From Dysidea avara (lineage: Eukaryota; Porifera; Demospongiae; Dictyoceratida; Dysideidae), in the NCBI RefSeq assembly GCF_963678975.1, contig NC_089276.1, positions 27,051,555 to 27,115,554 on the forward strand: DNA of 64,000 nucleotides. Reading direction: 5' to 3'. Every line of letters starts with the position of its first letter. Position 1 is the stretch's first letter. Shown here piece after piece: positions 1 through 64,000 of this stretch. The position numbers and the translations under genes are program-made. The notes under the pieces were generated by a model that made no database searches, was not told the DNA's origin, and saw nothing but the letters and a program-made list of their open reading frames with translations.

Positions 1-462
1 AGGAAAGCAGGCGTGCGCCCACTGAGCACATGATATACAATACTGCACACTATAATACATATACATACAATGTAGTTATTGTATAGGGAAGAATGCTGTA
101 TTACGAGTAGTTAATACTGACAATTCATCCACTGCTTGTGTTAACATTATTATTACTTTTCAAAGTTAGATTTTTTAAAACATTTCTGGCTAATATCCCA
201 GTAATAATAATTGTGTGGTGGATTTCCAATTATCAAATTTTGCTACCACTTCAAATACCGTGAAATTATTTCCTCCTGTATAGTACGTTATCATACATTG
301 AGTACACCTCTAGTTGGTCAACCACTTAGGAAAGATAGATCATAAGTTTCTCCCATTGCAAATGTACAGTGACTTTTCACATTGAAACTGGCCAGATAAT
401 ACACTTGTTATATCTAACATTCCGTATACGTTATCACTGTTGACTGTCTTGATGTTGTACAG

Positions 463-3400
463 GCACTAGAGGATGGCACACTGGAGGAGGTGGAGGAACA
501 AGTTAAGACTACCAAGAGGAAACGGAAGCCCAAGAAAGATGACGGCATTGATCTGGCCAATGTATGTTCTGACACTGTGATAATATGTGTAGTACAATAT
601 AGTTTAGTATACGAAGGTTTCAGTAAAAGATGCTGTAAAAAAGTGATAATGTTTGCCTGGATATTTACAGATCAGTATTTTGTCCAATGTTTTGTACGTA
701 TGTATCAACTTTTTGTACAGTAGCATATGTGATATAGAACTCCCTTTTTTATTTCTAGAAAAGAAAGAAGAAAAGTAAAGGAAGTGAGTGAATTATGTAG
801 TTGGTGTTTGTGTGTGTCAGTGTGTATCAGATGCTTGTGATGTTGTCCCATATTACACATGTGAATGATGCCTTCTGTAAGCACTAGCTCTGAATTAAAG
901 ACACTTATGAGTTGTGATCTGGCCCCACATGTTTTACCACTAAATTTTGTTGATAATACAGTACACTAGTATATTAAAAATTATAAATTTAAAAATAAAG
1001 TAGGAATCCAAACGATAAAAAGTAGTGAAACAAGAGAAGAACGATGTTAGCTATTACAGCATAGCTCGGTGGGAAATCCCTACTTTGGCATGATATATAT
1101 AGCCATTATTTTGTGTTCAATGCCAAAGTAGGAATTTCCCACCGAGCTATGCTGTAATAGCTACCATCGTTCTTCTCTTGTTTCACTACTTTTTATCGCT
1201 TGGATTCCTACTTTATTTTTAAATTTATAATTTACTAGTTGGTTTATTATTTTTTTGTTAAGGCATACAGCTAGCTATAAACATGTGACTGTTCTATTAG
1301 GGTGACTGCTGTGTTAGAGTATCTCGAGGCAGCCTGCAAGATGTGCGCTTGCCCAAAAAGGGGCGTGGTTTCGATCGATTATAGAGTATGTCGAGTCAGC
1401 CTTCCAAATTGAAGGTGTGTGGTCACTGAAATACAGCTAGCGCAAAAGGGGTGTGTCATCGTGGTTTCAATCGATAGATCGATAATACGTAGAATGAAGA
1501 ATGGGCGTGATCTTGTGACCTATCGTGAAGCTATCTAGCTAGTACCAGTACCTCCGTACAGTACCCTCCGTCATAGATTATATCAGTAAGGAATATAATC
1601 TATTCCTCTGTACAGTAGCGTAGTCTAAGTGCCTTAAATAATCTTGTGGCATCTATTATGCTGCTTAAAGAAAGTGTTGATACAGAAATTAACGCCTCGA
1701 TATGGTTTCGTTGGATGAAGAAGACAAGCAGCCTGATTGAAGATAAAGGAAAAGACAAGGCGCAGTGGGTACACACTCGTCGGAACCCCAAAAGGCACAT
1801 CCCACTGGTGAGTTTGCTTTTGTTGCGTAAAATGGTGGCCGTGCACTGCTTCGTTTGTCCTCTAGGCTTGCGACTGTGGTCAGGCAGTCAGTCTAAAATT
1901 CTAAGTTTTGGCAATTCTTAAAATTCAGTATCCGGTCACCTGTAAGTGTTTTGTTGTATTTAATGCTGTTTTGTGTATTATATGGACTAGTACTATTCTG
2001 TAAAGGTGATTTTCGTCTCGTAAGATATCTCTAGGATGATTTTTAAAGGCGCGATTTTGGGCGTCGCGCAAAAATTTCACATGGATTCCTACTTAAACGG
2101 TACTACCGTACCGTTTGATAATGAGTACTAGTGTATATCCCCTGAGTGATATATATGGCTGAATTGCCTGATAGATCATACAATTGATGCTACTAAACAT
2201 TCTCTCTAGTTGTTAATTTTGCTAAATACCTAAATGTTGTGTTTAGCAAACACATATTGATTAACTTGTATTGTTTCATTCCAGAAGCCAACACAGTGTC
2301 TCCCAAACTTATTAATACTCTAACTAAATTGTGGGAGTCAGTTGTGGAGTACAGGGACAAGTTAGTTGTGTGTGTACTGTGTAGTGTTGTGTGTGTACTG
2401 TGTAGTGTTGTGCGATATAGCAAATTTGTATATTGCCTATCATGATTATTGCTCTCTTCTTTTATCACAATACGATAAATTATCATGATATACAAATTGC
2501 ATGAAGTCATGGTAATACCCTGTAAATTGAGTATAGACCATGTAACATAGTTCCTAACATGCACTTTCCTCTGTAAGTAAGTCTGTTATAGAGAAATTAA
2601 TACTGTCTTGACACATCATTTTCTGATGAAATTGCTACACCATCATATATCATGATATAACGATATTAATTTTTTTTATCGCGACTACGATATAAAACTT
2701 TATATATCACGATAATCGATATAGTCGACATATTGCACATCACTAGTACTGTGTGTACATTGTATGGCTTAGTATGTCTGTTGTTGTTGTTGTTGCTGTG
2801 TAAAGTAAACTTTTGTGTGAGTGTGTGCATGCAAATGTACTTAGCATTTAAATTGGTGTGCTGCACTTGATTCAGTAGTTGTTACTACTTAACTTGCCAA
2901 GTATAGTTGCAAGTGTACAGTACTAAATCATATAGCAGGATTTTTTTGAGGGGTGGAAATTTTATTTTCATGAGTTGGATTTCATCATGAATTTTTCCAC
3001 TCAAAATTTGCGGCAAGTTAACCTTTTCAAATAAATAAAACCATACGCTAGGCTCTGTTTGATAACTCTAATAGAACAATTATACCAAACTCTTCTGTAC
3101 ACCAGTTGACAAAACACTCTAATAGAACAGTCACTTTGACATATGAGGTCTTGCTGTACCTCTTTGTTGTTTTGATACTTCTTTAAAAAGCAGGTGCCAG
3201 GTAATAATACTATAGTATGTTCACGTTGAGCTGAATCCTCAAAAACGTTTAATAACTCATGGATGCAATTACTCACGATCTTGAAATTTGGCTCATTTGT
3301 ATTACTGCTTGACCCGCTAAAAATATTTCAAAATCTTTTTGTTCAAATGTTTGACATAATCTTTACGGCCAATCAAAATTTCTACAATACATTTCCTACG

Positions 3401-6400
3401 AGGAAGCCATACAAACACAGTGTCCATTACAGTCCTTTCCCGAACTTATAATGGAGCCAAACCGTACGTGTCTGTTGTTGACACCTTTGCTGTTACCAAT
3501 AATCATCTGGTTGGCTGAAGTGTTAACTCTGTTGAGAAAAAATCCACATTTAACTTTTAGCTGTTTTTCAGGATTCAGCTCAACGTGAACATACTATACA
3601 AGGTAAGCAGGGAATTACTCTTGCAGTTCAATTTTCCATCTGACTACAGGTCTCACCAAATTTCAATGTATAATATCCCAAATAATTTTCTATAGGCTTG
3701 CAAACTTATCTATATTACATTGCAGAAACTGTCAAATAATTACAACAAATACGAAAATCAATGCACACAAATAGTCTCAGGTACCAACAAAACTAGTTAC
3801 ACATTACCATAATAGTCCACTACACAGTCCTACATTGGCCCAGTCCTGTATTGTTTGCTTACTCACCAATGTTTTCTCTGGGTGGTTTTATCAAGATTTA
3901 GCACCATAGCCTTCTAGTGCATGCACATGCTACACATGTGTACATCATGCCACAGTCTTGAAACACACACAACTGTCTTCTCTGCTTATTGTAGCCTATC
4001 AGAAATGATTTAGAATATCAAAATCTAGTGAAGAAATACTTAACTCTTCTTGCAAAGAAAAATAAAATGACAAATTTACAATATGGTGTACTAACAATCT
4101 GGTGTACTTAGTGAGTGTTTTATTAGAGTGATTCTCCATATGGCAGTTGCAGCCATGAAGGTTTATCTAAGTTTGGTTGGACGCAATGTCCAATCATAGA
4201 CACTCACTATTGGTAGAAACTTCATCCAGACAAAATGTACGTCGTACTTGACAATAGTTTAAGGTAAAAACTATTCAATTTTCCAGCAAAAATATCTTTC
4301 CAAATATAGTTTTGTACAGACAGTTTGTAGCAGTTATGTTTGCTCATTTCAAACACTGTTCTCTAAAGCTCTTTGTGCCTAGCTTTGATGTAGATCAAAG
4401 ATATTCAAAAATGATGTAATACTGTACCAATCTGTAGCACATCACAATTATTACACAACTCTTTACAATAATGTAAAATGAAAACATTCAGTATCTCAGG
4501 TAACCGATATCACCAAGACAACTCATTTATAATAGATAATAATGTCACTGTGGTCTTAACTGTGACATCATCACAACAACATCAAAGATTTTGAAAGTTA
4601 TTGTAACATGAACTATTCTTCTTTCATAATGGATGTTAATGGATTGACAGCATTTGCTGACTGTCAAGTTCTACAGTAACATAACCAGTTTTGCAGGTTT
4701 CTTCACCTCAGCATGTGTATACTTACCGGTTATTGATATTGTATGGCTGGACTTTTTTACATTTGTAAAGCAAGAAAATCTGTAGTTCAACACCTTAATA
4801 GTCCAACATATCTATGATCAGACACTGTTTGGTGTATGTAACAATGTCAGATGTTCTTAGTTCTTACTAATCTAACACGTATTGTCACCAACAAGTGTCG
4901 GATGATAATGATTTCAGTGAAGCTCATTTACATGTGTAGTAACAATGGACAGTGCATAACAGTAGATATTCCACTTTAGCGTGGGCATTCAAAGGTGACG
5001 TTCAGTGGTTTAACTCAGTATATCCTTGATTGGAAAGCGATTTGCTCTATCCTTGATGCCCAACCAGTTCAAAGACATGGTACGCTTAAATGACACACAG
5101 CTTACACTGTGGGGTGTACTATTGAAGGTTAAGCTATTCCGACTAGTTGATTGTAATTATTTGCATGGATGTGTATTTCTAAGTGTTACATGTCTATCAT
5201 TGAGCAGACCACAGAACAAGATCACTACAATGAAATTAGGTTAGTAAGTCCTATAATGTTATTGTCCCAACAGCAAATTTAGTTTAGTAAAATTTAAAAC
5301 TTAATCCGACAATTGCATGTTAACTAACAGCATGTACTGAAACATGATAACGTAGAAATAGCATTCTGAGGGCTAATAGCCCACACTCCACGATCAACTT
5401 TGTGCATAATAAAACAAATGGAGTGAGTGCTTGTCACCTATTAGGTCAACATGCATGGAGTGAGTGCTTGTCACCTATTAGGTCAACATGCATGGAGTGA
5501 TGTGTATGACTTTTACCATGAATGCTCAGAATTAGCTGATTTATACACCCTCAACTTCAGGTATAGACTGTATATCGCTTGCAGCCATAGTATAACATAA
5601 TTGTTTATGAACCTGCTATCTTTGATATGATAAGGTTTGTTACTGAAAGGTTTAGTATTGCTGAGAAGTGCTTCAAAGTGGTTATGAAGTATAAACTGAA
5701 GCCAAACAGTAGAACATGTACTAGTCATTTGTCTCATAAGAAATTGTGACCAGATAACCCTCAACTGATTTCTTTTCTGTATAAGTGAACAGTCATGTGT
5801 GTGTTGTAATATACATTCTCTACCATACTTGACATTCCAGTGACCTGCTAATACACTATGTTACGTATGTGCAATCTCATATATGTTTCTGTGTGTATGT
5901 GCACTGAGTACATCATCAGATAGTATCTCCTCAACCATACATCACTCAGTCAGTGCTACTTGTGGTGTGTTGGTGTGTGCCTGTATAATATGTGCATAGA
6001 ACCACCATTTTTCCTGATCAACTTGTCAATTAGAGAGGCAATACTTAAGCACCTTCACTAAGTTTCTGGACAGAAGCTTGTCTAGTCCATATGATGGATT
6101 CGGTGAGCTCCTGTAATGCAGGTGTCCAGAGTGTTCATGTTAACAGGTTTCTCTGTAGCATATATCCTGTCTATCTAGCATAATTACATTCTTTGTGTGA
6201 TTCCTTGTAGTTATGGACGTCAACTGAGTGCCATTTTCTTGGTGTTGCCGACCCGCAAAGACCTACCAGATTACTATCAGAAGATTACCAAGCCAATAGA
6301 CTTCCGTAAGATGAAGGTAAGATCACAGCACAATAAAAAAGCATACAAACTGGTCCCATTACGTTAAATATTGTCACAGGATAATATTACAAAGCACAAG

Positions 6401-7481
6401 TATCGTGGTATGGATGACCTGGAGGCTGATGTGATGTTGTTATGTCAGAATACACACACCTACAATGTGGAGGGATCTCAGGTAATAATGACTTCTTAGG
6501 GAGCCACACTGACTATACACTACACACAATAGTTTTGCTGTATTGTATGTGCTTTACATATTAAATTCCATTAGGTATAATATATGCACGTGTATAGGTA
6601 ATGTACATGCGTGTGTTTGCACACAGTGGCGTGTCTCTGTACATGCCTTACTGTTCTTACACCAATACTATATAGTTCACTAAGCTAATGTTCTCCATTA
6701 TACCATCCTCAGATCTACAATGATGCTACTCAGCTGGTACAAGTGTTCAAACATTATCGTGCTCTTCTGGAGAGCTCAGAACTTGATCAAAGTGACAATG
6801 AAGGATCCCTTCACAGTACCTTACATGATGTTAGTTGTGTCTCCTAGTTACTTGTGTTAGGTTTGTAGTGTGTAATAAGGTTTTGGGATGCTGTACTATG
6901 GTGATTCTAGGGTAGTCTGTTTGCAAGTCTGTTTTCCAGTTCGTTCCATTTTAACCATGTACAGTAACTGTTAGGTTTACTACCAAAGAGTGTTGGTCAT
7001 CAGTAATGGTTCTTTAATTTATTATTTTTCACTGCAGAATGATGATTCACCTGCATCTGATGAAGGTACTAATTCATATTATCAGACCAGTATAAATACA
7101 CTTTTTTTTTTTGTAGACTCCATTCCATCACGTTCAAGGAGCAGTAAATCAGACAAGGGGAAGGTAAGCTACACTGTGTTTGGTAATGTAATGTAGTGAT
7201 GCTCTGGCAGGGTAAGAGGAGTGCTACTAAGAGAAGTCGTAGTAAGAGGGTGGAGGTGTCAAGGATACCAGCTATCATTGAGAGTGACTATGAGGACTCC
7301 AGGGATAGTGTAAGTGTGAACAAGTGCATATGTGTGTGTGTGTGTGCATGCGTGCATGCATTCTCTCTATATACCATCTTTTCTCTCCATACAGTTTGCC
7401 TCCTACACCCCCCAGTCACCTTCCTCATCCTACACTTCATCACAAGTGCCATCACCAGCTTCAAGCATCAGGAAACTGTGA
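463..7481 (+). CDS. brm: BRM/BRG1-like SWI/SNF ATPase, C-terminal part (10 exons, 5' end outside window)
   Basis: This is the 3' part of a chromatin-remodelling ATPase of the SMARCA2/SMARCA4 class. Exons joined by reading phase and GT-AG signals are 463-561, 759-783, 2285-2360, 6211-6316, 6380-6481, 6713-6829, 7038-7065, 7117-7163, 7211-7309 and 7395-7481 (stop TGA 7479-7481), giving 261 residues in this window. The first exon reads ALEDGTLEEVEEQVK, closely matching the segment before the bromodomain in BRG1, and is followed by a Lys/Arg-rich linker. Exons 4 to 6 encode the acetyl-lysine-binding bromodomain, with YGRQLSAIFLVLP, LPDYY, DVMLLCQNTHTYNVEGS and the conserved Asn of CQN. The tail is Ser/Arg/Asp-rich, as in BRG1. 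All phases are compatible and there is no internal stop. The helicase domains lie upstream of base 1. A lyase gene starts 184 bp downstream. A damaged second copy lies at 30,743-36,630, so this copy is probably the functional one (inference). Confidence 0.9.
965..2130. mobile_element. Copy-1-specific insertion in a BRM intron
   Basis: Copy 2 runs directly from GATAATACAG into TTACTAGTGTATAATCCC at about 31,235, whereas copy 1 carries about 1.16 kb between these points. The sequence ACTAGT occurs at both borders and may be the target duplication. The insert contains the foldback at 981-1230, an 'aaaaggggygtg' motif occurring twice (about 1354 and 1443), and no convincing coding region; the ORF at 1646-1921 matches nothing I recognise. 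Confidence 0.6.
981..1230. repeat. Foldback (palindromic) MITE
   Basis: Two arms of about 110 bp (981-1092 and 1119-1230) are near-perfect reverse complements, separated by a loop of about 26 bp that includes TGATATATATAG. The arms contain GTAGGAATCC, AGTAGTGAAACAAGAGAAG and AGCTCGGTGGGAAAT. The element would form a long hairpin. It is absent from the corresponding intron of copy 2. Confidence 0.9.
2412..3020. mobile_element. Copy-1-specific A/T-rich insert, possible DNA transposon remnant
   Basis: Copy 2 goes directly from the TGTGTAGTGTTGTGTG repeats to TAAATAAATAAAACC at about 31,550, but copy 1 has about 600 extra bases. Part of it starts GTTGTGCGATAT and has an inverted counterpart, ATATTGCACATCAC, ending near 2744, with TAGT on both outer sides. 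Superfamily is not assigned. Confidence 0.4.
3211..3598. mobile_element. Short TIR element (388 bp) in BRM intron
   Basis: Perfect 28-bp terminal inverted repeats, starting TATAGTATGTTCACGTTGAG, lie at 3211-3238 and 3571-3598. AGGTAA is present on both sides, and copy 2 has an uninterrupted AGGTAAGGG at about 31,725, so the insertion is unique to copy 1. No transposase ORF is present, so it is a non-autonomous MITE. The target duplication could be AGGTAA or a TA within the flank. Confidence 0.8.
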
Positions 7482-7665
7482 CTGTTCACCCCACACGAGA
7501 TACTCATTGATTTACACATATTTCCGTATATATTTACAATATTTTCCATTTGTAATTGCAAAAACTTGTTCAACCGGTTATGTTAAATGCGGCGTCATGG
7601 TATTATAGTTGAAAGTCTGAAGTAGCAGCACATTTTGTCATTATTTTGTGTGTGCTACGGTGGTT
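7482..7665 (+). promoter_or_regulatory. Short intergenic region between BRM stop and lyase ATG
   Basis: Only 184 bp separate the BRM stop codon from the lyase start codon in the same orientation. It must contain the 3' end signals of BRM and probably the lyase promoter. I see A/T-rich CGTATATATTTACAA near 7526 but no clear AATAAA. The equivalent segment in copy 2 is retained. The regulatory role is inferred from spacing only. Confidence 0.35.
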
Positions 7666-10600
7666 ATGGATGTCAACCGACTAGCGAAGTCTCCGAACGA
7701 AGATCTTTCAGATGATGAGGCCAAGGGTTCTGGCAACGCGAATGACTCCATCAAGATACGTCCCATCACGTACAAGGACGTACAGAGTGCTACTGAAAAG
7801 ATATACAACGGAGGAATCAACAAGACCAATTTACAAGTGAGCCCTACACGTGGCGTTAATCAGCGAAATATACGCACACACCCCCAACACACCTTTTTAA
7901 AGCCACGACGTTCTAATTTGCTTCATTGTCAGTTGCTTCTAGACTATTACTTTCCTTTCTGTAATTTGCAGGGGAGAACCGTCAGCCTGTCTAGTACGTG
8001 ATGGCTGAAAACCTAACTTATACTGGTGGAAGTTTCTATAATGTGCCGTGACGCTCGGATAAAGAAAAGTTAATACGAGCCGGTTCCCACTGTCTATAGT
8101 TGTACTAGCATTTAATATCCAGTCCTTGTTTTCACTGAACTCTAATCTAAACTTATAGCTATTGAAACCAAACTTACTGACCTCGTTGCTGACAACTTTA
8201 AAATTTGCGAGCCCAAGTATTTTACTCAGCATGCTACACCTAGCAAATTTACACATTAGGCCACTCCAAGAAAATTCATTGTTTCCCATTTCCCACCCGC
8301 ATGTAGATTCTCCTCCCGCATGGTCATTCATTATTGCTGTCAACTGAACATTTTATTCATTAGGCCACTCCAAATGAGACTGTAGCTTCCCGTCCTAATG
8401 TTTTCGTTATTTGGTGCGGGCAGAAGGCTTATTATCATTATTCATTACTAAAGATGTGACTGCTCTATTAGATTATCTCAATTATGAGAGGATTTCAAGG
8501 TCATGAAAATGGCTCCTTTGCAAGCTAGCAACCACCAGAACCGTTCAGTTTTAGGTTTCATTGTGCTTTTTAGCAATACAAAATAAAAGGCTCCATGAGA
8601 AGTTCCAGAAAGCAGCACAGGAAGTGGTTTTGGAAAAATCATGACAATAATGACATGCAATGCGGGTGCCCAGACGTGATGCGGGCAGAGGGTGGGAAAC
8701 TACAGTCTCATTTGGAGTGGCTTATTTATCCTGTGGTTACATAGCAGTAACTAGTTTATCATTCAGAAAGCTCATTTAGCTAGCTTTCACTGTTCAGGTT
8801 CTTACTGTATTCTTACCTGCCAAAGTAAGTTAGTTATGAATTTCGAAAATTAGTGAAAATATCTATAATCAAGAGTATATACTAATAGAAATCAACAGTG
8901 TATTAGCTCGTGATTCTTAGGTAACGCGTTACATTTGCAAGTAAAGTAACTTGAGTTATATTACCTGTTATTACAGCATATTTCACTGGTTATCGGTCAT
9001 GTTGATAATGGGATGTTGTCCGGACCTGTTGCTTTGTGAGGGTCCAGATTGACTAAAAGATTATAATGTGTTTTATTAATTCTATAGTATTCTGATCGGA
9101 TGTCAGAGTTAGCTGGAATGAAGTTATTCTTCAAGCAAGAGTACACCATGCCTACAGGAAGGTAAAGGGTTAAAGTACACCGAATTAATAGCACAAATTT
9201 ATTGTATTTTCTGCAGTTTTAAAGAGCGAGGTGTGGTGAATGCATTGTTAAACCTTACTGAGGTTAGCTAGTACTTTAAAATGTTATCACTTGTAGTAAT
9301 TAACAAGTTCAAAGTGTGGTGTACACTATTGCATCATAGTTGGTATAATTACACATTGATGTCATGATAGTTTACATTGTGGGTTTCCTTTGATGTCATG
9401 TGGTTTACATTGTTGAGTATTGTGTGTGTATATGATTAAATGGCAATGACTTTTCATGTTTTTGTTTTTTTTGTAGCCACAGAAACATTGTGGGGTTATT
9501 GCAGCTTCTGCTGGTAACCATGCTCAAGCACTAGCCTATCATGGCAAGAAGCTCGGTATTCCTGTGACAGTGGTAATGCCAATAGTATCCCCTATTACTA
9601 AACTACAGAGGTGTAAACAATTTGGTGCTGAAGTGATCATCCGAGGAGATGATGTCGTAGAGGTATTGTAATACTTTCTTGACTGCTACTATATATACCG
9701 CCTGTTTGTACAGTCAAAGGACAATGCAATGAAGATAAGCAATGAGACAGGAAAAGTCTACATTCACGGGTAAGTCAAGCCATGTTGTGTATAGGAACTA
9801 AGCCTTACATATGGGGAATATATTGGTAGATATGATGATGCTAACATCTTGGCTGGCCAAGGGACAATTGGCATAGAGGTGATCGACCAGATGAAAGATA
9901 TTGGACAGCCACTGGATGCCATTATCGTGCCTGTTGGCGGAGGTGGTCTTATTGCTGGAATATCTGTTGCTGTGAAACAATTATCTCCTGACACAGAAGT
10001 GATTGTGAGTTGAATGAAATTACACCCACTAAATATCATGTCATGTAACTGTAGTACTTCCTGTGTTGTGAGGCTTCCTTTGTCACTTTTGGTATAGGGG
10101 AACAATACATTATTTCATTAGAATCCTGGGAACTAATACACTACCCCATGATGGCTTTACAGTGTAGTAATGTTATGGTTAGGCTATGATTTGATTGGGT
10201 AATGTGTCACAATTCAACCTTCAAATAAGGTTTTCTATATCAATCTTTGTTTATGTACCAATCTACAGATTAATCTACACATTAAAGTGTATTTATCTTT
10301 TCTGTGTTGTTTGTATAGGGTGTAGAATCAGACCATTGTGATGCATTTAAACAGTCATTTGACAAGAAAGAATTGGTCACGGTTGAAGCACAGTCAACGC
10401 TAGCAGATGGACTAGCTGTATCGAGGCTAGGTACTCGATCTTTTATGACAGCCTCTCGTCATGTTGACAGAGTGGTGACAGTCAGGTAAATAGTGTGGTT
10501 GTCAGTGAGTTCATGATATGGTGTGTGTTATGATATATAGTGAGAATGAGATTGCTGTTGCCATTTTACGGATAGTTGAAATACTAAAGACTGTAGTGGA

Positions 10601-10676
10601 AGGAGCCGCAGCTACTGGTCTTGCTGCTTGTTTGTTTGGAAAACTGAACCATCTTAGGGGAAAGAAGTTAGTATAG

Positions 10677-10721
<45 letters not shown>

Positions 10722-11272
10722 ATGTGCGTGTGTGTACACTGTACGTACAGATACCTATATTATTTTTCCTTCTTACAGTGTGGCAGTGGTGTTAACAGGA
10801 TCAAACATAGACACACCAGTCCTTAACAGATGTTTAGAACGAGGCCTGGTCAATGATGGCAGATTAGTGATGTTTCAAGTACTCATTACTGATCGTCCTG
10901 GTGGCCTTAGTGAACTACTAAAACTCTTAGTACAACACAATGCCAGGTATATACAATAAGTCACTCATATTGTACTTATTGTATTTTAATACATACAGTG
11001 TCCGAGACATATTTCATGAGAGACCATGGGTACAAGAAGATATGTATTCAGTAGAGGTAAAAAAATTAGTTTTCTTTGCAACTATAAATAGACTCTGTTT
11101 CTACACATGGAATTGTCTTATTTTAGTTGCTTTTCATACATAGGTGAGGTGTTCGGTGGACACTACTGGATGGAAACAAAGTAACCAACTGAAAGATGCT
11201 CTTGAGAAGAAATATAGCAAGAGGATTTCTTGGGGAAAAGACAAGGTACTAATGACCTCTGGCACAATCTAA
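7666..11272 (+). CDS. PLP-dependent L-threonine/L-serine ammonia-lyase with ACT domain, copy 1
   Basis: Eleven exons join in frame to give 451 residues: 7666-7836, 9088-9161, 9217-9262, 9477-9662, 9714-9769, 9830-10004, 10319-10485, 10541-10666, 10779-10946, 10999-11056 and 11144-11272 (stop TAA). The protein belongs to fold-type II PLP enzymes (threonine deaminase/serine racemase family). Visible motifs are TGSFKERG with the Schiff-base lysine, SAGNHAQALAYHG, the phosphate-binding glycine loop VGGGGLIAG (about 9934-9948), and GSN near the end of the catalytic domain. The C-terminal residues, from FQVLITDRPGGLSELLKLL to the end, look like an ACT regulatory domain, as in medium-length threonine ammonia-lyases; serine racemases lack it. 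The expected reaction is deamination of threonine or serine to a 2-oxo acid and ammonia. The start is the first ATG of an exon matching copy 2. No mitochondrial signal is obvious. Confidence 0.93.
8363..8721. mobile_element. PIF/Harbinger-type MITE (359 bp) in lyase intron 1
   Basis: Terminal inverted repeats start GGCCACTCCAAATGAGACTG and extend about 25 bp. The element is flanked by TTA at 8360-8362 and 8722-8724, the target duplication typical of PIF/Harbinger. It contains one CTCTATTAGA motif at about 8462 and no transposase. A partial end of the same family begins at about 8257. Absent from copies 2 and 3. Confidence 0.88.
8917..8995. mobile_element. Fragment of a hAT MITE end
   Basis: The run TAACGCGTTACATTTG followed by AAGTAAAGTAACTTGAG closely matches about 41,255-41,320 inside the complete hAT at 40,000-41,378. 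Only this part is present, so it is a remnant. Confidence 0.6.
10679..10737. repeat. TG microsatellite in lyase intron 8
   Basis: An interrupted TG run lies immediately after exon 8. The same intron holds a similar tract in copy 2 (about 39,044-39,113) and a shorter one in copy 3 (about 61,071-61,090), so its length varies among copies. Confidence 0.9.
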
Positions 11273-11426
11273 AGAATTTATTACATTGGAGATCGGCTAC
11301 CACGGCCTTATTGTGGCAATTAATATATTTATTTTTACAGCCGGCAAACTGAAGCTAGTCTGCATAGCTATAATTTATGTAAATAAGATTTTTTGTATCG
11401 AGTCATTTGTATATAAAAAATATCCT

Positions 11427-11432
11427 AATAAA
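11427..11432 (+). terminator. Polyadenylation signal AATAAA of lyase copy 1
   Basis: AATAAA lies 155 bp after the stop codon in CCTAATAAAACAC. The equivalent hexamer is AGTAAA in copy 2 (39,815-39,820) and copy 3 (61,785-61,790). Confidence 0.6.
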
Positions 11433-12624
11433 ACACACAACTAGATTCTGAATACGGATACATCAACTCATGCACCAGGATTATTGCCTTCTAGTATGTA
11501 TAACAGTTACATTTAACCTTATACTTGATAATTATGCCGTGTAACAATAACATCTTAATAACTACATGTGCATGCCATGGCAGGCCAAGCAATTGCTGAT
11601 CTGCCAGTGTAAAACATGGTGGTATAAGAATTAATATACACAGCACACACTTCAAGGTATTTAGCTATCCCCTTCACTTACATTGCAGTTCAAGTCATAA
11701 CATGCATTAGAAGCAGCAGTGTGTCATGTGGTCAAGAAAAGACAATCATGTGTATAATAGTTGACAGGAAGAAAGAAAACACTGTTTTCACGCCTGCATA
11801 ACTCCATGGTCCCTTATTATAGCGGTCTGCCAGGTAGGGTAGGCCACACGGCAAATTTGATTAATTTATTCAATTGACCCATTTGTGTTCATTAGTTTTT
11901 AAGGGGTCTACAGGGACCTAGATTTTTCACACACTTTGCAAAATCATTATAAAATGCAAATGTGTGATTCAATTACCTTGAAATTTGATATAGATAAAGA
12001 GCATATAAAGGTGATTTTATGTACTGAGTTTGCAAGGAATCTGAAAATATCCAGTGCTATGAACGTTATGTTTATTCACCATCACATAAAATGAATATTA
12101 ATTTTATCATTAATGCATGTTTATGGGAAATTACTTGAAAATTGGTGTGTACATAGGCTAGCCATCATAGCAGTGCATTTGAAAGACAAAGGAATAAAAG
12201 CTACGCAAAAACCAAATATCTGTAAATTGCATAGTCAAGATATTCTAATAGTACAGTCACCGTGGGGTGACAAAGTGCATGAATGATGTTGAAAAAACTT
12301 ACCATACTAAACACTCAAGCCTTTAACCCCTCTGAACTACTGCTATCATGGCTGTTCATCTTCTACTTTTATATTCTAGCTAAAAGGTACTTAATAGTGA
12401 AGGTGTATAATTTCATAGATCTACAGTAGCAATGGAAATTCTAGAACATTCTATGTGTGTTTTATTAGAAATCCTCAAAACTGTGTGCTCTATTAGAGTA
12501 TTACCACAATATTACAATCTCAATTTAAACATACTTCTGCCTTCAAATAAGAAATGTGGGTAAAAACATATTCCAAAGCCACTGAATTTGGAGCCATATA
12601 GAGTACAAAAAGATGTGAAATCTG
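11433..12624. other. Intergenic; duplicated tail to about 12,112, no gene seen
   Basis: Bases to about 11,870 correspond to 39,830-41,650 without the hAT, and 11,870-12,112 correspond to 50,223-50,423, the far side of the 8.6-kb insertion in copy 2. After 12,112 the sequence is unique and A/T-rich, with two variants of the CTCTATTAGAG motif at about 12,241 and 12,490. No coding potential is recognised. Confidence 0.7.
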
Positions 12625-12746
12625 CACAAAAACAGCCAAGCTGTGAAAAAGAGTGTACATGTGGCCTTTAATTTCATGCCACCACAACTTTTTCACCCAT
12701 ACTATTGAAGGCCACATCCTATTTTCACAGCTTGGCTGTTTTTGTG
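12625..12746. repeat. Hairpin repeat just beyond the 12,801-14,303 gene
   Basis: Perfect 25-bp inverted arms lie at 12,625-12,649 and 12,722-12,746, with core ACAGCCAAGCTGTGAAAA. A second inner inverted pair (GTGGCCTTT / AAGGCCAC) lies within it. It falls in the probable 3' UTR or downstream region of the minus-strand gene. It may be a foldback MITE or a structured RNA end. Confidence 0.7.
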
Positions 12747-12800
12747 TGGATACATAAGTATATGAAATATCACCTGTAGTCATGTACACGCAGGATATTA

Positions 12801-14303
12801 TTAACTATGCAAAAGTACATCTGGTATAGTATGGGATGAGACCACTGTACCATTTTGATCACGAAAATCTTCAGAACATATCGACACAACACATCTATTG
12901 TTGTCATGAAGGGAGATGTAATCTGAAGCTGCAGACCGCACAAAACTACTACCTCTTCCAAGTAGTATAATACAATCAGCATGTATAGCAATTGTCTTTT
13001 CTAGTGCTGCAATGAATCCTCTATCTGTTATTCCACCTGCAGCCTTTAGTAACATTTCTTCTCTTTGCTCCATTGTAACACTACCATTGAAGACATCTAA
13101 GAGTATTTGATCACGTAACGGAATTAGCCCTTTATCATTGGGATCATAATATCCATGTTTGTCACCTTGTGCACCCAAATCATAGGCCAAAAATATTCCC
13201 AACTTATTTCTGATTTTGTCGAGTTTACTGCGAAGAGATGTACTGCACTCAAGCAAGTATTTGCTGCGTTTAGCAAAATCACCACCCTCTGGAGACAGGT
13301 ACATAACATTATGTGTTCTGAAGACAATTCCAACATATTTGCGATTACCAAAATACTTAGAAACATAAGCTTTATAAGCTTTTAAGACTTGCTGGCTTGG
13401 TGAAATGTCTGGTTTTACTGAATGAGGTTTGAGTGGATAGGTAAACTCAATATTAGTCAAATCTCTAAAAGAAGAAGGCGCTGATTTGATTGCTATCCTG
13501 AGTGACATTTCTGCACCTATACCAATCCAGTGAACCCATATTAAAGTCACTTCATTTGGCTTCAAGTCCCCAAATACATAAGAATTGAATTCTTTTAAAG
13601 TCAATATATGCTGGTAAATTGAAGAATAGACGAAATTCACTACCCTAGAGATGTTGAAGTTGTTCTTAATCCACAACATGGAATCATCTGAAATCTGTAC
13701 ACGTGGACTAACATGATACTTTTTAATATCATCAACACCATATGTAACAGTTAGTGGCTTTTTGAGTGGTCTGAGCAATGCGTACAAAATTATTGCTTGA
13801 CGAGGAGCTTTAGACAAAAACTCTTCCCATTTCACTAGCGGACTTCCTCCATACTTAGTCACCTTTTGGTTCCATTTCTCTACATCGTAATAATTACTAA
13901 ATCGTAATGTTTGGTTAAAGTGAGGAACTGCTCCCATCACACCAAACATGGAGTCCACAGCAAATGGCTCTGCAACCTTCATGTCCAACAATTTGGCCCA
14001 CATTTCTAACTGCCACAAGTTTCTAGCTCCATTAGTCTGTTCTTCAAAGCTACTATAAATAAACATGTGACCTTGTGATAACTCCTGATACTGAGTAGTG
14101 ACGTCCTCTACAATTGTTTTGTTTGGCTGTATGGATCTACCATCATGGTGATGAGCTGGTTGGGTTGGACTGATATCTGGCCCTGATAGCAATCCTTGAT
14201 CATGTAGTACCACTGCATCAATCACTACATAATACATCCACCCGACAACAAGTACTGACACAATTGCATAAGCTACCAAACATTGTGCTAGGACTTTCAT
14301 CAT
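12801..14303 (-). CDS. Predicted type II membrane protein, 500 aa, single exon; family not recognised
   Basis: A single uninterrupted minus-strand frame of 500 codons starts at the tandem ATGs at 14,298-14,303 and ends at TAA 12,801-12,803. The N-terminus has a short cytoplasmic stretch and one hydrophobic segment (about residues 8-32, CLVAYAIVSVLVVGWMYYVV), then a Pro/His-rich stem, as expected for a Golgi or ER type II protein. The rest looks luminal, with several N-glycosylation sequons (NKT, NQT, NIS, NGS, NGT). IYSSFEEQTNGARNLWQLE near residue 85, VGIVFRTHNVMY near 330, and a C-terminal segment with RGSSFVRSAASDY loosely recall GT-B fucosyltransferase-like proteins, but I cannot assign a family. 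A broken paralogue lies at 18,872-20,661, showing that the family expands locally. Absence of introns could reflect retrocopying or normal structure. Confidence 0.8.
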   Translation of the reverse strand: MMKVLAQCLVAYAIVSVLVVGWMYYVVIDAVVLHDQGLLSGPDISPTQPAHHHDGRSIQPNKTIVEDVTTQYQELSQGHMFIYSSFEEQTNGARNLWQLEMWAKLLDMKVAEPFAVDSMFGVMGAVPHFNQTLRFSNYYDVEKWNQKVTKYGGSPLVKWEEFLSKAPRQAIILYALLRPLKKPLTVTYGVDDIKKYHVSPRVQISDDSMLWIKNNFNISRVVNFVYSSIYQHILTLKEFNSYVFGDLKPNEVTLIWVHWIGIGAEMSLRIAIKSAPSSFRDLTNIEFTYPLKPHSVKPDISPSQQVLKAYKAYVSKYFGNRKYVGIVFRTHNVMYLSPEGGDFAKRSKYLLECSTSLRSKLDKIRNKLGIFLAYDLGAQGDKHGYYDPNDKGLIPLRDQILLDVFNGSVTMEQREEMLLKAAGGITDRGFIAALEKTIAIHADCIILLGRGSSFVRSAASDYISLHDNNRCVVSICSEDFRDQNGTVVSSHTIPDVLLHS

Positions 14304-14607
14304 TCAGTTTAGCCGGCCAGGTGATTCTGGCTTGCAGGAACTAAAGAAGGAGAGGGAAGCGTGTCACATAAGCCCGTAGTGTACTAGTCCACTCAATGTT
14401 CTTGAATGTTGACACTTAATTAATAATTATACGTAGTCTATATAATATTTTTTGTAACTTTTTCCTTGCCACACCCACTCTTGGGGTATAGCTCCGTGAG
14501 TGACAGTGTGTGTCTGAGGACTCACCTCACAAGTCACATTATTATTGTTGTAACACTCAATTTTCATCAATAAAATGATGATCTTTCCTATACTACATAC
14601 CTGATAT

Positions 14608-14801
14608 CTATGCTTTTACATAGTGAGGCGGCGACGCCCTCATCTGCTTTCCGAATTTGTCCGCACACTCTCGTATCGTGAAGCGTGAGGATGGTTTCTC
14701 AGTGCCTTGCTCACTGTTTCCAACATCAGGCTCTGGTAAGAAGGAGTCTGAAGAAATCTTCAGTCTGGGAATATTTATGGCAAGGGACTTCCTCAAAGGA
14801 A
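14608..14801 (-). CDS. Possible terminal coding exon, product unknown
   Basis: A minus-strand frame reads from about 14,801 to a TAG at 14,608-14,610 with protein-like composition (about 64 residues, including INIPRLKISSDSFLPEPDV and SRFTIRECADKFGKQMR). An AG acceptor is present directly upstream on the minus strand (CAACAG). I do not recognise the family and no upstream exons were found, so this is weak. Confidence 0.25.
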
Positions 14802-14928
14802 CTGTTGTTGTAAGTGGTGTCCCCTAGTTCTCCTACATTGTGCGAGTGTTTAGCCAGATAGCTAGTCTGTACTCACTACCACTCCCTTGGCAATTATTAC
14901 AGGTGTGTTACATTGTATCTAATTATTA

Positions 14929-16115
14929 TGCACCTATCAATGTATTGCCCCCCCCCCCCCCCCCCCCCCCCCCCTCGGGCATATATGGGGCTATAGTGGG
15001 GATTTGACACAGCCGAATGTCAAATGCTCCATAGTAGGGCAAACCTATCGTGTCAAATCCCCACCGTTGGCCCCAGTTGCAACGTGGGATTTAGACATAG
15101 CGAAGCAAGTTACAACAAAAAATATTTGGGTGCTTTTAGGGGGTATCTCCAAACTGATTTTGGTACGCTTAACGTCATAATGACGTTAGGGGGGGAGGGG
15201 GGTTCAGCCCATGACGTTATTAATTTTTATTAAAGCTGTTATAGTGTAAGAGAAAGTGATGTGATTAAACAGCTATACTGTTGGTAGACTATGTTTTCAG
15301 GTAAAGAATATAACGTTTTGTGCTTCTATTACCAATGCATTGTTTTCATAGTGTGACGTTAAGGGGGAGGGGGGGGGGTCTGTGTCATTATGACGTTAAG
15401 TGTACCAAAATCAGTTTGGAGATGCCCCCTTACTGAACGATCATCAAATGCCCCATAGTGGGGCAGCAGTTTCGTGTCAATTCCCCCTGTAAAGCCCCAC
15501 TTACGCCCAAGGGGGTGGTGGTGGGGCAATACATTTAATTTTAATTTAATTTGTTTAATGCACATACCTCATAATTGAGTGTTGTGTGCATGTGAAAAGA
15601 TGTGAACTTAAAATAACTGTTCTCTATAAAGATGAAGTGCGTGACAAAATGTGTTTAAGTCAGGTGCATTAGTTAAGTTAGTAGGTAGTGAGTTCCAAAG
15701 TCGAATTGAATGTGGGAGAAATGAATGATAATATGAGTTAACTCTAGCAGGTAAACTGATGAATCTTTTAAGATAGCCCTGGGTAGATGACAATACTGCT
15801 TGGAGATCTTGTGAGAAGTCAATACAAATAAGGTTGTTGATAACTTTGTAAAACATGGTGATGATGGCATTAGTTCTTCTTACTTCAAGTGATTGCCAGT
15901 TTAATTGAGACAACATAGAGGTCACACTGGAGTATGCCGAGAATTTGTTGAAGACAAAACGAGCAGCCTTACGTTGGACCATTTCTAGTCTTGCAATATC
16001 AGTTCTGACATAAGGGGACCATACAGTAGAGGCATACTCCAAAATTGGACGTACGTAAGTGAGGTAAGCAAGTGATTTAATAGTAGGAGAGCATTGCCTG
16101 AGATTGATAGGTGCA
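14929..16115. mobile_element. PIF/Harbinger MITE interrupted by a LINE
   Basis: The left end is TGCACCTATCAATGTATTGC and the right end is its reverse complement once the LINE at 15,536-16,102 is removed. TTA flanks both sides (14,926-14,928 and 16,116-16,118). The body contains a C27 homopolymer at 14,948-14,974 and inner inverted copies of TAACGTCATAATGACGTTA. A 302-bp member of the same family lies at 20,265-20,566. Confidence 0.85.
15536..16102 (-). mobile_element. 5'-truncated CR1/L2-like LINE, RT C-terminus
   Basis: The minus strand encodes the end of a non-LTR reverse transcriptase: LAYLTYVRPILEYASTVWSP, then LEMVQRKAARFVFNKFS and IRLWNSLPTNLT, with a stop near 15,608. It then ends in an A/T-rich tail. 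It sits inside the right terminal repeat of the Harbinger MITE; ATT is present at both junctions (15,533-15,535, 16,103-16,105). The element is 5'-truncated, as is usual for target-primed insertions. Confidence 0.85.
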
Positions 16116-16400
16116 TTACAAAAAGTGATCGGAGTTACAAAGAGGGGTAGCTATAGCTAAAGTGTTCCAAATTTTATAATTTAGCCTACAAAGGGCCTGG
16201 GCCAAAATGAAAACTAGCTATATTCTTGTGGACAGTTGGGTACATGTATTAAAGCCTTAATAAATAAATTCTCAAGGAGTGACAGCTGAATATAAAGTAG
16301 CAGGTGGGTATATCTTTATCATTGACAGCACAGCTGATATGCTCAGGAAAGCAATTACAAAATGAATTTAGCCACATGGAACACTATCAAATGCGAAAAT

Positions 16401-16560
16401 CAGGGGCGTAGCCAGATCAGGGCTAGAGCCCTGGTGATCACAGCCAAAGCCATGGTAACTGGAGCTCACAACCTGTCAGTTTAAAGTACTGTCAGCCCTG
16501 GTAATGACAGCCAAAAGCCCTGGTAGCCTTGGTAATCATGAAAGGCTGGCTACGCCTCTG
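16401..16560. mobile_element. 160-bp hAT-like MITE inside a LINE
   Basis: The ends are CAGGGGCGTAGCCAG and its near-complement CTGGCTACGCCTCTG. The terminal motif is shared with the larger hAT at 40,321-41,185 (CAGTGGCGTAGCCA). It splits the reverse transcriptase reading between ANVIL and AFDSVP, so it inserted into the LINE. Flanking octamers are only partly alike, so the target duplication has decayed. Confidence 0.75.
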
Positions 16561-17470
16561 AGGAGAATGACATTGGCTTGTTTTTGTTGGTCTAGGGCAT
16601 ATGACAAGTTTTCTATCATGTAGTGAAATGAGACTATAAAATGAGTTGGGTAACACAAGAGTGCTGGGATCTGAACCCATGCTGGGTATCAATGAGAATG
16701 TTGTTAGAGCTTAAATGTTCCATTATGGAAATATAATATGTTCCATAATTTTGGAGCATACAGAAGTTAATGATATTTGTCGGTAGTTAATACGGTTTCC
16801 TTTCTTGAAAACTGGACATACATTAGCCATGAGCCAATCGGATGGTAGTATACCTCTGTCTAGTGATTGAGTGAATATAACTTGCAGTATAGGAGATATT
16901 TCATTTACAAGATATATGGATGAATATTGTCTGGCCCACTCGTTTTGTTGGCATCTAATAGGGATAATTGATGTTGGATACCAGCTACTGAAAATGTAAT
17001 GCTTGGCATAGTAGGCAGAGTGTTCACAGGGTTGGTGCATCCATTCATGGAAGGGATATTTGATAATTTTCCTAAGTGAAGACTGACTCAAAATAATTGT
17101 TTAATGCATTGGCTTTACTCTTTGCATCTGAGATAGGTTTACCATCTACAATTAGGGTGGAAATATTATTATGTATGTTTCCAAAATTGTCTACAATTTC
17201 TATTAAAAGAGTAGTCAAACATTTTATTGAAGTAATTATTGTGTGCTACTTGATCTTGCTATGTATAGAGTTTTTAATCTTGTGGTATAGGCATTCCAGT
17301 TGTTACTAGATTTAGTTTTTAGCTATGTTGTAGAATTGTTTGCATCTCTTCATGTCCTTCTGTTTATCCATGGATCATTTATATTTTATACTTCATTATG
17401 TTTTTGCTTTGTAATCTCCTTCCCTTGAGTGTCAGTATATTCAGTATGGTCCTGGTAGTAAGGGCCCTCT
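16561..17470 (-). mobile_element. LINE fragment: linker and N-terminal RT
   Basis: The minus strand shows VDGKPISDAKSKANALN near 17,150-17,100, EISPILQVIFTQSLDRGILP and WLMANVCPVFKKGN near 16,900-16,800, then SLTSVCSKIMEHII, QHGFRSQHSCVTQLIL and YALDQQKQANVIL. This is the conserved N-terminal RT region of CR1/Jockey-like LINEs. Frameshifts and stops break it, and the MITE at 16,401-16,560 interrupts its 3' side. It is a dead fragment. Confidence 0.8.
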
Positions 17471-18871
17471 TACAAATATAGCTTTAAAAAATCTCCCATC
17501 ATATTATATGTGCACAGTCTACATAGCTAGCTACCACTGGTCGACTGTTTATCATCATGATCCACAGGTGATCTCTCATGTGGTACTGGTAGCTGCTTAC
17601 TGTGTGACAACTGGAGATGTTCCCATGTGGGGTGAACTAAAATATAGCCAGAATGAATATAGTTTCGTTGTAAATAACTGTATCTTTTAACTTCAGCTAT
17701 AAACTTCACATGTAGCTGGCTATAGCCACGTAGCTATAGTAGAACAAGCACCGATTCCACCACTTCTATAACTAACCGTGGTATGAATGTTGTAAAAGAT
17801 TACCATGCATCTAGCAGCTTTCTTAACAAAAAAACTGCAACAAACAGTATGGGCTGAAGAAAACACTCAAACACTTGTTAGCTCTAGTTCACATGATCTA
17901 TTCGGTTGTCATCAAGAATGCTGCTTGAGTTTGATTTGTGGAATTTAATGCACTTTTCTTGTCAGGAACATTAATGTGGGGTATTTTATTTGGTACAGCA
18001 TCTTTTATTTGAAAATGTTGCAAATTGCTGATGGTCCAGTTTAAAGCATGTCACATTGTATGTAAGTCATTTGAACATTAGAGCTATGAGTTACTCAAAA
18101 ACACTAAAAATTCATATATCAACTTGGTCTAGCTATCTATATATACATCAATCATCATGTATTGTAGTTTCAACAGTCAAGTAATCTGACTGTTCTATTA
18201 GAATGTAACACAAGAACAACGACATATTACCAAAAATCAGGAATATTTTGCTGTAGAAAATTTCCATGTTTTAAAATTTCGATGCAACATATTTTTGTCA
18301 CTGGCATAATCGGCAAATTTTTTTAACAGAACATATTATTTTGTACATGCAAATTGTTCGTACAGCTACAAAAATCATCCAACAACAAAAATTTTTGATG
18401 AGTTTTTCCATGATTTTTGTATTGGTACATTGTATCATTAATACCTACACCAATACATCATTATAGTACTTCTATCGTGATTTTACTGGCTACAAAAATA
18501 GTACTCACAAAGTTTGTTCACTTTGTTGAATAAGAAAGTACATAGAATGGTACTGAGATTAATTGGTATATATATATATATATATACCTCATGATCCCTA
18601 TCACAGTACTACTGTAGCATGCAACATGAAGTACTGATAAGTAAGACCATGAAGGATTGAGCATATATACTGGCCACTTTGCTACAGTGACCGTGCCACT
18701 ATGCCCAAACTGAACTTGACAAGTTTGAAAAAAGTAAGCTGCATACAAAACCATATGAAATTTGTACATCATTCATGCTGCTCACAGACAGAATTACATG
18801 TATTTAATGTTACATGCAAAATATATGTATTACCTGTACATGCACTAAAGCATACATTGCATGGAGGACAT
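17471..18871. other. Intergenic, no gene seen
   Basis: A/T-rich sequence with a short TA microsatellite at about 18,571-18,587 and one GTTCTATTAGA motif near 18,190. The small ORFs match nothing I recognise. Confidence 0.6.
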
Positions 18872-20661
18872 TCAATTATGTAAAACTACATCTGGTAGAG
18901 TATGGGATGAGACCACTGTGCTATTTTGGTCATGAAAATTTTCAGAACATATCGACACAACACATCTATTGTTGTCATGAAGTGAAGTGTAATCTGAAGC
19001 TGCAGACCGCACAAAACTAGAAAACGGTCCAAGTAGTATAATACAATCAGCATTTACAGCAATTGTCTTTTCTAGTGCTGCAATAAATCCTCTATCTGTT
19101 ATTCCACCTGCAGCCTTTAGTAACATTTCTTCTCTTTGTTCCACTGTAACACTGCCATTGAAGACATCTAAGAGTATTTGATCACGTAGTTGAATTAGTC
19201 CTTTATCATTGGGATCATAATATCCTTTTCTGCTCCCATATGTACCCAAATCATACGCCAAAAATATTTCCCACTTACTCCTAATTTTGTTAAGTGTTTT
19301 ACTACACTTAAGTAAATACTTACTCTGTTTAACAAAATCAGCACCATCCTTATTGCCAGCTGCTAAGTAGTACATAACAGTGTGTGTTCTGAAGACAATT
19401 CCAACATACTTGCGATTACCAAAATACTTAGAAACATACGACTCATAAGCCTTTAAGACTTGCTGGCTCGGTGAAATGTCTGGTTTTACTGAATGAGGTT
19501 TGAGTGGATAGTTAAACTCTATATTAGTCAAATCTATAAAAGAAGGCGCTGATTTGATTGCTATCCTGTTTGACGCACCTATACCAATCCAGTGAACCCA
19601 TATTAAAGTCACTTCATTTGGCTTCAAGTCCCTAAATACATAAGAATTGAATTCTTTTAAAGTCAATATATGCTGGTAAATTGAAGAATAGACAAAATTC
19701 ACCACCCTAGAGATGTTGAAGTTGCTCTTAATCCACAACATGGAATTATCTGAAATCTGTACACGTGGACTAACATGATTTCTTAATATCATCAGCACCA
19801 TATGTAACAGTTAGTGGCTTTTTGAGTGGTCTGAGCAATGCATACAAAATTATTGCTTGATGAGGAGCTTTAGACAAAAATTCCTCCCATTTCACTAGCG
19901 GACTTCCTCCATACTTGGTCACCTTTTGGTTCCATTTCTCTGTGTCATAATAATCCCTAAATCGTAATGCTTGGTTAAAGTGAGGAACTGCTCCTATCAC
20001 ACCAAACATGGAGTCCACAGCAAATGGCTCTGTCCAACAATTTGGCCCACATTTCTACTGAACTGCCACAAGTTTCTAGCTCCATTAGTCTGTTCTTCAA
20101 AGCTACTATAAATGAACATGTGACCTTGTGACTCCTGATATTGAGTAGTGACGTCCTCTACAATTGTTTTGTTTGTCACTAATCGTATGGATTTATCGTG
20201 AACTGGTTGGGTTGGACTGATATCTGGCCCTGATAATCTCTGATCATGTAGTACTACTCTATTATGCACCTATCAATGTATTGCTCCCCCCCTCGGGCGT
20301 AAGTGGGGCTTTACAGGGGGAATTGACATGAAACTGCTGCCCCACTATGGGGCATTTGACGATCGTTCAGTAAGCACCCAAATATTTTTGTTGTAACTTG
20401 CTTCGCTATGTCAAATCCCGCGTTGCAACTGGGGCCAACGGTGGGGATTTGACACGATAGGTTTGCCCTACTATGGGGCATTTGATATTCGGCTGTGTCA
20501 AATCCCCACTATAGCCCCATATATGCCCGAGGGGGGGGGTAGTGGGGCAATACATTGATAGGTGCATTAATCACGTAATAATACTAATAATACATACAAC
20601 CTACTACAACAAGTACCGACACGGTTACAAAAGCTACCAAACATTGTGCTTGGAATTTCAT
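18872..20661 (-). pseudogene. Decayed paralogue of the 500-aa type II membrane protein
   Basis: The minus strand from an ATG at 20,659-20,661 to a stop at 18,872 follows the 12,801-14,303 gene closely. The N-terminal part retains the hydrophobic anchor but has an in-frame TAG after GCMYY. A TTA-flanked MITE (20,265-20,566) interrupts it next. Downstream, the frame shifts near 20,015 and 19,785, and small deletions remove residues (for example, the SLR of EMSLRIAIK). The C-terminal 309 codons remain open and similar. The damage is clear, so I call it a pseudogene. Confidence 0.9.
20265..20566. mobile_element. PIF/Harbinger MITE (302 bp) inside the pseudogene
   Basis: Ends TGCACCTATCAATGTATTGC and its reverse complement, with TTA at 20,262-20,264 and 20,567-20,569. 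The body contains TTTGACACGATAGGTTTGCC and CCCACTATAGCCCCATATA, shared with the family member at 14,929-16,115. Confidence 0.92.
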
Positions 20662-25829
<5,168 letters not shown>

Positions 25830-26754
25830 GGAAAGCAGGCGTGCACCCACTGAGCACATGATATACAATACTGGGTCATTCCATACCAAATCAACAAAAA
25901 AATCCAGACCCCTTTCGATTTTCATGAAAATTGGTACAAATGTGGACACTATCAAGAAATTTTCTCACATCAAAATTTGGTTCATTTCATTGGTCTCCCT
26001 TTAAGTTATGACCACTCAAAGTTTCTGCTGAAAATTTTATTTTGCTTACACGTTTTCAATAAAACAACCATAACTTTGCTTGTGATTAACGTAGAAACTT
26101 CTGGTTTAGAGTTGTGAAATCCTTATTAAATTCTCTTTCAGGTGATATATAATTTTCTATAATTGCTAAAAGGAAAAGATCAAACCACAAAAATGTAGCT
26201 TTTTCCTTTGATCTTAATTTTCAAAAATATATATTCTTTAATTAAATTTATTTTTGGTTTACATGTTGCTCTAATACCTATCATTCATCACTGTGAGTTT
26301 AAAGTTGGGACCAATAGTAGATCATGAGTTATAAATGTTAATGTGCAGCCTTGTAATCACTGCTGTTTGTATGGTATTTTTACAGTGTAATTTCTAATAC
26401 CAATTGCAAGTAACCTTATAATGGTATGTCAAATATCATTTTATGCATTAAAATAGTTAGGGTTTGTATTGACAAGGGCTCACTACAGTGAAACCATATT
26501 AACAGAGCCACTTTTAAAGCTAAGAAAGTTGAAGCAACTGATAATAAGCCTGCCTAATAAAGCAATCACTGATTATGTTTTTGCTGTAAGTTCAGTGTCC
26601 TATAAAACAGAGGTGGCCACTTTAACAAGGTGGTTTTATTATAGAAGTAGCTATATTTATAAGGAATTTACTGTACAACTAATGATATTCCAATCTATTC
26701 TTTCAATTTTACTTACTGTATATAATAATAATATTCAGCCACAGATTATGATGC

Positions 26755-26960
26755 AGGGCTGGAGGAGGGAAAATTGAGTTGGTCAGGCCATTGACTATAA
26801 TGTTGAAATTGCTATTATATACATGCCAATGAGAGAGGAGTTGCTGCACAGTGTGCACAGCATATTCTGCGAAGTGCAAAGCACGAGCATTCTAGGGGGG
26901 TCTGGGGGCATGCCCCCACAGGAAATTTTTGAACATTACTGAGACACTAAAATATGCAAT
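26755..26960. mobile_element. hAT-end fragment nested in the long-TIR element
   Basis: Starts CAGGGCTGGAGGAGGGAAAA and includes CTAGGGGGGTCTGGGGGCAT. Both correspond to the left end of the hAT element at 51,604 onward (CAGGGCTGGGGGAAGC, then the same G-rich box at about 51,719). The fragment end is approximate. Confidence 0.6.
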
Positions 26961-27276
26961 TTTAGTGATATTTCACTGCTAGCTAGCTATTATAAATATG
27001 CTCAAGCCTATCTGTTGTTCTTCAGACTCTCTATTATTGTAGACCTGACATACATGGGACACAGCATGAAACTTGCTGTATGTTCGAATTCATTTAGTTA
27101 TGGCAATTAGAAGTTCTGGGGGTCCAACCCCCAGGAACTGTAGAATTTTTTCAATTTAAAGGCTTGAAAACGTCTTAAAATTTAAAGTTGATACTAAATT
27201 TTAAAATAAAACTAGCTAGAAACTTGCAACTTTTCCCTTGATTTCACAGGGAACCCATGCAGCATAGCCCCCTTTA

Positions 27277-27625
27277 GGCCAATGAAATTTGATTAGCAGT
27301 TTCGCGTCATCGTCCGCATGCTTTTGATACACCCGCATGGAATTTCATTATTGGTATTTCAGATTGAAATACTCTAATAGAGCAGTCACTTTTACTCTAA
27401 TGGAGCAATGAGCTATACTCTAATGGAAAAATCACTTGTTATATGGATTAGTAACGTATTAATGCAGGAGTAATCAATGTAGACTCACTTTTTTGGCAGA
27501 AATCTTCATGTTTGGGATGTGTGTTGTGCCTTTTGGAAAATAATGAATAATGAATAATAACCGCCCGCCCGCATCAAATTTTCAAAAAATCTGAGCGAGA
27601 AACTGGTAATCAAGTTTCATTGGCC
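27277..27625. mobile_element. PIF/Harbinger-type MITE (349 bp)
   Basis: Ends GGCCAATGAAATTTGATTA and the complement of GGCCAATGAAACTTGATTAC. TTA on both sides (27,274-27,276 and 27,626-27,628). It contains several CTCTAATAGAG/CTCTAATGGA motifs at about 27,371-27,425. Nested in the long-TIR element. Confidence 0.9.
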
Positions 27626-30600
27626 TTAGCTAGGATATAATTAATCGACTACGCAGTTAGCTGTATAGCTATACAGTGAATTCACACAGCTAATCAGCTA
27701 CAATAAAAAGCTACACTGCACAGCTACAAAAATGCAGTATACTACTGTAGGAAGTGAACGGATCATCACGTAAATATACTGGAAAGTCACGAGACCAATC
27801 GGTATTCGAAAATGGCGCGATGTGGGTGAGACTGAGAGTTTGCTCAGTATCTCGACAGGACGAGTGGGTAGTTGAAGAGGAGTGATTTCTACTCAAAATC
27901 TCAGCCAGATGGCCGCCATGTAATGTATGGATGTACAGCTTCTTGCCGCGGATTGAGTTACTACCTGGTTTGTCACTGCCAGCCCTTCGCCCAGTAAAAG
28001 AAGACAAGAGAGACAAGCCAAGGAATGCTAATGATTAAGCTTATTTTATGAAGATTGAATTGTGATATAAGTGCTGGTTTAGAATGAAAGAAGGAACCTG
28101 CCTTACACGTGATAAATGCCAACTGTCAGCACACGTGATACTGTACATAGAACCCACAATCATTTCCGTACAATACGATGCGAATGCTGTCATAGATGAT
28201 GCTATGCTGTACTGTAAGGTAATTGGAGGTACTATACGTGTAGTATAGTTAGGCTGAGAAGCTAAGTAACTACTCGTGTCATGTATTTTCAATAACATCT
28301 ATAAAATGTACGTAGCTACATGTGATATGATCATCCAAAGATTGCATGGAAGTGATATGCCAGCTAGTTGGTTCAGATCCAGATTATTGGTCCGGCTCAG
28401 GCCTGACCAACTGGACCGTCTCCTCCGGCTTTGTGATGATAGTTTCCAATCTTATACATGTGTATAATGGATGCAAACGACACAGTTATTCATACATATG
28501 TACATGTAAAGTGGAACTGTTGAATCGAAATGCCATGTCTTTTGGTAGATAGCTGCTTCATATAGTTGCATTAGAGTAAAAATATCCTATTTTAAGTTGG
28601 CCCTTATTAAAAGGTAGCTGCTAAGATATGTTACATTGTAATGCCTTTGCTGGAAAAGTGTACACTTCTAAAACCATTTACTCGTCAAAAATTTGATGGA
28701 ATAGAGTGGAAAGTGGCCACCTGTATAGAAAGGCCACCACTCAATAAGGGCCAATTTTTAAATTGTTGCTATACACTTATGCAAATGCATTAAGCAGCTA
28801 CCTGCACATTAAGGCCCAGAAATTTTGGCTCTAAGGTACCTGGCTTAAACTCCATGTATCAACTGTATCATGATAAAAACAGCAATGTAGCTCTTCTATA
28901 ATTGAGAATCAGAAATGTTCCATAGAAATTACATTGTACAAAGGTTCACTACATATCTATAGCTTTAAGCGAAATACATCAACAATCGATTAAAGAAAGG
29001 GTCAAGGCATGCAATTAACTTCAAAGTTAAATCAGAGTGTTATGGTAAAAGTTGAGACTGAAAGTGGTGCATATTGCATGATGGTCTCTACAATCATTCA
29101 CATGTAACTTTGATATGCAATGAAATCTGATGCATTGATATCAGTACACAATTGAATCTGTGAAGCTGTAAGTTGAAAAGACTGTTAATACTGCATCAGT
29201 CATTCATTACTACTTGTTAGAAATTCTCTAGTAAATTACAATATTGAAACATTTATGCCTGTGCTAAGAACAAAGAATGCAGCTACATAACATTATGTTT
29301 TATTTGTAAGTGTTTCAAATTACAGTGGAACTTGTCTTAGTGGCCATGGTCACCTGTAACGAAAGGCCACCCCTCTATTAAGGACCAACTTTAAATTGTT
29401 TTAGTAAGACATTTATGCACATCAAACTATATAAATAGCTACTTGCATATTAAGGCCAAAAAATTGGCCCTGGCTAGCTTAGACAGTTTCCACTATAGTT
29501 ACATTTGTGTATCAAAATACATACTTGCATATCAACAATCAGCATTAAATGCTAACAGTAGCAGTAGCAGTTACTGTAGTTAGTGAAAAGGTCATCAAGT
29601 TCAATATTTCACTGCTATATAATAGACTTAGTGTCATAATCAGGAACAAGCTTGATAAGGGGTAAACTACTTAAGTATATGTATGTAAGCATAAGCTTTT
29701 GCTGGGTTTTCTTACAAAACATAAACAAATGAACTTTATTTACAAACCAACAATGTATAAAATGATTGTGACATAGTATTATATAAAGTTACTTGAAATT
29801 GGTATTGCATCTTTTTATTACTTGAACCATACAAACGACAGTAACTACAAGGCTACACATTAATACCTATAATTCATGACCTACTATTGGTCCCAACTTT
29901 AAACTCACAGTGATGAATGATAGGTATTAGAGCAACATGTAAACCAAAAATAAATTAAATTAAAGAATATATATTTTTGAAAATTAAGATCAAAGGAAAA
30001 AGCTACATTTTTGTGGTTTGATCTTTTCCTTTTAGCAATTATAGAATTTATATATCACCTGAAAGAAAATTTAATAAGGTTTCAAAAATCTAAACCAGAA
30101 GTTTCTATGTGAATCACTAGTAAAGTTGTGGCCATTTTATTGAAGACATGTAAGCAAAATAAAATTTTTAGCAGAAACTTTGAGTGGTCATAACTTAAAG
30201 GGAGACCAATAAAATGAGCCAAATTTTGGTGCCAGAAAGTTTCTTGAAAGGGTCCATGTTTGTGCTAAATTTTACGAAAATCGAAAGGGGTTTGGATTTT
30301 TTTTTGTTGATTTGGTATGGAATGACCCTACTGCACACTATAATACATACGTATACATACAATGTAGTTATTGTATAGGGAAGAATGCTGTATTAGAGTA
30401 GTTAATACTGACAATTCATCCACTGCTTGTGTTAACATTATTATTACTTTTCAAAGTTAGATTTTTTTAACATTTCTGGCTAATATCCCAGTAATAATAA
30501 TTGTGTGGTGGATTTCCAATTATCAAATTTTGCTACCGCTTCAAATACCATGAAATTATTTCCTCCTGTATAGTACATTGAGTACACCTCTAGTTGATCA

Positions 30601-32616
30601 ACCACTTAGGAAAGATAGATCATAAGTTTCTCCCATTGCAAATGTACAGTGACTTTTCACATTGAAACTGGCCAGACAATACATTTGTTATATCTAACAT
30701 TCCGTATACGTTATCACTGTTGACTGTCTTGATGTTGTACAGGCACTAGAGGATGGCACACTGGAGGAGGTGGAGGAACAAGTTAAGACTACCAAGAGGA
30801 AACGGAAGACCAAGAAAGATGACGGCATTGATCTGGCCAATGTATGTTCAGACACTCTGATAATATGTGTAGTACAATATAGTTTAGTATACGAAGGTTT
30901 CAGTAAAAGATGCTGTAAAAAAGTGATAATTTTTGCCTGGATATTTACAGATATTTTGTCCAATGTTTTGTGCGTATGTATCAACTTTTTGTACAGTAGC
31001 ATATGTGATATAGAACTCCCTTTTTTATTTCTAGAAAAGAAAGAAGAAAAGTAAAGGAAGTGAGTAAATTATGTAGTTGGTGTTTGTGTGTGTCAGTGTG
31101 TATCAGATGCTTGTGATGTTGTCCCATATTACACATGTGAATGATGCCTTCTGTAAGCACTAGCTCTGAATTAAAGACACTTATAAGTTGTAATCTGGCC
31201 CCACATGTTTTACCACTAAATTTTGTTGATAATACAGTTACTAGTGTATAATCCCCTGAGTGATATATATGGCTGAATTGCCTGATAGATCATACAATTG
31301 ATGTTACTACTAAATATTCTCTCTAGTTGTTAATTTTGCTAAATATCTAAATGACATTGTGTTTAGCAAACACACATTGTATTGTTTCATTTCAGAAGCC
31401 AACACAGTGTCTCCCAAACTTATTAATACTCTAACTAAATTGTGGGAGTCAGTTGTGGAGTACAGGGACAAGTTAGTTGTGTGAACTGTGTAGTGTTGTG
31501 TGTGTGTACTGTGTAGTGTTGTGTGTGTACTGTGTAGTGTTGTGTGTGTATAAATAAATAAAACCGTACACTAGGCTCTGTTTGATAACTCTAATAGAAC
31601 AATTTTTCCTAACTCTTCTGTACACCAGTTGACAAAATACTCTAATAGAACAGTTACTTTGACAAATGAGGTCTTGCTGTACCTTTTTGTTGTTTCGATA
31701 CTTCTTTAAAAAACAGGTGCTAGGTAAGGGAATTACTCTTGCAGTTCAATTTTCCATCTGACTACAGGTGTCATCAAATTTCAATGTATAATATCCCCAA
31801 ATAATTTTCTATAGGCTTGCAAACTTATCTATATTACATTGCAGAAACTGTCAAATAATTACAACACAACAAATACGAAAAGCAATGGACACAAATAGTC
31901 TCAGGTACAAACAAAACTAGTTACACGTTACTATAATAGTCCACTACACAGTCCTACATTGGCCCAGTCCTGTATTGTTTGCTTACTCATCAATGTTTTC
32001 TCTGGGTGGTTTTATCAAGATTTAGCACCATAGCCTTCTAGTGCATGCACATGCTACACATGTGCACATCATGCCACAGTCTTGAAAACACACACAACTG
32101 TCTTCTCTGCTTATTGTAGCCCATCAGAAATGATTTAGAATATCAAAAATCTAGTGAAGAAATACTTAACTCTTCTTGCAAAGAAAAATAGTATGACAAA
32201 TCCACAATATGGTGTACTAACAATCTGGTTATCCTAGAAACATGACCTCTGTGGGCATTTCAGAATATAGCTTGCTAAGAAACACAAAATTCCAGTGTAA
32301 CCATGTCAAAATTGTATTGTACTTAGTGAGTGTTTTATTAGAGTGATTCTCCATATGGCAGTTGCAGCCATGAAGGTTTATCTAAGTTTGGTTGGACGTA
32401 ATGTCTGATCATAGACACTCACTATTGGTAGAAACTTCATCCAGACAAAATGTATGTCGTACTTGACAATAGTTTAAGGTAAAAACTATTCAATTTTCCA
32501 GCAAAAATATTTTTTCAAATATAGTTTTGTACAGACAGTTTGTAGCAGTTATGTTTGCTCATTTCAAACACTGTTCTCTAAAGCTCTTTGTGCCTAGCTT
32601 TGATGTAGATAAAAGA

Positions 32617-32880
32617 TACTAGAATTCCTATGGATATAATTACATGAAAATAACAAGGAGAAAACATCCTGATCACCTGGTAGACTCCTGTAAGCGTTCG
32701 AGCGTAAATCGGATGGCTGCAGGTTCGAGGCTACCTAGGTCCAGTCATGGATTTTTTCTCCTTTCTCTAACTTTTCAAACACATCTTAAGTAGCTAAAGT
32801 CTTTGAGCAGGCTGTAGGACCAGGTGTCCTACAGACCTTCAGCACTTGTGCTGTAAAGCATTAATAAATAATAAAAATAA
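32617..32880 (+). mobile_element. tRNA-derived SINE in the pseudogene intron
   Basis: Absent at the matching site in copy 1 (about 4399). It contains a B-box-like GGTTCGAGGCT at 32,722-32,732 with an A-box-like TGATCACCTGGTAGA about 50 bp before it, then a tRNA-unrelated body, and ends in A/T-rich AATAAATAATAAAAATAAA. Plus orientation. Confidence 0.7.
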
Positions 32881-33185
32881 ATATTCAAAAATGATGTAAT
32901 ACTGTACTAACCGATATCACCAAGACAACTCATTTATAATGCATAATAATGTTATTGTGGTCTTAACTGTGACATCATCACAACAACATCAAAGATATTG
33001 AAAGTTATTCATTCCACATTATTGTAACATGAACTATTCTACTTTCATAATGGATGTTAATGGATTGACAACATTTGCTGACTGTCAAGTTCTACAGTAA
33101 CATAACCAGTTTTGCAGGTTTCTTCACCTCAGCATGTGTATACTTACCGGTTATCGATATTGTATGGCTGGACTTTTTTACATTT

Positions 33186-33955
33186 TTATAAAACTTTGTG
33201 TGGGCAAGATCAAAGGAAAAATGTACTTTAAATTTTATAATGTACACTCTCAGCCGGCCAACAGCTTCATCGACCACAAAGAGTACTTTGTTGCACTGCA
33301 AAGAGTGCTTTATTCGTTCAACAAAGCACTCTTTGTGGTGCAATAAAGCACAGTTGCCCACGTGCTCTAGTGCAGGCTAATAGCCTGTGGGGCTCACGCC
33401 AGTACAACTAATCACCCACGCCGGTGAAGGCTGATAGCCTCGCCGTGCTGAGTGATCAATCACCCCAGCCAATATGAGTTCTACCACTAAATAGCTTTTA
33501 TAGACATACCTAAATGCTTCAATGATGGGTGGGAGAAGGTAACGTTGCTGTTACGTTTGTTAATGTAAATGGACAAGTCCTGGAGATATCACAGAAATGT
33601 TTCACTATGTGACTCACAATGGAATCAATTGTGGGTTGCGAGCAAAACCTGCCAAAATACGTGATGAACGTCTACCATGCCAAACTATGGTGAAATACGC
33701 GTGAGTTACTTTGTTAAACTAGTTTGTGTGTGTTCAGGCTGCTAATAGTTCGTGCAACGCGTGTTAATTACGAGCCCTAGTGTATAGTGAAGCTACACGA
33801 CTAGAAAGTTCCATAAATCATTTAAAGCATAGCCTTGCTCGTGCTATATGAAAAATAAAGCACCCGGCTTTGCCTCGTGCTTTATTAGCATCTCGGCCGT
33901 GCGTCTCGTGTTTTATTTTTCATATAGCACTCACGGCTATGCTTTAACATAAACG
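33186..33955. mobile_element. Copy-2-specific insert with long hairpin
   Basis: Copy 1 reads ACATTTGTAAAGCAAGAAAA without interruption at about 4759. The insert contains paired arms at about 33,826-33,865 and 33,907-33,952 (GCTATATGAAAAATAAA against TTTATTTTTCATATAGC) and a second inverted set around AAAGAGTGCTTTATTCGTTC. No coding sequence. Type undetermined. Confidence 0.65.
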
Positions 33956-36801
33956 TAAAGCAAGAAAATCTTCTACTGTAGTTCAACACCTTAATAGTCC
34001 AACATATCTATGATCAGACACTGTTTGGTGTATGTAACAATGTCAGATGTTCTTAGTTCTTACTAATCTAACACGTATTGTCACCAACAAGTGTCGGATC
34101 ATAATGATTTCAGTGAAGCTCATTTACATGTGTAGTAACAATGGACAGTACATAACAGTAGATATTCCACTTTAGCGTGGGCATTCAAAGGTGACGTTCA
34201 GTGGTTTAACTCAGTATATCCTTGATTGGAAAGCAATTTGCTCTATCCTTGATGCCCAACCAGTTCAAAGACATGGTACGCTTAAATGACACACAGCTTA
34301 CACTGTGGGGTGTACTATTGACGGTTAAGCTATTCCGACTAGTTGATTGTAATCATTTGCATGGATGTGTATTTCTAAGTGTTACATGTCTATCATTGAG
34401 CAGACCACAGAACAAGATCGCTACAATGAAAATAGGTTAGTAAGTCCTATAATGTTATTGTCCCAACAGCAAATTTAGTTTAAAACTTAATCCGACAATT
34501 GCATGTTTACTAACAGCATGTACTGAAACATGATAACGTAGAAATAGCATTCTGAGGGCTAATAGCCCACACTCCACGATCAACTTTGTGCATAATAAAA
34601 CAAATGGAGTGAGTGCTTGTCACCTATTAGGGCAACATGCATGGAGTGATGTATATGACTTACCACGAATGCTCAGAATTAGCTGATTTATACACCCTCA
34701 ACTTCAGTTATAGAGCTTGCAGCCATAGTATAACATAATCGTCTTGTTTATGTACCTGCTGTCTTTGATATGATATGATAAGGTTTTGTTACAGCTCTGT
34801 GGTGTTGAATAAGTACCTCTGCTGTGAATTTCCTTTCATTTTAGCCAGTTTTGAGACCTCAATGGCTCAAAACTTGGCCTAATTCATCCCTTGGCCTTCC
34901 TTTTCAATTTTTGAACACCATCTTACCCGCATTCCAGGGCCCCCGCCTCCCACCCAATTTGCAGCTCGCCTGATACAGTCAACTTCGGTTTAAAAACTAT
35001 CTAAAATGGCGGGAAACTTAGTTGTTGGCTACTTGCACTATGGATGCTCTGGAAGGTAAGGAATTGGTATAAAACATGTTAAAATTTGGTACACATAGCT
35101 TCAACTATTGGCGAGCTACAACACACTAAAACCAGCATTTCTCCATACTTTTAAATAGGCGATAAGACCGGTTTTGTCAGACTATATCTCCTCAACCATA
35201 CATCATTCAGTCAGTGCTACTTGTGGTGTGTTGGTGTGTGCCTGTATAATATGTGCATAGAACCACCATTTTTCCTGATCAACTTGTCAATTAGAGAGGC
35301 AATACTTAAGCACCTTCACTAAGTTTCTGGACAGAAGCTTGTCTAGTCCATACGATGGATTTGGTGAGCTCCTGTAATGCAGGTGTCCAGAGTGTTCATG
35401 TTACTGTAGCATATATCCTGTCTATATAGCATAATTACATTCTTTGTGTGATTCCTTGTAGTTATGGACGTCAACTGAGTGCCATTTTTTGGTGTTGCCG
35501 ACCCGCAAAGACCTACCAGATTACTATCAGAAGATTGCCAAGCCAATAGACTTCCGTAAGATGAAGGTAAAATCACAACACAATAAAAATAGCATACAAA
35601 TTGGTCTCATTACGTTAAATATTGTCACAGGATAATATTACAAAGCACAAGTATCATGGTATGGATGACCTGGAGGCTGATGTGATGTTGTTATGTCAGA
35701 ATACACACACCTACAATGTGGAGGGATCTCAGGTAATAATGACTTCTTAGGGAGCCACACTGACTATACACTACACACAATAATTTGTATGTTACTTTAC
35801 ATATTAAATTCCATTAGGTGTGTATCTGTACATGCCTCTTATACCAATACTATAATTCACTATATAGTTCACTATGCTAATAATGCTCTCCATTGTACCA
35901 TCCTCAGATCTACAATGATGCTACTCAGCTGGTACAAGTGTTCAAACATTATCGTGCTCTTCTGGAGAGCTCAGAACTTGACCAAAGTGACAATGAAGGA
36001 TCCCTTCACAGTACCTTATATGATGTTAGTTGTGTCTCCTAGTTACTTGTGTTAGGTTTGTAGTGTGTAATAAGGTTTTGGGATGCTGTACTATGATGAA
36101 TCTGGGTAATGTATCCCAGTCTGTTTGCAAGCCCCAGTTAACCATGTACAGTAACTGTTAGGTTAACTACCAAGTCATCAGTAATGGTTCATTAATTTAT
36201 TTTTATTATTTTTTCACTACGGAATGATGATTCACCTGCATCTGATGAAGGTACTAATTCATATTATCAGACCAGTATAAATACACTATGTTTTGTAGAC
36301 TCCATTCCATCGCGTTCAAGGAGCAGTAAATCAGACAAGGGGAAGGTAAGCCATACTGTGTTGGTAATGTAGTGATAGTCTGTTAGGGGAAAAGAAGTAC
36401 TGCTAAGAGAAGTCGTAGTAAGAGGGTCAAGGATACCAGCTATCATTGAGAGTGATTATGAGGACTCCATGCAGGGATAGTGTGAGTGTGCATACGTGTG
36501 TGTGCATGTGACATACTCTATACCATTTTTTCTCTCCATACAGTTTGCCTCCTACACCCCCCAGTCTCCATCCTCATCCTACACTTCATCACAAGTACCA
36601 TCACCAGCTTCAAGCATCAGGAAACTGTGAACTGTTTACCCCTTCATTGATTTACGCATATTTCCGTATATATTTACATTTGTAATTTTTCAAAAAACAC
36701 TTGTTCAACCGGTTATATATTATGGCGTCATGGTATTGTAGTTGGAAGTCTGAAGTAGCAGGACATTTTGTCATTGATATTTTGTGTGTGCTACAGTGGT
36801 T

Positions 36802-37769
36802 ATGGCGGATGTCAACCGACTAGCAAAGCCTCCAAACGGAGGTCTTTCGGATGATGAAGCCAAGGGTTCTGGCAACGAGAATGACTCCATCAAGATACAT
36901 CCCATCACGTACAGGGACGTACAGAGTGCTACTGAAAAGATATATAACGGAGGAATCAACAAGACCAATTTACAAGTGAGCCCTACACGTGGCGTTAATC
37001 AGCGAAATATACGCACACACCCCCGACACACCTTTTTAAAGCCACGCCGTTCTAATTCATTGTCAGTTGCTGCTAGACTATTTTTCTCTGTGATTTGCAG
37101 GGGAGAATCGTCAGCCTGTCTACATTGATGGAAGTTTCTACACTGATAAATAAAAGTTAACACGAGCACACCGCGGTACATCTATGGGTACACTTAGTTA
37201 AAATGTCATTCCCACTGTCTGCTGTAGTTGTTAACATTATTTATATCCAGTCCTTGTTTTCACTGAGCTCTAATCTAAACTTATAGCTACTGAAACCAAA
37301 CGTGCTGACAAGTTTTGCAAGCCCAACTAAGTGTATACTCAGCATGCCTACACCTAGCAAAATTTAAATATCACGTTACTCATTAGCTATCGGTCATGTT
37401 GAGAAAGTGTTTTATTAATTCTATAGTATTCTGATCGGATGTCAGAGTTAGCTGGAATGAAGTTATTCTTCAAACAAGAGTATACTATGCCTACAGGAAG
37501 GTAAAGGGTTAAAGTTATTAAAAAGCATAAAATAATTTTTATTTTCAACAGTTTTAAAGAACGAGGTGTGGTGAATGCATTGTTAAACCTTACTGAGGTT
37601 AGTACTTTAAAATGGTATCACTTGTGTACTTAACAAGTTCAAAGTATGGTGTACTTTATTGCATCAGATTTTGCGTAATGGTTTTCCTTTGATGTCATGT
37701 TCTTTTCCTTTGATGTCATGTTGTTGTGTATTGTGTATACACGATTAAATGGCAATGACTTGTCATAAT

Positions 37770-37818
<49 letters not shown>

Positions 37819-39051
37819 TAGTCACAGAAACGTTGTGGGGTTATTGCAGCTTCTGCTGGTAACCATGCTCAAGCACTAGCCTATCATGGCAAGAAGCTCG
37901 GTATTCCTGTGACAGTGGTAATGCCAATAGTATCTCCTATTACTAAACTACAGAGGTGTGAACAATTTGGTGCTGAAGTGATCATCCAAGGAGATGATGT
38001 CGTAGAGGTATTGTAATACTTTCTTGACTGCTTCTATATACCGTCTGTTTGTACAGTCAAAGGACCATGCAATGAAGACAAGCAATGAGACAGGAAAGGT
38101 CTACATTCACGGGTAAGTCAAGTCATGTTGTGTATAGGAACTAATTATAAGCCTTACGTATGGGGAATATATTGGTAGATATGATGATGCCAACGTCTTG
38201 GCTGGCCAAGGGACAATTGGCATAGAGGTGATCGACCAGATGAAAGATATTGGAGAACCACTGGATGCCATTATCGTACCTGTTGGCGGAGGTGGTCTTA
38301 TTGCTGGAATATCTGTTGCCATGAAGCAATTATCTCCCGACACAGAAGTGATTGTGAGTTGAATGAAATTACGCCCACTAAATATCATGTCATGTAACTA
38401 TAGTACTTCCTGTGTTGTTAGACTTCTTATGTCACTTTTGGTATAGGAAAACAATACATTATTTCATTAGAATTCTGGAAACTAATACACTACCCCTGTG
38501 TGTGAATGGCTTTACAGTATAGTAATGTTATGGTTAGGTTATATTTGATTAGGTAAATATGTCACTAATCAACCTTCAAATAAGGTTTTCTATATCAATC
38601 TTTGTTTATGTACCAATCTACAGACTAATCTACAGACTAATCTACACACATTAAAGTGTTTTTATCTTTTCTGTGTTGCTTGTATAGGGTGTAGAATCAG
38701 ACCATTGTGATGCATTTAAACAGTCATTTGACAAGAAAGAATTGGTCACAGTTGAAGCACAGTCAACGCTAGCAGATGGACTAGCTGTATCGAGGCTAGG
38801 TACTCGATCTTTTATGACAGCCTCTCGTCATGTTGACAGAGTGGTGACAGTCAGGTAAATAGTGTGGTTGTCAGTGAGTTCATGATATAGTGTGTGTTAT
38901 GATATATAGTGAGAATGAGATTGCTGTTGCCATTTTACGGATAGTTGAAGTACTAAAGACTGTAGTGGAAGGAGCCGCAGCTACTGGTCTTGCTGCTTGT
39001 TTGTTTGGAAAACTGAACCATCTTAGGGGAAAGAAGTTAGTATAGTGTGTG

Positions 39052-39098
<47 letters not shown>

Positions 39099-39659
39099 AT
39101 GTGCGTGTGTGTACACTGTACGTACAGATACCTATATTATTTTTCCTTCTTACAGTGTGGCAGTGGTGTTAACAGGATCAAACATAGACACACCAGTCCT
39201 TAACAGATGTTTAGAACGAGGCCTGGTCAATGATGGCAGATTAGTGATGTTTCAAGTGCTCATTACTGATCGTCCTGGTGGCCTTAGTGAACTACTAAAA
39301 CTCTTAGTACAACACAATGCCAGGTATATACAATAAGTCACTCATATTGTACTTATTGTATTTTAATACATGCAGTGTCCGAGACATATTTCATGAGAGA
39401 CCATGGGTACAAGAAGATATGTATTCAGTGGAGGTAAAAAAAATTTTTTTGCGACTATAAATAGACACTGTTTCTACACATGGAATTGTCTTATTTTAGT
39501 GATAGTATTTTTGTTTTTCATATAATATAGGTGAGGTGTTCGGTGGACACTACTGGATGGAAACAAAGCAACCAATTGAAAGATGCTCTCGAGAAGAAAT
39601 ATGGCAAGAGGATTTCTTGGGGAAAAGACAAAGTACTAATGATCTCTGGCACAATCTAA
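36802..39659 (+). CDS. PLP-dependent L-threonine/L-serine ammonia-lyase with ACT domain, copy 2
   Basis: Eleven exons with the same phases as copy 1 give 452 residues: 36,802-36,975, 37,427-37,500, 37,552-37,597, 37,822-38,007, 38,057-38,112, 38,179-38,353, 38,688-38,854, 38,910-39,035, 39,156-39,323, 39,376-39,433 and 39,531-39,659. All splice sites are GT-AG and there is no stop. The Schiff-base lysine motif TGSFKERG, SAGNHA and the VGGGGLIAG loop are intact, as is the C-terminal ACT domain. It differs from copy 1 at about 20 residues, many in the N-terminal 40 (for example MADVNRLAKPPNGG against MDVNRLAKSPNED). The intron before exon 4 has a 46-base T run next to its acceptor. The gene probably makes functional protein, although its polyadenylation hexamer has changed to AGTAAA. 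Confidence 0.9.
37772..37817. repeat. T46 homopolymer at the exon 4 acceptor of lyase copy 2
   Basis: 46 consecutive T directly precede GTAG of the acceptor. Copy 3 has about 23 T at the same place and copy 1 has T-rich but mixed sequence. It serves as an extended polypyrimidine tract and is prone to length change. Confidence 0.9.
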
Positions 39660-39999
39660 AGAATTTATTACATTGGAGATCGGCTGCCATGGTTACCACA
39701 GCCTTATTGTGACAATTTATATTTTTAAAGCACTGAAGCTAGTCTGCATAGCTATAATTTATGTAAATAAGATTTTTTTTTGTATCGAGTCATTTTTATA
39801 TAAAAAAATATCCTAGTAAAACACACAACTATAGATGCTGAATACAGATGAGAGAGAAAGTGCTCACATGCATCACTCACTGCACCTGGATTATTGCCTT
39901 CTAGTATGTATAACAGTTACACTTTATAATTATGCCGTGTAACAATAACATCTTAATAACTACATGTGCATGCCATGGCAGGCCAAGCAATTACTAATA

Positions 40000-41378
40000 C
40001 AGTGTTGGGCAAGTTACTTTTTATAAGTAACTATAATTACATATTACTTGCAACTGAACTATTTAGTTAGTTACATATTACCCATAAAATAAAGTAACTG
40101 TAATAATATTACATAATATTATTATATTACTTTGTGTCCACAGCCTTAAGCTGTCACGTGTGAAACTACCACCTTATCACGTGACACGATTGCGTCGTTG
40201 GACAATGTGCATATCTTGATTATAAGTAAGAAGCTGGTGAATAAACCTCATTCAGTAGGCTTCATTACTTCGTTGTGGCTAGGCGTTACTCATTGGATTA
40301 CTAACGAGATTAGTAACTTCCAGTGGCGTAGCCAAACCCGGGCAAGCCAGGGCATTGCCCGGGCATCAGACTTCTTTGCCCCACCATCAGCTCCTAGAGT
40401 AATTATAAAGACGTGGGCTGGATAGCTCGAGATTTTGCTAAAGTTACTTAACTAGTCACTGCACAACTTATACAACACTCACCGAGCCATTTTCGCCGAT
40501 GGTTTCCTTCTTTTTGGCTAAACAGAGATGGGGTTATCCAAGGGATTTTCCCTACGAGTAACTTGATTGTACACAAATAGGAGGCAATAAATAGAAGCAA
40601 GATCACGTGATTACAATAAACCGCGCAGCATTGTGCCAAGGAGTGAAGGACAAAGAATTGGTTTCACTATAGTGGACTGGACGGTTTACATTTGGATTAA
40701 GTGATCACGGTAGCTATTGGTGTGGTCAAAACTCGGGAGGCAAAGCAATCTAGAGGTATTTGTGAAATTAGCACCCATCTATCCGTGTGGATACTGCTCA
40801 GTTGAAACGGTATGGAGTACTTGTTCAGTCAGCAATTCTTTTCTTTTTGTTTCCACTTTTCTAGGCTAACAACTGTAGTGGCAGAGCATAGTCATCACGT
40901 GATAGAGCGCCTCGTGCTTTAATTCAAGAATCTTTGTGGTCTGGTATTAAGACACATGTAGCTAGATGTATGTAATATGTTAGAAGGCCAATAGCTAGCT
41001 AGCCGTTCGCTTCTATTAGGTTGATATTAGTCATCTTGCATACAGTAGTGTAGGATGATACATAATGCATTTTTAAAATGTTATATTGATGTCCATACGA
41101 AGATGGGCATGTGTACGTGTGTTGCATGGGAAATGGCTTGCCCACCCATTGCCCAGGCATGGCGAAAAGTCTGGCTACGCCACTGGTAACTTCGTTACTT
41201 GTAGTAATAATATTGCGTAATATTAGATTCGTTACAGTAACTATATTACTTATGCAACGCGTTACATTTGTAGGTAAAGTAACTTGAGTTATATTACTTG
41301 TTTTTATAGCGTATTTCGTTATATTACTTAGTTACCACAAAAGTAATAATATTACGTAACGCGTTACTCCCAACACTG
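40000..41378. mobile_element. hAT-type non-autonomous element (1,379 bp)
   Basis: Begins CAGTGTTGGGCAAGTTACTT and ends with the complement of CAGTGTTGGGAGTAACGCG, the classical animal hAT end. ATTACTAAT is present at both borders with a one-base offset. Copy 1 has the uninterrupted site near 11,590. The interior is largely TAACT/AGTTA repeats, interrupted by a second hAT at 40,321-41,185. No transposase. Confidence 0.9.
40321..41185. mobile_element. Nested hAT element (865 bp)
   Basis: Ends CAGTGGCGTAGCCA and TGGCTACGCCACTG. A perfect 8-bp duplication GTAACTTC lies at 40,313-40,320 and 41,186-41,193. It lies within the outer hAT, so it is the younger insertion. The subterminal GCAAGCCAGGGCATTGCCC and GCCCATTGCCCAGGCAT motifs are also inverted. 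No transposase ORF. Confidence 0.93.
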
Positions 41379-42419
41379 ATTACTAATCTGCCAGTGTAAA
41401 ATAAGAATTAATGTACACAACACACACTTCAAGGTATTTAGCTATCCCCTTCACTTACATTGCAGTTCAAGTCATATCATGTATTAGAAGCAGCAGTGTG
41501 TCATGTGGTCAAGAAATGTATAATAGTTGACAGGAAGAAAGAAAACACCGTTTTCATGCCTGCATAACTCCATGGTCCCCTACCATTTTTGTATTATAGC
41601 TGTCTGCCAGGTAGGGTAGGCCACACGAAAAATTAGATTAATTTTTTTTTTATTTACCACTGCTTGAAGAGGGCTGTTTTACCTGAAATTTACTATGTAG
41701 TAAACTAATAGGTCTCCCTCAGATTACCGGTGCAGTAAACCAGTGTCAGTTTTACCATGATTAAATCAGCAGTAAATTACAGTACAATTATATTGCATAT
41801 TTACCAAGTGGTAAATCATTGGTTTACTGTTGGAGAAAACCTTCAAGTTATGTGCTGGCAGTTTACCTATAGTAAACCATGAGGTTAGAAAATTTTATTA
41901 ACTTTATGTTACTATAGTGCTATAATGATTTTATCAAACAGGTCTTGAGCTCCAAAAGGCAAGGCTACAAAACATCCGACACTTACCAATCAAATTACTT
42001 TACATGAGTTGTGAGAGTGAATGGATGTCTAAAGCAAGCTTACCAACTTACCATGTGTCAAATTTGGACATGACTGAAATTTGGTTGTCACAATAAAATT
42101 GCATAACTGTATAATTATACACAAATACACCGTATACTTTTAATTATATGCATTAATTTACACTATGGACTGTATAATCAAGCTGATTAAGTGTAAATCA
42201 GAATGTAATTTACAATTCATAATATGAAATTCTAGTCACAAATCAATATGTAAGGTACATGCTTTCTTTCTGTAGGGTAGCTATATCTGAAACGAAGGTC
42301 CTCTACATAGAAATAAATTTGATTAAAAATCTGCTTTTTGTAATACAATAATACCAACATGAAATTCAGATACAACAAATGTATCCGACCAGCTTCTGGT
42401 CAGCTCCGTGTCCATTAAG

Positions 42420-42770
42420 GAATCATAGTCAAGTTGCTAGAGTACTGGCCTGATAATCAAAAGGGTCCAGGTTCAATTCCAGGTTCCATTGTTGTTGTTT
42501 CCTTGAGCACGGAAATTTACTCACATTGCTTCAGTGTATATACCAGCTTTAGGGGACCTGGTGTCTACTGGGGAAGCAGCCTGCCAAGCTGTATCATCAA
42601 TGGATGCCTGGTATTAACTGGGAACCAGCTATCCTTGTCTTACACAGCAGGAGAAGTCCAGCTGGTAGCTTACTCGTTACCGTCATATGGGTTATATACT
42701 AGTCCTTCCATGGTATAAGACAACACCTATCTCTCCTTTAGCTATCTTGTATCCATATCATTTCTCTGTA
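42420..42770 (+). mobile_element. tRNA-derived SINE
   Basis: A clear pol III head: A-box-like TAGTCAAGTTGC at 42,426-42,437, and a B box GGTTCAATTCC at 42,470-42,480, in a tRNA-like context including TACTGGCCTGATAATCA. The roughly 280-bp tRNA-unrelated body follows. The 3' end is approximate. An ORF across it is spurious. Confidence 0.8.
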
Positions 42771-42941
42771 CATAAAGAAATGTCACCAAATTATGTTATA
42801 TAAGAATAAAGAATACCACATATACTCCAATTGTGCTGCACTCTCGAATGGTACCACAGTTGGGAACCATAAAGAGTTTTATCCTTGCTTTTGAAAATAA
42901 TATTAATTGTACCACACACCCTCGAGTAATAACGCACTATA

Positions 42942-43578
42942 TGTGACTGACGTCTCAGCAAAAACCCAACTTGTTTGCACGTTAAAAAAGTTTTTTTATT
43001 CACTCAGCAATATCAGCAGTGTCCAAGGAATGGACCACCAAAGTTTCAGCCTTCTGTGGTGTGTAAATTTGGAATTATAACGATAGACAGTAGGAAGAGC
43101 AGGGTAATCGATATGTACAGTGACTATACTGAAAATAAACTACAGGCGCTTACATTCGCAGCCATAACTTCCGTTTGGATTAGTCTACAATGTTGTAATT
43201 TGGCTTAAAGCGTTCACCATAGATCAGTACATCAGCCAAAGTATAGTATTAGTCCTGTAGATACTTGTGCATATGGATATGAAGGCGGTTTGGTAGAAGA
43301 AACGATGACAATCTTGTTTACGTTTACCGCATTGTAAACAAACACACGTGACACGCATACCGTTGTAGCTGGAGAAACGGAACAGAGATTTTGGAACTCT
43401 CCATGAACAGGCGAATAAGATGGTATATAGTTTTAATCGATTTGCATCTTCCTTCTTCGAGTACTGGCCCTATAAAAACTAGCATAGTTAATGCGTAATT
43501 TTACAAATTATTTTTAAATTTCAATTTTCAATACGTATGCTTGTGCGAACAAGTCGGGTTTTTGCTGAGACGGTCACA
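42942..43578. mobile_element. TA-flanked MITE (637 bp), Tc1/mariner-like
   Basis: Inverted ends of about 30 bp: TGTGAC, then CGTCTCAGCAAAAACCC, with TTGTTTGCAC or TTGTTCGCAC inside. TA lies at 42,940-42,941 and 43,579-43,580. Short and without transposase. Nested in the CACTG-ended element. Confidence 0.7.
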
Positions 43579-44043
43579 TAATTTATAAATACTCATTACT
43601 ACTATAGTATTCATCTCTATCTTGATTAATGGAAGGCATAGCCCTGGTTAACTTAAAAGGATATTAGTTAGTAAACTGACTAAGTAACACGAAGGCGTGA
43701 CATGGTTGTGTTACAAGGACTTGAAATTGTGATTGTTATATTTATACAGAATAGCTAGTAGTGGCAGCTGTACTGCACCCTCAAATAATGCTGCATGGTG
43801 CAGCACTATTCAAAGGGTTGTATTCTAAACCCTTACAGCGCAAGTCAAGTAAATACAGTACATTTTCAGTGGCTAACACACCATACAAACTGAATGGGTA
43901 TGTATGGTGTGTGTAAGACACATACAACAAAGAAAGTCATACACACATTGACTACAAAGGACAAGACAACTACAGTACTAACAGTAACATGCCAATCATT
44001 ATACACTTACTATGACTTCCAGCAATGCCGCACCAAATTATGG

Positions 44044-45000
44044 GCAAGTCAGCTGGTCAATACATGCGCTGCAGCAATACCGCATCAAGGGCAAGTCAGC
44101 TGGTCAGTATGTGCACTGCTAACAATACCGCTCCACTTTAGGGCAAGTCAGTTAGCTAGTACACACACTGCCTGCAATACCGCACCAAGGGCAAGTCAGC
44201 TAGTCAGTATGTGCACTGCTAACAATACCGCTCCACTTTAGGGCAAGTCAGTTAGCTAGTACACACACTGCCTGCAATACCGCACCAAGGGCAAGTCAGC
44301 TAGTCAGTATGTGCACTGCTAACAATACCGCTCCACTTTAGGGCAAGTCAGTTAGCTAGTACACACACTGCCTGCAATACCGCACCAAGGGCAAGTCAGC
44401 TGGTCAGTATGTGCACTGCTAACAATACCGCTCCACTTTAGGGCAAGTCAGTTAGCTAGTACACACACTGCCTGCAATACCGCACCAAGGGCAAGTCAGC
44501 TAGTCAGTATGTGCACTGCTAACAATACCGCTCCACTTTAGGGCAAGTCAGTTAGTTGGTACACACACTGCCTGCAATACCGCACCAAGGGCAAGTCAGC
44601 TAGTCAGTATGTGCACTGCTAACAATACCGCTCCACTTTAGGGCAAGTCAGTTAGTTGGTACACACACTGCCTGCAATACCGCACCAAGGGCAAGTCAGC
44701 TAGTCAGTATGTGCACTGCTAACAATACCGCTCCACTTTAGGGCAAGTCAGTTAGTTGGTACACACACTGCCTGCAATACCGCACCAAGGGCAAGTCAGC
44801 TGGTCAGTATGCACACTGCTAACAATACCGCTCCACTTTAGGGCAAGTCAGTTAGCTAGTACACACACTGCCTGCAATACCGCACCAAGGGCAAGTCAGC
44901 TGGTCAGTATGTGCACTGCTAACAATACCGCTCCACTTTAGGGCAAGTCAGTTAGCTAGTACACACACTGCCTGCAATACCGCACCAAGGGCAAGTCAGC
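44044..45000. repeat. Tandem satellite, 100-bp period made of 48+52-bp half units
   Basis: The period is exactly 100 bp from 44,141 on: GGGCAAGTCA recurs at 44,141, 44,241 and so on to 44,941, about nine and a half units. Each unit consists of two related halves, both beginning GGGCAAGTCAG and containing CAATACCGC: one 48 bp (ending GCACCAA), one 52 bp (ending CTCCACTTTA). The copies are nearly identical. ORFs through it are by-products. It ends abruptly at about 45,000. Confidence 0.95.
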
Positions 45001-45432
45001 AAACACACACACAACGGTTCATCACCTCCATGGATTTCTTACCTGTTTGCTTGAGTGCACACAGATACAACCCGACTCCTGAACAAGCTTGAGACTTCAC
45101 GCAGGAATACCACATACGCGCGTTAATTCTGTTAAAGGTCACCACGTGAAATAGCTGCCTTTCTTTTTGGTTTACCTTGATTCTAGTACGTAACGCCACT
45201 ACAACAGTACGTTGTGTCCGCTAGAACGAGGACTGGAAGCATACAGAATACGGTTGAACACAACTCGAGGTAGAAACAGCAGTCCCTTTCTCTTCCGCGG
45301 TTGCATCATGTGATAAAGCCCACGTGCACTTGAGCTACACTTTGAACTGTGCGGTTGGCACAAGTGGGTTGAGAACTTGATGAAGAGTGTCGTGATATTA
45401 CCGCCCGGGATGCTCTTGTCGTCCTGCAGTTA

Positions 45433-47764
45433 TTATTATTTTTTTTTCCCGGGGTAACCAGTACCCCTTGCCACCACCCCTAGCACTAAATGTTGAAGTG
45501 CTAGACAAAAATTGGACTGAGATTAAAGGGAGCAATTTAAATAATTAGGGGGGAGGCACCCGACCCTCTGATAGTACAAGGTCAAGTGCCCTATGGCTGA
45601 TGGGACAACCACTGTGGAAGCGCGCCCCCCTAAGGCACGCAATCGCTGAGCGGAGCAACGAGAAGCTGATGCGACAACGTAGCCAAGACATCGCGCTGCT
45701 GTAGGGAACTTCTCTCTTCAGGGACAGTAAGTAGGCTAGACGTTTGTAAAAGATGCTGGTACATCCACCGATTCCACCAAACGTTGAAAAGACTAATGGG
45801 GTAAATGAACCCATCTCAACCTCCCTAATCCTCTGCTCATATTTCCTACGTTTCTCCTTTTCAAATCTCCGATACAATGAAGCCACTGGTGTAGCACGGT
45901 ATGACGAAGCAGTTGGATTAAACACCTTAACATCAAAGAAAGCCCGTTGGTGGTGACCACCCCAGAACCCAACAGCTGAAACATCCAATCGTGCTCCATC
46001 CTCACGATTTGCAGTAGCGTATGTGAGTGTTTCACCAGAGAAAGACTGTAAAGGGGGCTCAACACACACATCAGTACAGACTTCTGACAGGATGGCAGCA
46101 GTAAAATCCCTAAGTTCGTTGTGCCGAAGGGGTAACGAACTTAGGGATTTTAAATGACAACACACAAATGGATTTAGGGATTAAATGACAACACAGAAAT
46201 GTTCAGTGTTGTCTGTTCAGTGTTGGCGCAGAGGTAATCTTCACAGAAGAATCAAACTCAGCATCAGAATGAGATTTGGGATCACAGATACCAAGACTAC
46301 CCAGTCTAACAGGTAAGGAAAAAAGAGCCCTCTCCACATCACTAATAGATCTCCCAGTCTGTGCGGGCAAAAGTTGAAGAGAGATGATGTCTTCCAGTGG
46401 TTCGAGAAGGGAGGAGATTGCTGGGATGGTACGCACAAAATAGGTCCACTTGCTACACAAGCCATGCGTAAATGCAGCATACGCAGCATGAGGGTGAGTT
46501 TTTACAATATTAACCAGCCGGCGAACACAACGGGACCATGACTCGACCTTCTCAGTAATGTATGCCTCAGTAAAGGCGCGGGAACCAAGAGCAGCTCCAA
46601 GATGACGTTTGTCCTCTACAGTGATGCTTACTCTTGTGCCAGCAAACTGTTGTTTGGCTTCATCTAAACGTTCTGGTTTAACAATCAACCATGTCTTCGC
46701 AGCATTAGGAAAATACCCATACATGAAACCAAGGTCCTTGAGCTTACACCACCAGTCATGCAGGCCCCGCAGAGTGCCCCCAGCCATCGCATCATCGGAA
46801 AACCAGACTTGTGCCACATGGGGATCCTGCAGTGAGGCAATTAATGGTGTAACGCTGATGGAGTACATAGCCATGGCTAAAGGATCGCCTTGTGTGGTTC
46901 CCTCAGAAGAAAGTATATGGCGACCATCAATGAACAGGGGGATGTCTTTCCGGTAAGTGTTAATGAGAATGTTGGCAAGAGGAGGGCACAATGACTGCAT
47001 ATTATGGAGTGACACCTGACGATTAAGACAATTGAATGCATTTGAAGCATCCACTAACAACACCCCTTCTGTTGATGGATCAGAATAGATGGATCTCATG
47101 GCATGGACAGCTGCCTCACAGCCCGCATCCTGCCCCGCACACAGCTGAAGTGACCCAGCTGCCTCCAAAATGTCCAGCTTAATGATCAGCAAAACAGCCT
47201 TGGCAATGATCCGTCTCACCACTTCGCCTATTCCAATAGGACGTACTCCGGGGCATTTGTTGAGGGCAATGAGACGGCATGCCACCAAAGCATCGATACC
47301 ACCAGGATCAACACAGGAGATGCACAAACGGCGAGCAACCAGTGCCAGAGAGTTACACAAATCATCAGATGCCCGCTGGAATGAGGTACAAAGGCGTCTC
47401 CATCCATAGGCATCCAGTCCAGATGGGCCTGCAGAGCACTGAGTTCGAAGGGCAGCACGACGAATCACAGTCCCATCCAGGGCATCAAAAATCACTGGAT
47501 GAAATTTTTCATCATTATTTGACAATGGCTTGAGGATATCAGGGTGAGCAGGCTGACACTGAGGATGTTTCTTCAAAAGTTCATTATAAACGGTCCAAGA
47601 AGGAGAGTCTGGATCCAGAGGTGTATCTAGTTTCATTGGAGCGCCGGAACGCTCGGTGGAATCAATGAGATTGATAGCAGCCTTCACATTGCCACGCAAC
47701 ATGTGGTTAGCAAATCGACGGCACAAATGTTCAGTGTTGTCTGTAGTTCGTTGTCCCTAAGTTC
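45433..47764 (-). mobile_element. R2-like non-LTR retrotransposon (RT + restriction-like endonuclease), internally deleted
   Basis: A 15-bp duplication, GTCGTCCTGCAGTTA, flanks it at 45,418-45,432 and 47,765-47,779, with an A-rich 3' tail next to the left copy. On the minus strand, 47,726-46,203 is an open frame (507 codons) with the RT motifs LLVDASNAFN, TTQGDPLAMAMY and FSDDAMAGG. A second frame, 46,165-45,545, has ARLDVSAVGFWGG and AFFDVKVFNP, a PD-(D/E)XK arrangement with D and DVK, then a conserved C-terminal domain. This RT-then-C-terminal-endonuclease order is that of R2/NeSL-type elements. The expected zinc-knuckle region between the two is missing: the break at about 46,150-46,215 contains a palindrome and short duplications. 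5'-truncated and inactive. Confidence 0.88.
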
Positions 47765-50222
47765 GTCGTCCTGCAGTTACGAGTGGTGAGAGACATCTTA
47801 TATTATGAGGCTTTTGGTGATCTGCAGTGCTAACTTCCGGGCACACACGCCTGTCCGAATCATTAGTGTTGCGACCGCGTGTATTAATGCTGACTAAACT
47901 ACTGGTAAATCATCATTGTACCCCCGCTATTATGTCTTTGTATCTCGTTGTTTGACAGACTGGGTTTTAGATCACAACATGACAATGCGGTGAGACCACA
48001 AAAATTCATTAGCTGTGATTGAAAATTTACAGGTACAGTATGGTTATTATATAGCTGACTAAAGTTTACCAAACTAGGAATTACACCTTGATGTCACATC
48101 TAATAATAAACTTTGTTCAGGAGGACTGAGATGTTGCTGTGAAGCACACCATGTTTGAATATATTATAGTGCCAAGGTCAGCTAAGGTACAGTGTAAATG
48201 TGAGGTCACTGTTGTTCCAAACTAGGTATCCCATTGAATCACACCTCATTGATCAAGGAACTCTTGGCCTTATAATAATTGCCGATGGGAGCAACCAGCA
48301 ATGATACCTTAACTCATCGTACTGATATAACACTGAGTTTTGCAGTGGTCACTCGCTGGGCGATCTGCCACTTCTCTCTCCAAGGTACAGCTTTGTGAAA
48401 ATCGATAAAAATGTTACAAATGTTATTACAAATTTAGCGGATTAGGTGAAATAAAGTGCAGTAATGAAAACTTGCACAGGTGCAATGACATTGTTTCTCA
48501 CAGAACGTGTATAACATGCTTTCTGTTATAGAATAAAAGCACTAGTCCCATGAGCTACAGCAATGGGATACTGCATTAACAGGTAAATACGTTGATGTTA
48601 TGTCATAATATATATCTTGCATGGCTAAAATAATTTTTTTGTGCGTTATAACCCTTTCATGGCTGTAACTGGATTTATCCGGCACGATGGTATAAAACAT
48701 GCGCTGAGTGCAATTCCAAAACATTAGTGCGTCTATTGTGCATTTCATAGTATGATGCGCTAACCCTGAAGTGGGCATGCCCACAGAGGTCCCGTTTCTG
48801 GGATAACCGGATAGTTTGTACACTATTGCGGGTTTATTACATAACCCGGTAAAACTTTTCTCTGGAAAATAGGGCTGTTTTGTTTATATTTGAGTAGACA
48901 GTAATATTTGAAAAAGGCACATTGTTATAATAAATAGGCTAAGACAACTGGCAAGTAACTGGATGGTTTTTCAGACGTGTGGCATGATTCAATTGTGTGC
49001 GTATACACATGCGTGACACTGGATTTGTGATAAAACTTGAAGAAACCAGCCGTGAAGACGATAATTCAGTAAGGAAACAATAAAAAATAGTTTCTTACGC
49101 TGTAAGACTTATTTGTAGATAGTTTATTAGTGGCCGCCTGTTTCGCAAGGCTGCTTTTAGCGTATTTTGTAGTTTTGTTGTCTTATAATTACTTTGTGGT
49201 TTTATTTATGTAAACGAAAACAACCTAGTCAAGATAGTTAGTCCACAGCATTTACGTAGTGGTAAGTGGTTTAGTGTACAGTGAGGCTTATACAGCATGA
49301 TTCGGTGTGCCTTGTAAAGTGCACCGGGAAATTCAGCCATGAAAGAGTTAATTAATAATGTTGAAGGATGCACAATACGGAAGTTTGGTATCACTACGTT
49401 ATACTGTAAAATTGAAGGGGGGGAGATCAGTTGTATATTTATTAAATAATACTTCTCAAGCTATAGTTTAAGATTAGAAACTCTTTTTGTCCCTGTTTTA
49501 ATTTTGAAGTGAACATAGTTGTAAATTTTCTGCTATGTAGATGATACTGCTATATATATGCTACCATGTCTCAGCTATCTTAATTTCCTCTAACAGGTAG
49601 AAATGAAACAGTGGCATCTGGAATGCCAGTGAGGCCTCATCTAACAGCTTCTTCCAAGTGCCTGCCAGTTCATCATCCCTTGTGAAGTTGCCTCTATCAA
49701 GATGTTCTGACCCATGTCTTCAGTGAAGATCATCCAGCTCTACTAAATGATCATTTCAGATGACCATATCACTGACAGTACTAGACTTTTGCAATATGTG
49801 ACGTATTGTTGTCTTGTATCCAATTTACTGGTAATGTGGCTGTAATTTTTGGCTGTAAACAATAATTTTCAAACAATATTCATATTAATATCACTGTTAA
49901 TTTACTGCATGGTATTTGTGGTATAGTAAACTAACTGTAAACCACCACTGAAATTTACTGTTAAATTACTAGTGTTGTGTGTCTCACAGTAAACCAACAG
50001 TAAAGCAGAAACCATAGTGCTGCTGGTGTAGTAAGTTTACTCATTGGTTCACTGTTGATTTACTAGTTGGTGTATTATAAGTAAATTATCAGTAGCCAAA
50101 ATGTTCCCATCTGTTAATTTACTGCTTGATTTTTTTGGGGATTTACTTCCTGTAAAACAACCAGTAATTTTACCAATTACTATTGATTCACTGATAGGTA
50201 ATCTAAGAGGCTTCAAGCAGTG

Positions 50223-51603
50223 TACCCATTTGTGTTCATTAGTTTTACCTAGATTTTTCTCACACTTTGTAAAATTATTATAAAACGCAAATGTGTGATT
50301 CAATTACCTTGAAATTTGATACAGATATAAAGGTGATTTTACGCACTGAGTTTGCAAGGAATCCCACGGTGCTATAAACGTTATGTTTATTCACCATCAC
50401 ATAAAATGAACATTTATCATTAACTAGCATTGGTACCTGCCCTACGTGCAGGACTATAAACATTTTAATGCCACAAACAGACACCAAGCATTAAACGCCA
50501 TGTAGCTATGTAGCATGCATTTTTTAACTGTTAAAATATGAAGTTTATTTTGTCTGTGGTTTTGACAGGAATGTAGCTCAATTATTTAGTGAGATGTCTC
50601 TACACTGTTAAAACAGTTGGCTGCATATCACACCAAAGTGTGTATGATATGCCTCCTCGCACCGAGCACACCATTCTCTGTGTGTATTACTGACCATTTT
50701 ACCTAATGTATGTATCGCACACCGTTATTGTGGTATGATCTGCATCCATTTAAATACTGTACAATTAGAAATGTACATTTTGAAATATCATCAATTACAA
50801 TTATTGTTCCAGGGTTTCAAGTCTTGTTAATCCAGCAGAAATCAATAATGCGAAGATGAACAGTAACCATGGGAACTGCAACGATCAGTTTCTCCTATTT
50901 CTGTAACCAATGTTGCAAGTCTATAGGGTAGTATGATACTGAAACCAATAAAGAATGTTCTTACCACAGTTGTCAGTAATAAACATCCTTCAGCAGCAAC
51001 GTATAATTCCGTCAATAAGTATTTTATATTATAGTACAGTACATACATATGGACATACCTCAATAATGTCTGTATGACTGCACCAAATCAGTTATATAGT
51101 GTTCCGACTGTGAATTCAAGTTGAGAATACATTACACATTATTATATTTTACAATTTTTACCATGTTTGGTAGTCTGACCATCAATTCTGTAGCAGTACA
51201 TACTTGTATCAGTCTATCACTGCATGCTATGTCGATGTCACTGGAACTACAAAGGATAGAGTAAGACCATTGATGAACTTGGTCTCAGGGAGACTTTTGT
51301 ACGTACCATCACTCTATCCTGTCACTTCTGTCTACTGCTGCTTCTCTGCCACCTTGTCTACATGAAAACTATAAGCTAAAGCAAGTAGCACAGTGTTACC
51401 AACCTGTCATCCATCACGCCGAGCCGGCGGAGCCCAGCAAATGTGAATGGCTACTTGACTTAGGCATATAATCGGCTTTGGCATAGTAGGCACTAGCACA
51501 AACGAACCATCAGCACATGGACGACAATTAAAGTCCGTAGTTGCCTACAAAGGTAACAGTTAAACAATTACAGAAAACAGTGAACAAACCCCAGCTGGTA
51601 TCA
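50223..51603. other. End of duplicated unit, then intergenic DNA; no gene seen
   Basis: 50,223-50,423 equals 11,870-12,112 of copy 1 (ACCCATTTGTGTTCATTAG onward). From 50,424 on, the sequence is unique to this window. A/T-rich; no ORF with recognisable features. Confidence 0.7.
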
Positions 51604-54561
51604 GGGCTGGGGGAAGCAAAATATTTTTGGTCAGGCACACTATCTAGGGGAGCACACTGAAAGGAGTAACCGTACAGTGTGCAAAGCACACTCAGCGAAA
51701 TGCTTCGCATTTCGCCTTCTAGGGGGGTCTGGGGGCATGCCCCCCCAGAAAAATTTTGAAAATATAACCTTCTGAGTTTAAATTTGGTGACAATTTTGAC
51801 TGGAAATTGGTATACAGATAAAAGAAGTTTTGTTTGTCTTAAGCATGTGGTATTTGATTTATGTAATACTAGTACAGCAAAGAGTAGCTATGGGCTGTAT
51901 AATATACTCAAAACCCATATGCATAGGTTAATATTAACAAACTCTCAGTATTGCTGTACACTTTATGAAAATACAAACATGCACATCCTGCATGTTAAGA
52001 CATATACATGTACAACAATAATATAATTTAAATGTTTCTTTTATGTAGGTAGTCATACTGGACACTGACGCAAATACAATAGTTACATGCACATAGCCAT
52101 CAAATGTTTTCCAGTTCAAAGTTGCCAAACACTTTCCTTCTTTCTTCATTGGCAGTTGAAAACTCAGTTAGTATTGATTTAACATCTACGGTATCAGTTA
52201 GAGATTTATGTATATGTACTACCATCATGTTGTTCAAACGTAATTGTGTCATTGAAGACCTCAAATAGGTTTTAACATGGCGGAGTGCTGATGCGCTTCT
52301 CTCTGAAACAGCATTGGTGGCTGGCATCAAAGCAATCAGCTTTACAAGCAAAGACACTTGTGATAACAGAGATAGCTGTGCTGGAGGCAAAGATTGAAAA
52401 CATTTATGAATGTCACAGAATTGTAGGTGACGGCCACTAACTACAATTTTCATTTGTCCAAGTAGCTCAAGTTGAGTTTCAAGTTCAGATTTACTAAAAT
52501 CTGATGCGTAAAAAGACACCACTTCATTGAGCTCCTGCAAATGGTCTTTCTTAGTTGCAGCCTTAATAATAAGCTGCTCTAATGTTGAGTATGTTTTATA
52601 ATCCTTTTGCTGAAAACGATTTTCAATTGTAGCAATGATTGAATCAACACTTTGAAAGTATATTTGCTTATAATGCTGTTTGACATCAGGAGGGTGATAA
52701 GGTTCAGCAGTGCCATCTTCATAACGTCTAGGACGTTTGCGAGCACAAGGTAAGGTTGGATCTTTGACTTCCAATGAGTTTTGGATAGTTTTAGCAAGTT
52801 CCCAAAACAAATCAAAATCGTCATCTGTTCGAATTTTCTTGAAAACTTCTATGCATAGTTTGGCCACACTATAAGCCTCTCCTGCTGACATGGCTGTAGC
52901 TTGCAAAGTTTTGCTTAAATTGTCGGTGTGCTTTAGAATCCGCTCACCTAACAAAAGACCAAACAAAAAATCAAAATCCTTCATTTTTGATCAAACTCCA
53001 TTTATTCTAGCCTTTATTTCTGATTGTGAGCAAACTTTTAATGCTTCATCCCATGTTGCTTCTAAAGCAGAATAGTTGACGCGTATCCTCTCAAGGGATA
53101 AAGCACGCACAGTTCAACGGGTTGGACAAAGGTTTCGTATGCCCGGGGCTTGTGGTGTGAGTTCTTGATGAAACTTGTGAAAAATGGCATCTCTCCTAGG
53201 TGAATATTTGAAAAGCTTGCATATTTCAGGCACTAAATCGAGAGCATCACACATGCATTTAATACTTTTCAAAGTGTCGGACACAGCAAGATTTAAACTA
53301 TGGCCATAGCAATGCAAATAAAGTGCTCGTGGCTCAAGTTTTTGAATGTCAGATGCCACTCGCTTCATGTTGGAAGCCCCATCATAACACTGGGCTCTAC
53401 ACATTGACATTGAAAGAGTCATGCGGCGCACAGTATCAGTGACAACATGAACAATGGTAACAGCAGTTATGTCATCAACATGATGGAGGCCTACAAAATC
53501 CTCATGTGCTTCGAACTTGTCATCAACCCATCTTATACACATAACAACCTGCTCTTTATTTGAAGAATCCGTGACTTCATCTGCCTCCACTGCAAAATAA
53601 CCTGCTGCCTTTATGTCTGCAGCAATTCTACGCAAGTGACTGTGAGCCAAAAGCTTAATCACCTCATCCCGTATGTGGTGATCTGGGTACTTGTTTGTTT
53701 TTTACGTTTCATTATTTCTAACATCCCTGGATCGTCATTTGCACGCAGCAGCATTAATTGGTAAAAGTTTGATTCCTTCTCACAGCCACCACCGCCATCT
53801 TCTGATGGAATCCAATTGCCTCTGAATGGTAGGCCTTGTCTGGCAAGAAAGATGACATTTTGAAGAACTTTTTGCAAGTAAGCTCTGTTGATTGCCCTTT
53901 GGTTGGTACCAGCAGCAGCATAATGCTCACCAATATCTTTGTATTTGTTCATGACTAAATCAGCTGCCCACTTGTGCATCTAAATTAAAAAGTAGAGAAA
54001 CGAATGTAGTGATGCTCAAACTAGTGCGGTATTAAACAAAGCAGTTTGTTACGATATAGCTATGAATAATAATAAAAACTTACGTGGGAGCGTTCGTGAA
54101 GAGGAAATCCTCCGTGTTTCTCTCCAGTGGCATCCTTCCAATACGTATAGCCGCGGGTGAGAAACGCATCCGATGTTTTGCTGGTCGATCAGTGAGCAAT
54201 TCCTGACTCTTTCTTGTTGCACTGCCTTAATACAAACAAAGCAAAACGCTTTATCTTCTGTCTCGTAGTACGTGATCCATGGCCACTTATCGAACCACGA
54301 AGATTGGAAGGAACGATAGGTCGGCTTTTTGTCCCCAAACTTCCTCTTCGGAAAAGCAAAAGTCTTCGGGTGATTGGGTTTATCACCCAACACTGGAAGA
54401 AACAAGTCTTCGTTATAATCAACTTCCACGGGCACCTGTTCAGAGCTGCCGCAGCCTTCCGCGTGCATGCCAAAAACGTAATTCGATTCGATTGTGGGTT
54501 TGCTCTTTCAAATAAAGTAATAATTACCACAAATGAAAAATACAAATTAAAAATATTCCTG
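51604..54561 (-). mobile_element. hAT transposon, 5' end missing
   Basis: The left (3') terminus CAGGGCTGGGGGAAGCAAAA is followed by the G-rich CTAGGGGGGTCTGGGGGCAT box and then the transposase pseudogene. The matching inverted terminus is not found on the right: the element stops at 54,561, where exon 1 of lyase copy 3 begins in mid-codon sequence. The right end was lost in the rearrangement that created this junction. Confidence 0.75.
52100..54468 (-). pseudogene. hAT transposase (TTF zinc finger, DUF4371, hAT dimerisation), decayed
   Basis: Read on the minus strand: a TTF-type zinc-finger region (SSWFDKWPWITYYETEDKAF, then CFVCIKA) at about 54,350-54,230; an intron of about 100 bp ending near 53,983; MHKWAADLVMNKYKD; a DUF4371-like catalytic region with AVEADEVTDSSNKEQ, QCYDGASNM and CYGHSLNLAVSD at about 53,600-53,270; and a C-terminal hAT dimerisation region with ATNAVSERSASALRHVKTYL near 52,290. 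Damage includes frameshifts near 54,190 and 53,700, a TGA where CPTRW is expected at about 53,115, and a TGA in INGV near 52,997. It resembles ZMYM1-like domesticated relatives, but this copy is a dead transposon gene. Confidence 0.88.
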
Positions 54562-56239
54562 ACATCCCATCACGTACAGGGACGTACAGAGTGCTACTGA
54601 AAAGATATATAACGGAGGAATCAACAAGACCAATTTACAAGTGAGCCCTAGGCTACACGTGCCATTAATCAGGGAAATATACGCACACACCCCCGACACA
54701 CCTTTTTAAAGCCACGCCGTTCTAATTCATTGTCAGTTGCTGCTAGACTATTTTTTCTCTGTGATTTGCAGGGGAGAATCGCCAGCCTGTCTACATTGAT
54801 GGAAGTTTCTACACTGATAAATAAAAGTTAACACGAGCACACCGCGGTACACTTAAATAAGATGTCATTCCCACTGTCTGCTGTAGTTGTTAACATTATT
54901 CTGTTATATCCAGTCCTTGTTTTCACTGAGCTCTAATCTAAACTTATAGCTACTGAAACCAAACGTGCTGACAAGTTTTGCAAGCCCAACTAAGTGTATA
55001 CTCAGCATGCCTACACCTAGCAAATTTTAAATATCACGTTACTCATTAGGTCCCTATTCGGTGATTATTAGTTGGCAGTTGCTATTCACACGGTCACGTG
55101 TGAATAGCATAGAGCTATTCGCACGGTCACGTGTGAATAGCATAGAGCTATTCGCACGGTCACGTGCAAATAGCACGGAGCTATTCACTTACGTGACCGT
55201 GCGAATAGCACAGATCCTCGCTCAGAGCTATTCGCACGGTTACTAAAAGAAGACAGATGCAGTTGGCATTTGTGTACACAAAGATCCTTTACATGGCATA
55301 CATCTTCGGGGTATGTACGTGCATGCGGGGAGTATAATGGATACGTCACCGAATTTGGTCGTGTGAGTCCAAGGATACACCATGCATCATAGTGCACACG
55401 CATTAATGTGTTTTCTCTGCTAGCTGTGGGTTGTGTAGTACTGTACTTACATATTATAGCCACCGTTGTAAAATATGCAAGCATGTCTCTGTTAGACCCA
55501 ACTGCATGGGTGGTAAAATGTACGCAGTCATGAAGTTCATAATCAGTTAGTCAGAGTTTATAAACTGATATGGTAAAATTAATAAGTAGAGATTTACAAA
55601 ATAGCACACATTGTAAAGTAGCAGATTAATTAGATCAAAATAATCCAATAGGAGTCATGCAGTCTGAGTCAAAAACATTGCCAAGTGCATCCTCGCATCC
55701 CTTTAGTTACAAAACCACATTTCTCCAACAGCATTCATTCTCTTGGACTGTTCCAAAGTGATACGAACGCAAGAGTGATGCTATCCTACAGTAAACAAAG
55801 TAATTTATCATTAGCATACAAGCATAGACTAGGCTTAATTTTACCTTAATTCCATCACATACATCACTTTCATTGTTTCTCCAGTAGAACAAGTAGCATC
55901 CCCTTGTTTAGTTATTGAACTGCGGCTAGGGGGTCTACAACTCCGAGGAATATGAATGGACAGAATTTGATTCTAAAATTGGAAAAATTTTCTGTAATAC
56001 CTGACAAGCAAGAGTCAGCACCAGGATTCACTGGGCATTAATTGTCAAATCACAATGTCAAGACAATTGAGCCTATAATGTGATAGCAAAAGCAACACAC
56101 ACCAGGGGTGAATCCATACAGACTTTTGGAAAGGGGGTCAAAATGGCATGCTACATTGTCTAGTTTGGTAAAGTGAGACCTCTGAAAAAAGGTCACAGCC
56201 TGCTGACAATACCAGCCCACACTACCATGCAACTATTAT

Positions 56240-57560
56240 TATCATTATTAATGGATGGATATACATACAGGGTTACAAAAATTAAGTTTAGGCACTAGGC
56301 CTTGTTCATATCCATATCCTATGTCATTCCAATAATTATCAAGACTTGCTTTGAAAGTACAGATTGTTGGCGCTGAAACAACTTCTGCTGGCAGGGAGTT
56401 CCATGTATTCAGGGGCGGATCCAGGGGAGGGCACAGGGGGCACGTGCCCCCCCCCTTAAAAAATGTATATAAGATCGAGATACTCTAATAGAGCAGTCAA
56501 TCACCAATCACTCTAATAAAGCAGTCATAGTGTTCATGGGGAAGTGTAGCTTACTTAGGAAGCTATAAATAAGATTTTATTTTACATAACATACGTGATA
56601 TAATATATTTGGTAAAGGATAACTAGCTATTATTGTTGTGACCTTTTTTATTTTTTTTTATTTTTTTTTTGCTCTTCAACTTTTTTCAGCAAGGTGCCCC
56701 CCCTCTTTCCAGACTCTGGATCCGCCCCTGGTATTTATCACTCTCTAGGTGAAAAAATTTGACCTTAAAAGTAGACGTGGTGGTTTTTTGAAAAGTTTCA
56801 AGTGGTGTCCTCTTGTGTGATGCACAGAGCTTAAAGTACCTTGACCAGTCGACATCATAATAACCGTGTAAAAGCTTGTAAACTTCAATTAGATCCCCTC
56901 GTTGTCATCGATAGTAAAGAGAATAGAGTCTGAGTTTTCTTAACCTTGACTCATAAGGTAGTTTGACTAGTTCATTCACAAGTTTAGTGGCCCGCCTTTG
57001 TACATTTTCTAGGGTGTCAATGTCCCGGGCTAGATATGGACACCAAAGCTGGACACAATATTCTAGCTGTGGCCTAACATAAGTTTTATACAGGAAGATA
57101 AACAATTCTTTAGAGAATTTTGTAAATGTTCTTTTAAGCATTCCCAGGATTCTGGTTGCAGCAGCTGCAGCTTTATCACAGTGCAAAGAAGGTTTAAGAA
57201 AAGATGTTACCCATACACCTAGATCTTTCTCAAAATCTATCTTTGTTAACTCTACAGTAGACCCCAAAGTTTCCATTGTATAATTTGCTCCTGTGCTTTT
57301 ACTATATGCATCACTTTGCACTTTTCTAAGTTAAGATTCAGTAACCAGATTCCATTCCATTCTTGCATGTTGATCAAGTCTCTGCATGGAGTTTTGTCAC
57401 ATCACATATGTTTTTAATTATTGAAAATATCTTTGTGTCATCTGCAAAAACACCAAATTCAGACTGGATAGCTTCGACAATATCATTTATATATAACACA
57501 AAAAGCAATGGACCCAGTACTGATCCTTGAGGAACTCCACTATAGTTACTCCAGTCCATT
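56240..57560 (-). mobile_element. LINE fragment with RT catalytic region, interrupted
   Basis: Minus strand: [20 protein letters not shown] and FADDTKIF (catalytic FADD box) at about 57,540-57,430, then KIDFEKDLGVWVTSFLKPSL, YKTYVRPQLEYCVQLWCPYL and NVQRRATKLV at 57,250-56,970, and NTWNSLPAEVV at about 56,410-56,380 after the MITE. CR1/L2-like. A frameshift near 57,370 and the MITE inactivate it. Confidence 0.85.
56410..56730. mobile_element. MITE (321 bp) with CAGGGGCGGATCCAG ends
   Basis: Ends CAGGGGCGGATCCAG and CTGGATCCGCCCCTG, with GTATT directly on both sides (56,405-56,409, 56,731-56,735). Removing it restores INTWNSLP in the host LINE, which supports the 5-bp duplication. It contains two CTCTAATAGAG/CTCTAATAAAG motifs. 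Confidence 0.85.
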
Positions 57561-58674
57561 GAGACACACTTCCATTGGCATTGAGTACTATGTATTTATC
57601 ACTGCCATAAAAATCCTTAAGCTCGCTACACACTGTTCTAATACTATGACAGCTTCATTAGAGTGACTGCTCTATTAGAGTATCACGATGTTGGTATACT
57701 ACCTTGGCCTCCTCCCTGTATTCCACACGGCCGTTCCGGCACCCTTACCCTTAAATGCAGTCCGAACATTTTCCTCCGTGTGCGCAAACAAAATCTATAC
57801 CTCAAATCTTCATTGTATACCTTCGATGGTGTACGTTTTGCTACTGAATCTATTGCCGGATCTTGATTGATGTTGATCGTTTAATTGGACGAATTCCGTT
57901 CTTTCAAAGCTCTTTAAGATCATCGTAACTCTCGAATTCGCCTCCTATACAAAACATCGGGCATGTGACGAAAGAACACAGAGAAAGGTCCAGAAAGAAA
58001 AATCCCGCTCAAAGCCACGTGTAGTTTTCGGAGATGAATGAACCGTGTACTATCCGTAAAATAATAACATCACGTGACTGCCGTGCGAATAGCACGAAGC
58101 TATTAGTACGTGACCGTGCGAATAGCCACTCCGTTATTGGTTTCTCATCCAGCCTTTCTAATTATTATGATGCGGGCGGGAGGGTATTACCATTATGCCA
58201 TTATTTTATAATATTAACACTCTGATGTACAGACCTTGTCCAAATTATCTTTCTTTCTTACTACAAACATTTCCTTCACCAGCTGATTCTACTTTTCGTG
58301 ATCGCCAACTGTTTTTCGACAGTCAGCTGAAAGCCTGCTTTGATGAAGTCGATAGAGCACGATTGCAATTGGCACTGCAGCAATTTGCTAAGGAAAACAA
58401 CAGTTCTCCTGGTGATATATAGCGCATTGTAGCGTTCATCAACAAAAATTATAACAGTTTGGTATCACGTGTTCTTCTGAGCATGCGCAGAGTAAATAAT
58501 GGCTTATCATGCGGTAGCTTAAGAAGGATGCGGGCGGTGGATGAGAAACTAACAATCACCAAATAGGGGCCTTAGCTATCGGTCATGTTGAGAAAGTGTT
58601 TTATTAATTCTATAGTATTCTGATCGGATGTCAGAGTTAGCTGGAATGAAGTTATTCTTCAAACAAGAGTATAC

Positions 58675-59534
58675 TCATTCAACTTACAAAAATGTGAATT
58701 TCTTAGAATCACTAACAAGAAGCACCCAATACTAGCTCAATACACACTGCAAAGTAAAACTATAAAAGAGGTAACACATGCTAAGTATCTAGGTGTAACT
58801 ATCGACAAAAACCTATCCTGGTCAGAGCACATTAAACAAATTACTAAAAAGGCCAATAACACCAAATGCTTCTTGCAACGTAACTTGAGCAAGTGCCCTC
58901 TCCAAGTCAAAAGTAACTGCTACAAAGCCCTGATTAAACCTATCTTAGAATATGCAGCCACAGTCTGGTCACCCCACACGCGAAGAGACATCGATGCTAT
59001 AGAAAATGTCCAAAGACGAGCAGCACGGTTTGCATTTAACAACTACTCTAGATATTCCAGTGTCACTGAAATGTTATCTAACCTTAATTGGCCTACCTTA
59101 GCCAGATGCAGGAATGAACAGAAGGCTACAATGTTATTTAAAATTATATCTCACCAAATCGACATTAATGCTGATGATTTCCTTTTTTCTAATCCTAACC
59201 TACATCACACCAGAGGCCATGATAAGAGATTTTTAACCCCAATGACTAGAATTGACTGTTATAAATTTTCTTTTTTCCCCTCTGCAATCAATATTTGGAA
59301 TTCCTTACCCCAACACGTGATTGATTTAACAGAGATTGACCAATTCAAGCACAGCCTAGCTGGACTAGTAACTGTTTAATAATTTATCAATGTGTATATA
59401 TGGTCTTGTGTACAGTAAATATTGTATAATTGTATAAGTTTGTTTTCCTTTTGTAATTGACAGTAGCAATTGTACCCTTTTTGTGCACCATACTCTTTTG
59501 AGGTCTGCACAACAATCAATAATAATAATAATAC
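58675..59534 (+). mobile_element. 5'-truncated CR1/L2-like LINE inside exon 2 of lyase copy 3
   Basis: Plus strand, open from about 58,678 to a TAA at about 59,378. It has HSTYKNVNFLESLTR-type out-of-frame start sequence, then KYLGVTIDKNLSWSEHIKQI, YKALIKPILEYAATVWSPHT, NVQRRAARFAFNNYSRYSSV and INIWNSLPQHVID. This is the C-terminal part of the RT protein. The 3' end is (AAT)n at 59,518-59,530. ATAC is present at both junctions (58,671-58,674 and 59,531-59,534), matching the intact GAGTATACTATGCC of copy 2. Confidence 0.9.
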
Positions 59535-61801
59535 TATGCCTACAGGAAGGTAAAGGGTTAAAGTTATTAAAAAGCATAAAATTAATTTTTATTTTCAACA
59601 GTTTTAAAGAACGAGGTGTGGTGAATGCATTGTTAAACCTTACTGAGGTTAGTACTTTAAAATGGTATCACTTGTATACTTAACAAGTTCAAAGTATGGT
59701 GTACTTTATTGCATCAGATTTTGCATAATGGTTTTCCTTTGATGTCATGTTCTTTTCCTTTGATGTCATGTTGTTGTGTATTGTGTATACATGATTAAAT
59801 GGCAACGACTTGTCATAATGGTTTTTTTTTTTTTTTTTTTTTTTGTAGTCACAGAAACGTTGTGGGGTTATTGCAGCTTCTGCTGGTAACCATGCTCAAG
59901 CACTAGCCTATCATGGCAAGAAGCTCGGTATTCCTGTGACAGTGGTAATGCCAATAGTATCTCCTATTACTAAACTACAGAGGTGTGAACAATTTGGTGC
60001 TGAAGTGATCATCCAAGGAGATGATGTCGTAGAGGTATTGTAATACTTTCTTGACTGCTTCTATATACCGTCTGTTTGTACAGTCAAAGGACCATGCAAT
60101 GAAGATAAGCAATGAGACAGGAAAGGTCTACATTCACGGGTAAGTCAAGTCATGTTGTGTATAGGAACTAATTATAAGCCTTACATATGGGGAATATATT
60201 GGTAGATATGATGATGCCAACGTCTTGGCTGGCCAAGGGACAATTGGCATAGAGGTGATTGACCAGATGAAAGATATTGGAGCGCCACTGGATGCCATTA
60301 TCGTACCTGTTGGCAGAGGTTGTCTTATTGCTGGAATATCTGTTGCCATGAAGCAATTATCTCCCGACACAGAAGTGATTGTGAGTTGAATGAAATTACG
60401 CCCACTAAATATCATGTCATGTAACTATAGTACTTCCTGTGTTGTGAGGCTTTTTATGTCACTTTTGGTATAGGAAAACAATACATTATTTCATTAGAAT
60501 TCTGGAAACTAATACACTACCCCTGTGTGTGAATGGCTTTACAGTATAGTAATGTTATGGTTAGGTTATATTTGATTGGGTAAATATGTCACTAATCAAC
60601 CCTCAAATAAGGTTTTCTATATCAATCTTTGTTTATGTACCAATCTACAGACTAATCTACAGACTAATCTACACACATTAAAGTGTTTTTATCTTTTCTG
60701 TGTTGCTTGTATAGGGTGTAGAATCAGACCATTGTGATGCATTTAAACAGTCATTTGACAAGAAAGAATTGGTCACAGTTGAAGCACAGTCAACGCTAGC
60801 AGATGGACTAGCTGTATCGAGGCTAGGTACTCGATCTTTTATGACAGCCTCTCATCATGTTGACAGAGTGGTGACAGTCAGGTAAATGTGTGGTTGTCAG
60901 TGAGCTCATGATATGGTGTGTGTTATGATATATAGTGAGAATGAGATTGCTGTTACCATTTTACGGATAATTGAAGTACTAAAGACTGTAGTGGAAGGAG
61001 CCGCAGCTACTGGTCTTGCTGCTTGTTTGTTTGGAAAACTGAACCATCTTAGGGGAAAGAAGTTAGTATAGTGTGTGTGTGTGTGTGTGTACAGATAGTA
61101 CTTATATTATTTTCCTTCTTACAGTGTGGCAGTGGTGTTAACAGGATCAAACATAGACACACCAGTTCTCAACAGATGTTTAGAACGAGGCCTGGTCAAT
61201 GATGGCAGATTAATGATGTTTCAAGTGCTCATTACTGATCGTCCTGGTGGCCTTAGTGAGCTACTAAAACTCTTAGTACAACACAATGCCAGGTATATAC
61301 AATAAGTCACTCATATTGTACTTATTGTATTTTAATACATACAGTGTCCGAGACATATTTCATGAGAGGCCATGGGTACAAGAAGATATGTATTCAGTAG
61401 AGGTAAAAAAAAATTTTTTTTGCGACTATAAATAGACACTGTTTCTACACATGGAATTGTCTTATTTTAGTGATAGTATTTTTGTTTTTCATATAATATA
61501 GGTGAGGTGTTCGGTGGACACTATTGGATGGAAACAAAGCTACCAATTGAAAGTTGCTCTTGAGAAGAAATATGGCAAGAGGATTTCTTGGGGAAAAGAC
61601 AAAGTACTAATGATCTCTGGCACAATCTAAAGAGTTTATTACATTGGAGATCGGCTGCCATGACTACCACAGCCTTATTGTGACAATTTATATTTTTAAA
61701 GCACTGAAGCTAATCTGCATAGCTATAATTTATGTAAATAAGATTTTTTTTGTATCGAGTCATTTTTATATAAAAAAATATCCTAGTAAAACACACAACT
61801 A

Positions 61802-64000
61802 CAGTGTTAAAACAGGGGAGTAACAGTAACTATGGGAGTAAAATATTTTACTCTGAAAGGGGAGTTTGGATTACTAGGAGAGTAACAGTAACCCACTAAG
61901 GGTAAAGAGAACTCCAAGTAAGTGAAGGCACCAAACTGAAGAGTTCCCATTACCAGCTAGCTATAGTAGCTAAGGTGAACTCAGTGAGCCAGTATGGCTG
62001 AGGCCACATATGAATGAGCCACATGCAGGTTATAGCTGTCTCACTATGTTATTTTCTCCAATAACTAACCAGTTCAATTCTAGTCACTCAATGTAAAAAA
62101 GGAAAGTAATTATTTAGGCTTCCTTTTCAATGGCAGCCATTTATTCATGTTACAGGCTAACCAAGGCATAGTGAAGGAAACAGACAGTACGAAAACAGGA
62201 GGACGAATTGTTACTCAAGAGTCAAGAATATTTTGAAATACGTATGTATAATTATTAAATACCATTTCTATTGCAAGCGCATTATTTAGAGTGAAGAGTA
62301 TTGCCATAGAAACGGCTTCTTTAACAACAAAGCCGTGTTGAGTAGTTGAAAGCGGTTTGCTTCTCTGAGGAATTGTAGTGCTTAAAGGTGATACTAAAGT
62401 GTTTACTTGTGTGTTCGTGAATAATTACTGGACGTTCACTAGAGTCTATCTCGTTCATTGTTTCTTCAGGTACGTTTGAGCATAGATAATAGACCTTATT
62501 CATTTAGAACAGTAAGCGCCCTCTGATGTCACGCGAAGCCATACAAGGCACTCTATTTGCCATGGTGATGGTCTTTCGGACGCCATTTTGAGTTCTAAAA
62601 CTGGGCGAGCACAACGGTTGCTATCATGTTACCATAGTTATGGTACTGCAAATGGCGAATTTGGCGGAGAATTGTGATGTTACTATGGTTTTAGTATTGC
62701 AAATGGCGGACAACTCCTTCGCAACGGGTTATAAGCGCTATGAAATTAATTCAGTGAATAAGATCTATACACCTGAGATCTATACACGTAATAAAGGATT
62801 GGCAACGCGCCTATTAAACCTGTAGTGACGTCACGTACAATCCTCGTTACGGTTCGTCATCCAGTTAACGCGCCCTCTCACCCGTTGCTAAACGCACTAG
62901 GCTGCTTCATTCCTTGTACCGTAGCAGGGTACTACTGAGTACAGACGTAAAGCTTAGTTCAAACGAACGTACATCTACTAAGGTGAGTATCTGATGTAAT
63001 AAAATAGTGAAACGCACTGTCAGTTTTAACCCAGCGCAAGATAAGGCCCATGGCTTCATGGCTTTTCACAGTTTTGGAGTTTTAACAAGGAAACTGAAGT
63101 GCTTTTTTCCGAACAATGTATAAAGAATTAATCGTAACCATTAGTAGAGTGTCATGCTTTGCTTTGTGTAGGCGTACCACTTACCCAAACTATGGTTTGA
63201 AGCTGTTTCATTGTGCTGGGTTTTGGAGTTTTGTCGTGGTACCATGAGGAGAAACATTAAGTTACTATTCAGCACAAGAGAGCTCAATGTTATGGTGGTG
63301 TTATGCAAATATGCATGAGCTCAAATTCAGATGTGGCATTAGCCATCAAAGTATGTGAAAATGGGATATAAAAGGTGTAGTGGAACAGAGCATATTATCA
63401 ACATGAAGGAGCTGTTGGTGCTAAAGAGTAGTGTATCGTGACTTCAAGCTTAGACAGGGAATGATGAGCATATCTATAAATGTAGCAGCTCACAACAAAT
63501 ACCATCCACTGGATATCAAGTGACGTCCTTGTGTTTTGTCACAAAAAATAGACATTCCCTTCAAGTGCTGGAAACTAAGTCTAGCTAGTTCACTTTGTTA
63601 TAATAATTGATATAAACAATGGACACATATTATACTAATTATCTGAACTCCTATGCACCACCTGCAGCTCAAATACCTGATAACTGAAGTTGTACAAAAT
63701 CTCTTTACACAATGTTACTCAGTTACAAAGTATGAAAAATAACTTCTCTAATAGAACACTCGCTACTCTAATAGAGTATTAAATTTTGGCATACAGGTTT
63801 GGATAACTGAGATTCCACTGTACACCTGTAGAACATTTGCCAGTAGGTACCACATCCCAATGTATAGTAGTCAAGGTAATTATGACTGTTGCAATCATTG
63901 CATTCAAGCACTAGTAGTAGTATTCATATCAGATAAAACAGCAGCAACATCACAACCCTCAGAGTCACAAATGACATGGGACTCTCACACACAATCTCAA
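61802..64000. other. Unique flank, no gene recognised
   Basis: Starts at the end of copy 3. 61,804-61,900 has repeated GGAGTAACAGTAAC phrases, perhaps a hAT end remnant. 62,510-62,900 is more GC-rich, with CGCCATTTTG, two copies of TACTGCAAATGGCG / TATTGCAAATGGCG and GTGACGTCACG (CRE-like palindrome); it might hold a promoter or a MITE. A CTCTAATAGAGTATT motif lies at 63,769. No convincing coding exon. Confidence 0.5.

Follow-up and report, generated by a model that had tools for sequence, protein, structure and literature searches.

A short, internally repeated sequence module carried within differently ended MITE families of the sponge Dysidea avara

Why should one short quasi-palindrome, CTCTAWTAGAG, often followed by CAGTCAC, recur in contexts that look unrelated to one another? 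The question arises from a stretch of 64,000 nucleotides of the Dysidea avara genome (contig NC_089276.1, positions 27,051,555 to 27,115,554, hereafter the window), in which an original prediction had listed 17 places with the motif and had offered three options: a very short mobile module, a protein-binding site that many elements captured or selected, or an ancient regulatory or replication signal. All 17 places hold a match within about 10 bp of the coordinate given, several of them with 3-4 mismatches over 19 bp.

Abundance and structure of the module

The motif is far above chance in the window: CTCTAWTAGAG has 18 matches with at most one mismatch where 0.78 are expected, CTCTAATAGAGCAGTCAC has 18 with at most three mismatches where 0.03 are expected, and 0 of 100 shuffles of the window reached the observed count of either. 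A genome-wide count, which had been proposed as a check, gave 46,958 sites for the core in the 550.8-Mb genome versus 336 for the identical string read backwards. The 18-mer formed by the core and CAGTCAC is present in 11,379 copies and a 28-mer in 3,642, with none for the reversed control in either case, and 20 arbitrary genome segments, 40 kb in all, contained nine units, the reversed-matrix control giving zero. A chance origin was rejected on the basis of the shuffles and the reversed-string controls. We conclude that the 30-letter motif exists in on the order of a hundred thousand genome copies, and that it does so because many different small-repeat families, mostly jumping DNA, carry it internally.

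A trained 19-bp matrix, used at a threshold of about one false match per window, detected 31 units in the window, or 27 once the four inside 30329-39998 were dropped (Table 1). The region 41-11600 aligns in pieces to 30329-39998 as a segmental duplication, and three places listed as if they were separate (31590, 31640 and 32331) are its copies of 3064, 3115 and 4114.

Table 1. Units and carrier elements in the window
Feature	Coordinates	Strand	Context or basis
Two units, 17 bp apart	1285..1320	-	Inside 1.1-kb stretch (~975-2114) absent from duplicate at 31226-31249
Two units, 51 bp apart	3065..3134	+	Duplicated at 31588-31657
One unit	4111..4129	-	Duplicated at 32326-32344
MITE-like element, ends GGCCACTCCAA / TTGGAGTGGC	8259..8721		TTA both sides by eye; failed 14-bp TIR script
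One unit with leader	8456..8474	-	Inside 8259-8721 MITE-like element
Weak unit, 16.5 bits	11422..11440	+	Matrix
One unit with leader	12242..12260	+	Flanks ~65% alignable with L017/L044 repeat
Two units, 28 bp apart, first weak (16.6 bits)	12453..12499	-	Matrix
One unit	18186..18204	-	Left flank has CCGATTATGCC, like family B terminal region (by eye)
Two units, 17 bp apart	21189..21224	+	Matrix
Weak unit, 17.4 bits	23686..23704	+	Matrix
hAT-like MITE, family D, + strand ends CAGCGGCGGAGG..CCGCCGCCTATG	24223..24561	-	Perfect 8-bp duplication GTTAGGCC both sides
Two units, 17 bp apart, leader 24449-24459	24413..24448	-	Inside family D MITE
Weak unit, 18.6 bits	26551..26569	+	Matrix
Harbinger-like MITE, family F, TIR GGCCAATGAAATTTGATTAGCA	27277..27625	+	TTA both sides
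Leader, then three units 23 bp apart	27371..27435	+	Inside family F MITE
Weak unit, 16.7 bits	30381..30399	-	Matrix
Copy of 3065-3134	31588..31657	+	Segmental duplication
Copy of 4111-4129	32326..32344	-	Segmental duplication
hAT-like MITE, family A2, ends CAGGGGCGGATCC..GGATCCGCCCCTG	56410..56730	+	Ends
Leader, then two units 28 bp apart	56482..56528	+	Inside A2 MITE
Two units, then ~30 bp common with family D	57646..57681	-	Adjoins reverse-transcriptase-like stretch (by eye)
Two units, 20 bp apart	63745..63783	+	Matrix

The module is a single directional block of about 30 bp, made up of the leader AAGATCGAGAT and the 19-bp unit ACTCTAATAGAGCAGTCAC, the latter being present as one to four direct copies per module. 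The block is longer than had been described, with the 11-bp leader preceding the first unit. Its edges are sharp, since information content falls to about zero beyond positions -11 to +18 over 53 flank contexts. Neighbouring units almost always run in the same direction: in the window and 48 loci, 62 pairs of neighbouring units lie 17-32 bp apart on the same strand, two more lie 51 bp apart (the duplicated pair at 3065 and 31588) and only one pair is on opposite strands. Unit number varies even within a family, with members of family C having one, two and three units.

Several other origins were considered for the motif. The unit can be translated as TLIEQS, but a coding repeat was rejected because the frame is lost at spacings of 17, 20 and 23 bp. 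We found no match to a known structured RNA at the Rfam gathering score and, with ARAGORN, no tRNA in the window. A viral origin was rejected (0 exact matches in IMG/VR), as was a prokaryotic one (1 exact match in a prokaryote genome collection, which we take as chance). Our literature search found no description of the motif, papers with the core string in their text being judged by title and the start of the abstract.

Elements that carry the module

MITEs of the hAT superfamily have 8-bp target duplications and short TIRs, and those of the PIF/Harbinger type a TTA target duplication. The module had been placed in both kinds of element, and we found it in both. The hAT-like carriers (families A1, B, D, G and I) have 8-bp duplications and ends of five types, their length being 300-890 bp wherever both ends could be located. 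Their duplications are perfect in A1 loci L005, L021, L038 and L039, in B loci L002, L030, L032 and L048, in L027 (G), in L024 (I) and around the family D element of the window; one mismatch is present in L050 (A1) and L035 (G). At least 10 of 12 end bases are complementary in each duplication-bearing A1, B, G and I locus, and the D ends were read directly. No clean 8-bp duplication was seen around the A2 MITE. A TIR with an 8-bp duplication was scored around 16 of 90 modules and, in the repeat-rich loci that contain them, around 22 of 269 positions taken at random; on inspection at least three of the 16 (L017, L044 and L028) are spurious. Harbinger-like family F has the TTA duplication and matching TIRs (GGCCAATGAAA..) in two copies, the one in the window and L034 1380-1744; L046 failed the TTA/TIR script for this family, and the element at 8259-8721 resembles the family by eye. 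A repeat that runs into satellite is another carrier. As had been argued, one transposon family is insufficient to account for the module, for hAT-like MITEs, a Harbinger-like MITE family and the satellite-adjoining repeat all carry it. What differs from ordinary members of the two superfamilies is that hAT-like families with differing TIRs have one internal module in common, and that the module of family F is the same one. In the carrier families that we mapped, the module is internal and one-sided, not at both ends.

How different are the surroundings? The original prediction held that they differ, and there are indeed many unlike carriers, but 61 of the 77 exact-18-mer modules in our sample have a flank in common with another (12 groups), leaving 16 with no flank relative in the sample. 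Homology beyond about 25 bp, the subject of a second proposed check, is present, in-register alignments running from 70 bp (the cut-off) to 1.7 kb, but not as one repeat: a single long repeat was rejected because 117 modules fall in 58 joint flank groups. These counts leave out L001 (a bacterium) and L007 and L029 (which overlap L006 and L028), and the flank clusterings also leave out window units inside 30329-39998. One right arm recurs in 31 modules, whose left arms form 12 groups, fragments among them, and whose ends are of several types. Pairs sharing only the right flank number 144 versus 30 sharing only the left. We tested the module as a recombination point and could not establish it, the one-sided sharing being mostly of the right arm.

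Weighing the explanations

A major question is whether the module does anything for its carriers or has simply been carried along, as a functionless piece of ancestral MITE interior that was spread by nesting and recombination and is noticeable only since it is internally repeated and readily recognised. Hitch-hiking of this sort is suggested by the entire right arm, beyond the module, that families A1, A3, D and others have in common, by the left arm (about 67%) common to families C and E, and by the mismatches of the units (mostly 1-4 of 19), which are as expected of ordinary ageing repeats. However, families B, F, G, H and I form separate flank groups on both sides, and the conserved block keeps its sharp edges over all 53 contexts. 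Conservation gives something to either side, and its signal is weak: when the module positions lying outside the selecting unit were compared with flank windows of equal size, they were more uniform than the median window in 12 of 14 families and less so in C and E, but four of the 12 were near the median (0.43-0.49) and only two families stood out, with no more than 5% of their flank windows reaching the same conservation, in loci whose choice by exact unit biases them towards conserved copies. An earlier alignment of four C members had given the reverse outcome. We regard hitch-hiking alone as possible, if doubtful.

Sharp edges, together with so many flank contexts, might equally be expected if the 30-bp block were a very short mobile unit inserting by itself. 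Yet by eye no duplication or inverted end was noticed at the block edges, and the window modules at 1285 and 8456, missing from the segmental duplicate, sit in larger non-matching stretches. Of 920 candidate copies of family B, 40 were scored and none was module-free: in 38 of these the two flanks are present and separated by a gap of module length (83 bp in 26, 62 in five, 72 in five, 82 in one and 104 in one), one has no right-flank match, and the copy that spans joined flanks is an internal deletion retaining unit 1. This first of the three predicted options is therefore unsupported, and we consider it very improbable. Are the units instead subterminal repeats to which a hAT transposase binds in moving the MITEs? 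Several of the families that carry them are hAT-like, with duplications of 8 bp, and PMC8097297 describes hAT proteins binding subterminal as well as terminal repeats, with BED zinc fingers on the subterminal ones, which like our units are short motifs inside hAT-type elements. Against this, the unit is absent from all 17 of the hAT transposase elements that we sampled by their domains (PF05699 in 12 and PF14291 in 5, the right end of L109 being read by eye), so that the module is not a general hAT transposase site. Given also the one-sided, internal position of the module and its carriage by a TTA-duplicating family, such a role is unlikely. The sampled transposase elements with found ends have TIRs of the TAG.. 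or CGGTGGCGTAGCCAG.. kinds, none identical to the MITE ends. As for an ancient host signal for regulation, replication or chromosome pairing, kept by host selection and merely picked up by MITEs, it would suit the degenerate copies that have no flank relatives in the sample, but the exact and presumably youngest copies lie mostly in repeat families, and we give it very little credence.

The explanation we prefer, with a probability of roughly 45%, is that the block is a cis-module internal to many repeat families, multiplied by MITEs of two superfamilies, exchanged among them and probably bound by a host protein. Most of its carriers are short DNA transposons that encode no transposase themselves, and its copies would have been multiplied mainly by transposition of these carriers. 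Families whose ends differ (hAT-like ones with 8-bp duplications, Harbinger-like ones with TTA) would have acquired it in common as their interiors were exchanged or nested, and tandem copies gained or lost would account for the varying number of units. Its persistence in unlike elements would most likely be due to a host nuclear protein that binds unit by unit, a mode of binding that would tolerate variable spacing.

A possible host reader and its significance

Among the three predicted options, the captured protein-binding site fits best, with binding as its conjectural part. Its carriage inside so many different families suggests that the motif may be recognised by some host protein, and the module might benefit the element that has it. 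We think it rather unlikely that a single host DNA-binding protein would have more than 100,000 such sites and that at least two unrelated superfamilies would have captured its site in parallel, creating one genome-wide binding landscape.

To our knowledge, transposons of different superfamilies have only rarely been seen to carry the same short, repeated, internal motif. Two papers describe, in nematode satellite DNAs, a 17-bp CENP-B box-like motif that is conserved in 11 otherwise divergent repeats and is a possible protein-binding site (PMC9673304), and conserved motifs at monomer junctions (PMC3694981). The likeness to the CENP-B box-like motif is one of pattern, being that of a short motif in divergent repeats (here in 53 flank contexts); its carriers are satellite arrays, whereas ours are for the most part MITE-like and dispersed, with the motif itself in tandem.

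“What would follow from either outcome?” If a host factor binds the module, then transposons would have supplied a single factor with about 10^5 sites, and one could study directly the idea that they converge on one host protein in order to be transcribed, to take up a position in the nucleus or to avoid being silenced. If the module is a mere hitch-hiker, then it would represent a clear case of interiors being shared between MITE families, and would caution that annotating repeats by their ends alone hides such sharing.

Abundance and anatomy of the module

The observation behind the original prediction, a dispersed CTCTAWTAGAG motif, was confirmed. A version is present at all 17 window coordinates listed for it; with one mismatch allowed, it occurs 18 times in the window versus a shuffled expectation of 0.78, and the 18-mer formed by this core and CAGTCAC, with three mismatches allowed, also occurs 18 times, versus 0.03. 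A trained 19-bp matrix, at a threshold giving about one false hit per window, identified 31 units, of which 27 were left once the four in the second copy of the window's segmental duplication were removed. The genome-wide count that had been proposed, carried out on the assembly (550,814,596 bp in 108 contigs), gave 46,958 occurrences of CTCTAWTAGAG versus 336 of the reversed string, 11,379 of the 18-mer (control, 0) and 3,642 of the 28-mer GATCGAGATACTCTAATAGAGCAGTCAC (control, 0). Nine units (≥14 bits) were detected in 5 of 20 segments of 2 kb taken arbitrarily across 11 contigs, or 0.225 units/kb, and none in these segments with a reversed matrix, while fetched loci had 0.27 units/kb (35 units in 130,271 bp more than 200 bp from exact hits). 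By extrapolation from both densities, the genome total is roughly 1.2-1.5 x 10^5 units. In 188,996 bp of unascertained DNA, sites with 0, 1, 2, 3 and 4 mismatches to the 19-mer numbered 3, 12, 11, 21 and 13, versus 0 to 1 expected, and those with 5 and 6 mismatches numbered 14 and 52, versus 6 and 41, a spectrum as for repeats of mixed age.

Our sample of exact 18-mer copies comes from one contig, C1 (50 loci from its first 2.6 Mb, then 20 from the 0.9 Mb that follow, with the overlapping loci L007 and L029 excluded). Across 53 flank contexts, information content begins to climb at AAGATCGAGAT, stays high across ACTCTAATAGAGCAGTCAC and drops to about zero on either side. Comparison of two anchorings showed that the 11-bp leader is attached to the first unit and is mostly missing before later ones. 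Modules with one, two and three units numbered 41, 39 and 13, respectively, and one locus, L109, has four consecutive units. Same-strand spacings are mainly 17, 21, 23, 27-28 and 32 bp, and there is a single opposite-strand pair. The leader, the sharp-edged block and the same-strand spacing together indicate that the quasi-palindrome originally noticed is just the centre of a unit that has a direction.

Repeat families that carry the module

Many repeat families, among them MITEs from at least two superfamilies, contain the module in their interior, and exact copies are for the most part explained by amplification of these carriers. We grouped the flanks of 117 modules, including three loci (L052-L054) deliberately fetched as family B, into 58 joint flank groups, 12 of them with at least two members. 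The expectation that surrounding sequences simply differ was not supported as it stood: among the 77 exact modules, 61 have one or more flank relatives. The largest group, of 31 modules, has a common right arm together with 12 left-arm groups, of which some are fragments, and several end types, which indicates that interiors were joined to ends in differing combinations. In L051, a copy of family C, the module directly abuts a ~31-bp tandem satellite.

The TIRs and perfect 8-bp duplications of families A1, B, G, I and D mark these carriers as hAT-like. A script requiring a TIR and duplication passed 16 of 90 modules and 22 of 269 random positions in the same loci, so that the pass rate by itself is weak evidence. 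Of the 16 passing cases, no fewer than three (L017, L044 and L028) were spurious when inspected. Family F has a TIR and TTA flanks, the signature of PIF/Harbinger elements; its third member, L046, did not pass the TIR/TTA script. That both hAT-like and Harbinger-like MITEs carry the motif, and that one transposon family does not explain it, had been correctly anticipated.

Carrier families and other features (window coordinates unless a locus is named)
Feature	Position	Details
Family A1		TIR CAGGGCCGCCCA; perfect 8-bp duplication
Family B		TIR TAGGCACCGGCC; perfect 8-bp duplication
Family G		TIR CATAGGCGGATC; perfect 8-bp duplication
Family I		TIR TAGGGATGTGGG; perfect 8-bp duplication
Family D MITE	24223-24561	GTTAGGCC either side (perfect 8-bp duplication)
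Family F	27277-27625; L034 1380-1744	TIR GGCCAATGAAA.., TTA both sides
Element around 8456	8259-8721	TIR/TTA script not passed; similar to family F by eye
Family C satellite, after module	L051:1605-3001; L109 minus strand from ~4370	~31 bp, unit near AGAGTTCAGCTACAAAGAAATCACCCTGTAG; similar stretches at several other fetched loci
Rare inverted arrangement	L010:363; L012:1501	Module + leader opposite inverted leader (AAGATC..GATCTT); arrays are large palindromes through the facing leaders
hAT transposase remains	52100-54507, minus strand	DUF4371 match; Dimer_Tnp_hAT just under cut-off
Large segmental duplication	41-11600; 30329-39998 (second copy); 54562-61804 (partial third copy)	Diverged; several insertions differ
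Stretch missing from duplicate at 37386	55050-58570	~3.5 kb; ends inverted GGTCCCTATTCGG, TTA both sides (by eye); 33-bp tandem repeats (55081-55214), A2 MITE, reverse-transcriptase-like remains
Inverted repeat	978-1233	114-bp arms, 28-nt loop; adjoins module at 1285; stretch absent from duplicate
(TG)526 run	22145-23196	Perfect dinucleotide run, 1,052 bp, 100% matches
Tandem repeat	44074-45000	100-bp, 9.3 copies, 98% matches
500-aa open frame	12801-14303	Diverged duplicate at 18872-19810; Pfam (0.001) and PDB sequence (0.1) searches gave no match for the 500-aa frame

Origin of a common block in unlike elements

What accounts for the same block in unlike elements? The suggestion of a very short mobile module found no support in family B: when the genome was searched with its flanks fused and the module left out, the 40 candidates scored, out of 920, yielded 78 matches and included no module-free copy. 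In 38 of the 40 the two flanks are present but separated (by 83 bp in 26, 62 in 5, 72 in 5, 82 in 1 and 104 in 1), and two gapped copies that we inspected (62 and 72 bp) have fewer complete units. One further copy had no right-flank match, and another spans the flank joint through an internal deletion, with unit 1 still present in the alignment. Window modules absent from the segmental duplicate lie within larger non-matching stretches. Were the block a binding site for hAT transposases, their own elements might be expected to contain it, but no units were found inside the element at 12 loci whose PF05699 transposase frames are intact (picked among 150 candidates scored out of 1,875; one unit lay outside) or at five PF14291-type loci (picked among 150 scored out of 427). 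At 8 of the 12 we could identify element ends bearing a perfect 8-bp duplication, and none of the transposase-element ends found at the 17 sampled loci was identical to carrier-MITE ends. At L109 the four units lie past the element's right end (by eye), within a family C copy. One-sided flank sharing (144 right-only pairs, 30 left-only) could suggest a recombination point at the module, but the listed left-only pairs are mostly from family B, its deletion copy included, and we do not claim this.

Module letters beyond the exact unit by which loci were selected were more conserved than the median of equal-sized flank windows in 12 of 14 families, individually extreme in two, near the median in four and opposite in C and E; by a simpler earlier count the figure was 10 of 12, this time including C, and the two exceptions were E and the A right-arm set. 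Hitch-hiking of a common interior would also account for the same block in unlike elements, and is close behind our first choice, a putative host-protein site. For nematode satellite DNAs with a CENP-B box-like motif, conserved motifs at monomer junctions are described in one study (PMC3694981). We prefer the putative host-protein site because it would explain why the units are repeated at free spacing, why elements that differ in their transposases carry them and why the module is slightly more conserved.
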